A DNA stretch of 64,000 nt from Mariannaea sp. PMI_226. Lineage: Eukaryota; Ascomycota; Sordariomycetes; Hypocreales; Nectriaceae. The DNA lies in the NCBI GenBank assembly GCA_024336345.1, contig JANFOG010000007.1, positions 1,178,001 through 1,242,000 on the forward strand, in the 5' to 3' direction. Shown one piece after another: positions 1 to 64,000 of the stretch (position 1 is its first letter; each line of letters begins with the position of its first letter). The position numbers were made by a program, and so were the translations under genes. Under the pieces are notes generated by a model. It was given only the letters and a program-made list of their open reading frames with translations. It did no database searches and was not told the origin of the DNA.

Positions 1-1207
1 CTAAATTAACATTAGCCAATCATATCATATTTTGGTATCGGCTATGTGGTCATGGGCATCCTGGGCTCGTCGGGGTATCCAAACTAACCAATCTAAATGC
101 GTTCGGCCGGATGTCCTCCACCATGAGCTGTGTGGGCGGCGGATTCTGCCCATTTTCTCGAAGCACTCTTTGATAAATGTCCAAGAAATTCTGGTTGATG
201 GGCGGCCATGGGAAATCTGCTGTTTGCGTGGCTATGTGGGTGAGCTAAACGAAAGGATAAATCAATACGTCAGATGCGCTCATAGTGGGAGCCGGGGGAA
301 CGGCTAATTTTGCCATGGCGGGAGTATAATGCACCTCATGAAGAACAACCGCCCCCTTGCTGCGCGGCGGCTCGATCCATCTCTTCCTCAGATGGGCGAT
401 TCGTTATTGGTATGATCTGAAAAAGTCTCCTCCTGCTCGGAACTCAGCAAACACACATAATGTATTAAGGTCTCCTCGCTGTGCTGCTGCGAGAGCACAA
501 CCTCATGACGGAAGCTATGTCATGGGTCAGCAAGCAATCTTCACTTAGCTCTTGCAGATTCAGAAATTGGGGCCATACTCTTCGAATCCGGAAAATTGAG
601 GTTGTATTATCTGTAAATGCAATAACTCTGCATATTTTTTCGGCTGATAAGCTCTATGTAATTTGGAGGTCTTAATGCTAAATAATACCTCGGATGGTGT
701 CTCCGTAACCATTCTCTGCAATAAATACATTCCAATAGGGGCTGCCGTCCGGAACGTTAAGAGCTATCTCGGCTAGCGTTCGCGCATCTTTTAAAGCTTG
801 CTTTACCGGTTCTTGCCAGTCGGTGAGGGACCTACCAGGATTGCCATCCGCCCACTGATTAGGAGCCAAATCCCTTGACTGAAGTTAATAAGAGAAGGCC
901 CATGATGGCCCGAGTGCGATCCATAAGAGTAGAGAGAATAACAACATGGTTATGTTTTGCACGAGCGGCAAGAGTTATAGCTCAATCAGCCTTTATAAGC
1001 CACCTAGTAATCCATGCTATAGGCATTCATGGCTATATTGGCGAAAGTTGATAACTGGAGGGGTATTGATTAGTCGAGCCAGAGCACCGCCCAAGGCAGA
1101 CGTATGCGATAGTGCCTGCAGGACGAATCAACACAATCTTCCTTGGTGAGCCGGAGTCTCTCTAATGCTTTTCCATATTCCCTTCATTTGATTAACGTCT
1201 GTGTTCA
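1..1207. other. No supported gene; decayed sequence
   Basis: Only short open frames are seen. A minus-strand frame at 678-869 (about 63 residues, rich in D, A and Y, ending in GDTIRGII) has protein-like composition, but it has no ATG at its start, no recognised domain and no clear splice partners. A plus-strand GTGAGC donor near 1146 is followed by a possible acceptor (CATAG) near 1208, which could feed the membrane-protein relic downstream. Nothing else is supported. Confidence 0.4.
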
Positions 1208-1792
1208 TAGCACCAAAAAGAAGTCCCCGCTTGTGCGGAATTCATTTTCGGTAATGACATTCGTACTTACTTTTGCGACGCAAGTTCGTATCAAACTTCA
1301 GCCGAAACTACAAAGACCCTAGAGCCTCGACAATTCACTACCACCCTTGTGGTTGACGGTACTCTGCGGCCGACGCCAAGTCCCGGACCCGATGTTGGTG
1401 CGATAGTGGGAGGTATATTCGGTGGCCTGGCTGGTATCGGCCTGGTAGCTTTGCGGTAACCTTGGTTCGACATCGCCGAAGACGCCCGAACCCGATTCTG
1501 ACGGGACACACCAAGTTCAGCCCCAATCGGATACACTAACACGAATGGACTCATGCCCCCCCCTCCCAATCCAGACCTGGCTAGGCGCAGAGAGAGCCAA
1601 TATGAACTCGCCTGTCAAACGTCAAGAGCGTACTATTTTGTCTCATCCAAACGGCACATCTGATATGCCATATAAAACGACATACTCACCAACCCCCTTT
1701 AATGAGGCACCAGATCCTGGCTCTGTACAAATGTACGAGTTGGATGAAGGAAGAACAGATCTCCATCGCGGGTCAATACAGGATATGGATTA
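1208..1792 (+). pseudogene. Relic of a single-pass membrane protein with a glycine-rich TM helix
   Basis: From about 1208 (after a CATAG acceptor-like site) one frame reads a Cys-containing, Ser/Thr-rich stretch, then a Pro-rich linker, then a glycine-rich hydrophobic helix (DVGAIVGGIFGGLAGIGLVAL, 1391-1453). That frame stops at 1457-1459, right where a basic cytoplasmic anchor would be expected. A second frame carries on from about 1455 to 1792 with a Pro/Ser-rich hydrophilic tail ending in a tyrosine/acidic segment (VQMYELDEG). Extracellular Cys and Ser/Thr region, one TM helix and a disordered tail is the plan of fungal Mid2/WSC-like surface proteins. The frame break after the helix and the absence of an upstream signal-peptide exon suggest a decayed gene, but unplaced introns could also explain it. 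The family assignment is inference from architecture only. Confidence 0.4.
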
Positions 1793-3700
1793 GGGTTTTG
1801 TAGTTTTAAATCCGAGGCAGTTGTATTTGCTACATAGTAGGTGATGTATTCATACAGTGCGTGTTAGTCGCACTTCGCGTAAGTTTCCCAAATGCACGGC
1901 GACAACTCTTTCTTTTTCAATACACTATAACTTTCTATAATAAAATCCTATTTATGATAGTTTGGAGCCGTTATATCCGGAATAGAAGAACCACTGGTCA
2001 TCTTATTCATCCGTTTGCGTGAAGGGGTATGCATGCATGGATAATGGCACATCGATTCCATCAATCTCTACGAGGAGTCTCCATGCTCCCCCGCTCCGTT
2101 GTCAAAGCAGCTCGCTCTGACGAGCTGTCGTCGGACCACACTTAACTTTCTAAGGGTGCCAACGCCACAACGATGAATGCACGGCCCGTCACTGTCCGAA
2201 CCGTTCCCGGCCCACTCCTGGACCACGACAGACACTCATCCGGATCATTCGAATTATTCACAAACCCAATGATGAAGAAGTGGGTCGGCCATATCCATAT
2301 CTGACAGCCTAGTGATTCAATAACTAGCCCCCACAGCGTCTTGTTAGGGTTATTCAACCTACAACATTTTTAATTGGTTAATTGTGAACTCATGAGATCT
2401 CCACCATGTCATGCTTAATATGATCCTATACCCTGTCAGCAGCGAAAGGACCTTAAAATGTCCCCGAGAAAGACCGAGGAGTCCAGAGTCGGCAGCCGCG
2501 CCTCGGCTTCGTCGGAGAGGTACCGGTCTAACTGGTACCTCATCACTACAACATGACACCTCAACGGGATCGACGTAGTTCTCTGAGCACTGGGTGGCTT
2601 TTCTACGCCTCCATCCTAATTACTGAGAGGTATTATGACATCTGCATGTCATCGTAGGACGCGCCCCATATTCTGGTAGCGTGTCCATCTCACGTACGCC
2701 TAGAATTTAGTCAGGTTGGTGTCTACTTACAGTCGCGGTTCTATACCCAGCTGGAAAAGATCTTTTGACGGATCTTTTTGGCGCATCAGTGCCAGCCCTA
2801 AACGTCTTGCCTAGGCCTCCCGGTTTTAGCGGTGTAGCTCCGGCCTTCTTGGCAACCTTTTTTTTGTCTGTCGAGCATAACCGCCATTACCGATGGTGAT
2901 ACTCCAAGATTCAAGCAGGTTCACAATTACGTTATGGAACATAGATCCCCCTATGGAGCTAGCAAGTTCCCATTACTATCTCCACGCGCCCAACCATAGC
3001 ATCCTCATCCCAAGGCTCATTCCACTTGTGCAGAATCTTTCCGAGCATACGTTCTATACCATGCATGAGATGGCTTTTCACCTGCGTTCTCTGGTTGGTT
3101 TTCTCGAGCCACTTGGTAGACATACCACGCCTGTGCAAATAAGCCAGTAAGCCTCGTTGAAGCCAGTAGCGTTGTCAGCTGGCCCGCAGAGCTGATTGGC
3201 AGCAGCTCCAGACGCGTTAACTCTAGATGTAGCAAATCAAAAAGCAATAAGAAGGAGCAGAGCGCAATTGATAGAGAAGAGAAGGTCAAATACTGGCCAT
3301 TCTGTGATATATATAAATAGATCAATTAATCATTATCTGGTTTGTAAATTTTTTGAAATAATCAAAGTTAGAGAGTTGATTTCTCTCGATGAGAAAGAAT
3401 TGTTCACATGTTTTTGGAACTTTGGATACTGACTGCCAGACCTGACTAGTTACGTCACAATGCTAGCAATATGTACCGCAAAGGAGATAGGCATGTAAGA
3501 TGGTCCGGGCCAATGTCCATCTCAATAGAGATGCCTCATGGTCTGATTCTTTTTTTGCCAAGACGAAATTCGGTCTGGGGCTGAGACAATCGAAACTAGC
3601 GCTTATTACAACTAACTGGGAGTGCAGAGTTTCTTGATTGTGTAAAGCCAGTTGAACTTTGGGTTAAGGTCTCAAAATTAGACATCTACGAAGTACGAAG
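1793..3700. other. Gene-free stretch
   Basis: About 1.9 kb with only short, overlapping, unsupported frames. A minus-strand frame at 3017-3325 is Leu-rich and hydrophobic in its first half but has no homologue I can name and no splice context. No RNA gene or element ends are visible. Confidence 0.5.
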
Positions 3701-3707
3701 TATAAAA
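3701..3707 (+). promoter_or_regulatory. TATA-like box of the secreted-protein gene
   Basis: TATAAAA lies 94 bases upstream of the ATG at 3801. A pyrimidine-rich stretch and CACAACAATC-type leader follow, a usual fungal core-promoter layout. Confidence 0.5.
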
Positions 3708-3800
3708 TGTGCTCTTCCTACTACTCAACTCATTCATAACATTACCCTACTTTACTTTCATTTTTTTTCACAACAATCGTCAGCAACCAATCTTTTCACC

Positions 3801-4502
3801 ATGAAGCTCCCCGGATCTCTCCTGAGCATTGCCACTGCCCTATGGCTGTTTCCTACGGCGTCATACGCTGCCGACTGCACGAAGGCCAATGACGTATTTC
3901 CCTGGGGTCAAGACGCGGTCGAAATGATGTGGCAATTACGAGCAATAGGTTGTGGGCAGCATTGGTGGGAAAATTGGTCCCTCACAGGGCATATTTGCTC
4001 AAATAATTATGCACCCTGCTGGGAAGGCTCATGGTACTTCCACAATCATCCAAGCCAGCAGTCATGCTGGGTAAGTTTCTCAATCCCTTTCTAATACAAA
4101 ACTTGCCACTTTTCCTCGATCCGAAATTCTTTGTTAACGAGTGGCTAATTGGGATAGAATGTTCTTGAGCAAATCATTAACCAGTGCATGTATGCCAAAT
4201 GGCTCCCCAACGGTGGGACAGAAACGAGAAACGGTGGGACTTGGTCTTGGGGTGCTGAATACTCTCAGGGCTGGTTCTGGAACGTACCCTCAGGAAAGCG
4301 TGATTTACACTCTGATGAACAAAATTATAACGTCACGCTGCTGCACACAGGGGAAGTCGTTACTCCTGAACGCGTTGTCCATTTGGACTTTGATGCCAAT
4401 GGAACTGTTACGCGTGTCGCAGGTCACTTTGTACACCAGAAGGATGGAACCTTTAAAAAGGAGAAATCCTTTAAATTGCCTGAGGCAGGAGATCTGGCAT
4501 GA
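3801..4502 (+). CDS. Small secreted protein, function unknown
   Basis: Two exons, 3801-4070 and 4158-4502. The 87-nt intron has a GTAAGT donor and a GATAG acceptor, and the junction keeps the frame, giving 204 residues. Residues 1-23 are a classic signal peptide (basic MKLP, hydrophobic core, SYA|AD cleavage). The mature protein is rich in Trp and Gly with several Cys in the N-terminal part (first Cys at 26). After the intron comes a GGTWSWG/GWFWN aromatic segment, then a region like a beta-sheet and a Lys-rich end. There is no TM helix and no GPI signal. I do not recognise the family. Size, secretion signal and composition fit an extracellular or effector-like protein, but no activity is implied. 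A TATA box lies 94 nt upstream. Confidence 0.75.
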
Positions 4503-5166
4503 GTGTTTAAGCCTTCCATAACTACTTTTGTCACTCGATCGCATGATGTACTCAAATTTCTCCTAACACTCCTGAGAGAAGACTCATTTGCAATCACTAG
4601 TCAAAAGTAAATGGTTTGGGTGGGAAAATTCCAACTAGCCAGATAAAACCACACAATCAACACAGAAAATAGCAATTCTATCCCTCATAATGTGTCTTGG
4701 AGCTCGAGCTCTCCGGTTTCCGTAAAACTACTATTTTGAATTTTGCGGTCATGGCACTTGTCACAGCCGAAATCATGATCCGTTAGTTGTTTGCACAAGC
4801 CACAGTTGTGGCTTAGATGCCAAACAAGATAAGTGTAAATAACCCAGCTGCTTATAAATTACACTCCCCACTATTTTACTAATTATTCATCAGAGCAGGT
4901 TGCGGGGCACTGCTTTTAATGCAGAGATTGAATTTTTCAACAAGGGGTCATAATTACAACCTTGCACCATCGTGTAGATTATTGGGATTGTATTGCGTCA
5001 TCTCTCTGAGTTCGCTTATCTTCCACTAGGACGATAAAAATCGATAACCATCAATCTACGCCAGACTACGGATATCGGAAGCCCAAGTGGGCCGACAGTA
5101 ATAAGGGTCAAGCGGGTAATTTCACCTCGCTGAGGACTTACAGAACATTTTCAAACTTGAGAATGC
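4503..5166. other. Gene-free intergenic region
   Basis: AT-rich spacer of about 660 bases between the secreted-protein gene and the transcription-factor-like gene. It holds no coding frame with family similarity and no recognisable RNA gene. Confidence 0.55.
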
Positions 5167-7108
5167 ATGAAGGTACTTTCCCCGTCGTCGTCTAGTGGTA
5201 GAATTTTGATGGTAATTATCGGTTTAGTCCAGAATGCCGCTGGGAGACTTAGGGCTGTATTACCCAATAGGAATAATAATGAACGGCCGCTTGAATTTGT
5301 TACTTTCAGCATCCCACCGCAAAACGCAGATCCGATCGTGCATGCGAATTCATTGAAGGTGATTCGCTCACACGCGATGAAGGACCACGTCTGGACACAA
5401 AATCACCCTTCAATTACCAGAACTGGATTGGTCGAGACCAATCGCACCCTCAGGCAACAATCAGCCCATATGGGAAGGTATAGATTGAATGAAAAGCCGA
5501 AAACGGTATCAAAGAGGCCACGACGTGGCAACAAAGGCACGAGTAGTTCTGGCGGTTGGACAACACCCCCGCAAGCTCGTTACTCCAAGGTAATACCTTC
5601 GGAGTTGGATTTAGGTTACGTTCTTCAGCGCCAAACACTGAATGGTGCACAAGTTTCGTTAAGCGCATGGTTTAACCCTTTTGATGCAACTTTGCTCAAC
5701 CTGGGATCTAAGAGCCAAAGACTCATATTCTACTGTAAGTTTGAACATCATATATGTTTCCAAGTTATCTTAAGCTAGGGATATGATGCTAGAATGTCTC
5801 CTTGGAAAATATGCATTAACATGCGCACAAAGACCACCAAGCCTACTCTATGAACATCGTGGCACTTAACTTTCAGGAACATTGCCTTTCCAACGCCATA
5901 ACCGATTCGGCGTTATTACATGCCATTTTGTACATCGTAGCCACTGATTATGACCTAAAACGAGGAGAGTCAGACTCTGCTTTATCCATTCATCATGGTG
6001 GCGAAGCGGTTCGAGCGATCAACATGCAACTGAATAACGGTCTTTTGGCTGATACGACAGTCGCAGCTGTTGCAATACTAGCAACCAGAGAGGTATGTCC
6101 AATTACAGGTACAGTTTTGATTGCATGGTTTAACAAAAGCACGTATCTACAGAATCTCAGCGGCAGGTTTCAATTAGCGAATATCCATATGAATGGATTG
6201 CAGCACATGGTTGCGAAAAAGGGAGGGATAGAAAACATACAAGACATACATCAGCGAGTAACCACTTGGTAAGGTGTAGCAAGCGGCTTATTTTCTGTTG
6301 TTTATACTAATGTGGAACTCCCAGGGCGGACTTCTGCGACTCGAATGTGCGGAATTGTCGACCACGTTTCTGCCAGCCACACATATCACCGCCAATACCC
6401 TTAGATAGTGCCCTGATAAACTTTAGGGGTGTAATGCTTAACGCAGAGGATATCCTGGGAGCTGCATCACCTATTGTCCCTGTGATCCTAGCCCTTCGGC
6501 ATATATCCCTGTCTATGGATTCAAGTCATTCCGGAAAACTGGATAGGAATCTAATCAGCTTCTTGATTTATGAAGCTGAATATGGTCTCAATCTATTGAA
6601 TGGACTGATGCGTGGGGGTGATATTGGTAACTATAGCTATGGCCAGCCGTCTGAAGTCGTACCGTTGAAGATTGCGGTACATATTTATCTCTATCTTATG
6701 ATTAGGGAGATTCCGGCCGGTTCACCAGTATTTAGAGAACTGACTAGAAGATTTCGCGCTTCGTTGGAGGCGCAGACGGAACAATGGTGGATTTCAAGCA
6801 GAGAACGACAGTGCTGGGTCCTTTGGATGCTATATATTGCTTTTGCGGCAGCAACAGAGGAGCCTAATAAGCAGTGGTTCTTGACCAAAGGACTCTTATT
6901 GTGCGAGATGCTTAATTTGATGGCAAGAGATGAACTGGAGTGCACCTTGAAGAGTGTATTATGGAACGGTAGTCGATGCCACGATGAGCTTAATAAGGAT
7001 TCTGGTTTTGGGCAAGTCGTTAACATGGTAAGACTGCGACCAATTTCGGATAAAAGCTCTGATGCAGTAAATGCGGCTGCGTTTGATACTTGGAACTGCG
7101 CAAATTAG
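5167..7108 (+). CDS. Fungal transcription-factor-domain protein lacking a Zn2Cys6 cluster
   Basis: Proposed exons are 5167-5734, 5833-6092, 6153-6268 and 6325-7108, giving 575 residues in one frame. The introns have GTAAGT, GTATGT and GTAAGG donors; the second is 60 nt and so can be read through. The order fits the 'fungal-specific transcription factor' (DUF3468-like) family. There is a short N-terminal RSHAMKDHVW-type motif, a basic patch (SKRPRRGNKG), a region containing DSALLHAILYIVATDY, then MNGLQHMVAKKGG, then WADFCDSNVRNCRPRF, and a long helical C-terminal part. Many such proteins have no DNA-binding zinc cluster, and none is visible here. The start is uncertain because codons after 5167 overlap a tRNA-like sequence at 5181-5207. 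The first acceptor could also be 9 nt further on (5842). The role is presumably regulatory, but no target is evident. Confidence 0.65.
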
Positions 7109-7316
7109 TTCATTAGGGAGGACTAGGTGATAATGAATAGATGTAAGGTGCCTAATAAATCTCCAAACCGGGTTTCCCGAAGCAACAAGAACTGTAGAAG
7201 AATTTAGACAAAAGCTATGGACGACTATGCGAGTTCTGGGTAGTAATCCCATATATCCCCATCCCCAATCCTAGCCTCATCGTTTCACCCTAGCAATCTT
7301 CCCAGCCAAGTCAAAT

Positions 7317-8378
7317 CTAGATACCAACAAGATCTTTAGTATCCAACTTATTGGACACTGTAAAAATTTCATCCGCTTGGTCATCAACTGTCTTTGGCTT
7401 TCGGCCCAATAATTTCTCCAGCGTAGGGTCCAAAAAAGCCTTTTCACCTTGAGAAATTGCGGTATGCCAACTGGCCCAGTTGTCAAGGAAGCCTTCTTGC
7501 TCTGGAGGCACGCTCCCATTCTGTATATGCCACTTAATTGCCTCCTGAACAGGTAGTACGCGAACATTGACTTTTCTACCGGTATGCTTCACAAACTTCT
7601 CAATGATAGCCGCCCCTGACAAGAGCTCAGGACCCGTCAAGTTGATTACCTTGTTTACGTACTGTTGCTACTATAAGGTTAGTCGCGAAGATATGAACAC
7701 AAACGCTCGTTACTGAAAGATGCACTCACCCAGTTGGCAATGACATAGCCTGTCGCCTCGCCAAGTTCACTGCGATCGGCCCAATGTTCAAGCCCATCAT
7801 TCGGCATCACAGCCTCCAAAGTGGCCTCAGGGTCCGCATTCAGGTTTAAGAAACCAGTAAAGTTGTTCCAAAGATGTGCGTAAGATGCCATACGAAGGAT
7901 TGTATACGTGAGTCCACTTGCTTTCAAGTAAGACTCGGTCTGGAGGTGAGCTTGAGCAACTTGTGCAACACTAAAAGTTCCATCGGCACCATGGCAGAAT
8001 GAAAGTGAAGTATAGATCACATGGCGGACGCCGACTGTCTTGGCTGCGTCAATGGCATTGCGATGCAAGGTAAAGCGTTCCTCGCCCATGGATGGGAACG
8101 ACACAAGGAACAAGACGTCAGCGCCAGAATAAGATTCCTCCAATGTTGATGGTTCATAAAGGTTGCCTTTGCGAATCTCAATGCCCGTATTCACAATTCT
8201 GGCAGGTATGGCGGATGTGTTGTGAGACGAGAGCCGGAGTTGCGAAACTGGAATGAGGTTTTTATCCAAGATTGTCTGAAGGGCAGAGCCGCCAATGCCA
8301 CCAGTTGAGCCTAGACCTTTGTTAGCTTTGCCCTTGTCACAAGGCAATTCTTAGGCCATTACCTGTGAGGACAAACAT
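7317..8378 (-). CDS. NmrA-like NAD(P)-binding protein (atypical SDR)
   Basis: Three exons on the minus strand, 8378-8363, 8310-7730 and 7661-7317, giving 313 residues. The first exon codes only five whole residues, MFVLT. The 52-nt first intron (GTAATG...GCTAAC...TCTAG) is supported because splicing recreates the Rossmann motif GSTGGIGG at residues 6-13. The second intron is 68 nt (GTGAGT...CAG, phase 0). The family (NmrA, HSCARG, triphenylmethane reductase-like) binds NAD(P) and acts as redox sensor or reductase. The GADVLFLVS, VIYTSLS and SYLKASGLTYTILR segments are typical of it. The length is normal. It is transcribed divergently from the SDR gene at 9104, so the two may share control. 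The substrate is unknown. Confidence 0.85.
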
Positions 8379-9103
8379 ATTGTACTTTCAATGGGTGGAT
8401 GTAAACTTTGCAACAATATGCAACCGAATTGCGTGCAAATTATAAATTTCAATAGAATAGTGTGATAAAAGTCTATACAGGAGATTGAAATTTTTGAATG
8501 CTTGAGCTACATCAAGGTTTTATATCTGCATTTGCAACACATCTTGCGCCACGCTGTGTAAATAAACGAACACAACAAAGACGGGCCGTGATTAAGCGAC
8601 TACGATTACAAATGCAGGCGAAAGGAAAAGAATGCCATATCTCAGTTGAATCACATGGAAACACGCTCTAAGTCCCGTTTGATTGGATGATTCTCAGTTT
8701 CGCAATTCATGGTTCGCAAAAGTTGTCTACGACACTAGTTGCGATCAGAAAGAATTACCAGATCTGGATAGTGGTCTGCATTAGTGCGCCACAGGAACGG
8801 CTGAGGGTCGTTTAAGCCTGGGCTTCGATCAATATTATTTGCTCACCTCAACGGCGGAGTGATGCTTTGCACTTATTGTGAGAAAATAACTCAATCAAAT
8901 CATATCGATCACGTCATGGCATATAATGGATTACTGATATGCTAAAGCTGAGCCTTGCAAGCTATTAGGCATATTAAGAATATATAAAGAGATGAATGCG
9001 ACTTGGTCAGGTCTTCTACTCATCAAAGAAAATTCCAATTCTTCATATTACTTGCAATCGTCTACTCACATACACTCGCATATTCGCCTTATCCGCATTC
9101 CTA
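8379..9103. promoter_or_regulatory. Divergent promoter between the NmrA-like and SDR genes
   Basis: This 725-base non-coding stretch separates two head-to-head genes. A TATA-like box (TATATAAAGA, 8981-8990) lies about 115 bases before the SDR start. No further element can be assigned. Confidence 0.5.
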
Positions 9104-10216
9104 ATGGCATCTGAATCGAAACGGGTCATTGTTGTAACCGGCGCCTCGAGAGGCCTTGGTGTAAGTTGATTCCAAGACTCACTCATGACCTGTCCTTAAT
9201 ACTATGAATTAGCTTCAATGGGTCGAACAACTCAGTCAGAATCCAGAGAATTTCGTCATTGCTCTTGTCCGTAATCCGGATACTGCTGAGAGGCTGAAAC
9301 CCTTTCTTGGACCACAAGTTGTTGCAATCAAAGGAGATGTCAGCGAATTTGATTCGTTTCCAGTACGCCTGGTTCCTTGCATGCCCCTTTCCCGCTCCAT
9401 GACTAAATGGTATTGCAGAGAATTGTTGAAGATATTTCCAAAGTTGGGGGTGGAAAGATCGACTGGCTCATCAAGTAAGTCATACCGCGATCTAATTGTC
9501 CATCGTGGAATGCACAGCTAATTTTCTCGAGCAATGCTGGCGTTATGACGGGTACCGGAGCAGAACCTGTGACAGGCATATCAAAGTCTACAGTTGAGGA
9601 GTGGGAAGAACAGGTTTGCCTTTGGCCTGCCACCTTTGGAGGAATAAATGCTAATTTCAACTGACTACAGTTCAAGATTAATGTTCTGGGACTTGTCTTT
9701 TTCACCATCGCACTTATTCCACTGCTTGAAGAAGGGAGTGAGAAGAAAGTTGTTAACGTCTCTTCTATGTTAGGCGATCTCACTTACACCGAAAAGAACC
9801 CAAACCTCCATTTTTCATCATACTCTACAACAAAGGCCGCAGTCACAATGGCGAACACTAAGTTCCACCTAGAGTAAGTCAAGTATTTGGCATTTTATTC
9901 GTTGTTTGTGAAGAATCGCATTTACTAATATATTGGTATGGTAGATTCAAAGATAAGGGATTTGTCTTTTTGGCTTTGAACCCTGGTTGGGTTAAAACGG
10001 AGCTTGGTCCGGAGGAGGTGCAACAATACGTGAGTGATTATCACCCTTTGAATAATAATTCATCAACAGTGGTTCATCTAAACTAACAATTCTCAGGCAC
10101 CACTCACTCCCTATAAGTCGATAAGTCGCTGTCTTAGCTTCGTGTATCGCAGCAACGGTGATGACAGTGGAAAATTCTGGTCATTGGACGGACTAAAGGA
10201 GGCCGTGACCGACTAA
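9104..10216 (+). CDS. Short-chain dehydrogenase/reductase, sniffer/C-factor type
   Basis: Seven exons: 9104-9160, 9213-9362, 9419-9474, 9532-9613, 9671-9873, 9945-10029 and 10097-10216. All junctions keep frame and give 250 residues. The cofactor motif TGASRGLG lies at residues 12-19, NNAGV at 88-92, catalytic Ser near 146-147 and YSTTK at 166-170 (Tyr166, Lys170). NPGWVKTELG follows. This is a classical SDR close to carbonyl reductase/C-factor proteins, cytosolic, NADP(H)-type by family habit. Six introns in a 250-residue protein is intron-rich compared with its neighbours. It forms a divergent pair with the NmrA-like gene. The substrate is not predictable. Confidence 0.88.
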
Positions 10217-11491
10217 TCACTATCTCAAACGAATACTAAATAGTTGTATATAAATGCTTAATGTCTAGAGTTACTATGATGGATGCTTGTTCCGCGTTTA
10301 TTTAGAGACTCCCCTGCCTACATACATGAACGTCGTCTAGTATGTATCTCCAGCAAACTCGACCGTAATACGTGGCTACTTATCTCACTATAGCGGCATA
10401 ACTATTGCGACCAGTCTCACAAGCTAGAGTAATACGAAGTTATGTGTGTTCTATCGTAATTTGGGTGGAATGTTGATAAGATCAAATAATGCAATATATT
10501 GTTTAATCTCTGCGTTTCTTACCCCTTCTCCTTTCCAACTTCTTCCTCTTTATCTTCTTGGTTCCCTAATTCTTGTTGCTAGTGTAGGAATGAATTTAAT
10601 TACAAAAGAAATATCTCTATATTGGATTATTGGATTTACTGGAATATTTGGTACGATTTTATTCTGCTTGTTGTCACAAGTAAAAGGAGGAGGGCTCCAA
10701 CGACAGTTAGGCTCAGTTGTCAGTTTTCAGCTTGTCAGTTTTCATTATCACACCAAACTGTAAGACTTTGATCAATTTGTCAATAAAAAACCGCGCAGGT
10801 CCATTTGCATCCAATTTCAAATGGTTTTCAAGTGTATCTATTCCCTTTTAAGAAAAGATTTCCAATAAGCTGGCAACTGGGGCTGGCGAAGACAGGGGTT
10901 AGTATCGTGGATCTGTTTACCGACTTGCATTAAGAAACTCATAGGCCCAGGAATAAATCCAGGCACAACTAGTTACCCTTATTGTCGCTGAGATCCTGGT
11001 ATATCCTGGCAGCATCTCAGGTGATGCGAGTCGACGTATGATCCCATCGGCGGAGCCATCGACAGTCTACAGTACCCTAAACTCTCATGTCAAAATTCTG
11101 AGCACCCCCTACTTCAACGAGAGGCGAACCTAACTTGGCCTGCCTCTAATTATTCTATCCACCAACGTGCTACATTAGTACTGAACGTTAAGCTACAAAA
11201 GTTGAGACACGTCGATGTTGGATGCATTGTGACACAACTTGCCAATACTCACCGTCATTTTCAAGTGACTCCTGTTAGTTCATGCGACCTGGCCTTCCAA
11301 TTAGTTGGAATCAAGATACTAACCGACTCAGAAAGGTTTCGGATCGCACAGTGTCAAGGCCCTGGCGGTTGTGGTCACTAAGATCGTCGAATCATATCCA
11401 TTTTTCACATGTTCATGAATTGGCATCAAGTAACCCAGTATTCAATTGATGAAAGAATTGTAGAAAAGAAAACGGGCCAACAAAATGGCTT
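10217..11491. other. Gene-free region
   Basis: About 1.3 kb between the SDR stop and the permease stop. A plus-strand frame at 10446-10763 would give a hydrophobic 105-residue peptide, but the region is AT-rich, shows no family similarity and ends in low-complexity sequence, so I do not call it. Confidence 0.5.
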
Positions 11492-13187
11492 TCACGGTTC
11501 CATGTCATCTCCTTTTTGTTTATTCGGGGCGTACACGGCGTCAATAATCTCAGCCGACACGTCTGGGCCTGTAAACGTCTTGCTCTTCCCGGTGAAGAAC
11601 CACAGAGCACTGACAAAAGCCAGTCCACCAGCAAGGACCACGCAGACATAATTCATAGTGACCACCGTAACGGGTAGTGTTAAGGGGGCGCAAAGCACAA
11701 TGGTGTATAATGTCACCCACGAGACCGTGAAAATGTTGCAGAAAGGACCAAAGATTCTTCCAAGGTTAAAATACCGCTCGGGAAGACTGGAGCGGCCTGT
11801 AATCATCACAAGACCTTGAGGAATTGCATAAGACAGGTTCAGGAACAAGATAGCCGTCGAAATGAATGTGTTGAACGCCACAGTACTTCCGATGTAGATC
11901 AGACCGTAGAAAATGCAAAAAACACATGACAGAACGCTGGCCTCGACCGGGACTTTGTACTTCTCGCTGATCTTGTCGAATCTTGAAGAAAAGGGCATCC
12001 CGTTATCTCGTGAAAAAGCCCAAATTAGCCGTCCGCTGGTAACCACAAGACCGGAAACACATCCAATGTAGATGAAAATAACCCAGATCAAGAGGAATAA
12101 GACACCGCCAAAGGAACCAATTGTTGTGTCAAGAATTGTATACAGAGGCAAAGTCGCGCTCTGGACATCCTCAAAGGACTTGATAGAAAAGAGAATAGCG
12201 AGAGAGAAGATGACATTGCTGAAGACGCCGATGGTGACGGATAGAACCATGGCGATAGGAACGTACTTGCCCGGACGGACAATTTCCTCCGAGACATGAG
12301 TGGCACTGTCCACGCAAACATAGCTGTGAAAGAGTCAATAACGCTTGTTTTTATCAGGATCATGTAAAGAATACTTACAGCCACATGCCTTGACCCATTG
12401 CTAGCATGTACGCAAAGCCAGTATTCCATCCGGACGTATTAGACCACGTTGTCATCACTTCTCGTGCCCTACTCGCATCGGCACCGGTGGCAAAAAGTGT
12501 GATAGAAATGGTCACAACTGCCAGTAGCGAGGCACAGAAGTAGATCGACTGGAGCTTGGGCATAAAAGAAGACCTGAGTATGACAATCGCGGTCGAAAAT
12601 ACGAGGATGGCAACATATATTAGCCAAATATGCCATCTCTCCGGTATGTATGACTGGTTGTATATGGAAGCCAGCTGGGCAATCAGCTGGGCAGGAAAAA
12701 TGGCAGCCGAAGCCGTTGTGAAAAGGTAGGCGAAGATGTTGAACCAGGCAGTGACGAAGGCGGCTGGTCCTCGATACCTCTCCGGGGCTAACATGAATGA
12801 GAAACTATTCGTGTGAGTTAATTTTGCACGCAAGAGCTTGGGTAAGGGGGGCGATTACTGATACTGCCCACCAGCTGAGGGAAAAGCCGACGCCAGTTCA
12901 GCTAAGCCGGTACTGATGATGCCACAGACCAATGCCGTGGTGATGGGCACCCAGAAGGCACAGGCTGGTCCACCAAGGGTAAGGTTGGTCACCAGCAAGC
13001 TGATGATGCCTGTCCATGAGTTCATGATGGAGAATGCGAATGCAAGCATAGACATCAAGGAGAACTGTCTCGGCATGACAGCCTCATGGCCCTGTGTTTG
13101 GAGCTGTAAATCGTCCAAGTCACTGACGGGAGGGGAATGCCTGACAGAGCCAAGGCTGGCATTGGACCTGGCCTTGTGCAGAGACAT
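11492..13187 (-). CDS. APC-family permease, GABA/choline/amino-acid type
   Basis: Three exons on the minus strand, 13187-12859, 12804-12379 and 12323-11492, with introns of 54 and 55 nt (GTAATC...ATAG and GTAAGT...CACAG). It is 528 residues. Splicing recreates GGQYHFSFMLAPERYR, a hallmark of the fungal GABA/choline permease branch of the amino acid-polyamine-organocation superfamily. About 12 hydrophobic segments follow, including FSIMNSWTGI in TM1 and a VDSATHVSEEI motif in the middle loop. It is a plasma-membrane importer of amino acids, choline or related amines; the exact substrate is inference. It is the first gene of the oxidative block and is divergent from the FAD oxidoreductase at 14217, which suggests uptake of the compound that enzyme oxidises. 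Confidence 0.9.
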
Positions 13188-14216
13188 GTTGGATATTGGT
13201 TACCGTCCCTTTTAGACACAATGTAACCAGAGGAGAGGTGAACAAAGAATGAAAGATGAGGAAAATGACTCGTTCTAGACGGGAAGTCGATGGAAGGATG
13301 GAAGGAGGACGAACGAGGCGATGAGATTAAATTGGATGATGGACGAAGTCTTTGACTTTATGGTCTTGGACAGTAGCAGGACCAGAGCCACCTGCTGATA
13401 CGCCAGGCACGACAAGGGTCGTTTCTACCACTCGTTTCGGTATCTCCAGTACCTCAAGACTTAGCTAAGTCTAGCCCGGTGATGCGAGTGGGAGGGTGAT
13501 AAGCCTTGACCAAAGAATCTGTGCTTGGATGGCCAGCCCGACCCAGTTTTCCCCCGCATTACTATGTCCAGTGCATTTATCGAGACCCCGCGCTTCCCCA
13601 GAATTCGCCTCATCGTGCACGGGATAGGTCATGTCCAGGCGATGGCCATCTTTGGGACGAACCTTGGCCTGGCTTCTAATACCCTCACGTGATAGGCTCC
13701 GCTTAGACCGCACATCGGCATAAGGCCAGGAGTGGGGGGGGGCTATTTCTTTCCAGTTGCCTCCTATACTTAAGTTCCGAGGGCAAAGCAAGCCATGACG
13801 TTGGGGTAGGAGCCAATGGAGGCCTATCGGACCGGGGTCCAAGTTGGAGACCTGAGCCTGAGCGTCTTGCCTAATTCGACGACATTCCGACTAATGCTTG
13901 TCCGCGCCAGCGCTCAGCTGCCGCCCTAGTAATAATCAGTCCCATACAGCCCCGTATTAAGCGATATTTAGAGGCAGCATTTCAGCGGACCAGGTGATTA
14001 GCAACTACGCTGTCACCAATGAACATCAGCAACTCTTTGGCAAGTGCGTGTAGTATTTTGGGTTTTTACAGACGTCTGTCTCCTGTATCTCCCCGTGCTG
14101 TTCCTAGTATTCCCACAAACGCGCTTCTACTCTGCATTCTTCCATTACTCTTTCTTACTTTGTTATTACCAAAGCCTGTTTGATACGCGGGCCAACACAT
14201 CTTCTATCATAGCAGT
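13188..14216. promoter_or_regulatory. Divergent promoter of permease and FAD oxidoreductase
   Basis: About 1.0 kb of non-coding sequence between head-to-head genes. GATA-type sequences that fit the HGATAR consensus of fungal nitrogen regulator AreA occur at 13497-13503 (TGATAAG), 13689-13694 (TGATAG) and, on the other strand, near 13820 and 14205. Such hexamers are common by chance, so nitrogen control is only suggested by their company with an amine permease and oxidase. Confidence 0.4.
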
Positions 14217-15747
14217 ATGTCCTTCGACGGCTTGGTCGACGACCCAGCTTTGCCGGTGGCAAACCCAACTACTTCTTATTGGCAGACTCCTCCCAACGAG
14301 AGGCTTCTGGGCATACAATCGGCCCAGTTGCCCTTCAAGGCCGACATTGCTATCATCGGATCTGGCGTATCAGCCTGTAGTGTGGTTCATGAGCTTCTGA
14401 CTAGCGGGTATACAGGCAGCGTTGCAATCCTTGAGGCGCGAGAGATCTGTTCTGGGGCCACAGGTCGCAATGGAGGCCGTGTTCATGTTCATGCCATCCA
14501 GGACTACGACAAGTACCGCCGTAGACTTGGTGATGAGGCTGCAGAGAAGATTATTCGCTTTCAGATGCTTCATTGGGAAGCTATTAACAATGCTGCTAAA
14601 TCTCTGAGTCCTGAGAATCGCAAGCGGGCAGCCCTCCGCGAGACTGAGTCGGTTGCTGCTGTGTTCAGCAAAAAAAAGCTCGAGGATTTGGAAACCCTGC
14701 TGGCCAATTTCGAGGCTGCGTTTCCTGATTGCGTTGGCCGGTGGAGAATTATTGGAGCTGAAGAGACACAAACGGTAAGTGATTCCCAAACTTGATACAA
14801 ACATATTGTCCTGTTCTTCCGAAACCTGACCTATCTTCTTCCCCCAGAAATACAAGATTAAACACGCAACTGGAGCTCTCATCGGCATTGCCGGGGCTGC
14901 TTGGCCGTACCGGTTGATTACGGGTATCTTTTCGGAGCTTCTCGACGCATATGGCGATCGACTGTCTCTTGAAGCAAACACGCCTGTCCAGGCTGTTTCA
15001 AGAGACCCAGACTTCGACTACAGTTATTCGCTTAAGACTCCCCGTGGCCAGCTCAGGGCCAAACACGTTGTCTTCTGCACTGAAGCGCACACTAGCCACC
15101 TCCTTCCCAAGCTCAGGGGAATCATCGTCCCACGTCGAGGCCAGATGACGGTTCAAAGTCCCGGTAACACTTTTGAGGATCTGCGGGGCAAACGCTCTTG
15201 GAACTTTTATTTCGACACAGGTTTTGATTACCTCCATCAGAACCCTACCAACGGCGACATCATTATCGGCGGAGGAGATTTTGGTGGATTCGAAGGCGCA
15301 GCTCAAATTTACGGCGTGCCTTCAGATGCCATGGAAGAACTGCCAGCCAAAACACATCTCTCTGGAGTACTGCGGGTCGTCTTTGGCAAACAGGCCTGGG
15401 GCGAGGTCCCGCAGGGCCGTGAGTCCATCAAGTCTTCGTGGACGGGTATTCTGGGCAACTCACTCGACCATACCCCCCTTGTTGGTCCGCTTCCTCAAGA
15501 GGCCCTCCACGATCGCCGAATAGGCCGCAAGGAGAAGGGCGCGGAGTGGATCTGCGCCGGCTTCGGTGGTTACGGCATGACCAATTCATGGATGTCAGGT
15601 GTTGCACTTGCCCGGCAGCTTGCAGGCCAAGCCACCCCGTTGTGGCTACCTGAGCCTTACATTATCACATCTTCAAGGCTTTCGAAACTTCAGGCTCAAG
15701 TTGCTGAGATTCAGCACACAGACAAGCACCTACGAGCGTTACTTTGA
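14217..15747 (+). CDS. FAD-dependent amine-type oxidoreductase (DAO domain)
   Basis: Two exons, 14217-14774 and 14848-15747 (73-nt intron, GTAAGT...CCCAG, phase 0), 485 residues. The N-terminal dinucleotide fold has GSGVSA at residues 48-53 and Glu73 at the end of the second strand, followed by SGATGRNGGRV, the DAO-family FAD loop. The C-terminal part has FGGYGMTNSW, typical of YurR/glycine-oxidase-like fungal proteins. The family oxidises secondary or primary amines, or amino acids such as N-methylated or cyclic imino acids, to imines using O2. The substrate cannot be assigned. The neighbours (amine permease, aminotransferase) support an amine substrate. It converges on the aminotransferase gene, 650 bases away. 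Confidence 0.88.
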
Positions 15748-16399
15748 GGTGTTGCCTGCCTGTGCTAGGAGCGATGAGGATCGCTTCATGAACCTTGTTA
15801 CAATTCAACAGAAACTTTGACAATTTTTGCTCTAATCAATTGAATTTCTGTTGGGCTTGATATTCAACATAATCAACATGTGTCAATTCGTCTTGTGCAA
15901 AATTGTGTGCTTGTGTATTACAGAGTTGACGATGAAAGTAAACAAACAGTAATAGATGGAGTAGAGCAGAGAAACTCTGTTTAATAAGTGGCCTTTTTTA
16001 TATGAAATTGAATGCTTGCAAGTTTCGTACTGTGCAGCGATTCTTTTTGAGATCTGCGTCTTGCGAATAAGTAAGGCGATCACGTACTGAGAGTGCAGCT
16101 TGCAAAGGGGTTTGTAGTTGTAACATGTCCGTGAGCATAACAAGCGTAGCGTTGGTGGAGTGTACGGATTTCACTGGAAGAACCGTCTACTGTGATCTTG
16201 AATGACTTGCGGGTGCTGTTCATAGCGAACAGTAACCTGCTTCATCAAAGGTCTTGTGATAGCGATTACGAACTCGTGGATTAATTTCTCATCAGACACA
16301 TTTTGACTTTCAGTCGACATGGTATTTGGCTAATCTAGATACTTCACTAATGTCGTCCACGATCTTGGGCTCATTGCAACTTACTGCTACCTGCCCTAC
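15748..16399. other. Convergent 3' intergenic region
   Basis: AT-rich spacer between the convergent FAD oxidoreductase and aminotransferase genes. It should hold both 3' UTRs. No gene or repeat is seen. Confidence 0.5.
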
Positions 16400-17941
16400 T
16401 CAGGACGTCAGAGCTTTGTGGTGCAACTTCACAAATTCTTCCAGACCGGCCACATACTCGGCCACGTCGCTGTCGCTGATGGCAAGGTGGAGCGGGGTGT
16501 ATCCTCGAGGAGCAAGGTATATCTTGCGTGCCAACATGTGATGGTAAAACAGGGACTGCCAAGCTGCGCAATCTTCGCCCGAGAAACGTATGTTGAGCAT
16601 GCTACCTTGACCAGTGATAAATATCTTGGGTAATTGCTCTTGGCTAACGGAATCCGAATGTTTTTGCTTGATAGTAGTAGGCCCCTCAAAACTATCGATT
16701 TCAACAATATTGCGGGAGGCTCCATCAGAATGCTGGGCGTAGAGACCATATTTGATCAGCACATCCTGTAAGGCCAGCTTCATGTTCGTTCCCCGTTTAT
16801 TTAGCTGAGCAACAGCTTTCTTATCATAGATGTCGAGTGCGACAATGCCAGCCGACATGGTCACGATGTTGTTGTTGTACGTGCCAGGGTGCTGCAGACG
16901 CGAGGTGTTGGGGTCAAACAGCGCCATAATATCGCGTCGCCCACCGAAGGCGCCAAACGTCATGCCGCCACCGATGTACTTGCCAAGAGTGAGGAGGTCA
17001 GCGCGCACGCCGACAGATGCAGAGTATCCGTTTACCCCAAGGCGTGACGCCATAACCTCATCCACAATGAACAGAGCACCCAGCTGGTCCGCCTGATGAC
17101 GTAAGTAGCGGAGGAACTCAGGCGAGGCTTGACGGCAGCCACCAGATCCTTGCAACGGCTCGACCAAAATCGCAGCGAGGCTATTGGCAGGCAGACCGGA
17201 TATTACAGTGTCGGTCTCGGAAATGTTATTGTATGGGGCAAAAACAAATTCATGGGGCAAGTTGGAGTTGGGAACGTTTGGGTTGCGCATAAACTCCATA
17301 GGAAAAATAAGAGTACCGCCGTGGTATCCGCCGCTGAAGACAAGGATCTTCTTTCGCCCAGTGATACTGACGGCAGCCGCGATAGCCATAGTATTAGACT
17401 CTGTTCCAGAGTTGGTGAAGCGAACATGTTCCATGCCGCTAGCTTCGAAGCGTTCGACAACCTTCTTGGCGAGAATCTTCTCGTACGTGCATTGCCCGCC
17501 AAAGTTCCATCCCTTGGCAAGGGCGGCAGTCACGGCATCCTTAATCTGGGTATTTGAGTGACCGAAAAGACCAGCGCTGTACTCTCCCAGAAAGTCCAGG
17601 TATGTGTCGCCGTCAACAGAAGTCAGGGTGGCGCCCTCGCCAGACTCAAAAGTCAGCGGGAATGGAGACACATGCAGGATGGTTCTTGTGTTTCCTCCCG
17701 GCATGTACTCCCGACTATCAAACTGAAGCTTTTGCGATTTGGGGTTCTCTTGAATGTATTGAGCCTGTGCGGCCTTCAAAGCCGTGGCGGCGTATGAGGT
17801 TGCTGGATCCTGCCCCATGGTCGTGAGTACTTTGAAGGATGTGTCGTTGCGTTTTGTCTTTTGAAAGGTTGATGCAATGGACAATCCTCCAGCATATACA
17901 CAGAGCGATTTTGACAAGACATTCGAGACATCAGAAGCCAT
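16400..17941 (-). CDS. Class III PLP aminotransferase, GSA-aminomutase-like
   Basis: Single exon, 513 residues, ATG at 17941 (an in-frame ATG at residue 42 is an alternative start). Fold type I signatures are in order: NSGTES at 177-182 (cofactor phosphate), SGGYHGG at 203-209, VDEVMASRLG around 293-302 (Asp294 binds the pyridine nitrogen) and LTLGKYIGGG with the PLP lysine at residue 321. The sequence is closest in style to glutamate-1-semialdehyde aminomutase/omega-transaminases, which move amino groups to or from aldehydes and ketones. Fungi lack the C5 haem pathway, so the role here is probably a transaminase in the local pathway. The N-terminal 41 residues look weakly mitochondrial (Ser/Lys-rich, few acids), but this is not decisive. 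Confidence 0.88.
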   Translation of the reverse strand: MASDVSNVLSKSLCVYAGGLSIASTFQKTKRNDTSFKVLTTMGQDPATSYAATALKAAQAQYIQENPKSQKLQFDSREYMPGGNTRTILHVSPFPLTFESGEGATLTSVDGDTYLDFLGEYSAGLFGHSNTQIKDAVTAALAKGWNFGGQCTYEKILAKKVVERFEASGMEHVRFTNSGTESNTMAIAAAVSITGRKKILVFSGGYHGGTLIFPMEFMRNPNVPNSNLPHEFVFAPYNNISETDTVISGLPANSLAAILVEPLQGSGGCRQASPEFLRYLRHQADQLGALFIVDEVMASRLGVNGYSASVGVRADLLTLGKYIGGGMTFGAFGGRRDIMALFDPNTSRLQHPGTYNNNIVTMSAGIVALDIYDKKAVAQLNKRGTNMKLALQDVLIKYGLYAQHSDGASRNIVEIDSFEGPTTIKQKHSDSVSQEQLPKIFITGQGSMLNIRFSGEDCAAWQSLFYHHMLARKIYLAPRGYTPLHLAISDSDVAEYVAGLEEFVKLHHKALTS

Positions 17942-19129
17942 CCATTAGGCCTTAATAACATAATAATCCCCAACCTTTGCAGATCTCAGGCTCGACAGCT
18001 GTTTATTTGATTGGTGAAGTTGACCGGGATAAGTCACAATCAGGCAAGTCTGGATTAGGCAATTGAGGATGCCGAGCAAGTGGAGTAGCGGGGACGGGCA
18101 CACAGCTACTGTTTACCTTATGCAACTAAGGCACGCGCCTCAACGATGCAGGATCTTGCGTCCTGGGGATGCCACAGGTTTCTCGGCGGAAATCTCATCA
18201 ATTCGGCAAGTTTCGATACTAAACCTTCGACTTTTATGTCTCGTCTAGTAGTTTAGAAGCCTCCCGACTTCGAGTGGACCAATCGGAATTGTACGTCGTA
18301 GGAGCTGCGGGAGTCCACATCAGGGTTGGCCAGCTGATAAATTAATGATACCGAGCGGGCCATTTCCAGCTCAGGACCGGGCCGGTTCTTTTTGAAACCC
18401 TCATGACCAAGCATCCACAACCCCAACCTGTGGCAATTTGTGCCTATGCCCCTTCGCGAACAACAAAAAAAGGGTAAGAAAAGCCCACTTGTAGAGAAGG
18501 GCTCCAGAACAAATGATTCTTCGCAAGAGCTTGGGCATCTTCACCCCAATCCAGTTATTCGGCATATCTAAGCCAACTACGGACATCGGCAGACCAGGAT
18601 TCGAATTTGGCGAGTGAGTGGTCGCTTACTATCTCACGAAAGACAAGGTCCCAGGAGCTCTAGAGATCTGCTGTTGAGCGTTTTGTCGAGCGCAGGGGGC
18701 TGGGATGTTAGATGGGAATTGGGTTGGCGCGGCTGAGCTGGACACTTTGATAAGTCACAACCAATTTCCTTGAGCTGGCTACTCAGTAGCCTTTCGAACC
18801 GTGTGACTGTATTTCTGAACGACTGCCATCCCTCGTAGCTCATAAGAATATGCCTGAGACTCCAACAGCCCACGCCCATGTCCTCATAACTGTCTCGAAT
18901 GAGTACGTGTGAGGTGCGCCTATGATAAAGAGCAGTCCAGGGCCAAAAGCTGCAACTTTAGTATAGGGTAACTAGTATTAATGAATACCTGCGATAGCAC
19001 ACTCCTTCACCTAGGACTACTTTTAACCGAAATCTTCAATCTTCCACAAACTTTATTCGTATTGGCCTAACAATATTGTGTCTAGTACCTCCATATATGC
19101 ACTCTATTCAGCCGAGGGCAGCACGGAAA
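17942..19129. other. Gene-free region upstream of the aminotransferase
   Basis: About 1.2 kb without coding frames of known family. It includes the promoter of the aminotransferase and the 3' UTR of the P450 reductase. Confidence 0.5.
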
Positions 19130-21250
19130 TCATTGCCAAACGTCCTCTTGATATCCTCCATTCTGACGGAGCTCCTTGATTACTTCCTCGGCTTGTTCAG
19201 TGGTCAAGCCACGCTGATTAGCAATTATCTCGCCCAATGTTTTGTGCACAGCCCGCGCCATGTTGGCGGCATCTCCGCAAATGTAAATTATCGCTCCTTG
19301 TCGAAGCAGCTGGTTGACCAAGACGGATTGCTCGAGCAGCCTATGCTGTACGTAAACTTTTGCTTTTCCCTCGCGAGAAAATGCAGTGAACAATTTGAAA
19401 GTGGCACCTAATTTCTCTTCAAAAACCTAGGACCCGTCAGTAAAACTACGCCAATTCAAGTGCTTCGTCTCAGTGAGCTGGTGACAAACCTTCCACTCCT
19501 CCTTGTAGAGGAAATCCTCATTCCGGTTACGACAACCAAAAAACAATAAGCTAATGCCAACCTTCTCACCACGGGCAGCCAAAGCAGCACGCTCTTGAAT
19601 AAACCCGCGGAAGGGAGCGACACCACTCCCAGGCCCAATCATTATTATAGGTCGAGATGCGTCAGCCGGTAACTTGAAATGGGAATGTCGGATGTGCACA
19701 GGGATCTGATGATTTATATACTTCTGACGTGGGCCGCCAGTGGTATAAGTTAAGCAGTATGGGTCATGAGTGGGCTCGTTGTTCTGTCTCTGTTTCAGTG
19801 CAAGGAGGTAGTTGGTAGTGACGCCCTTAACGGTGTACCCGGGCATCGCGAGCGACTCAACGACAGCGGTGATGCTGATTCTGTCCTTCTGAACCAATGA
19901 GGAAGACGAGATGGAGTAGTAGCGGGGTTGAAGCCTGTGAACGCCCTCAATCAAGAGAGAGAAGGGAACTGAAAATGCCTTTTGGCTGATTGTTTGCAGT
20001 GTTTGTGCGATGTTGTATCGCTGTTCCGTGACTTTCTTGCGAAAATACTCCTTATTATTTCCAAGGCGTACGAGCTCTTTCTTAGATACCTCATCAGGAG
20101 CAAACTGCGCCAGAGAGGCGATGAACTGGCGAGAAACGGGAGCACATATTTCCATATAATAAGAGACTGCAGCATCGTAGGTAGTTGGTGTCGGGAAAGG
20201 AACTTTAGCAGTCGCATCGACACTCTCGATGTTGATGACTTGGTCACGCTTGCGGAGTAGTCCAAAGACGCTGAGGAATCGATCCACCTCTCTTCCTGCG
20301 TTGGTAGGCCAGATAGCAATGTGGTCGCCAGTGTGATAGGATAGTTCACTGTTGACCTGGATCTCAAGGTGCAAGCAATGGCGGTCCTTGACGGCGAACA
20401 GCTCGCGAGATTCGGTGATGGTAGCGATGTAGGGATTGTGAGCCGAGAATGGTCTCTTCTGGGAACCATTGAGATGCGCTTCCGTGGGCTCACCAAGATA
20501 GACAGATTCATGTTGTAGAGACAAGACTCTGTCTTCAGTCACCGAGTACAGAGGCTCATAGACTAATTCGTCTCTCTCATCAAGGTTCATTGCCTTCGCA
20601 ACAGTTGCCCACATATCCTCCCTCCAAGCTAAGAAGTCCTCTTCCAATGTCCCAGCACCGTCATCGCCGGTGCCGAGGCTTCCAATGCGTTGGGCACCAA
20701 GTTGGGTCAACTTGGTATCCATGTTGCGAATTGTGGCATTGTAGTGCTCGTACATGCTATTTCCTAGACCAAATGCGACATATCTCAGTGACGATAACTT
20801 GAGTGCAATGTCCTCTCGGTTGATGTAGTTGAAGAATCCTATAGCATTATCAGTTGGTTCACCCTCGCCGTAGGTGGCCATGACGAAAATGGCGAACTTG
20901 TCTTCGGGGAAACTTTCGAAGCACTCGAAATCGTAATCAGCCAGGTCAGCGATCAGGGTCTTGAGTCCGAACCGCTGTGAGCCTTCCTTTGCGAGCCTGG
21001 CCACATAATCTTCGGCCGTACCAGTCTGGGTACCATAGAAGAGAACACAGTTTTTGCCAGTGACTTTTAATCGCTCAACAATATCTCTGGTGACCTGGCT
21101 TCCAGACTTCTTAGGCAATCCATTTGCATGGATAATTCCAGCAACGTATGGGGGGATTGTGGGAGCCTTGAAGGCGCCTTTGAGATAAACGAAGCTAAGC
21201 AACAGGGTGAAGCCGACAACGACCCAATCGGTGCTGCTGATCTCAGTCAT
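19130..21250 (-). CDS. NADPH-cytochrome P450 reductase paralogue
   Basis: Two exons on the minus strand, 21250-19490 and 19426-19130, 685 residues. The 63-nt intron (GTTTGT...CCTAG) is supported because splicing joins YKEEWK to VFEEKLG, a conserved CPR junction. An N-terminal membrane anchor (residues 9-27) precedes the flavodoxin domain (YGTQTGTAEDY at 72-82, ATYGEGEPTD, FGLGNSMYEHYN). The FAD domain (RYYSISSSS, GVTTNYLLAL) and NADPH domain (GPGSGVAPFRGF, YICGDAANM) follow, with EDVW near the C terminus. It delivers electrons from NADPH to microsomal P450s. Length is normal and all cofactor motifs are intact. The open frame extends 28 codons upstream but without an ATG. A dedicated CPR inside a metabolic block is uncommon; it probably serves the P450 at 32018. 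Confidence 0.93.
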
Positions 21251-21997
21251 GGCGAGGGCTTTATTTATGAATGGGTAACTAAAACGACAGTTGAATAACG
21301 GGTTGCGGCCACGGAATAGGTTGAAAGAGCGCAAGGTAGGCGCGAGAAAAGGGATTCCGGGTTGATGTTTACTGTGTATTTGGGGCCAAATGCATTATTT
21401 ATTTCGCGCTTGTTGCGAAATTCAACAGTGAAGCAGGGACTAGTATGGACCTAGGGCCATAAAAGAATGGCTACAATACCATCCTCGTTCTTGGAAAGTC
21501 ATTCTCAGTAGCCAGCGCCGCTTCTCCGTTAGTCCCAGTGCGAAGTTGCTTATAACGACAAAATCACCCTAGCATATGCCTTCGTGATGTATTCTAAAAG
21601 GGAAGGCTTCAAAATCCGGCAGTACAGTCAGTTTAATTCCGAAAGCCGATATCAGGATCTCTTTCTCCGCCTATCCTCTATTGTGTCTGTATTTCAATTA
21701 GCAACCTTCTTTTTTGGAATGGATTCCGAGCACTGTGGGGCCGGCTTATCGTTAGAGTCAGTGACCCCACAGAGCCCAATGAGTCCGCGATCAATCTTTA
21801 TTGGGAAGGACTACGGATTTGGGAGATCACCAAATTCGTGGATGTTTTGGTCAGGACTGCGCTTTGGAGGACTGAGGCAGGCAGGCATGCGGAACGGGAG
21901 GTTGAAGATGATATAAGGGCATGCCCTTGTTCAACTCGACAGATGAAGGCACGATGAGATCCATCCCTTCATATTTTCACAAAGTTGATGAGAGACA
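21251..21997. other. Gene-free region upstream of the P450 reductase
   Basis: About 750 bases. A plus-strand frame at 21584-21916 has no recognisable domain and no splice context, so it is not called. It should include the CPR promoter. Confidence 0.45.
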
Positions 21998-22421
21998 ATG
22001 ATGCCGTTTTCGCAACCGGCTGAAGAGTACCACATGAAGGCGCTGGCCAGCGTAAGTAATTCAAGCAGTAGCTCTAAGTGCTCGGAACAGTGATGATTGA
22101 CAGTTGCACTTGTCCCACTGCAGCTCAGGAACCAGTCATTGTTCATCAACGAGGTTTCCTTGACGGTCGCTGGGGAGCAAAGGACAAGACCTTCCCTGTA
22201 TACGGTGTGTATACCGCTACTCGGTCTCTTCCCACGCACCGCGCTGACCTTCGGTTTACTTTATAGCAGAGCCTACGACGGAGACGATCCTCGGGAAATT
22301 TTCAAACTGTGACCTATCCGACTTCCAGCTGGCCATTGAAAGCGGACGGGAGGGCAGCTTGTATGGACTCGAAGAGTACCAGGTTATTAGAGCAATTACG
22401 ACAGGAAATTTGGATAAATGA
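21998..22421 (+). pseudogene. Aldehyde dehydrogenase relic with the centre deleted
   Basis: Three exon-like pieces can be read: 21998-22051, 22124-22204 and 22270-22421. The first two match the N-terminal part of succinate-semialdehyde-type ALDHs (LRNQSLFIN, then GFLDGRWGAKDKTFPVY), but a frameshift near 22155 separates them. The third piece begins EPTTETILGKFSNCDLSDFQLAIES, here split as EPTTETILG and DFQLAIES, still N-terminal. It then runs directly into GREGSLYGLEEYQVI and ITTGNLDK-stop, which is the extreme C terminus of the same family. About 380-400 residues carrying the NAD fold and the catalytic Cys and Glu are missing. The splice-like borders (GTAAGT, GTGTGT, CTGCAG) remain. It cannot encode an enzyme. 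A complete but different ALDH lies at 25231. Confidence 0.75.
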
Positions 22422-22803
22422 GTAAGCAGGACCTATAAATCTAGATAAGGCAATGATGTAATCAGCGTTTACGTCTTAAATCGATTTGATTAAGGGGTAC
22501 TGTTTCCATCGTGCATCATATTCTCAGCGTTATTAATAACCGCGCCACAACGAGGCATACTGGAAACCCCGATTCATTTTTATATAATGGGTTAGAGTAA
22601 CGATCTCCATCCATCGCCTACGAATGTTGCCTTATGTTCTCTTACAGCGTGCATCACCACTCAATGCGAGATATTCAGCTGTGCGCAAGTCCCATTATGT
22701 GAGCTCATCCAGGGATGCAGCGGAACAACAAAACAGCCCGTTATTCACCGGGGCGCTGCACAAATACATGTCTATTATAGAACATGAACCAAATCTGAAT
22801 TCA

Positions 22804-24403
22804 CTAATGCCAGGCATCAACTAAATCAGCCAGTGTCGCCTCCCCGCCTACATTGCCAGGAAATATAACGAATGGAACACCACAGTGACGACTTGTGTCT
22901 TGGTCGCATTGCCACAAAGGCACGCCCGGGGATGCTTGGCCCACGATAACAGCCCTTTTGTAATTCAGCCCTTTAGTAGCGGCGTCCGAGGATGTAATAC
23001 CGCCCTGTAACCAGGTTAGAGCATGTTCTCGTCCAGCACTGTGCTGGCTCCGATGAACGACCTACTTTTGCGATCACATAACGCGGCTTTACCTGGATCA
23101 GTTGCAGAATACTTACCAACGACCGGGCTACAGTGGAACCAATCCGCAACGACGATAATTCGTCATGACCTGTAATGAGATTTCGACTCGTCATAACGAG
23201 TGTGTCTCTTCCAGCTAGCAGCAGTGAATCTACTTGGCTCACCATGTCCCGTACGTATCGTTCGGCGCTCTCGGGGGATTCAATCAGGGTTTTCACGTCC
23301 ATTTGAATGATGGCCAAGCTTCCCTGATCGTGTTTCTGGGTATGGCGGTCGGTCAGCGCTTTTAATTGCGCTGTAGTTTTGGGGACATAGGACCCAGCTA
23401 TGATGAGACCCCCCGACTTTCGAGGAGAAGGGAGATTGATCTCAGCCGCAGTGATGAGTGCTTTCGCACGAATGCCCAAACGGGTTGATACAAACGCAGC
23501 GCCTGTGCGATAAAGGAAACGTTTCCCTCGGGACTCGGCTTCAATCGTCAATAATTAGGATATGAAAGGTCACAACAAGTCCTCTTTGGAAGCGCAAAAC
23601 TCACCCAGCAGCAAGCCAGCGACGAAGATATGCATGTCCTCCTCAGCGGCGGCGTTTACAATCACGACACCGCCCTTCCGAGCTGGTATGGCCACCAACT
23701 TGTCGCACACCTTTTCTGGCCCACCTAATCGGATATCTTGAAAGGTGATTGAATAAAACTGGTCTTCACTGAACCGTCCAGGAGCTTTTTCTACGACGTA
23801 ATCCCTCAAGCTTGAAGCCTTGTAGCCAAAGGTGGCATCCTTGGCAAACTGCGTCAACCCCGCAGGGACGAGCTTGTCGCCATCTTCTACCACGTAGTGG
23901 ACGTCGTCGATTGTGTATCGGCCTCCCTGGAAGAAGAAGGGCGCCAGAATCCAGGCGTCTGCACGTCCAAATGTGGACTCGGCCACATCAGCCTCGAGAG
24001 GGAAGTGGCCACGCAGAGTGCTGTCACCACGAAGAACAATCTTGACGTCAGTGTCAGTGGCCTTGGCGGCAGCTTTCACATTCTGACAGATTTCCAAGAT
24101 GAGTGCCTCGGCCTCGGGTGGCGAGAGGGCGCGTGAGTTTGTAAGGATGAAGAAGCCTGGGCCGAGAGGATTGCGAAATTCATTGATGAGCGTGTCGTGA
24201 TCCCAGACAGTCAGGACGGCAATGTTGTGACAGGTTTGAGTGCCTGTGGGATCGTCATCAAGCACGACAAGGCGACCGATCGAGGTGGAGGAACGCAGGA
24301 TGTTGTCGATAATCGTTTGGGCGCCCGATGAATTCTTAGGTGGAAGCCTGTCAAGAGTGCCTTCGAACGGAAGCACAGGATAAGTTCGCGGTGAAGGTCC
24401 CAT
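22804..24403 (-). CDS. DUF1537 four-carbon acid sugar kinase-like protein
   Basis: Three exons on the minus strand, 24403-23605, 23538-23066 and 23004-22804, with introns of 66 and 61 nt (GTGAGT...GAAG and GTAGGT...TTACAG), 490 residues. The N-terminal domain has LDDDPTGTQT (residues 48-57) and a VLRGDSTLRGHFP motif. The C-terminal nucleotide-binding domain has LIIAGSYVPKT, GRDTLVMTSR, YVIAKGGITSSD and PGNVGG. The last two appear only after splicing, so the third exon is strongly supported. The family (OtnK, DtnK, LtnK) phosphorylates D-erythronate, threonates and other four-carbon acid sugars with ATP. In many fungi the kinase is fused to a dehydrogenase and an aldolase; here it stands alone. 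The ATG at 24403 is the only good start. Confidence 0.9.
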
Positions 24404-25230
24404 TTTCGTATACACTGTTAGAGGAGGCTGGTTAGAGTAAAGACACGGCGCATTTCTCAACAGTGGTGCCACGGCGGCATATTTACTTACATGTACCTAC
24501 GAATGGCGGAGATGTGTGTAAGTCAGCCAAGGAGCAATACGTGGACAATTTCGATGGCGTACACACTGAATCAGTCAACTATGACGGGCCTGGTGGACTT
24601 GAACTCTGCTATGCTTTCACATGGGCCTTGGACCTGTCCCAGGGCTCGCTGACGCGCCACCATCATCGAGAAATGGCTAAATTAGGCAGTCAGATTCAGG
24701 GCACCCAAAATTAGCCCCTCCTTCGTTGATCTGTGGGGTCAGGTGCCTAAGTCTCAAAAGTCTGCGGATCATACCCATTTAGACCGTTCCCCGAGCTTTA
24801 GGTCGCAATGTCTGCTGCAATAGAAACTAGAATAGTAAACTCGGGACTCTGAAGCGCCTCCCTCAGGCGGGTCGGCAGGGCGTTACCGGTGTCGGCTGCG
24901 ATATCGCAATTATCTCCAAGAAAGCTAGATCAAGGGTAATCGCACCGACAACTGCCACGGTCGTAATTCACGCCAAAGTGGAAAGTGATCTGGTCAATCC
25001 CGTAGATAGCAAGATAGCGAGCGTAATTTGTTTCACCCCATTCCTGGTAAGCTCTTGTGTAAGCCACTTGTTACACACCGAGGAAATTAGATATATATAC
25101 ATATACATACATATAGATGAGGATGTTCATCCGTCTGTTCGTTTACTTTCCTCCTAAATCTTGTTCTTTACCCTGCAGCCTGCTCTATCTAAACACATCT
25201 TAATCCCCTCCCCTCCTACTGTTTGCCACT
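24404..25230. promoter_or_regulatory. Divergent promoter of DUF1537 kinase and ALDH
   Basis: About 830 non-coding bases between head-to-head genes. A TA-rich run (25085-25115) and a CT-rich leader (about 25140-25190) precede the ALDH ATG. A short plus-strand frame at 24463-24714 lacks any family signal. Confidence 0.45.
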
Positions 25231-26879
25231 ATGGTCCCTCCTACTGTTACCATCAAGGCTCCAAATGGCCACTCTATTACAATCAACACTGGTCTGTTTA
25301 TCAACAACGAGTGGGTCGAGGCCAAAAATAATGACAAGATTACTAGCATTAATCCCGCGTGAGTAATCTCTGACAAATTCCTTGCTATCAATGTTGGGTA
25401 GGATGCTAATCCTGATGGGACAGTACTGAGGAGGCTTTGGCTGAAGTTTCAGCTGGTTCTGCTGAGGATGTCGACAAAGCTGTAAAGGCTGCTCGCGACT
25501 CTTTCAACGGACCTTGGCGTAACATTGACGGAACGGCTCGTGGAAACCTTCTTTTGAAGCTGGCCGATCTCATCGAGGCTGATCACGAAATCATTTCCAG
25601 CCTCGAGTGCTTGGATAGTGGCAAGACACTGGCTAAGGCTAAGATGGATATCAAGGAAGCCTTCGAGATCTTCCGATACTATGGCGGCTGGGCCGACAAA
25701 CACTATGGCGAGACAATCGATTCCGGAAAGCATCGGTTTACTTACACTCTGCGCGAGCCATTGGGTGTGTGTGCCGGCATCATTCCGTAAGTCAACAGCA
25801 GAGACCCACTGAACCTGAGCTTTACTCTATGCAAGGTGGATAGCTAATATCGTATGGGTAGCTGGAACTACCCTCTCATCATGGTAGCTTTGAAGCTTGC
25901 TCCCGCTATTGCATGTGGAAACACCTCTGTTATCAAGCCATCAGAATTCACCCCCCTCTCTGTCCTCTACTTCGCCGAGCTCGTCATAAAGGCAGGCATC
26001 CCTGCCGGTGTAGTCAATATTGTCAATGGCTATGGCAAAACGGCCGGAGTGCGCCTTTCTGAGCACCCTGATGTGAACAAGATCGGCTTCACTGGCAGCA
26101 CCGCAACTGGTAAGCTTATCATGAAGGCTGCCTCATTCACCATGAAGAGAGTATCTCTCGAGACTGGTGGCAAGTCGCCTCTGATCGTGTTTGATGACGC
26201 AGACATCCCCAACGCCCTCAAGTGGACACATTACGGTGTTTATGCCAACCAGGGTCAGATTTGCACATCCACCGCGCGCATCTACGTTCACGAGAAGATT
26301 TACGATGAGTTTGTCAAGCGGTTTCTCGACTATACAGAGAAGCACGCCATTGTCGGCGACCCCTTCAGCCAGACGACGTGGGTTGGCCCTTTGGTTTCCA
26401 AACAGCAGTTTGACCGCGTTCTGTCCTACGTCAAGATCGCCAAGGAGGAGGGAGCGACACTGGTCAACGGTGGAGGGGTTTACCCCAACCGCCCCAACAA
26501 CAAGGGTTATTTTGTGCAACCCACTCTCTTCGGCAATGCCACGCCCAATATGCGAATTTCCAAGGAGGAGATCTTCGGTCCCTTCGCGGTCTTCACCAAG
26601 TTCTCTAGTCAGGAGGATGTCATTGCACTTGCCAACGACACCGACTATGGTCTGTCGGCGGCCGTGTTCACCAACGATGTTACCCGTGCTATACGTGTGT
26701 CGGAGAAGCTTGAGGCTGGTATGGTTTGGATCAATTCGAGTAATAACTCCGATCCCCGCCTGCCATTTGGTGGATTTAAGCAGTCGGGACTGGGCCGGGA
26801 AGCAGGATATTCTGCTCTCGATGAATACACGCAGCTCAAGACTGTTTACCTGAATTTGGAGTTTGCGAATGATGAGTAG
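25231..26879 (+). CDS. NAD(P)-dependent aldehyde dehydrogenase
   Basis: Three exons, 25231-25358, 25424-25786 and 25862-26879 (introns of 65 and 75 nt), 502 residues. Splicing recreates SINPATEEAL and GIIPWNYP, both standard in the family. Catalytic features are the oxyanion Asn166 in PWNYP, FTGSTATG at 240-247 binding the dinucleotide, general base Glu264 in LETGGKSP, nucleophile Cys298 in GQICTSTAR, and EEIFGPF towards the end. Normal ALDH length, cytosolic, no targeting signal. It oxidises an aldehyde, perhaps the product of the neighbouring amine oxidase or hydrolase, to the acid. It is transcribed divergently from the DUF1537 kinase, which may mean joint control. It is intact, in contrast to the ALDH relic at 21998. 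Confidence 0.94.
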
Positions 26880-26997
26880 ATGGGTTTTGCTAAATGTGAA
26901 TAGATTAAATAGTGTCACATAGGATAGGGGCAACTTCAAGGCACAGAAGGTCTTGATTTTTAGCTATAGAAAGGTCCTACAGCAGGCTATTTATTTT

Positions 26998-27019
26998 CTA
27001 TAGACGGGGCTGTCTATAG
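26998..27019. repeat. Perfect 8-bp inverted repeat, possible terminator hairpin
   Basis: CTATAGAC and GTCTATAG flank a 6-base GGGGCT loop. An adjoining imperfect palindrome (ATAGGGGCTTTAGCCCTAT, 27015-27033) overlaps it. It lies about 120 bases past the ALDH stop. It could form RNA structure in the 3' UTR or be the end of a decayed small element. Confidence 0.5.
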
Positions 27020-27309
27020 GGGCTTTAGCCCTATAAGGTCTCACTGATACTGTTGTTATAGGTCGTATTTCACTTATATAGGTCATAGCTGGCGATGTCC
27101 TCACCGCTCCAGCAGGCTTGATGTGACCGTTAGTTGACAAATAGAATAGGGATATCGATAGAAATGCAGATTTCGCTTCAAACTAGACGATAATACACTA
27201 AAGCCTGTAGCTTTCTCTTGTGGTACGACGATTTGCGCGTCGGTACCTTACAAGAAGAAGGTTGCTTGTTTCTGCCTTGGGTCAGACCAACGCACTCATT
27301 TGGTATGAA

Positions 27310-27697
27310 TCATGTTGCCTTGATTTTTAGAAGGCGTGCCACGAGCTCCAGATTATCGTGCCATACCAAAGCCCCATCGGGAGTTCCAAGTTCAGGGTTA
27401 GCCGTAATCAGAATAGTAATCTGGCCCTGATAAAGGAGGCAAAAGATGGATCTGAAACCACTGGCTTTGGTGTTGACATTTGGGCTTGGCGGTTTGATTG
27501 TCACGGATGATCATGGCAACCCCTGGCCATACCATCTCCGTACCTAGTCTCTGCCTTGGAGCGAACTTATCAGGTGCACGCGGGATGAATATGGGACATG
27601 TAATGGCCTTATCGCAGCCAAGCAGACCAAGCTCAGCCGTCGATATCGCACAAGCCCAGAGCTGCGGAGGAATGCTTGCCAGCTTCAGAGAGATCAC
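27310..27697 (-). pseudogene. Unidentified frameshifted coding relic
   Basis: Two overlapping minus-strand frames look like one protein broken by a frameshift near 27480-27500. The upstream part (27697 downward) reads LASIPPQLWACAISTAELG and LGTEMVWPGVAMIIRDN. The downstream part (27504-27310) reads LYQGQITILITANPELG and WHDNLELVARLLKIKAT, then stops. The composition and length are protein-like. I cannot name the family. Confidence 0.35.
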
Positions 27698-28052
27698 GAT
27701 GCGGAGAAAATAGTAGCAAATCCAAGGCTCGTGCGTCTACGCACTCATAATCCACACCACTCGCGGTCTGTCTGGATCTAGTAGGTAGCGCTGCACCAAA
27801 ATCGCGGCAAGGGCGGGGCTGTGGTTCGTTGGGTTAGACATGTACCGCCATTTGGACAGTTTATGTTGTCCAGAGTTCTAGATACAATAGAACCGTGGGC
27901 TATAAGAACCCGGTAATCCCTTGTCATTATGATAACATAGAATCAGCAATCTCATTTTACTTGGTCAACTTACGCCTTTACCCGAGTCTACCTTCAAAAC
28001 ATTTTGATCAAACAAAGCACCTCCTCCATCACCAACCTCCTCTGCTTCCACA

Positions 28053-28430
28053 ATGCCCCAGTCTCAAGCCAACGAGAGAGGCTCCACCGACCCCGCTGAG
28101 GTCCCCTACGGCCACTGGAACTCTTTCCCCTGGGTCGACTTCCCCGAGTGGAAGGGTGGCAAATCTGTCATGTTCCGATCTGCCGATGGCAAAAGGGTCG
28201 CCGGTGCTTTCCGCGAGTCTGCTACGGCGACCCTCACCTATCCCTGTGACGAGTTCACTTACGTTGTCAAGGGTTGGGTCAAGGCTCACGTACATGGTGG
28301 CGACACCTTCACGCTTAAGCCTGGCGACTGCGTCTACTTCTCCAAGGGCCAGACTGTCGATTTTTCATCCAGCGACGATTATGTCAACGTCTCCTTCTTC
28401 TTCGATGATGAGAAGGTTACCCTTATATAG
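28053..28430 (+). CDS. Small single-domain cupin protein
   Basis: Single exon of 125 residues. A conserved double-stranded beta-helix core is seen as DEFTYVVKGWVKAHV, then TFTLKPGDCVYFSKGQ, then a short aromatic/acidic end. This fits the DUF861/cupin_3 group (EutQ and ureidoglycine-type proteins), which bind small acids or amines and sometimes a metal. The usual cupin histidines are few (one in KAHVHGGD), so metal-dependent catalysis is uncertain. Codon use is GC-biased like a well-expressed gene. It follows the ALDH gene on the same strand, 1.2 kb downstream, and a TATA-like element lies 150 bases upstream. The role in the block is unknown; isomerase, lyase or binding functions are all possible. 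Confidence 0.8.
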   Translation: MPQSQANERGSTDPAEVPYGHWNSFPWVDFPEWKGGKSVMFRSADGKRVAGAFRESATATLTYPCDEFTYVVKGWVKAHVHGGDTFTLKPGDCVYFSKGQTVDFSSSDDYVNVSFFFDDEKVTLI

Positions 28431-29075
28431 GTCTCAACACGCTGAGGGCAGGTTGTGGGGGTGGGCATTGTCGAGGGGCACTTCAGGGGCTGATCTGGCT
28501 CAAGCAATTTATATCAATACATAAACGACGGCGCTGAATTTATGCTACTCTTCCTTATTCTAATTGGCATGAAATAAAAAAAGGTTTGAGACCAGAAACG
28601 TCCCAACGTTTGCGAGAGTGATACCGATTCGACTGGGACATGTTAACAAGGGCCGAAACGATTCGCCGGATTGCCCAGAGCGTTGAGTCATGGCTGAATG
28701 ACGTAAAAATACGGGAGACCTAATAGCATGGAGCTCATTCTCGCCGTAGTTTCTCACCTTAGTTTCTTGCGTGATCGCATCGAGACTTGGTCTCACGACT
28801 CTGCTTCATGAGCTAAATTATGTTCTTTTCTTCACAATGAAATTTATTTTCGTCGTGTCTGGCCACGACAGGCAAGCCGATTATCGTGTCCACGTTAGTT
28901 GACTCAATATTTTCCAGCCTGAAGAAGCCCTCAATCGGGGTCACTTTTTTTTTTCGTTATTCAATTGTCTCCACGTTCAATCAAAGCAAAGGTTTGGCTA
29001 AATACACAACGCACAGAACAGTGAGTGAAAGACAAAGGCCGCAGTTCTATCTTCTATGCCGCGACCCTAACATTC
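28431..29075. other. Convergent 3' intergenic region
   Basis: About 650 bases between the convergent cupin and BVMO genes. No coding frame of known type, only short T-runs and ordinary spacer sequence. Confidence 0.5.
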
Positions 29076-30692
29076 TCAATCCCATATGAACGAAGAAAAT
29101 CCACTCTCAACCTCTTTCTTTGCATTGTCCAGGTAACCTTTCAATCCGGGGAAGTAAAAGGTGACAGCTGGTTTGCGACCCGGAATGTTGGTGCCAAAGA
29201 TCCAGCTGTTAGCCGTCTTGAACAAAGAACCATCAGCCTCCTTGTCGCATATATCCTTCCATTGTTCTTCAGCCTCGGGCTTTACCTCCACCACGGGGGT
29301 CTTATCACCCTTGCTCTTGGCCAAGGTCTCAGCGCGCTCGACACACTGCATAATGAAGTTAACTTCTACTTCCACGACCAGGGGGCCGTTGGAGAAAGGC
29401 CCCTGAGGTCCAAACACCATAAACATATTTGGAAAGTCTGGCATAAAGGCACCGGCATAGGATGCAGGACCATTACGCCAATGCTCTGACATCCGCTTTC
29501 CGTTGCGTCCTTTAATGTCTGTTCTAGCATAGCTACCCTCGATAGCGTCGAAACCGGTGGCGAAGATGAGGATGTCGACCTCGTGGACATGCCCATCTGA
29601 CGTCTTTATGCCTTCAGGTACGACAGATGAGATAGGCGTCTCACGCAGACTAACAAGCTCTACATTGTCTCGGTTGAAGATTTGGTAGTAACCAGAGTCG
29701 CAAAGAGGCCTGCGGTTGTATAGGTCAGTAGGCTTGAGCATCTTAGCTTTCTTAGGATCCTTCACAATCTGGTCGATCTTGCTGTGGATAAACGCGCAGG
29801 TTGCGCGGTTAGCCTCCTCGTCAGTCGAAATGTCACCGAATCCTCCGAAATAGAACCGGAAAGCATTGCCTCCTTCCCAAAGGCGCTCAAAAGTCCTGGT
29901 GCGCTCTTCAGCTGATACAGAGGACAGGGGGGTCTTGGCTTCATCGACACCAAAGCCCGCACCGGAGTTCCACACTTGTTCGTAGATCTGATGATAGGTG
30001 TCGTTGATTGCTTTTCGGTAGTCCTCTGTTGCAGGTTGCTGTCCCGAGGGAACAGAATACTGGGGGGATCGCTGGAATGAAACCAAACGTTTGACAATGG
30101 GAGCAATAGCGGTCATGAGCTGGACGCCCGTGGAGCCGTTTCCGACCACACCCACAGTCTTGCCCTTCAGATCCAAGTCCTCGGGCCATTGTTGCGTATG
30201 AATGAGGCGACCACAGAATGTGTCAAGGCCCTTAATATTGGGGAGATTGAGCTCGGAGAGACCGCCCATGGCAGTAACGAAGTACTTGGCGATGAAAACA
30301 TCACCAGTGGCGCAGACAACCCGCCATATCTTTTTTTCCTCATCCCAAGTGGCACTTTGCATCTCGGTATTGAACTGCATACTCTTGCGCAGATCCTGCT
30401 TGTCCACCACGTGATTGAGATACTTGAGAATTTCTGGTTGATAGAGGTAGCGGTTGGGCCAAGGGTAGTTTTTGAGATCGTCCTTGTCCCATGAATAGCG
30501 GTAGAGATAACTCTCGGTATCGCTCATAGCCCCGGGGTAGCGGTTCCAGTACCACACTCCACCTGCCGTGGGGGCGCGTTCAATGCAAAGAACATTGTAA
30601 CCTCTTTTTTTGAACGAGTATGTCGCGTATATGCCGCCAAAGCCGGCGCCGACGACGAGAGCATCAACTCTAGTTTCCGTTGCAGAAGGCAT
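29076..30692 (-). CDS. Baeyer-Villiger monooxygenase, cyclohexanone-monooxygenase type
   Basis: Single exon, 538 residues, ATG at 30692. It has two Rossmann motifs, GAGFGG at 15-20 (FAD) and GNGSTG at 184-189 (NADPH). The BVMO fingerprint FCGRLIHTQQWP lies exactly between them at 159-170. WYWNRYPGAMSDTESYLYRYS after the first motif and ATGFDAIEGSY later are typical of the cyclohexanone/phenylacetone monooxygenase class. The enzyme uses NADPH and O2 to insert oxygen next to a ketone carbonyl, giving an ester or lactone; it is cytosolic. Here it would act on a ketone made by the P450 or an oxidase, and the alpha/beta hydrolase at 39155 could open the product. It is divergent from the P450 gene with 1.3 kb between. 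Confidence 0.95.
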   Translation of the reverse strand: MPSATETRVDALVVGAGFGGIYATYSFKKRGYNVLCIERAPTAGGVWYWNRYPGAMSDTESYLYRYSWDKDDLKNYPWPNRYLYQPEILKYLNHVVDKQDLRKSMQFNTEMQSATWDEEKKIWRVVCATGDVFIAKYFVTAMGGLSELNLPNIKGLDTFCGRLIHTQQWPEDLDLKGKTVGVVGNGSTGVQLMTAIAPIVKRLVSFQRSPQYSVPSGQQPATEDYRKAINDTYHQIYEQVWNSGAGFGVDEAKTPLSSVSAEERTRTFERLWEGGNAFRFYFGGFGDISTDEEANRATCAFIHSKIDQIVKDPKKAKMLKPTDLYNRRPLCDSGYYQIFNRDNVELVSLRETPISSVVPEGIKTSDGHVHEVDILIFATGFDAIEGSYARTDIKGRNGKRMSEHWRNGPASYAGAFMPDFPNMFMVFGPQGPFSNGPLVVEVEVNFIMQCVERAETLAKSKGDKTPVVEVKPEAEEQWKDICDKEADGSLFKTANSWIFGTNIPGRKPAVTFYFPGLKGYLDNAKKEVESGFSSFIWD

Positions 30693-32017
30693 GACTTTGG
30701 TGACTGCACAGGTCGAGGTGCAGATATCTGTACGAGAGTGTGGAAGAGTGGTAATTTACGGAGTGAAATACTCGGGCAAAATGCGACCTTGAAGGAGCCG
30801 GATGATAACCCAGTAAGGAGGTATCACAAGTGTGTATGGCAATGAGGATAAGATCAAGGCAAGTAGGAATGAGCCACCCTTTTATTCACGTGCCAATATC
30901 CAGAGCTCTATGTTGAAGGGATCTTCTAACCATGGCGATTACGAGAGAGCAACCATACCAATGAAGCGCTGAATCCAAAGTGTCCCATCGGAAAATTCTA
31001 TTCCCCATTGAGGACCACTTCCGACCAACTGTGTGGCGGACGAGGTATAGATCAGGCCAGCCTTTGGCCACATCAACCCGTTTGACAGTGTTGCCCTACA
31101 GAAGGATTTGCCTTGTTGGATTGGGCCTGGCCTAATCTGGAAGGGAGAGGCAAATAAAAATGGCACCCCGAGTTTATGATATGACGGGCATGATCGTGGT
31201 GGACAAGTTACGCCCAATGCGAGGCCGTGATTGAGAAACGCCATTCAACAGGCGGAATCCATCTCGACAAGGAAAGCGTCTTGCGCACATACCCCAACTA
31301 CCCTATTACCCCGCTGGCACTGGTGCACAGGAAATGCGGCCGTAGGAGATCCCGATTGGCCTCTGCAGCTTCACTCGGGGACTATTCTAAAAAAGAAAGA
31401 GACGGTTCTTCGGACACAGCACTGTGAGATCCTAGACCGCGCCATCGGCAGAACGCTGTAGAACTGGGCGAGCACGGCAAAAAAAAGGAAGGGTGGGGCC
31501 GGCAGTGAGTGCACATACTTGATTTGCACACATTCCGATGCTGACAAGGTCAAACGAAACACTAAAATCCCTCCACCTCCCGTGCCCTCAGCTTGTACAC
31601 TTTACCAGATTGGGAGAGTCACTAGTGGATTTCCTTCTTGTTGATAGTGCCTTAGATTCTAGAGAGAGGTTCCCGCTCTACAAGTGGCTTTTACAAAATT
31701 GTAACTAGTCGAATCCCCAGTAGCCGAGACTGATGCTGTCCTTCCTGAAGTATTCAAGATCCGAGGCTTTGGTTGATGTTCTTGGATCAATCGACGCGAC
31801 AATCCAAGACCAACCAAGATGGCTTTCTTCATATAGGCATGCTTGACTCCTAACGAACTTCGCCCAAACACGTAACCAATCTGTTCTATCCTGCGGTATC
31901 TCATTTGGGTCTCATTCTCCTTTCAGAGGTCACACACAGCCATTCAAGGCCTTTGAAGTTGATTACATCGAAAACCTTTATTGACCCAAGGTCTTCCGCT
32001 CCTCAGCCACGCAGAAA
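30693..32017. promoter_or_regulatory. Divergent BVMO/P450 promoter region
   Basis: About 1.3 kb without a supportable gene between head-to-head BVMO and P450 genes. It is the most likely place for binding sites of the Zn2Cys6 regulator at 34541, but I could not pick out a convincing repeated CGG/CCG site by eye. Confidence 0.45.
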
Positions 32018-33767
32018 ATGGAGCTACCAGTTGGCATCGCCTTGCCAGAAACGATCCCTCTGCCTTTCAGCATCTCGCAAATAATCTTGACAACAACCTT
32101 TGTGGTGACTCTGCTACGGTATTTCATCTATCCAGCATTCTTATCCCCTCTTTCTAAATATCCTGCCGTCCATTGGACTTGCCATTTCTCCCCTCTGTGG
32201 TCATGGTGGGCCAAGTGCTATGGCTGGGAGAACCGCCGAATTCTAGCTGCCCACAGGGAGAAGGGATACATTGTCAGAGTGGCACCCAACTCCATCCACA
32301 TCAATTCTGCCGAAGGATTGAAGACCATTTACATGGGGGACTTCCCCCGAGCCAAGTTCTATTGGGCCGCGTTCAAGAACTATGAGTACGTCCATGAATC
32401 TATTTCCTCAAGGTCCGCTCATTCCCTTGATCGACATTGTTAACGAAACATCTGTTTCTGATAGAACTCCCCATATGGTGGCTATGCCTGATGCCGACGA
32501 TCACAATGTCCGAAGAAAACTCTTTTCTACCGCCTTTAACAAGTCTGCAGTATTGACTTCTCCCACGCTTCACATCGTGTGCAAAACGGTCCTGTTCAAA
32601 CGGTTTCTGCCAGCGCTGCACAGGATAGCAGACACGGAAATGCCATTTGAAGTGTTTAAGATGATCTACGGAGTTGCCATGGACTTGTTTGTAGGGTGGC
32701 AATTTGGACTCGCAAGCAGCAGCAACTGGACAGAAGACACTGAGGATCGAGACCGCTACTTGGAGGCCTATAATCACAAAGCGCAATACTTCTTCCGGTC
32801 GGTGGAAACATTTGACCAGGTTACAATCTTACAACGGCTGGGCATCAACTTCATACCCAAGGATTTTTGGACAGCGAACGACGTCTGCGAGGATTGGAAC
32901 ATAGATTTGTGCGATCGAGCTGCCCAAACCATCGCCGACGGCCGCCATATCGACGCTGCTGACGAGCCTGTGTTGTTCCGGCATGCGCTGAAGACCATGT
33001 GTGGTTTAGAGAACGGCCAGCTCGAGAAGGGTACGATCAATACCTATCCTCGACGGCTGGAAATCGCTGCCGAAATGTTTTCATTCAATGCTGCTGCCCA
33101 TGAAGGAGGTGCCATACCTCTGACGTGGATCACATACGAGATGAGTCGTCGTCCCAGCCTCCAGGATAAACTACGCAAAGAGCTAGAATCGCTCAAGACC
33201 ACCTTGAGACACCCAGCCCCTGTCAGCGACGATTTACCCCTTCCCTCCCAGAAGGAGATTGAGTCGCTGCCTCTGCTTGACGCCATAATCATGGAGACTA
33301 TGCGCCGTTATCCAGTCATCTCTGGGCCCCTCCCGAGAGTCGCACCTAGTGATTTCACTTTGGGAGGTAACGCATTCATTCCGAAGGGTACACAGGTTGC
33401 ATGTTCAGCATGGTCACTGCACCGAAACCCCGAAGTCTTCCCCAATCCGGAGGAGTGGAATCCTGAGCGGTGGTTGAAGGCGACTCCGGAACAGCTTTAC
33501 GAAATGAGAAAGTGGTTCTGGGCTTTCGGAAGTGGCAGTATGATGTGTATCGGTAGCCACTTTGCTCTCTTTGGTACGTTGCTCGTCGCGTTCCCACCTA
33601 TCCTCTTGACTAACAATGAAATACCAGCTGTCAAAACAATTGTCGCCTTGCTATATTCTAATTTCACAACCTCCATCTATCATGAAGGCGACATGACTCA
33701 CCAGGACGCCTATTTGTCTGGCCCAATTGACCAAGAAGAGTTTTTAATTCTCCTCAGAGCTCTTTAG
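32018..33767 (+). CDS. Cytochrome P450 monooxygenase
   Basis: Three exons, 32018-32385, 32465-33573 and 33628-33767 (79- and 54-nt introns), 538 residues. An N-terminal hydrophobic anchor is followed by a proline-containing hinge. The K-helix motif ETMR is at 400-403, PERW at about 456-459, and the haem loop FGSGSMMCIG carries the thiolate ligand Cys484; the last junction (FALFAVKT) is normal. The I-helix reads AAHEGGAIPLTW at 333-344, where the usual (A/G)Gx(D/E)T motif would be. The conserved threonine is glycine here. The enzyme would hydroxylate or otherwise oxidise an unknown substrate at the ER with electrons from the reductase encoded at 19130. It sits between the BVMO and the Zn2Cys6 regulator, so co-regulation is likely. 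Confidence 0.93.
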
Positions 33768-34540
33768 ATAGTGTTGAACAAGTTGGCTGTGTAGCAGCAT
33801 TTGAAAGATATCATCCAATATACTGAAGCCTACGAGCTTTGGGTTAAAAAGCTTACGGTTGAAAAGACCGGAATGGCATCTTGCAAAATTTGCGTTCGAC
33901 TAGATATATGCTGGCGATAATGCAAATAAATTTAATTTTGAAGCGTCAAAATGTGTACCTATTCCCACATGAGGGTGGCAAATGTATCAGCTAACTCGAA
34001 CCAGTCCAGAAGAAAGCCCGGCTACTGGACACATGGACACATGGAGACTTCAAGATATAACCATTGTACTAGTGATGCGTGGTAGATGATCACCAGCATG
34101 GTCCCACGATGGGGTTGCGTGGTACCATCCGTCATACAAGTTGACCGAATTTCCAAGCATATCGTCTGAGCTCTTCCACTGCGTCGAGGCAACATACGGA
34201 GGGTTTCGAATGTGACATGATTACCGAAACTAGCTAATTGGAAAAAGTGACACACATCAGCCGCTGTCGGGATATGGACTATTTCGGTATGTGTGCTGGC
34301 AATGTTGATCTGCTTGCGGTGATAATTACCAACCGTTGGCTGATCAGCCCAGCACGTTTTGGAACACAGGAAAGTGGATCTGTTCAAATACGTATCGTTT
34401 TTATATAGCTACTTGAGTGATTTGATTCATATATAATCCGACTCTACCCCCGCACAGGCGGTGAGGCTCCGATTTACCATGCTTCCAGCATGGGCCGCGT
34501 CGAGATGGGTATCTCGATGCTATAATGAGAGCAACGCCTC
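33768..34540. other. Convergent 3' intergenic region
   Basis: About 770 bases between the convergent P450 and regulator genes. A minus-strand frame at 34022-34387 has no recognisable features and is not called. Confidence 0.5.
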
Positions 34541-35953
34541 TTAGCAAAGTACAAAGAATTTATCCTTTTTGAGCAAATGCCTCATCCAAAATACTTTTTC
34601 CCCGCGATCTCTCAACCTCCAAATCTCTTCCAAAAACTCAATGGCATGCAAATTCGCCGGGATCCGTGTCAACGAAAACAGCTTCCTGAAACATTCTCTG
34701 ACTCGCTCTCGCAGGTCAAAGTCCTCCATATCTAACTCCGAACCTGCAGTAAGCAGAGGCTGACCAAGAATACATTGGTAGTGACACTCTTCGGATATCT
34801 GCTCTATATTCTGGAGGATATCCTTGGCGTAAAGCTGAACGATATCCCGACGAGAATTTTCAACAGTATCCGTCGCGGGTGATGAAGAAGACGACTCGAT
34901 CGATCGATACATAATGATGAGGCCATGTTTGACAAAGGAATCATTGACCAAACCTGGTGGACCGTCTACATGATCTGAAGCCAGTAACTGGTTTTTGAAT
35001 GACTGCTCAAGCTCAAGATCACGGCCCCAACCGTCAATGATCATGCGACAGTAGCTGCCAATATCTCCCAACAAATACATGATCTTGGCGAGATACCCCA
35101 CTGTAGCATTGTATTCGGAGCTCATGGTCTGAACACAACCGAACAGTTCTGGGGTATACAGCGGCTTTTGTTGACATGGAGCCTGCAAAAATGAAGTGGC
35201 CTGGTACCATAGCAAATACGTTGCCACAGCTAACCGAGTAAAAGGATCTTGTGCTGAGTCGGGCTTGGACAGCAGTGTATCTAGGATGGCTCGTGCGCCA
35301 AAAATATGTCCTTGGCCGTAGTCATCCCCAGATTGATGATAGACCCAGATAGACGATAAGCCTAGCAAAAGGACGGCGAGGAGTGTACCTGGTAACGGCT
35401 GATCGGTGGCTTTGAGTTCTTTTTGAATAAGGGTTAATGCATTGCCCCTCTCTTTAAGGCAGTCTTGTAGGGAAGAGTTGCCAAAGAAGCTTTCGTGTGC
35501 TACACTGAGGCTCTGGATTCCGTGGACGAGGGACTCCGAGGTTTCTAAGTACCGCACTATGTCAAACGAGAAAGGGTTGATGTTCGGGTCAATGACCATG
35601 ATCTGGCTAGCTTTTTCCAGCCAGTACTGGAGAAGGCGATGATTGATATTGACTTTAATGTTTGATAGCGGTCCTGCCACGGTCAATCCTGGTATCTCGA
35701 CTTGCCACTGGGCGCTCCGAAATGGAGAATGACAATTGACCCCCCCTTGTTGGCAGCGAAGACATACAGGAAACGTCTCGTCGCATTTGAGATGTCGCCG
35801 TTTGCACTCTAGACAGGCGAAGCGGCTTTTTCTTCTCTTATTAGGGATATCCAGAGCTCGCGGCTGACAGTCCCTGTGCTCTCTGACCATGGGCCCCTTT
35901 TGTCGGACACCATTGCCGTCTCCGACGAACCGGACGCGGAACTTGGAGGCCAT
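34541..35953 (-). CDS. Zn2Cys6 transcription factor, probable regulator of the oxidative block
   Basis: Single exon, 470 residues. The binuclear cluster, C-x2-C-x6-C-x6-C-x2-C-x6-C, lies within about residues 47-74 and is preceded by a basic stretch (NKRRKSRFA). The rest is a helical fungal-specific regulatory region of the compact type (YWLEKASQIMVIDPN, GIQSLSVAHESFF, LLAVLLLGLSSIWVYH). A frameshifted sister copy lies at 41031, with conserved residues throughout. Position beside the P450, between it and the hydrolase, makes it the prime candidate for pathway-specific activation; this is inference. Its upstream region carries a tandem duplication (36164-36420), which could hold repeated binding sites. 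Confidence 0.92.
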   Translation of the reverse strand: MASKFRVRFVGDGNGVRQKGPMVREHRDCQPRALDIPNKRRKSRFACLECKRRHLKCDETFPVCLRCQQGGVNCHSPFRSAQWQVEIPGLTVAGPLSNIKVNINHRLLQYWLEKASQIMVIDPNINPFSFDIVRYLETSESLVHGIQSLSVAHESFFGNSSLQDCLKERGNALTLIQKELKATDQPLPGTLLAVLLLGLSSIWVYHQSGDDYGQGHIFGARAILDTLLSKPDSAQDPFTRLAVATYLLWYQATSFLQAPCQQKPLYTPELFGCVQTMSSEYNATVGYLAKIMYLLGDIGSYCRMIIDGWGRDLELEQSFKNQLLASDHVDGPPGLVNDSFVKHGLIIMYRSIESSSSSPATDTVENSRRDIVQLYAKDILQNIEQISEECHYQCILGQPLLTAGSELDMEDFDLRERVRECFRKLFSLTRIPANLHAIEFLEEIWRLRDRGEKVFWMRHLLKKDKFFVLC

Positions 35954-36938
35954 ATTTGCTGGGATTTATTCCCTATCGATAGTGATTGATTGTGACCAAT
36001 AGAGCGACTATTAGTTGCAACACTTCACAGAGGCCTTCAAGGGCTCCTCCAGAGTAGAGATGGAAAGGAAAAGGGAGGTCCAGATCGATCTGGGGCAGAG
36101 AATCCGTGAGGGGTTCGCCTAGGATATGGAAAATTGTCATGAACCTAGATTCTGGTTGTCTGAAGGAAGGTGTGCGTGTAGTGAAGGTGGTGATAAACCC
36201 CTCTTCCAGGTTTAGTTACATCCTTATATCCCTCCAGCTCCGGAATATCTTTATGTCTAGAAATACACTCCCTTGGTTCCTGACATTCTGGTGACATGAG
36301 CCGGAGGCGTGTGTCTTTTGAAGGTGGAGAAAGGCCCCTCACCAAGTTTAGTTACATCCCTCGAGCTCAATTATATCTTTGTATCCATATATGCACTCCC
36401 TTGGCCCCGGTCACGCGGCCCGTTTCGCCACTCAAGGTCTAACTCGGGTAGATGCATAAATGTCACCAGGAATCAATCGCTTGACAGAGATCTACCCCGC
36501 ATATTCCCGTTTGGGACTTATTCCGGGGTTAGATATCGGGCCACACACTAAATGCGAGCTCCGCATCGCTGGCTTCTACCAGCTATCAGCACCAATTGCA
36601 TGGGCCAGATTTGGATGGTATGTTGCCAGGTCTCCATAATGCCCTGCATTTCAAAGCATAGTAAAGTAAATCTAAGACCGGAAAATGACCCAAAGTGTAG
36701 CCGAATTGCGTCTTGTTTTGCATGATCTGCCCGACAGAATCGCGGCGTTGCTGGTCTTGGTGGTTCTACCTCATCAGAAGTGAAGATGTGCCACATGAAT
36801 AGTCTGCCTCATCGAATCGTATGTAATTACTTGCCAGCAACCCAATGAACTACGGCGACTCTCACACTCACCCGCTGCATCACACGCTCTATTATCATCA
36901 AATCTCCTGAAATTGCCTAAAAACGAACACAAAATGCA
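35954..36938. other. Regulator upstream region with a tandem duplication
   Basis: About 1 kb without a gene. It includes the imperfect duplication at 36164-36420, listed separately. The 3' half leads into the amine-oxidase relic. Confidence 0.5.
36164..36420. repeat. Degenerate tandem duplication, period about 136-139 bp
   Basis: Two copies share GTTTAGTTACATCC (36210 and 36346), a GAAGGTGG core before it, an ATATCTTT(A/G)T block, and CACTCCCTTGG near the end. The copies differ at many positions, so the duplication is old. It lies 200-470 bases upstream of the Zn2Cys6 regulator start. Confidence 0.6.
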
Positions 36939-38445
36939 ATGTACCGCCGACTCGTGATCTGGCGACAAGTCGAAGCGGCCCTCATAGAAGCAACCGTGCA
37001 TATACTTACTATAGAAAACGCAGGTCGTTCGGTTCTCCTCCCCGAAGCTCGCCATCGAATCGGCGGTCGAGCCTGTACTGCTGAGCACGGAGGTGTGCAT
37101 CAGCTGCGCCTTTTGGAAAATTTTCTGTCACTGAAAATAGATAAGGCTTTTCTTTACGAAATGGGAGGCTCCTGGGTAAATCAGAATCTCGGTTATGTAC
37201 TCAAACAGCTGGTCAGATACAATCTGCAAAAGAATCTGGTCAATTCCCGTCGAACTAGGCTTGATAACGACTACTACACCTTGAATGTTCCTGGTACGGC
37301 TCTTTCTCACAGACCACGGATTGAGTTGATCCGGTATGGATGCTTATTAAATCTGATTGCAGGTGCTCCCTCCCAAAAACTCAGTCACAGAGATGCTGCC
37401 AAAATGACCCAGAAAGCCCGGGATTTTCTTTTATTAGCGTCGATGGAAATTTATGTCGCGACATTTGCCTGCTACCACACTCATAGCTCGACAATATTCA
37501 AGTTCCTCGTCATTTGGTAGAGGAAATTGATAAACTTTCCACCAAGGATCCCATCGACGACATCAAGCCTCTTCTCACTCTGGAGGAACTGGGCATCTTA
37601 TCCGCCCTTATTCTTCTCGTTACGGGGGGTAAGCTCGAGAACTCGGGTTTATGGGACTGTATCTGCTCTCATGCTCTCCTCATGTATGCGTCACTCAACT
37701 TTAGAGATATCTAGATCACTTACAAGCTTCGGGAGGGTCAATCGGCGTTTGCGCGCAAGATCTTCGACGAGGCGGCCGAGTTTGGTCTCCAATACGCCTC
37801 CAACACTGAAATCAAGTCGATCAATGACCAAACACGGAATGCTTTCGGATCTGTTACCGTCACCACCTCGAAAAATCTGACATTTGAAGGACGTCGAGTA
37901 TTCTGCACTTTTCGTTTGAATGTTCTCAAGTCCGTTCAATTCACTCCCTCTATATCTGCCAAGCGCCAAGAAGCCTTTGACATCGGTTATATTAACCTCA
38001 TGTTAAAGGTGCAGGCGGTGATCGGAGGTTCTGGTTTGGCCTCATGGAATGGAATGTGCCCACCGGGCCACACAGTGCATGGTTATGGTGATCCTGTCAT
38101 ACCAAAAGGCGAAACACACATCGTTGCCTTTGGAAGGAGGATGAGAAGGATGATTTTGTGTCTGAACGTGAGACTTGAGAAGGCCATTGCTGCTTTCCTA
38201 GCCTTGCATCCTATGAAACTCAACAAGACAGTGAGTTCTATGAGGTCCCGGAGTATTGATAATTTTTCGTCTAATTATTCCTTCTACAGATCTTTCATAA
38301 CTGGGTAACGGATCTTTATGCCCAGGATGGCCCAGCTTGGTGGATTCCCGAGTACATGAGTAAATATCAGGATGCGTCAGAGCCCTCGTGGTGCTGTATA
38401 CTTCGCTCGGGGGAACTGGGCACATGGCTGGCGGGCATAAATTGA
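36939..38445 (+). pseudogene. Flavin monoamine oxidase relic
   Basis: Segments in the order of fungal MAO-N-type amine oxidases are spread over all three frames. They are LLPEARHRIGGRA (FAD loop), then FLYEMGGSWVNQN, then a TGGKLENSGLWD segment, then GQSAFARKIFDEAAEFG, then LNVLKSVQFTPSIS, GLASWNGMCPPG, ETHIVAFG, and last HNWVTDLYAQDGPAWW and SKYQDA. The first FAD glycine motif is missing and several frameshifts and stops intervene. The C-terminal flavin-binding region has degenerated: a frame reads CCILRSGELGTW where an intact gene has a GG-x-FA-x-AD-type motif. The gene once coded a peroxisomal or cytosolic amine oxidase. Its loss, beside the intact DAO-type oxidase, hints at redundancy or change of substrate. 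Confidence 0.8.
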
Positions 38446-39154
38446 TGGAGCATTAGAACAAGGCTCCTTGTGTGGCATCGACGCGTTGAGGGGCCCTCGG
38501 TGTATGGATAAGGCTCACTGTCGAGCTGGACGGCTTTGAATCCACCGATCAGAGCTTATACGATGATGAAAATGAAGCTTTGTCCCATTGAAGGTCATGC
38601 ATTCCTAATGGTGGGTGATCGCAGTGCTAATTTATTCTTGCCACTTAGTCGATATATATGATTCTATTGCTCCTCAACCATGCTGCCTGTGTCTCTTCCA
38701 CTGTTGGAGAGCTTCGTCGATTCTTCTCTTTGCCGAGCACTGTAGATAATGGACGTCAGTTACTTTGCAGGTTTATTGACTCTATTGAGTCGGGTTGTGT
38801 TAATAATCGATATCGGATATGATACAATCGCTTGGGTTGGCCAATTTAACCTTTTGAGATGTTAGAAGCGAAGATGAAGTTTTTAAGGGACTTTGGTACA
38901 GGAACAATGGACAAGATACTCCAACAGCCCATTTCCGTAGAAGCGAGAGATGGGCATGTTCAACACTGCCAAAGTATGGCATTTGCCATCCATGAAGTTA
39001 TTTGTGACTGGAATATGAGTAACCTAGACTACAATTCATCGATGGATATATTCATGAATATCGTCAACGTACTTAGCTCTATCAACGCCGCTATCATAGC
39101 CACCACGCATATTCTCATGCTCCCATGTGATAATGAAACAAATCTTTCCTGACA
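38446..39154. other. Gene-free region
   Basis: A plus-strand frame at 38859-39152 (97 residues) has an ATG and a stop but no recognisable domain and no neighbouring exons. I leave it unsupported. Confidence 0.4.
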
Positions 39155-40132
39155 CTAAATCCCTTTCATTGCTGCGTATTGATTCCTCAATGCCCTTTTT
39201 GTAATGTCGGATGCTGGTGCAATTGACTCGAAAGAATGGGCCACACCCGCGTAGACATGCAGCTCACAGTTAATGTTCTCTTTCATAATGCGGTAGGCAT
39301 ACTCGATAGCCTCATCTCTGAAAATATCCAAGCCACCCACTTCAACATATGTTGATGGCAACCCAGCCAAGCTTTTAGCCCTGGCAGGAGCTGCGTAGGG
39401 GTCTGTATGGTGTGCGGCAACTTTATCCGGTCCCCCGAGAACTGCTGCCCATGCGTTGAAATTATTGTCATATTTCCAATTTGCAAAAGGCTCCAGTACC
39501 GGATCAGGTTTGACTGTTCGATCATCCAGCATCGGATATATTAGGATCTGTTTCGCAAGTGGGGGTTGAAAGCCATAATCCCGAGCCATGAGCGCCAATG
39601 CCGCGGCAAGACATCCCCCAGCACTCTCGCCCATGACAGCAACACGATGAGGGTCAATGTTAAACTCCTGTGTCTTTGTGGCCAACCACTCGAGGGCTGC
39701 ATAGCAGTCATTGACCGGTCCTGGATGAGGTGATTCGGGGGCAAGCCGGTAGTCCACACTGAATATCTGGAGCTGGCACTCGGCCGCTTGGAGTCTAAGA
39801 CGCTTCAAGCCGAACGGAACCGATCCGACAATCATGCCGCCGCTATGTGCGTGCAGTATTGCAGAGGTAGGTGGTGTGCCCTCGGAGAGCAGAACAGCAG
39901 GGCACACACGATAAACAGAAATCGTGCCTCCATCATTGAGGGTGCTGATGTGATGGACAGTCACCTGAACCCCCTCAGTCTCCGGCAGTAGAGAGTTGCG
40001 TCGATCTTGGACCTGCTCCCAGAGCTTGCGACGGGCTTTGAAGTCGCTCTCGGATGGTGAGTTTGCTGGAAGAGACGCCAGCTCTAAGCCCAGGCCATCT
40101 TCGAATTCGGAGTCGTATTGAAGGGCGGCCAT
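39155..40132 (-). CDS. Alpha/beta hydrolase of the hormone-sensitive lipase family
   Basis: Single exon, 325 residues. The nucleophile elbow GESAGG carries the catalytic Ser. An Asp is expected in the VEVGGLDIFRDEA segment and the catalytic His in GVAHSFES. SVDYRLAPESPHPGPVNDCYAALEW is diagnostic of HSL-type esterases. The oxyanion-hole motif, normally HGGG, reads HSGG (LHAHSGGMIVGS), an unusual change. These enzymes hydrolyse esters and some lactones or carbamates in the cytosol. With the BVMO nearby, hydrolysis of a BVMO-made ester or lactone is a natural hypothesis. The gene is flanked by relics on both sides (amine oxidase, second regulator). Confidence 0.92.
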   Translation of the reverse strand: MAALQYDSEFEDGLGLELASLPANSPSESDFKARRKLWEQVQDRRNSLLPETEGVQVTVHHISTLNDGGTISVYRVCPAVLLSEGTPPTSAILHAHSGGMIVGSVPFGLKRLRLQAAECQLQIFSVDYRLAPESPHPGPVNDCYAALEWLATKTQEFNIDPHRVAVMGESAGGCLAAALALMARDYGFQPPLAKQILIYPMLDDRTVKPDPVLEPFANWKYDNNFNAWAAVLGGPDKVAAHHTDPYAAPARAKSLAGLPSTYVEVGGLDIFRDEAIEYAYRIMKENINCELHVYAGVAHSFESIAPASDITKRALRNQYAAMKGI

Positions 40133-41030
40133 TTTGTTGGTGAGCTAATCAGATTCATGTGTTCTTCGAGTCATCTTGCATTCACTCTTCTAAATATCCC
40201 TATTAGATTAGCACATTGATATGGGAATACCGCCAGAAGTCTTCCAGTCACCTTCAGGCCAGTTCACTTCCGGTACCTGGGGACCATACCGTCTCCACTT
40301 GCCTGTTGTGGACACTTTCCGGCTCGCCACATATAAGACCTTAGAGCTTTAGCGGTACCACAAGCTTCAGCCCTCTCGATGGAACTGCAGTGGTGGTGGT
40401 GCTAGTCACATCCCCGCCATCTCCGTCTGAGCTCATGGCTCACTCCGCAAAGAGAGGTCGCTAGCTCATCGTGACTTAGCTGAAAGGGCCGTTCTTCTTA
40501 GAAAGCCCGCGCAGCCATGTCCCTCTCGTCGAAGGTTTGCGGAGACTTGCATATTATCACACGAATTTCAGATTTCGATTGATGGGTTTACGATAGTATT
40601 GGTGTTTGGCTTGTTTGAGGACAATCAGTAGGCTTCCAATGAGCTCACAGAGTCTGGAGATCTAAGGCTAGACTCCTTTCCGTTACTATCTACACTCCAC
40701 TTAAATCACGCTTCATGGCCCACATCACATAGTCGCCGTGGGCAGCTCTTCACACATGTCATATTCACACCCGAGATCAATTTCCCTTCTGCATCTGCTC
40801 TGGTGGATCTTCAGATACCCCGCTTCATCATCCTGCGTGTCCTATCTTGGTCTCCGTTTGAGACTTTTGCCCGATTTTGGCTACCTGGTTTCCATCTTCG
40901 CACATTTTCCTTGCTCGGATGCCATGTAAAACGCCATTCATTGGCAAATTTGGCCTTACTGACCGTAGATGGACTTAAGAACATACGAGATACAACCGCA
41001 CCTACCAACCCTCTTAGCCCTGCAAGGAGA
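40133..41030. promoter_or_regulatory. Region between the hydrolase and the regulator relic
   Basis: About 900 bases separate head-to-head starts. An open frame runs in-frame upstream of 41031 to about 40803 but shows no conserved features, so it is probably leader sequence. Confidence 0.4.
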
Positions 41031-42180
41031 ATGAGCTCGACGTTTTCCGTTCTCTTTGTCGGGCCCAATAGGAAGACTTATTGCACTGGAAAACAGAACG
41101 AGGCAGTGGAGCATGTAAAAAAATTAGACAGGCCCAACAGAAGACACAAGAGCCGGTATGGCTGCTTTGACTGCAAGAAGCAACATCTAAAATGCGACCA
41201 GACCTTCCCGGTTTGCTTGCGCTGTCAGCCACGAGGGATTGTCTGCCGCTCTGCATTCCGAAGTACTTGGCCTGACCACTCGTGGGCCTTTCTCAAAGCT
41301 CATCGCCAATCGTCGCCTTTTGCGGTACTGGCTCAAGAAGACGAGCCAAACCATAGTCATTGATCCAAATAATGATATATTTTCTTCTGGAATCGTTCGA
41401 TATCTCCAGTCCTCAAGATCTCTCGTGCACACTATTCAGAGTTTGAGTATCGCTCATGAGAACCTTTTCAACTCCTCAGGTCTTGAAAGTTACTTGAGCC
41501 AAAAACGTCCTGCGTTGCCATACATACAACAGGAGCTCCACCACAAAAACCAGTCAGTTGATGGTCCGCTTTTGGCTGCGCTGATGCTGGGTCTTGGGTC
41601 TACCTGGATTCATCACGAAACAGGAGATTATGGAAAAGAACATTTGCTTGGGACCAGAGCTTTACTTGACATCCTGCTTGCTAAGACTGACTCAAAAAGG
41701 GATCCATTCGTGCAGCAAGCTGTGGCGGTCTACCTCGGCTGGGATCAAGCAACAGCGTTTCTACCTCATTCAGATCATCAGGCCCCACTCTACAGCGCAG
41801 ACCTTTGGCGATGCGCCCCAAGTATAACCCTACGATTGGATACTACAGACGTTCTCTATACTTTGGGGAACTTGGGCCGCTACTGTCGTGCAGACATTGA
41901 TACTGGTGTTCACGACGATGTAGTCGAAGAGGCGCTTGAAGAGCAACTGTCAATTTATGAGCCAGTAACCAAGAGTTCCTATTCGATAAACCACGCATTC
42001 CGTAGCATGGTTTGATTATGCTGTATCGCACAATGGAATTATCCCCCCACATAGTCAATTGGCCTCGACACGGATGCGACGTGCCGTAACGAGGCAACAA
42101 TTCAACAGCACGCCAGAGATATCCTGCAAATAATCGACAATTTACCACACACCGACTACAACATAAAGTTTCAAGGTTTG
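41031..42180 (+). pseudogene. Frameshifted second copy of the Zn2Cys6 regulator
   Basis: From the ATG at 41031 the reading follows the regulator at 34541 almost domain for domain. It has an FSVLFVG start, an intact zinc cluster (CFDCKKQHLKCDQTF...), then a frameshift between about 41250 and 41265. After it come RRLLRYWLKKTSQTIVIDPN, HTIQSLSIAHENLF and LLAALMLGLGSTWIHH. A second break comes near 42005: the open frame stops at 42013-42015, while another frame goes on HGLIMLYRTMEL. A third piece reads RDILQIIDNLPHTDYN before homology ends near 42178. At least two frameshifts and a lost C terminus make it a pseudogene. A fragment with only the zinc cluster and a few dozen residues could still be translated. 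Confidence 0.85.
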
Positions 42181-42183
42181 AAT

Positions 42184-42519
42184 CAATGTGATACTGTCGC
42201 AAGTTAAATAGCCTGCAAGTAATGGCTGGCGCGCTAGATTAGCACAGTTAAGAAAGGCGTCCTGGCTTTTGTTGTTGAGTCTTGTAACAGCAGCCAGACA
42301 AAATTCTATGTTGTTACCGACACGGAGGAATTTGCGCGTGACAATGATGTGGCCTATCAGCGACCTCATCGCTTCTATAGGAGCCCCCGAGCCATTAGTC
42401 CGGCTAAGCAGCCAAATGCTCAGTCGACCTGAATACTGTATAAAGTACAAGAGTTTATCTCGCCCGGCCAGTGTGGAGATGAAGCGTACAAGCTGTGAAA
42501 ATGATGGATGAAGCATCAT
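42184..42519 (-). pseudogene. PEX11-like peroxin fragment, truncated
   Basis: A minus-strand frame from 42519 starts MMLHPSFSQLVRFISTLAGRDKL, given here only as MLHPSFSQ and STLAGRDK, a recognisable PEX11 N terminus. TRKFLRVG and AGYLTCDSITL follow. PEX11 proteins promote peroxisome elongation and division and are about 230 residues; this one loses homology after about 112 residues, near 42184, precisely where homology of the regulator relic on the other strand ends. It is therefore a truncated copy at a rearrangement junction. A full-length PEX11 would be expected elsewhere in the genome. Confidence 0.65.
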
Positions 42520-43213
42520 GTTCTAAGGGCAGGTGGGGCGGGGGAAGTGGGTATATTCCAGGGCGAACTGCATTGTATGCTACCAGATAGTTATACTTAC
42601 ATATCCTTGGGTTAACAAGCGCGTGATAGATCGGGCAGTGCGCTGCTGACCACTGGTCAACTTGACATTCGGCACTGGCAATCTGCAAGACGTGGCCCGG
42701 AGCGGTTTCTTGACTGCCTTTTTCGACTCGATTCCGAGCACCATCGAGTGGGACGACAGGTTGGACTTTGTGGCCCGTGATTTCCTCAAAGGGTAAGTAA
42801 CAATCTGATGGTGCAATGACTCAACAAAACGACGCTGCCACTAGCAATGATAAATCTGTTGCGGTGGCTGGAAATCGCTCAATACTTACTTAACCATTGG
42901 CTATTATCATGCTCAAAACACGTAGCAAGCTTCAATATCTTTTAATGAATGAATCGAATTTCGAATTCCATCATACAGAGCTTCATATTCTAGAGCTATG
43001 CCACTACGATCTTAGTATCATTTCACAACTGCACGATGGCACCCTCGAGCCTATGTCAAAGAGGCGTGAACTGAATGAATTAAACAGAACTTTTGTTGTA
43101 TGCTATTTAACACACTGTACTTTTTTTACATTGCCGAACAATGAGATCCATGGCAAAACCTAAGAAATGTTGTTTGTGATGTCCCTCGCACGTTTCAATC
43201 ACAAGTTAGTTTT
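42520..43213. other. Region with an unidentified coding fragment
   Basis: On the plus strand, 42592-42792 reads NKRVIDRAV, one stop, then LVNLTFGTGNLQDVARSG, FLTAFFDSIPSTIEWDD and RLDFVARDFLKG, ending at a GTAAGT-like site (42795). This has the look of one exon of a broken protein gene, family not recognised. The rest (42800-43213) shows nothing. Confidence 0.35.
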
Positions 43214-44463
43214 CTATAAGCTTCCGACGGAATTGAAGTCTTCTAATGCTTCATAAACACGCCTGTACATGGCCTTTTCGCCCTCACGGACCCAGACTCG
43301 GGGCTGTAGGTATAATTATAATTAGCATAACAGACAAAACATCGTATTTGGTTAGACACGTACATCAAAGTGTTTTTTATTAGGCTTCTCTGCGCCATCG
43401 GGGTTGCCGACAGTAGTGCTGATATAGTCCTTCCAGTTGATAATGTAGTCCCGAATGCCAGAGCAGTAGGCAAATTGTGTATCTGTATCCATGTTGACTT
43501 TGACGACCCCATGCCCGATAGCATCAAGATATTCTTTTTTGGTTGAGCCAGAGCCTCCATGAAAAACAAAGAAGATGGGTTTGACGTTGGAACTCGTAGC
43601 TGCCTGAACGTATGCTTGATGCTTGCCAAGGAGTTCGGGGCGTAGAATAACATTACCTGGCATATAGAGTCCGTGAACGTTTCCGAAACCTGCTGCGATG
43701 GAGAAATGGGGAGAAATAGGGGAAAGGGCATGATGAATCCTTAGTATATCCTCAGATTGGGTATAAAGAGAAGCCTTATCAACGCCCTCATTATTAGCGC
43801 CGTCTTCTTCGCCTCCTGTTATACCAATCTCCATTTCTAGCCACTGGTTTATAGCGGCGGCACGCTTCAAATATTGAGCAGTGATTTCAATATTTGATTT
43901 GATAGGTTCTTCAGAGAGGTCAACCATATGAGATGAAAAAAGGGGCTCATTATGAATCTCAAAATACGCCTCATCGGCATCTAGCATGCCATTGAGCCAT
44001 GGGAGCAGCTTCTTTGCACAGTGATCGGTATGAAGAATGACAGGAATACCATAGCTAGGAGCAATAGCACGGATATAGTGGGCAGCGGCAATAGAACCGG
44101 CAATTGAAGCGGATTGGTCTGTGTTTGATACACCCTGCAACATTTTAGATCTTCCATACAAACTGAATATTGCTGAGATACAGATCATACCTGGCCGGCA
44201 AAGCATGCAGCACCAATGTGGGTGAATTGGATAATAATAGGTGACTTGGCGTCACGAGCGGCTTCAAGAACGGCAACAATTGTCGAAGATGTAGTGACAT
44301 TCTGGAAGTTTACGTTAGCTACATCGTTGACATTATATCCAAGGTCGCGGCCTACAATGCTTGGGAGGGCCAATTGATTCTGCCGAGCATAGTCCAATAC
44401 CCGATGAACATCTTTACCAACAATCACCCCTGCTTTTCGACTCAGAAGTTGTTGCACACCCAT
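43214..44463 (-). CDS. Class II fructose-bisphosphate aldolase paralogue
   Basis: Four exons on the minus strand, 44463-44356, 44301-44191, 44134-43364 and 43303-43214 (introns of 54, 56 and 60 nt), 359 residues. Each junction restores family sequence: ALPSI-NVTTSST, CFAGQ-GVSNTDQ and KKHFD-PRVWVREGEK. The start MGVQQLLSRKAG is typical. Catalytic Asp110 and zinc ligand His111 (HTDHCAKK), His227 in NVHGLY and His265 in FHGGSGS are present, as is NMDTDTQ at 288-294. The lysine that normally follows HGxY is Met231. Class II aldolases split fructose-1,6-bisphosphate with Zn2+. The divergence from the strongly conserved glycolytic enzyme suggests a second copy with another ketose-phosphate substrate, perhaps tied to the DUF1537 kinase. 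Confidence 0.9.
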
Positions 44464-44798
44464 TTTCAAAGGTGAGATCTAGGGCTCCCCAGACAGAAGA
44501 GGAGATCATGGATCGGAGGAACTTTGACTGCAAAATGTCAATAACTAATGTGGTCTAAGTTACGGTTGATTAGAACAAGTAATGAAGGGAATTTTGAGCT
44601 TTTAAATATCCAAACGTCTAGACAGAGCTTGGAAATTTAGAACTGAGGACCAGTAGGTTTGTGCAAGTCCTGACCTCGCGGATCATCCTTATTAGGCAGG
44701 TAGTCTTACAAAAGAATGTAATAAGTCACGCACTAATGAAAGTAGCGACTTTTTATTATTTTGGGGAAATGAGTTCTTAGAGCAAATAGACCATTATA
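44464..44798. other. Short intergenic region upstream of the aldolase
   Basis: About 335 bases with the aldolase promoter and the 3' end of the AIM6-like gene. No gene seen. Confidence 0.5.
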
Positions 44799-46237
44799 TT
44801 AAAACCATAACCCTTTCTTCCTCCTCCAATCCCAAGTTGTTGCCTGCCTAAGGTCGTCCACACTCAATACATCTACTCCTTCTCTTATCAAAATATGCCA
44901 AATATGATTTCTTAAGCCAATAGGCCACGCAGGCACCCCCCAATACCTCGCCTTTAGGCCCCGCTGATGGGCGCCTCGGACCTGAGCGCGAATGAGCTGC
45001 AGCTGCTTCTGCGTCAGTCGCGATCCAAATATATGTCCGACTGCATGTTTGAAATTAGCCGAAGCGTAGTAGCTATTGGACGGGTTGTACCCGTTCAGTG
45101 TATCCCTTTCGATATCATAGATCGACTGAGCGCCGGAATTGCCACGGTGTGATGCCCCGTACTTGGTTTTAACATCTGTAGCTCGAGCTCCATCCACAGC
45201 ACGATTCGGATTAGGCCATATGGCAGACATATCGGCTAGCTGATCCAGTGGCGCGTCGAAAAAGACGTCGCGGTAGGTATTACTGGCAGTCAAATTGTCA
45301 AATGGAGCATTGCCTGACCCGACAATAACGATGGGACCAGGGACGATGGCCGTACCATTGAAGTAGGTGAGCATATTCCGGTCCCGAAGCGCCTCCAGTT
45401 GTGTTTGAAGCTCTCGCCACGTCGACTCACCCGGTGTCTTGAAGTCAATAACCAGAACCAGCGGTTGGTCTGGTTCGGTACTGAAGACACCAGTGAGGCG
45501 CCGGTCAACTGACCAACGCGAGTCACAAGGCTCTTCAGTATCACACAGAGGGATTTTGTTATGGCTCTCAATGATGTTGATGAGCGGATCGATATATAAG
45601 CTTCGAAGAGTGCCGTTTGCCCGCAGCTCGAACTCACGATGACCCACGTACAGGTCATGGTTTCGGTGCCACACGTCGGCTTCCACGCTTGAACAGCCAG
45701 CAGCAATGGCGTCAAGGAGAGGAACAGTTCTCCAGTAATCGTTATGTGAATGGCAGCGCACAGGTTGCACATGTTGTGTTACGTCGGAAACCCAATGCCC
45801 AATGCCAATAGTCCCAGCCGTAATGGAAATCCAGCGATTCAGGATTACATCTATATCATCTGGACAATGGCTTTGTAAAATACTGCTTAGGACATCAACT
45901 AGACCACTGGATATATATATATATTAGAGCTACCATGACAATGCTTAGAGGAATCGCCAATTGGTGAAGAAACTTACATAATGCAAAGAAAGGATACGAT
46001 TAAAAAACAAATGCGCTTCCGCAGCTTGGTTCGAAATTGACTGCTTTTTGCTCGAGATAATATCAGACCTACTAGATTACTGGCTCTAGTTCGGGGATGC
46101 CAAGGTAAGGCCTCGTCGAACTCGAAAGGCTCTACAGCGTTCACATGCTTTGGATAAGACCACTGAGGGAGACTAGAGCCCCCTCTAGACCCTACTTCGG
46201 GTTCGAGGACCCTGGGGGAGTGCATCCGATGAGCCAT
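44799..46237 (-). CDS. AIM6-like PLC/GDPD-fold phosphodiesterase
   Basis: Two exons on the minus strand, 46237-45978 and 45906-44799 (71-nt intron, GTAAGT...CCAG, containing a TA repeat), 455 residues. The N-terminal exon codes a cytosolic basic tail and the start of one TM helix (RKRICFLIVSFLCIIGLVD, completed by splicing). The catalytic domain begins PVRCHSHNDYW, followed by EADVW, DFKTPG, IVGSGNAPF and a C-terminal RYWGVPAWP-VDVLSVDDL segment. This is the fungal 'altered inheritance of mitochondria protein 6' family, with a phosphodiesterase TIM-barrel like glycerophosphodiesterases. The biochemical role is poorly known. It is a membrane-anchored, probably ER or vesicle, protein. The open frame reaches further upstream without an ATG. 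Confidence 0.88.
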
Positions 46238-46800
46238 GTCCGGGAAAGAGGTAGGGGGTTTGTATGTAGCTGGCGTTGCCAAGTCAATTAATCATATTGA
46301 TTTCAAAAATAGCGCAATGTACTCGTCAGTGACTATAAAACAAGAGGGGGAAGGAGATACTGAAATAAGAGTCAATGGGACTGGTTAACGAAAGAGAATT
46401 GCCGGGTGATCACTAACTTTTTCGGGTGAGCCTCAGCCGTGCTTACGAAGTACCCAATAAGAGTTGCGGAGTGACGAATGTGCCTTGAGGCGCAGGGGAC
46501 GCGTCAGCACTATCGACGGAATCGTACTATCTACGGCGGATTCTATCAATCCTAACTGCTAGCATATCAGACCTTTTAAACACAATGTATGGTGGCTGCT
46601 GTCATTTATGAAAGGGCAACTTTCTGCCAATGGTGTAACGCGACACGTGTCTGCTCTAGTCCTTACCCATATTGCCTGAGCAGAATGGTTGGTGTCGCAT
46701 GGTGTAGCATGGTGTAGGATAATGCTGGTATTCACTAGCCCAAATTGCAAGAAATCATGCCCCTTGGCATTTGTCGCTCCTCCATGTCTTCCCTCACATC
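46238..46800. promoter_or_regulatory. Divergent promoter of the AIM6-like and mannosyltransferase genes
   Basis: About 560 non-coding bases between head-to-head genes. No specific element was recognised. Confidence 0.45.
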
Positions 46801-47984
46801 ATGCTATCCGTTGTCATGATGGTGCAAATTTTGCAGTCTATCGGCCAGCTGGTCACCAGAATGAAAACGCCAACGTCCGAATACAAACCGGTGCCCTACG
46901 ATGAAGAGCGGCTTGAATGGAGATTCATGCCTCGCTGGCGGTATTTGCAGAAACAGCATCTGCGAATCCCCAGACTTGGGAGAGTCAATGTTATCCTACT
47001 GATTATTGACTTGGCCGTAGTTGGGCTGCTACTGCGTGGCTTTCAACCTCTCATCACCCTCCTTCGCAGGAACGATGAAATGTTCGGGCCCCGAATCCAT
47101 CTTTCCCAACAGGATACCCTAGGCTCCTCACAGTACAAGATTCCGCGCATCTTGCACCAGACAACGGCCACTGACGAAATTCCCGAGATTTGGGTGGAAT
47201 CGCAAAAGAGCTGCTTGGACGCCTACTCGGATTTTGAATACAAAGTAAGCCATTGAACATGCAATGGGGTATTGAAAATTCCCGCTCACGTCTTTAGCTT
47301 TGGACCGACGAGCTGGCTCGCAGTTTCATCTCTGACAATTATCCCTGGTTTCTCCAGACTTGGGACGCCTACCCCAAAGCTATCCAGCGGGCAGACTCGA
47401 TCCGCTATTTCATTCTCTACCACTACGGTGGCATCTATCTCGATATGGACACTTGGTGTAACAAAACATTTCCACTCTATCAGGTTGAATCCAACTCCAC
47501 CGACGACCTTGCCGTCTTCAAAAGCACAAGCCCCACTGGAGTCACGAATGACATCATGATATCCTCAGCAGAACACCCCGTCTTCGCAGAAATCATCGCT
47601 AAACTCCCCGTATTCTACGCCATCACTCGAGTATGGGACAAATTTCTCCCTTATGTTGCCATTATGACTAGCTCTGGGCCATTCTTCCTGACACTGGCGA
47701 TTCAGGGCTATCTCCTCCAAAAACCAGCTCTCCGCTCGCCAGCAATCGTAGTTATCAGCCCAAACGAACTGTCTCCCTATATTACTGATCTCGAAAGCTG
47801 CTCCTGGCACCAAGGCGACGCCCGGACCCTCAAATGGTTGGGAGATCGCCCGTGGATCTGGTTCGCGATGGGATGTTCAGGGCTAGCTATCGGGTTATAC
47901 GCCCTAAACTATCTCCTTTTGATGTGCCGCAGGGCGATCTTCTACAGCAAGTCAGTAACTCTAGCGTATAAACAACACGGATAA
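46801..47984 (+). CDS. SUR1/OCH1-type mannosyltransferase (MIPC synthase-like)
   Basis: Two exons, 46801-47244 and 47298-47984 (53-nt intron, GTAAGC...TTTAG, phase 0), 376 residues. An N-terminal TM helix (VNVILLIIDLAVVGLLL) makes it a type II Golgi protein. IPRILHQTTATDEIP begins the glycosyltransferase sugar-binding (DXD) region, RADSIRYFILYHYGGIYLDMDTW holds the DXD motif, and DIMISSAEHPVF follows. A C-terminal TM helix (WFAMGCSGLAIGLYALNYLLL) is characteristic of the SUR1/CSH1 branch, which transfers mannose from GDP-mannose to inositol-phosphoceramide. The role is probably sphingolipid mannosylation. It may be a housekeeping neighbour rather than part of the oxidative block. Confidence 0.88.
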
Positions 47985-49275
47985 ATCTAACAGACTAAAG
48001 GAGGCTCAAATGGCGACGCGTTGCACATTTAGGAAGTCGAGTACGTTAGTGGAAGTGGTTTATTAGCGTGGAGACAAAGAGGATCCTAGTGCAGCCATGT
48101 CATCTGGTCCTTCAATAAGGGGTGAGAGATCGAAACTTCAGCTAGGAAGCAGGATATATTGTTTCGCAGCACTAATTATAGCCGTGCTTGAATAGATTCT
48201 TACAGCTTGCAAACTAACTTGTCGTGCTAAATGATGTTGCCATACTGCCACACAAACTAGCTCGATGTGAGGACCTACGGCAGGCTGCCTTACATACTAA
48301 TGGGTGGCGCAATTCTAGTACGTTGTGAATAGAATTGATTGGTCTTTTTAGTCTATTAGATTAGCAGTTATATCAGGCAAGCTCATCACAATTTATGTGA
48401 CTGGTTTGACTAAGCTTTTACTTTCTAAACCCCAATCCACTCTTGAACTCCTAAAAGATCGGAGGAGAATTCTATAAAATTCCTGCGAACCTGCTTACCA
48501 GAGCAAGCTGCCAGAGCAGTCCCTGCTGTCGCCTGACGAACATGACCCAGCCAGCTAACCTAGTGTGTCACAGGCTAGACTCAAATTGTAGTTGTCCTGG
48601 GAAAGCGGTAAAGACTGAGTGGATGTGACATCCTTTGGGTTATCTTCTTGTTGAACCAAAATTCAGCCCCCGCTGCCCGTTTGTTTGGATATAAGTTGCT
48701 ATGTTCGGATCCCAATTCCTTTAAGGGAAGATTTTATTGCGGAATGTGGATCCTTGGATTCGTTGGGATGCGGTGGGTCAGGCTGGATTCCATATCCTCT
48801 CCTATTTATCAACATGCGAGCACGTCGATTAATATCAATGGCAATACATATGTCGAGGCGGTGTAGCTAATGATGAGTTATAGTCAATAATGGAAAATAA
48901 AACTGATGATGAAGGAAATATGGGTCAATTTCATGAGCATATTGAGAGCAATTGAAACAGGGAGCTCATTGGTTATATTGAGAGCAATCTGAATCCACAT
49001 TGACAGGAGCATTTAGTTAGGTTAATCTTAGAACTGACCCTAGCTATGACCAGTTCGATGTTAGATTAGAACCCAATGGTCATATCAAAAGCAACAGTCA
49101 AATACCCTTCCTATATCCCAACAAAATGAAACTCTGGGCAGATCTCAATCTTGAGAGAAATATAAAGTAGAGGTTCCACACTTGATAATTAGCATCAAGA
49201 AGATTTTTAGGCAGCAATCATTACCAGTTTGTTTATCTCCCAATTGTCAATTTATCTACCTAGAAAGCGCGCTCT
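47985..49275. other. Gene-free AT-rich region
   Basis: About 1.3 kb. Short direct repeats occur around 48938-49000 (two copies of TATTGAGAGCAAT). No gene or element end is recognised. Confidence 0.5.
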
Positions 49276-50007
49276 ATGCATCAAACAATTTCACCCGCAA
49301 TCTTCTACTGGGGAACCCCGGTCGCATTGATTACGACTGAAAATGAAGATGGAACTTGCAATATTGCACCCATGTCTTCCGCATGGTGGCTCGGCAACCG
49401 TTGCATGCTGGGACTAGCTGCCGTATCCCAAACGACTTTGAATCTCCTCCGCACCAAACAGTGTGTTATCAATCTTCCGTCGGATGACATGACAGACGTT
49501 GTCAATTCCTTGGCACGCACAACTGGTTCGGCGGGTGTTGTTACCGCTGAACCTCATTCTGGGTTGTTGTATTTCAAGAAGATCAACGGTTATGAATACG
49601 TCCATGACAAATTTGGACACGCGAACCTCACACCGCAGGTCTCCGACATGGTTCGGCCTATGCGCATTGGGGAATGTCCAGCACAAATGGAGGCAGTTTT
49701 GGTGGGAGTGCACGAAATGTGCCAGGATGTTGACGCCAAGACCATCCTTGCCTTAGAGGTCAAGATCCTCCGCACACATGTGGAAGAAAATATCAGGAAG
49801 GTTGGTCACAAAAACCGTATTGATCCAGATTTATGGCACCCTATGATCATGAGTTTTCAGGAGCTCTACGGGCTGAATTCGAAAAGAATCGCCGCTTCTG
49901 TACTGGCGCAAATTCATGAGGAAAACTACAGACCACTTTCCAATCCGGATGACCAAGAGGATATAGAGGGGGATGAAATAGTCGAGAAAGGGCTTGTTAT
50001 AGAGTGA
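49276..50007 (+). CDS. Flavin-reductase-like (flavoredoxin/DUF447-type) FMN-binding protein
   Basis: Single exon, 243 residues. The N-terminal FYWGTPVALITTENEDGTCNIAPMSSAWWLG, shown here as WGTPVALITT and CNIAPMSSAWW, is the split-barrel FMN-binding signature of flavin-reductase-like proteins. A PSDDM segment and an ECPAQMEA motif common in this family follow. The C-terminal 30 residues are acidic and low in complexity. Members bind FMN and often reduce flavins or act as unknown oxidoreductases, in the cytosol. No targeting signal. Its isolation between gene-free regions gives no clue to a pathway; supply of reduced flavin to neighbours is speculative. Confidence 0.85.
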   Translation: MHQTISPAIFYWGTPVALITTENEDGTCNIAPMSSAWWLGNRCMLGLAAVSQTTLNLLRTKQCVINLPSDDMTDVVNSLARTTGSAGVVTAEPHSGLLYFKKINGYEYVHDKFGHANLTPQVSDMVRPMRIGECPAQMEAVLVGVHEMCQDVDAKTILALEVKILRTHVEENIRKVGHKNRIDPDLWHPMIMSFQELYGLNSKRIAASVLAQIHEENYRPLSNPDDQEDIEGDEIVEKGLVIE

Positions 50008-51328
50008 AAACAACTCATGTACACAAAAGGTAGAGAGACATCTAAGAAAAATCGGTGTGACTTCTATATTTGGTTTTTCCTATCATCATGGTTTGCTGTA
50101 GAGGCTTGGTGGGACACAACTTTCGAAATGCTCGTTCTCGTACTTTCATTCCATAATACGGCAAATAATAGGCGCCTGGGAAACCCCTCCCCCCCCCCAG
50201 TTTCTAAATGGGTGGGGATAGCAGAACCTCGACACAACAGCTCGCTTTCGCACTCGTCTAGCTCCATACTCTCTTATCAAGCATCGGATTGACGGCAATA
50301 TGGCAGTCGTATAAATCCTCGCTCCAGACTGAATTAGCTTACGAGCAAGATGGTTATGAAAGCTAATCTGTATTAGGAATTTGCACTCTTGTTGGCAATC
50401 CCCTTATTGGCCACCCTATTAGGGAAAGCGGAAGCTAGATGTTACTAGCTGCCTTGTGATATGCGGAGTGCTGGCTTGTACGTAAATCATGCAAATTGAG
50501 GGTGGAAGTGGATCTCTCTTGGGGCTGAGCCTCCTCCGATGGCTATATGAAGATTGTGGAACTCAAGGACTTGCCCCTCTTTGTCCGTATTAGGCTGTAA
50601 CTATACTACAAGGGGATTATTGGACGTAGCAGTCTCTGTTTGACATTTGGCGATCTATTCACTGTTCTTGTTTTGGTTGTTAAGAAAAGAATATTATGTT
50701 AAGTAAGAAATTACTAGGTTAATAGAAGTCGATGCAATATGTGAAGCAATATGTGAAGTAGGCCGTTATGTTCCATATCTTAACCAGTATGTTGACCTTT
50801 TAGTGTGAAATACGGCACGAAAATCTTAGGCAGCACTACCCAACCGTCCTTATAAGCACTGAAAACACTACAGTTGAAAGTGATAGCACACAGGCTGATG
50901 CAAGGCATAGCGATAATACAAGAACCCAGAAGTTGACTATCATGAACGATACCGTTGTGTGTTGGCGGTTGCTACGGGAATAGAATTGCACCAACTTTAC
51001 ACAAATGGAAGGAATAGGTATAGAAAACTGCAGCCTCAAAGAAGAAACGATCAATAAATTCTAGCAACTGTTCTCTTATGTTGAATAAAGAGAATATAGC
51101 TCCCACCCCTTTCAATCCACTGAAGAAGAATGATCCACACAGCCATCCATGTTCTAAATAAATTGCGTCCCTGATCATATCGTGGTTAATATGCTCAGCA
51201 ATGATACAAGACTGGATTTTGGGCCTCGCTATAGCTGAAAACCATTGCGAAATTGAGATTCTTGCCCCTATAATTACGTGAGCCAAATGATGCCAAATCG
51301 TGACATTTATAATAACCTACTACAGCGA
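50008..51328. other. Gene-free AT-rich region
   Basis: About 1.3 kb with a C-rich homopolymer run at about 50188-50199 and no supported gene. Confidence 0.5.
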
Positions 51329-51748
51329 TTATGCGGTACAGTTCTGCCCGTCACCCTGGACAGACAGGTCGATCACATTTCCATTGGGGCCGGTAATTTT
51401 CTGCTGCCCGCCATGGCAACTACCAGCATTGGTGCAACATTTGTTCAACACCGCAGAAATAGCTCCATTGACTTGGGTGCCTGAGATGGTCACAACCGTA
51501 TTCGGGGCCCGGTTGACAATGCAAATTTGAGCATTGCCCTGATGATATGTATAGGCGCTCCTCGGCTGTAGAGTCACACTGCCGAAGTTCTCACTGACAC
51601 TTGGTTTAGAATGCGACTTGAAGTTTCGTTTGAGCAAGGTGCCATACCTGACGTTATTGACAGTGAAGCTTCCCCCTCCGCCACAGCTCTGAGCATAAGT
51701 CAGGGATGCCAGACCCATGAGCAACGAAAGGGATGCCTGGTACATCAT
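51329..51748 (-). CDS. Small secreted cysteine-containing protein
   Basis: Single exon, 139 residues, ATG at 51748 (frame open further but without ATG). Residues 1-19 form a signal peptide (hydrophobic core, TYA|QS cleavage). The mature part starts QSCGGGGSF and has six Cys in all, including a KCC pair and a final QNCTA. Six Cys could form three disulfides. The rest is rich in Ser, Thr, Gln and Gly, with predicted beta character. I recognise no family. It is a secreted protein of unknown function in a gene-poor flank, the kind of setting where effector-like genes are often found, but no activity is implied. Confidence 0.75.
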   Translation of the reverse strand: MMYQASLSLLMGLASLTYAQSCGGGGSFTVNNVRYGTLLKRNFKSHSKPSVSENFGSVTLQPRSAYTYHQGNAQICIVNRAPNTVVTISGTQVNGAISAVLNKCCTNAGSCHGGQQKITGPNGNVIDLSVQGDGQNCTA

Positions 51749-54700
51749 CTTGGAGTATAGGAATAGCAAGAAAAGCTTAGATTTATTGAGGTGAGGTTGA
51801 GAATAATATATGTCTTATCGATGGACTGATCAAGAGATAATAAGGGTGGATGTGAGCCCCCTATTTATGTGCTACGCCTTGATTGATTCAAACGAGAAGA
51901 TTACATACTTCTCCTCAAAAGATAGGGTATCCTTCATCCCAAATTGGCCTACCAAATCTCCAACTTAGGGCACTAGACATTGGTCAATGCCATAAAGTCA
52001 GATTCTTAGCTAAGCTCCATGCCTGAACAGAGTGGGGTAAAACACTGAACTATACCGTAAACATAGGTGCTTTTCGTAATTGTCAGACAATTTTATCAAT
52101 GAAAGCCCTCGGCTAGATAGAAGCGGAATATGGAGTAATAGGAATCCAAGATGAATGATCTGTCGCAGCCCTGCCTTCAATGGCGAGCGCTAAAAATCTG
52201 TTTGCACCGAGGCGGTGAACTCCGGGTTTTCTTCCAATCAAGCTACAACTTGATTATTTGAAGTAAGTTAGAACATCAGGGCAGTGCTTCAAACAGAATC
52301 ATCTTGATTTAGAGTAATGACATGGAATATCAAGTTGTTTGTTGCCCATGTGTTTAGGTCCGACTCGACAAATACCTGTGCTAGTTGGGTGCTTGTACAC
52401 GTTCGTAATGACCTATTATGCTGTATTTGCGTTTGGTTACCAGTAAAGAATGAACCTGCAACTTCTTGGTAGGCTTTTGAAACTTTGAGCCATACCTGAC
52501 GGGTTAGCTTCTGTCAGAATACACCAGTGCAGCTACTCTTTCCCTGGGCTGTTTCACATGCTCGACAAATTGACCTGGCTCGCGCTGAGCGATTTTCGCC
52601 TCCTCCACTAAGCATTAAACGGTGAAATCTTGCATTGCTACTTCGCATCGAAGATCCATCGGCCACTTCTGTGCGGCAAAGGATTATGAGTTTGGCCCAA
52701 CAAACACGAATCAAACTGTGGAATTTGCTTGGTACAGGTGTGCCATGGGTCGAAGCAATACGCTATGTTATAGGCTGTGAAAAATGATTGAAACAAGAAG
52801 AGACATAAATAATGAAATAAAATACTGTAAACTACCAGCCGGTACCCCTCGGCACAAAATCTTTGGGTGACATAATCCTCATCTTAGTTGTCCTGAGCTC
52901 AAGACAACCTGCATGTATTCCGGCACCAAACCGGCTCTTTTGTATGTTTGTTGTTGCAATTGCCTATATAACTATTAAATCTCCCTTCCCTAAATAGTGT
53001 TATCTTGTGTTGTAAGCTGATTTCTGAGCTCGCATGGGTGTGTTACCTTGAAAGGATCCAATGCAATTGTAAGTCTTATTATTGGGGGGGAGGGCCGGGG
53101 GGCATATCGTATGCGTAAGTAGTTTCTGTCATAAGTCCATGGTTCAGACACTGGAGCAGCAGGGCTCCGTCAGTCTCTCTACAAAATTAAATGCGGATGC
53201 TGCTGATGACCATCCTGTTTGGGCGGTAGCTGGCCTAGATTTGGGAGCTGTAGCGGGTTGATCAATTTATTCAGACCCCATCCTACCGTCCTAAGAAGGC
53301 CATGCTTGCGAAGGTGCCGCGATAGCCGGACGCATTGGCATGAGGGCGAAGCCACACTTGATATGTATAATCATCTGGCTCATTAAATCTTTTTGAGACC
53401 AAGTGACGCAATGCACATTGAGAAAGAACTGCAGTGGCATCGGGAGTAGTTTTCTGCCTAAATAATTCAACCAACATCTGTCTTAACTACCCTCATTTTA
53501 ATTTGAAAGAAGCTATACACTTGAATGGGGTAAGGTACCTAGCTTATATCACTTCCCAAATTAAATCGCAGAAGAAACCCGAGCCCTTGGAGGTTCGATA
53601 GATAGCTTGGGATATACTCGGATGCATCATGATGTTCCTGTGCTAGTCTGTACCAATCAGGAAGATAAAAGAAAGAAAAGAAGGAAGTACTTTGGACGGA
53701 CATGATAAAGAGTGATAAGGAACCACTTTCATTTATGTAAAGAGGGTTCATATATGTGCGGTGAAGGATGCAATGGGCTGAAACGAGCCCCAGATTTTAG
53801 TCTCCCATCCCGATCATTTATATCATTTATCAAGTAATGGGCAAATATTAGCAAGGTAAGGTATTATTTATAGTAGTTTGTTGTGGTTAGTATGTTATAT
53901 AAGTTGTTGTTCGAGGCTTTGCTAGCACATGCAGAGCATTCCAAGTAATTGCGTTTTATTATGCAATAGTTGTGCCTGGTGCCTGGCCGTTTTCCATAGG
54001 CAAAAGACTAGCTCAGAGCCACTATCACAGGAACTATCTGAATACCCGTGCTAGTATAATTATCCCATTTCCTAACCATTTTTAGATGAAAGAGGGTTCC
54101 CTTGAGCTCATGTAGCTAACTTGCCTTAGGAGATGGGCTTCGGAGACCTTTTTCCAACGAAATCCTTCCTGGCCGTATTGAGATAATAATCGGACTTTAT
54201 ACGTACCTAGTTCCATATTTAAGTCGCATTGACAAGCTGGACAAACACCTCAAGATGACTGAGCCAGTCATGGGTATATCACCTAACCCATTGCTGGATA
54301 AATTTAACTCATTGTTCTCCATTCTGCAGCCCTGAAACATTTCGGAAGCTTCCTCTGCATTTCTCGGAGCTGAGATGGACCATAGGCACGAAGAAAGATT
54401 GCCTCAGAATTCTGAGTGGGATAAGGGATAAGGGTATCCTGGAGGGTCAATACTTTAACCCTTTGGGGACGTAGAGTAGCGGGCTTGCGTACGACCTGGA
54501 GGATTATTTACGACACTACCTTGCCATTTAATTCGATTGTGTTGAGACTGCCCATCTACTATTCATCTTGGATACTTGAAAAATACAGCACAGTAATCCG
54601 AGACCGTACCACTTGTAACACCCTGCATTGAGTGGCAAGAAACCAGTAGCAGGCAGGAATCCTGAATCTCCAGAAGTATGGTCGCAAGAGAATTTACAGC

Positions 54701-57700
54701 TTAACCCTCACGCCGTGTTGCCTAACAATGGTAGTTTGGTAGATATACATGTGCTATACGAGATGTAAAGTTGTAAAGCATCAATTATATACCGACCCAG
54801 CCTTTTTCGTGAAGATTCATCCGAAGAATACCAAAAGTGAGACATCGGTTGATATGTCTGGCGTCTTGTAAGCCAGTACTGAAAAACTTCCCATCATCAT
54901 TTTTATAGTGAGATAAGTAGAGCAATATTATGGAGTTCTATTGATGACTCATTGTGATATTCAAAGAAGGAGCATGTATTTGCGTCTAGCATTGAAAATT
55001 TCGGTCTCGCCAAATAAAAAGTGACCACGCCCGGGGCCTGGCTGTTCACACTGCGAATCGGCTGGGCTGGGACAAGTATAACCTTTCCCATTTTTAATTT
55101 CACACCTCAAGAGTCAGTGTGTTATAAATTAGCTGCCTAGAATGAGTGATGGCATTAAGTTTTGATTTATCATTTGTGTATGCGCTTCTATTGTTCATTC
55201 AGCGATTGTACTGCCTCATGATATGTAATCAATGTTTCCCACCTGTCAATTTGCGTTACCATCACCGTCTTGACAAAACTAGTTTGAATTCAACTTAGCT
55301 TTCGAGCTAGCAGGATGAGTTACTCTACTAATGTCGTTTCCCACACACATAACTAATCTTTGCAACATACTGCCGTGACCTTGAGAAAAGAGCTTATATT
55401 CTCTTCTCCCGTCCTCACTTTGATGCCTGAAGCTCTCAGATTGAGGGCTTTTATATCTATGTGTGTGCTCAATAGATCATCCTGCCCATCAAATACCACC
55501 ATTGATCAGTATTCGCTTCTAGTTGTCGTATATTCAAGCTTGTCGAAGACAGTTGCCAGGTTCTCCATTTTCAATCGGACGAAATCAATGCATTCACGAT
55601 GGATGATATGTCCAATCTCAAAGACGAAAACAGCATACCCGAGACGGGCTTTGACTATACATGGGGTAGATCCCGCGATAACATAATGTCGTTGACCGGT
55701 TCATCTGGTAGTATGACGCTCAAGACAGGCCTCAAATATGATTTATAAGATCTAGTTATTCAGTCAAACAAGTGAAATAGAACGATGATTTAGTTTTCAA
55801 TGTTTACTTGTAATGGAGTTTCCGCGTTTTGGTTTCGATTCTCTATCCTATGAATAAAAAGTTAATGTCCATAGTAGATTTAACCTCTAACATGACTAGA
55901 AAAGACTTTGGTTAAAGTACCTGACCTACACAGTCAAACTATTAGCTAAGAGTCCAGTGTGGATTGAGTCAGGGCATAGCACTCTCGGTCACCATAACGC
56001 ATGAGAGTGAGTCTCAGAGTTGCAGGGTTTAATGGGGTGCGTCTTACGGTAATCTATGAAAGATAAACATATACAACTTTGGCTATCTTCCCTCGTTCCT
56101 CTGCAATGAATCATCTGTCTATAGCATATTCGCCTAATAGCACTATGTATGTCTAGTGTGAAGTAGAAAGTGGAGCAACCGTTTCCCACTTGGATTTGCT
56201 TGTTACTCGTGAAAATAGAAATTAACTCTTCTCAGAACCAATCCAAGAAACAAACGGAAGTATGTCAAACTAAATAAATCATGACAAAGGAATGTCGGTG
56301 TTTTACTAAAATAAGGGATCAAGAGTATCTTGTGTGTCCGTCTGTGACCTGTACATGAGGCATCTGGCCCAAGCGGCAAGCCACATTCGGCCGTATTGTG
56401 ACAAAGTCCCTTATTTTTTTGGTTCAACCACTCCAGTGGGTCTTGGGGGGGATCTCCTGTTTGCTGCCGGTACGGACTTGGGGGTCGCGTCGGCTTGCCC
56501 CACGACCAGCTTTGGACGACCAGAATAGGAAGGACGGTAGTTTACCCTTAGGTTCGGGCCGTTACAGTTAAAGCCTCGAGACTCAAGGCGTTACTAGGTT
56601 ATGAGGAAATGGAACAGACGTACTTCGTTTCTGGTCAGTATAGCTCCATTGTTTACCATGAATGCCAGACTACAAACCTCCGGCTGGTAACCTGGGTCTA
56701 TCTCCTTCCCCTTGTAGAATATAGGGCTTTGGCTAGCTCCAGTGGCTATTCGGCCCTTATTCAACAACACAGCCCAGAATATCATATAATCATAGCCGCA
56801 AGATATGCAAAGAGTTTTAGTCAGTCATTAGGAATCCTAGCAGACTAGTACGACCTCGTCCATAGTGAACGAATAAAGCACTCACTTACTTTTTCCGTTT
56901 TAGAACATTACCGTGCTGGCATTAGGTGCATTTGTCTGCTCGAGAGGTTCAACAATGCTACTCAGTGCTTAGCTATTTTCTTACCTCTCTACTTCCTAGC
57001 GCTCTACTATTCGAATACATAATGAAAGGTGCCGTGAAATCTAGTATACGGTAGTGACGTTGGAAAGAATCTAACATTGCCACATAGGCAATGCCCAACT
57101 GATTCACACCAGCTTACCAGCTCAGAACACGAGAAAAATTTTGACACCTTGCCGCTAGTACAGAGCTATGTAGGGCGAAGGCAACAGCAGAAGGCGCCAT
57201 CGCAAACGGTCCGAGGTGTTTCACAAATAAGTGACGAAAATTTTATACTCACAAAGGGAAGGTCTTGGTCATATGTGCATGATTGTGCATTGACACGTAC
57301 AAAAGTCGGATGCGCCCAAAATGAAATGGCCATTCTGATGTCAGACGGGCGAGTGCATGCCGAGTATAACAGAACCAATCATAAATTTGTTCGTACGGGG
57401 TCAGATGCGGGGTAAAAGTTGGAGATGCCCCTGTTCATAACATCGACCCATATGGGCTCGATAGACTCATACGAGGGTGGACTCTCTTAGTGGAACCCCC
57501 CTCTTGCAGATCAGATTACTAACCCTTCTATAATTGAGTATTGTATTTGAAATTGCATAGTACATGACCTGACGATCATCTTACCGTCTTAGGCCTAGCA
57601 ACAAGTATCCATATCAAGTTATCCCGATGGAGTGTACCACTATGCCACTAATCAGTCCAATGGGACCAATTCTCGAGTATTCATCGAGTAGGAAAGTGAA

Positions 57701-58218
57701 TGTGTTGAACTGGAACTTCCGCACATTGCCATTTTCTGGCTGTAGATTAGCGAATTTTTCCCTAGCAAGGGCCAGTAGGTTGGGGGTCCGCACATTTCAA
57801 TGGGGCATCGTAGACTGGATTCCATTCAACCCCAGAGGTACTCCATCAAACCAACGTCTCGTTAATCTCATACCCCGGGAAATCAAGTTTCTAATCCCAG
57901 ATCGGCATATGATAGTGTAGAAAACTGAAGAGATTCAAAGTCACCTTCTTAATCGGGCTCGGGGTGTGAATAGTATCAAGTTTGCCGACTGAGCCATATT
58001 TGTGATCATGTAGTAAGCCCACGACCAAACTGCGATTTCGGCGCTCCATTGTACGTTGTATAACCAAGAGCCACGTAAATAGAAAGCGAGGAAATGAGGA
58101 CGGAAATTAATCTTAAATAGAGACATTTATGAGCTCTGAAGTGTCGAAGAAGATCCTGTTGAGATATGAAAAACGCATCCTGATTGAACTTCTACTATTA
58201 GAACTGATACCTCTCACA
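51749..58218. other. Gene-poor AT-rich region of about 6.5 kb
   Basis: No frame above 110 residues shows recognisable family features, and no splice-linked exons could be built. There are short homopolymers (G-run near 53088) and AT-rich stretches. Frames at 53283-53477 (minus), 55360-55686, 57077-57415 and 57627-57920 (plus) were examined and not supported. It could hold long-decayed or repeat-induced-mutated sequence; no element termini were found. Confidence 0.5.
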
Positions 58219-61200
58219 ATGTCTGCTGAAGCTCAACAGCCGGTTCCGATTGCTATTATTGGCATGGGTTGTCGGTATCCTGCAGGAGCCAACAGCCCAG
58301 AGGAGCTCTGGAATGTTGTTGCCGAGGGTCGCAGTGGGTGGACGGAAGTTCCCAGGGATAGGTTCAACCACCAAGCATTCTATCATCCTGATCCAGAAGC
58401 TCCTGGCGCAATCAACCAGAAGGGCGGTCATTTTATCGATCAAGATATTGCTGCCTTTGATGCTGGTTTTTTTGGTATAGCACAGTTGGAGGCAGAAACA
58501 ATAGATCCACAGCAGCGTGTCATCCTAGAGACGTCATGGGAGGCGGTTGAGAATGCTGGAATCCCCATGCATCAATTCCAAGGCTCAGACACGGGGATCT
58601 TTGGTAACGTTGCCAGTTTATCGTTTGCTTGACCTCACTAAAAACTAACAACCGGAAAGTTGCCATGTTTGGTCATGATTTTGAACAAACAACACACAAA
58701 GATCCAGTCTCCATGTCTAAATATCACAATCTGGGTGTCGCGAGGCCGCTGTTGGCGAATCGGGTGTCGTACCTGTTCGATTTGCAGGGTCCATCAGTTA
58801 TGCTCGATACGGCATGCTCCGGAAGTTTAGTCGCCATAAGTACAGCCTGCCAGAGTCTTCGATGCGGTGAAACATCGATGGCTTTGGCAGGAGGTGTTGG
58901 TCTGATATTTTCCCCTGACCAGATGGCTTTGATGTCAATGACGGGGTGAGTAAATTGGCCCTACAAAAGGCGTTCGACATCTAAATCTTTGATGAACAGG
59001 CTCTTCAACGACGCGGGCAGGTCTTATACTTTTGATGACCGCGGAAACGGTTACGGTCGTGGAGAAGGAGTGGGAATGGTGGCCCTGAAGCGTCTTGACG
59101 ACGCTCTTAGGGACGGGGACAACGTCCGAGCAGTCATTCGAAGCTCGGGGATTAACTCCGATGGACGAACTAACGGTATCATGCTACCAAACCAAGCCGC
59201 CCAGGAGCGTCTTGCAAACAGCCTATTCCGGAACCTTCCGTTTACACCGGCTGATGTTCAATACGCAGAAGCACATGGGACAGGTACAAAAGCAGGAGAC
59301 GACGTAGAGATGAAAACAATCCGCAACGTATTTTGTCAGGATCGTGACAGCGAGAGCCCAATCTTCGTCGGGGCTACGAAGCCAAACATCGGACATTCTG
59401 AAGCTGCCAGTGGCACTGCCGGTCTTATAAAAACGGTCATGGCCATGGAAAAAGGGTTCATACCACCCAACATACTTCTCGACAACTTCAAGCCTGGGTT
59501 GGACCCAAGCCAGTGGAATATAACAGTGAGCAGACCTTGTTTTCATAAAGAATGCTCATGCCGCGGCTTTCTAACTGCCTCTTCGCCCAGGTTGCCCGAG
59601 CACTTACACCATGGCCTGTCACGGCGTCTAGCAGGAAAGCTGTGGTCAATAGTTTCGGGTTTGGTGGTACAAACGCCATGGTTGTATTGGAGTCTGGGCC
59701 AATGTATAACAGTATGTTCAGCTTACCGTACCATTAGGCAGTTTTCTAACACAGTGTCTTACAGAAACCAATGAATCTATCGATGCAGACGAGGATAGAA
59801 ATCAGCACTCCTCGCACATGAGTGACAAGATAGCTAAGCGCAAGAAGAAAATGCCACTGCTTTTTCCCATCTCTGCTAGGTCCGAACACTCTCTTTTGAA
59901 CAACATCAAAGATCTCAAGTCCTATTTAGAGCGACGAGATGAGGTCCAACTGGATGATCTTTCCTACACCCTAAGCTCCAGGAGATCCAAATTCCAATGG
60001 CGATCCAGCATCGTCGCTGAAGATCTGGCTTCCCTGACCCAGAGTCTCGCAGGAAAAGACATAACAATGAACAAAGCACCAAAGCAAGTTGAAAATGCCT
60101 TTGTTTTCACCGGACAAGGTGCACAGTCAGCAAGGATGGGATATCATCTCCTTTCATTAGGCGAAAGTGCATTTTCCGATTCAATTTCCCGCTCAGAAAA
60201 GATATTGAAGGATCTTGGTGCGCAATGGAGCCTGATCGAAGAATTGTCTCGAGACACAACCTCGAGTCGTTTGAATGACAGCAAGTACGGCCAGCCCGCG
60301 AGCACAGCTGCTCAAATAGCGCTGGTAGACCTTCTGGGAAGCTGGAATATTCAGCCAAATGCGGTGATTGGTCACTCTAGCGGAGAGATAGCTGCTGCCT
60401 ATGCTGCCGGTGCTATATCGCAAGAAGTTGCCATGCGTGTCTCTTACCACCGCAGCTTCCTAGCCGAGTTATCGAGAGAGCGAACTACGCAGCCTGGAGC
60501 TATGATGGCTGTTGGCCTTGGGGAAGAAGACGCAAGGAGATACATCGAAGAAATCAAGACTGGCAGTATCACTGTCGCTTGCATCAACAGTCCGTCAAGT
60601 ACGACATTGTCGGGAGATGCGACAGCAATTTCGGATCTGAAGAGAGTCCTGGACGCAAAAGATGTTTTCGCTCGCCTGCTAAAAGTTGATACTGCCTATC
60701 ACTCTCATCACATGAGGGCGGTTGGTTTGGACTATGAGCATCAACTTGAAGGTATTGTCACAAAGTCCACAGATCCTACTATACGTTATTTCTCCACCGT
60801 AACTGGGAAAAAGAAGTTGGACGGGTTTGGTTCGTCATATTGGGTCCAAAATCTGGTGTCACCTGTTAGGTTCTCAGATTCTCTACAAAATTTGTATGGC
60901 GAAAAAAGTCAGATGCCACTTAACTTGATCGAGATCGGTCCACACCAAGCTCTGTCTGGGCCGATCAGGCAGACGTTAACAAGTTTGAATGACGGAAGGC
61001 CGCATGCCTACATTCCCACATTACTACGTGGGGAAGATAGTGTCAAGTGTCTGATGGAGACTGCGTCTAGTCTCTTTAGGAGTGGCTGTGATATTGACCT
61101 AGGGGCTGCGGCTTCACTCAGTACCCCCAGCTCATCGCGTTCGGCTGTCTTGCGAGACCTGCCATCATATCACTGGAACCATACAACTACATATTGGACG

Positions 61201-64000
61201 GAGTCACGACTGAGCCGTGAGCACAGATGCAGAAAGCATGCTCCCCATGATCTACTCGGCTCCCGAGTTCTGGAATCTCCCGATAATCAACCCAGTTGGC
61301 GTATCTTGCTAAGTGCCGAAAGGTTGCCATGGCTAAAGGACCACGTAGTTGATAACTTCGTTGTCTTTCCAGCTGCCGGATACATGACAATGGCAATCCA
61401 AGCCTTACAGCTGCTTGAACAAGAGCGCCGCTCAGACTTAAAACCTGAGGGTTATCAACTAAGGAACGTTTCATTTAAGAAGACTTTGACTCTGCCTAAA
61501 AATTCCAGACCGGTGGAAACTATAATCGCGTTCCGATACTCTGATTCAAACGAGCATTGGGTATTTACCGTATCCTCCATGTCAGAACAAGGAAAGTGGC
61601 AAGAGCATTGTGATGGCACCATTTCGGCCGTGATCGATACCGAATCAGACGAGGTTGATCAGAATCGCGAGGCAGAATTCTTCCATGAGAATCAGGTCGC
61701 CCGCCTCGAAAGTGCACGCCAAGCTTGCACCAAGGTCCTCTCGCATGACAACCTATATGCACAACTGGCGTCGACGGGAAACCAATTTGGTCCCAGCTTC
61801 GCAATTAACAGAGAGGCCCGGCTATCAAGTTTCCAATCTTTGAACCGCCTCACTATTCCGGACATTGCCGCAATGATGCCTGGGAACTTCATGATGCCGC
61901 ATGTTATCCATCCAACAACTCTGGACGCTGTCATACAAGCGTGCCTTCCTGTGTTCCAGCAACACTCCATCCGAGGCTCGGTTATGCCCATTTCGATCGG
62001 TGATATCTTTATTTCAACAGATATTGCAAATCAGCCAGGGCGACAACTTGAAATTGTTTGCGATTTGAATAATACATTTGCCCGCTCTACAAATTTGAGT
62101 ACTGCAGTTTTCCAGAGGAATGAAAATGGCGAGCCAAGATGTATCCTAACGTTGGAAAGAGGAGAGATCCGCGTGGTAGGAGAGTCACAAACCTCCACAA
62201 AGAAGCCTGAGCATAACGATATTTTTAAATTGGAATGGGGCATCGATGTTTCGTCAGTTACGGCCCAGACCTTGGAATCTGCTGAGGTCCCATTGCAATC
62301 AGACGAGGCCGGGATATCTCAAGCGGAAAAGGTTGAACTTGGCTCCGTTGCTTGCGCAAGGTACATCGACTGGGCAGTCAGGGAAATGCGTGATCGGGGA
62401 CTGGCTGTGCAAGACGACCACCGGGTCCACTGGTGGAGACTGCTGGAGGAATTCTTTAGATCAGAATCAGGACAGGGTCTCATCCAACGGAGCCCAGAAA
62501 CCAAAGAAGAGTTGGATCAGCTTACTTCGAGGCTGGGTGTCGAAGGGGAGGCTATAGCGCGGATTGGGCCCGAGCTCATCCCTCTTCTTACTGGTCAAAC
62601 AGACCCTCTCGCCCATTTCCTCAAAGACGATCTGCTATTCCGTGTCTATCATTCCGATGAAGGTGCCCGACCCAATCGCTACATGGCTGACTATGCGAAA
62701 ATTCTCACCTTTCAGCGGCGAGACTTGAAAATTCTGGAGATCGGAGCAGGAACCGGAGGTACCACCTTCCAATTACTCCAAGCATGTAGTCCCGACCGCA
62801 AGGCCTTCTGTTCGGAATACATGTACACAGATATTTCGTCTGGGTTTTTCGAGGCTGTTCGCACAAGCAGGCTCAAAGATTGGGCACATCTACTGACGTT
62901 CCAAACTCTTGATCTTGAGAAGGACGCCGCTGAGCAGGGATTTGAAGAGCACTCCTACGACCTAATCATTGCTGCAAATGTTGTTCATGCTACACGCTGT
63001 CTAGCCAAATCATTAGGCACTATTAATAAGCTGCTAAAACCTGGTGGCGTCCTTGGCCTCGTTGAGCTTACCAGGCCGACGCCATACATCACTATGACTT
63101 TCGGTTCCATCCCTGGTTGGTGGGCTGGAGTCGACGAAGGAAGGACGGACAGCCCATTGCAGTCTGCTGACCAATGGCACGAACACCTTCAGAAGGCTGG
63201 GTTCTCCGGCGTTGATCTGGCAGCATACGACCTTCCTGAACCCGAGAGACATTGCGCTCTGCTGCTATCAACTGCCCTCGCACCACAGCCGACGACAAAT
63301 GGACATCCAATAAATGCGATCAAGATATTAGACTCTAGATCTGAAGGAATTATTGAACAAACCTTTTCTAAGCACCTTGTTGATGGATTGACGACGAAAG
63401 GCCTCGCGGCCTCGGTAGCCGGGTGGACTGATGCGTCGGTCGATGCCGCCGGCTCGTACATTATCCTAGAATCGGCTCAACGGCCACTCCTCACGCATGC
63501 TTCTGCTGAAGAGTTCAGCCGAATTACATATTTGTTATCTAAAGCCTCTAAGGTGTACTGGATCAGCTTTGCAGAAGGCGGTAACAGCATTATCCCGGAA
63601 AATGCACTTACAGTTGGACTCTCTCGAACCGCTCGCAACGAGAACCCGCACCTCGACTGCTTTACAATTGATATACAAGACTCGTTAAGCCAAAACTACG
63701 ACTCAATCTGGGGAGCCATCATAGAATTTATCATTTCCGCAGAGTCCAAGCTTGCGAAGCACCAGCCTCGTGAGTTTGAGCTCATGTACAAGAATGGGAA
63801 GATGCAAATCCAACGCCTGGTACCTGACGATCGATTACAAAAGGCAGTGTCTGCTAGCTCAGAAGATACCAGCATTGATGAGGTTTTGATTCATCAAACT
63901 GACCGGCCTCTAAGAATCAACGTAGACAAACCTGGATTGTTAAGTAGCCTTGTATTCGTCGACGATGTGCGAGATGAACTTGCCCCTGACGAAATTGAAA
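58219..64000 (+). CDS. Highly reducing type I polyketide synthase, 5' part (cut by window end)
   Basis: Exons 58219-58603, 58660-58945, 59000-59525, 59591-59711 and 59765 to beyond 64000; about 1850 residues visible. The KS domain begins [14 protein letters not shown] and has Cys181 (DTACSG), His316 (EAHGTGT) and His356 (NIGH), so it is intact. The AT domain has GQGAQ and Ser644 in GHSSGE. The DH hot-dog domain has His966 and an Asp in TLDAVIQ. The C-methyltransferase has LEIGAGTGG at about 1430-1438. The visible sequence ends about where an enoylreductase region (LVFVDD...ELAPDEIE) begins. This order is that of lovastatin/fumonisin-like iterative HR-PKSs making reduced, methylated chains. 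An ATG at 58129 is an alternative start. The KR and ACP domains and product lie outside or cannot be inferred. Confidence 0.95.

Follow-up and report, generated by a model that had tools for sequence, protein, structure and literature searches.

A gene block in Mariannaea sp. PMI_226 that may serve the breakdown of a beta-amino acid

In Mariannaea sp. PMI_226 (Nectriaceae), a gene block spanning some 30,000 bases raises the question of whether its enzymes form a single pathway and on which compound they would act. We analyzed this block within a window of 64,000 nucleotides, i.e., the whole stretch of DNA under study (Table 1). A sequence-only reading had described an array of gene families between 11492 and 44463, and Pfam recovered all of them there, with catalytic motifs intact in seven enzymes of the block. 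That reading had overlooked two broken genes, for an MAO-N-type amine oxidase and for a second Zn2Cys6 regulator, as well as a polyketide synthase to the right of the block. The reading that we prefer, with less than even confidence, is an accessory catabolic block that occurs patchily in distant fungi and acts on a beta-amino acid, probably alicyclic or aryl, by a predicted route. We infer the chemistry and the unity of the block, including which substrate it acts on, how its steps are ordered, that its genes are co-regulated and that the permease, DAO enzyme, P450 and cupin belong to it.

Table 1. Features of the window. Apart from the two broken genes and the synthase, coordinates are those of predicted spliced models, of which the kinase model alone was checked against a deposited protein.
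Feature	Position	Strand	Basis and remarks
APC amino-acid permease	11492..13187	-	AA_permease_2; three exons, frame intact
DAO-fold FAD oxidoreductase	14217..15747	+	DAO; two exons
Class III aminotransferase, beta-amino-acid (beta-phenylalanine) type	16400..17818	-	Aminotran_3; earlier ATG possible at 17941
NADPH-cytochrome P450 reductase (CPR) paralogue	19130..21250	-	Flavodoxin_1/FAD_binding_1; 685 aa; intron 19427-19489
DUF1537 (four-carbon acid sugar) kinase	22804..24403	-	SBD_N + NBD_C; three exons, 490 aa
Aldehyde dehydrogenase (ALDH)	25231..26879	+	Aldedh; three exons
Small Cupin_3 protein	28053..28430	+	Cupin_3
Type I Baeyer-Villiger monooxygenase (BVMO), cyclohexanone-monooxygenase (CHMO) type	29076..30692	-	FMO-like; fingerprint; solved relatives
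Cytochrome P450	32018..33767	+	p450; 538 aa, two introns
Zn2Cys6 regulator	34541..35953	-	Zn_clus + Fungal_trans_2
MAO-N-type amine oxidase, broken (pseudogene)	about 36939..38530	+	Stops inside homologous sequence
HSL-type alpha/beta hydrolase, candidate lactonase or esterase	39155..40132	-	Abhydrolase_3
Second Zn2Cys6 regulator, broken diverged copy of the first	41031..42144	+	Change of frame, stops
Class II fructose-bisphosphate aldolase paralogue	43214..44463	-	F_bP_aldolase; TIGR01520
Polyketide synthase (highly reducing type)	58129..64000, on past window	+	Domain matches

The closest solved relatives of the aminotransferase are the beta-phenylalanine aminotransferase and two beta-transaminases. 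According to the accessible part of PMC9850050, which names R41, E75 and Y76, the substrate carboxylate is bound by R41 with E75 as its support; V43 and Y76 are the ring contacts. We observed that the window enzyme keeps R41, E75 and Y76 and that V43 is replaced by I, as in the beta-transaminase 6iz9. Among the 120 listed homologues, the equivalent of R41 is R in 119 (one gap) and that of E75 is E in 115 (D in four, one gap). With these key residues, the enzyme is predicted from its sequence to act as a transaminase of the beta-amino-acid type. It is the only one of its type in the genome, the next paralogue standing at 42-45% (piecewise). A polyamine/GABA (Puu-like) reading was rejected (PuuE, E 9e-24, against 8e-103 for the beta-phenylalanine aminotransferase), as was an identity as putrescine aminotransferase, since the enzyme is far nearer the beta-transaminases. 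The label of glutamate-1-semialdehyde aminomutase, carried by many homologues, was also discarded, the score falling below the curated cut-offs.

The BVMO has cyclohexanone monooxygenases as its closest solved relatives (top match, E 8e-182) and keeps the type I fingerprint FxGxxxHxxxW(P/D) at residue 159, between GxGxxG motifs at 15 and 184. It is likewise single in the genome, where the next paralogue stands at 36%. Around bacterial CHMO genes, relatives of the HSL enzyme were found in 48 of the 80 loci kept and relatives of the ALDH also in 48, which are separate counts taken without a background rate; this recurrence favours the preferred reading. No relative of the aminotransferase was found beside these genes (0/80 loci), which counts against it.

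Taken as one route, the permease would import the beta-amino acid, and the class III aminotransferase would transfer the amino group onto a 2-oxo acid, leaving a beta-keto acid that could decarboxylate spontaneously to a ketone. The CHMO-type enzyme would then insert oxygen into the ketone, giving a lactone (or ester) to be hydrolysed by the HSL enzyme, and the ALDH might oxidise an aldehyde formed in turn from the alcohol or hydroxy acid. Among the block genes scanned, Pfam recognised no alcohol dehydrogenase that could act on the hydroxy acid. The P450, served by a CPR, may hydroxylate before or after the other steps. The substrate likely contains a ring, and the first Zn2Cys6 gene is likely the regulator of the block.

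The DAO enzyme has no solved relative at E 0.001. Within the genome, the P450 has no near paralogue (39-40% at best, in pieces). The CPR gene yields a full-length protein once its 63-base intron, with a GTTTGT donor, is spliced. The earlier description of a P450 with its own reductase is not supported: 10.8 kb separate the two genes, and nine FAD_binding_1 matches occur at about eight places in the genome. Two Cupin_3 proteins are encoded in the genome, one of them in the block.

We further analyzed the history of the aminotransferase and the BVMO. In the trees, each enzyme falls in a small well-supported set with Sporothrix eucalyptigena and a Penicillium, apart from the other Hypocreales sampled, and topologies that joined it to the Fusarium/Nectria or Stachybotrys proteins sampled were rejected. 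The two genes are 11 kb apart and their tree neighbours are the same or sister taxa, a common placement that is expected if genes travel together. Among the matches listed, S. eucalyptigena is the only species common to both enzymes, via two different strains, and the Penicillium species differ (herquei and malachiteum). Locus tags were tried as a substitute for synteny and were uninformative on gene order, because the strains behind them differed or the tagged BVMOs fell outside the clade of the window enzyme (Phialophora macrospora, Aspergillus nanangensis).

It is possible, although we consider it unlikely, that the block is instead a loose assemblage of unrelated metabolic genes, gathered in an accessory region, some of them horizontally, and sharing no pathway; two or more pairs may then be real units while the whole is not. 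The shared nearest taxa of the single-copy aminotransferase and BVMO speak against this, as does the close packing of rare families (CHMO-type BVMO, beta-type aminotransferase, Cupin_3 and DUF1537, a set judged post hoc), accompanied by two regulators from a single family. On the other side, two genes inside the block are broken, and no promoter motif common to the block genes was found beyond chance (best dyad, P = 6e-5, uncorrected among 30,905). The aldolase is of the plain fructose-bisphosphate type and, at 0.43, its GC3 is below that of every other block gene. The other block genes range from 0.52 to 0.60, compared with 0.65 (sd 0.08) in 15 genes from 13 other regions; taken together, the block does not stand out clearly in GC3.

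The kinase also fits this alternative. When the histories of three genes were compared, those of the aminotransferase and the BVMO were alike, whereas the kinase presented a different, Eurotiales-wide phyletic pattern. The tree suggests that the kinase was acquired horizontally from Eurotiales. However, a topology with the window kinase outside a Eurotiales clade was not rejected (p-AU 0.145), and we did not retain the acquisition scenario. The kinase model is identical to the deposited Mariannaea sp. PMI_226 protein across all 490 residues; the genome encodes three DUF1537 proteins, one of them in the block, and no solved relative of the kinase was found at E 1e-5. The kinase scores far below the D-threonate kinase cut-off (48 bits against 450). 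The aldolase had been called a class II paralogue, in agreement with its score above the NCBIfam cut-off of TIGR01520 (class II fructose-bisphosphate aldolase). An acid-sugar reading joining kinase and aldolase was dismissed given this aldolase type and the low kinase score; the two genes are 18.8 kb apart. Both genes are probably passengers, and the earlier treatment of all listed genes as one set is not supported by the kinase pattern and the aldolase type. That the block genes work as one set has been shown only in part.

The two broken genes suggest that the block may be decaying. The amine oxidase has a TAA at 38438 within a conserved motif and further stops at 38306 and 38357; the second regulator is 42-49% identical to the first. 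A former cycloalkyl-amine route, modelled on bacterial cyclohexylamine users, would give the oxidase a past role: it would once have produced the ketone that BVMO, HSL enzyme and ALDH then processed, with only the ketone part still working. The central position of an MAO-N-type gene and the presence of all three later enzymes agree with such a route. So does a cyclohexylamine-using bacterium with a cyclohexanone-to-adipate cluster, for which, according to the accessible part of PMC7206491, the amine-oxidising gene was not found. However, the oxidase is broken while the aminotransferase is intact, cyclohexanol-type alcohol dehydrogenases were not recognised in the block, and the oxidase piece (157 residues) matched none of the 80 bacterial CHMO loci kept. 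We regard this history as improbable. The earlier proposal of a catabolic block joining nitrogen removal and ring opening is partly supported: it retains the beta-amino-acid-type transaminase and the cyclohexanone-type BVMO, with their similar histories, but loses the amine-oxidase route, and polyketide synthase domains do occur nearby.

These domains (ketosynthase, enoyl- and keto-reductase, ACP and carnitine-acyltransferase) extend from 58129 to about 67970, roughly 4 kb beyond the window end. The absence of a PKS core, as first noted, therefore holds for the genes scanned within 11492-44463 and not beyond. Since P450s and BVMOs are frequent in fungal tailoring sets, the block could belong to a secondary-metabolite cluster in which P450, BVMO, HSL enzyme, ALDH and oxidases tailor the synthase product and the aminotransferase supplies or installs nitrogen. 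We find this rather unlikely: the aldolase and the synthase are separated by 13.7 kb containing an AT-rich stretch, and the permease, the beta-transaminase-type enzyme and the HSL-ALDH pair suit breakdown better. The stretch 50100-57900 was also considered as a repeat family and rejected, with one other partial copy found.

Within our preferred reading of beta-amino acid breakdown, a more specific version is a long shot. A pathway shared among distant fungi by transfer might import and degrade alicyclic, cispentacin-like beta-amino acids: transamination would give a 2-oxocycloalkane carboxylate, loss of CO2 a cycloalkanone and the CHMO-type enzyme a lactone, which the HSL enzyme would open, so that the compound serves as a source of nitrogen and carbon. 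Bacteria make cispentacin, which the title of a work cited in PMC10698177 (accessible part) terms an antifungal antibiotic, so such a pathway would let the fungus use a competitor's compound as food or resist it. More generally, the aminotransferase and the BVMO are both of industrial interest and their non-vertical histories match. They offer a cheap and concrete test of a route from beta-amino acid to lactone, and of the transfer of such routes between fungal orders.

In the open-licence literature, with most subscription journals outside this scope, we found no described fungal cluster joining a beta-transaminase and a BVMO. The broken oxidase is of the same family as MAO-N of Aspergillus niger, but its in-frame stops make it not functional as read. 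A Dactylonectria protein named cycloalkanone monooxygenase is of the same enzyme class as the window BVMO (57% identical); such fungal enzymes nevertheless form a separate clade, and their grouping with the window BVMO was rejected. Bacterial beta-phenylalanine degradation (Paraburkholderia, Variovorax) resembles the proposed route in aminotransferase class and key residues and in the conversion of keto acid to ketone: PMC6150868 reports transamination and spontaneous decarboxylation to acetophenone, with a BVMO discussed by the authors as the next step. That BVMO is of the hydroxyacetophenone type, whereas the window enzyme is of the cyclohexanone type, and a gene block of this make-up is not described in the accessible parts of PMC6150868 and PMC9850050. 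Finally, the bacterial cyclohexanol/cyclohexanone (chn) operons share with the block a CHMO-type BVMO, an ALDH and the HSL-type lactonase family, to which ChnC belongs. The operons carry two alcohol dehydrogenases beside these enzymes, none of which was recognised in the fungal block, whereas the block has an additional permease, aminotransferase, DAO enzyme, P450 and CPR.

The window belongs to an assembly of 42.2 Mb, and its intron-containing genes were modelled with a small splice-aware predictor and then corrected by eye. The DUF1537 kinase model is identical to a deposited Mariannaea sp. PMI_226 protein and is the sole model confirmed letter for letter; the genus Mariannaea is placed in Nectriaceae, Hypocreales. 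The gene families that the sequence-only reading had named in the block (the candidate pathway genes at window 11492..44463) were confirmed with Pfam. Catalytic motifs are intact in seven proteins: the Baeyer-Villiger monooxygenase (BVMO), the aminotransferase, the HSL enzyme, the aldehyde dehydrogenase (ALDH), the P450, the P450 reductase (CPR) and the kinase. A search of solved structures at E 0.001 returned no relative of the DAO enzyme. The GC3 of the block genes is lower than that of a sample from elsewhere in the genome, yet within about 1.7 sd, with the exception of the aldolase (0.43), and no dyad motif beyond chance is common to eight block promoter regions. A rival reading, that the block is a loose assemblage of genes, is in our view somewhat unlikely.

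An amine oxidase and a copy of the regulator are broken in the otherwise intact block, which may therefore be losing functions. That the block represents a former cycloalkyl-amine route, its oxidase now decayed, appears very unlikely.

Features within the block and to its right (L009, the stretch continuing rightward past the window end; C24, another contig)
Feature	Coordinates	Remark
DUF1537 kinase	window 22804-24403	inside block
MAO-N-type amine oxidase, broken	window 36939-38530	inside block
Second Zn2Cys6 regulator, broken	window 41031-42144	inside block; diverged copy of the first regulator
Gene without Pfam match, glycosyltransferase piece, flavin-reductase-like gene	window 44637-50007	between block and synthase
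Two repeated stretches	window 51339-52083	70% and 84% identity to a single other genome place, C24:369931-370756
Highly reducing polyketide synthase	window 58129-64000 and L009 1-3971	last domain is a carnitine-acyltransferase; end lies about 4 kb beyond the window
E1 alpha and E1 beta-type 2-oxo-acid dehydrogenase subunit genes	L009 6198-7247 (+) and 7574-8870 (-)	directly beside synthase

To the right of the aldolase, the gene without Pfam match presumably resembles yeast AIM6. An AT-rich stretch lies between the flavin-reductase-like gene and the synthase, and the two repeated stretches are perhaps an old repeat or a transposon remnant. The synthase has Pfam matches to ketosynthase, enoyl- and keto-reductase, ACP and acyltransferase-like domains, its remaining domains being assigned by eye only; carnitine-acyltransferase is uncommon as a release domain. 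The adjacent E1 pair perhaps supplies the starter unit. It is unlikely, in our judgment, that the block genes are tailoring genes of this neighbouring synthase.

The solved structures closest to the aminotransferase are the beta-phenylalanine aminotransferase 4ao9 (E 6e-103) and two beta-transaminases. According to PMC9850050, R41 binds the substrate carboxylate, E75 supports R41, and V43 and Y76 make ring contacts. The window protein keeps R41, E75 and Y76 and carries I in place of V43, like 6iz9 in the aligned stretch. Across the best 120 of 7,028 relatives, the R41 position holds R in 119 (one gap), the E75 position E in 115 (four D, one gap), the Y76 position Y in 64 (55 F, one gap) and position 43 V in 85 and I in 23; R398, the second arginine of this family, is R in 118 (two gaps). 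Fungal members of these 120 are often annotated as glutamate-1-semialdehyde aminomutase or acetylornithine aminotransferase. These names are probably misassigned, since the window member scores below the curated cut-offs for both.

The BVMO best matches cyclohexanone monooxygenases (E 8e-182) and keeps the type I fingerprint; the genome holds no close second copy, the next being 36% identical. The simplest chemistry placing both typed enzymes in succession would have the aminotransferase convert a beta-amino acid to a beta-keto acid, which would yield a ketone; the BVMO would turn this ketone into a lactone or ester, and an acid would follow. For beta-phenylalanine, PMC6150868 reports the first two steps (to the keto acid and to the ketone) and discusses a BVMO as next. 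The cyclohexanone type of the window BVMO points to a ring ketone as its likely substrate, rather than a ketone derived from beta-phenylalanine, and this leads to alicyclic beta-amino acids of the cispentacin kind as a candidate substrate, whose breakdown by the block we rate as highly improbable. Every enzyme of the block is from a known family; the unit and its substrate are candidates. We did not find this enzyme combination in a fungus in the open-licence literature searched.

We further analyzed the history of three genes from the best 120 of 5,972 BVMO, 7,028 aminotransferase and 7,980 kinase relatives, keeping 48, 53 and 46 as tree rows, respectively (plus two own kinase paralogues), and dropping the others. 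The window BVMO is paired with one other contig row (100/99) and falls within sets of 8 (98/85) and 14 rows (100/100) with Sporothrix eucalyptigena, Penicillium herquei and further contigs. The aminotransferase falls within sets of 9 (95/91) and 15 rows (100/99) with S. eucalyptigena, P. malachiteum and further contigs; in the larger set, R41 is R in 15/15, E75 E in 14/15, Y76 Y in 15/15 and position 43 I in 14/15. The only named species common to both genes is S. eucalyptigena, through two strains; P. herquei and P. malachiteum are close kin. A group uniting the window BVMO with all ten Hypocreales rows in the sample, themselves not one clade, was rejected (p-AU 1.6e-40). So were a BVMO group with the Fusarium/Nectria clade alone (p-AU 4e-42) and a group of the aminotransferase, one Stachybotrys row and two Fusarium rows (p-AU 1.6e-45). 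Simple common descent with the tested rows is thereby rejected, and transfer would fit these trees; it is not proven by them, because the groups were picked with the trees already in view and the compared rows may be paralogues. Among the best 120 kinase relatives of 7,980, 112 of the 119 others are Eurotiales by name, one is Pycnora, and none is from other Hypocreales. The window kinase groups with 40 Eurotiales (100/99), apart from its two own paralogues, but it sits on a long branch, and a clade of Eurotiales excluding it was not rejected. As read from the trees, the kinase history is unlike that of the BVMO and aminotransferase.

A scan of prokaryote genomes with the BVMO alignment gave at least 564 confirmed relatives, the best 80 of which were kept as loci and searched with the window proteins (tblastn, E 1e-8). 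Some of these loci lack full flanks, and the counts are raw, with no background rate: an HSL relative (about 30% identical) was present at 48/80 loci and an ALDH relative at 48/80. None of the 80 loci matched the aminotransferase, DAO enzyme, permease, CPR, kinase, cupin, regulator, aldolase or amine-oxidase piece at this threshold; the P450 also matched at 0/80, and distant bacterial P450s would fall below the threshold. Given these counts, a tie of the BVMO to the aminotransferase has no support among the 80 bacterial loci examined; the BVMO-HSL-ALDH portion of the block resembles a recurrent bacterial set.
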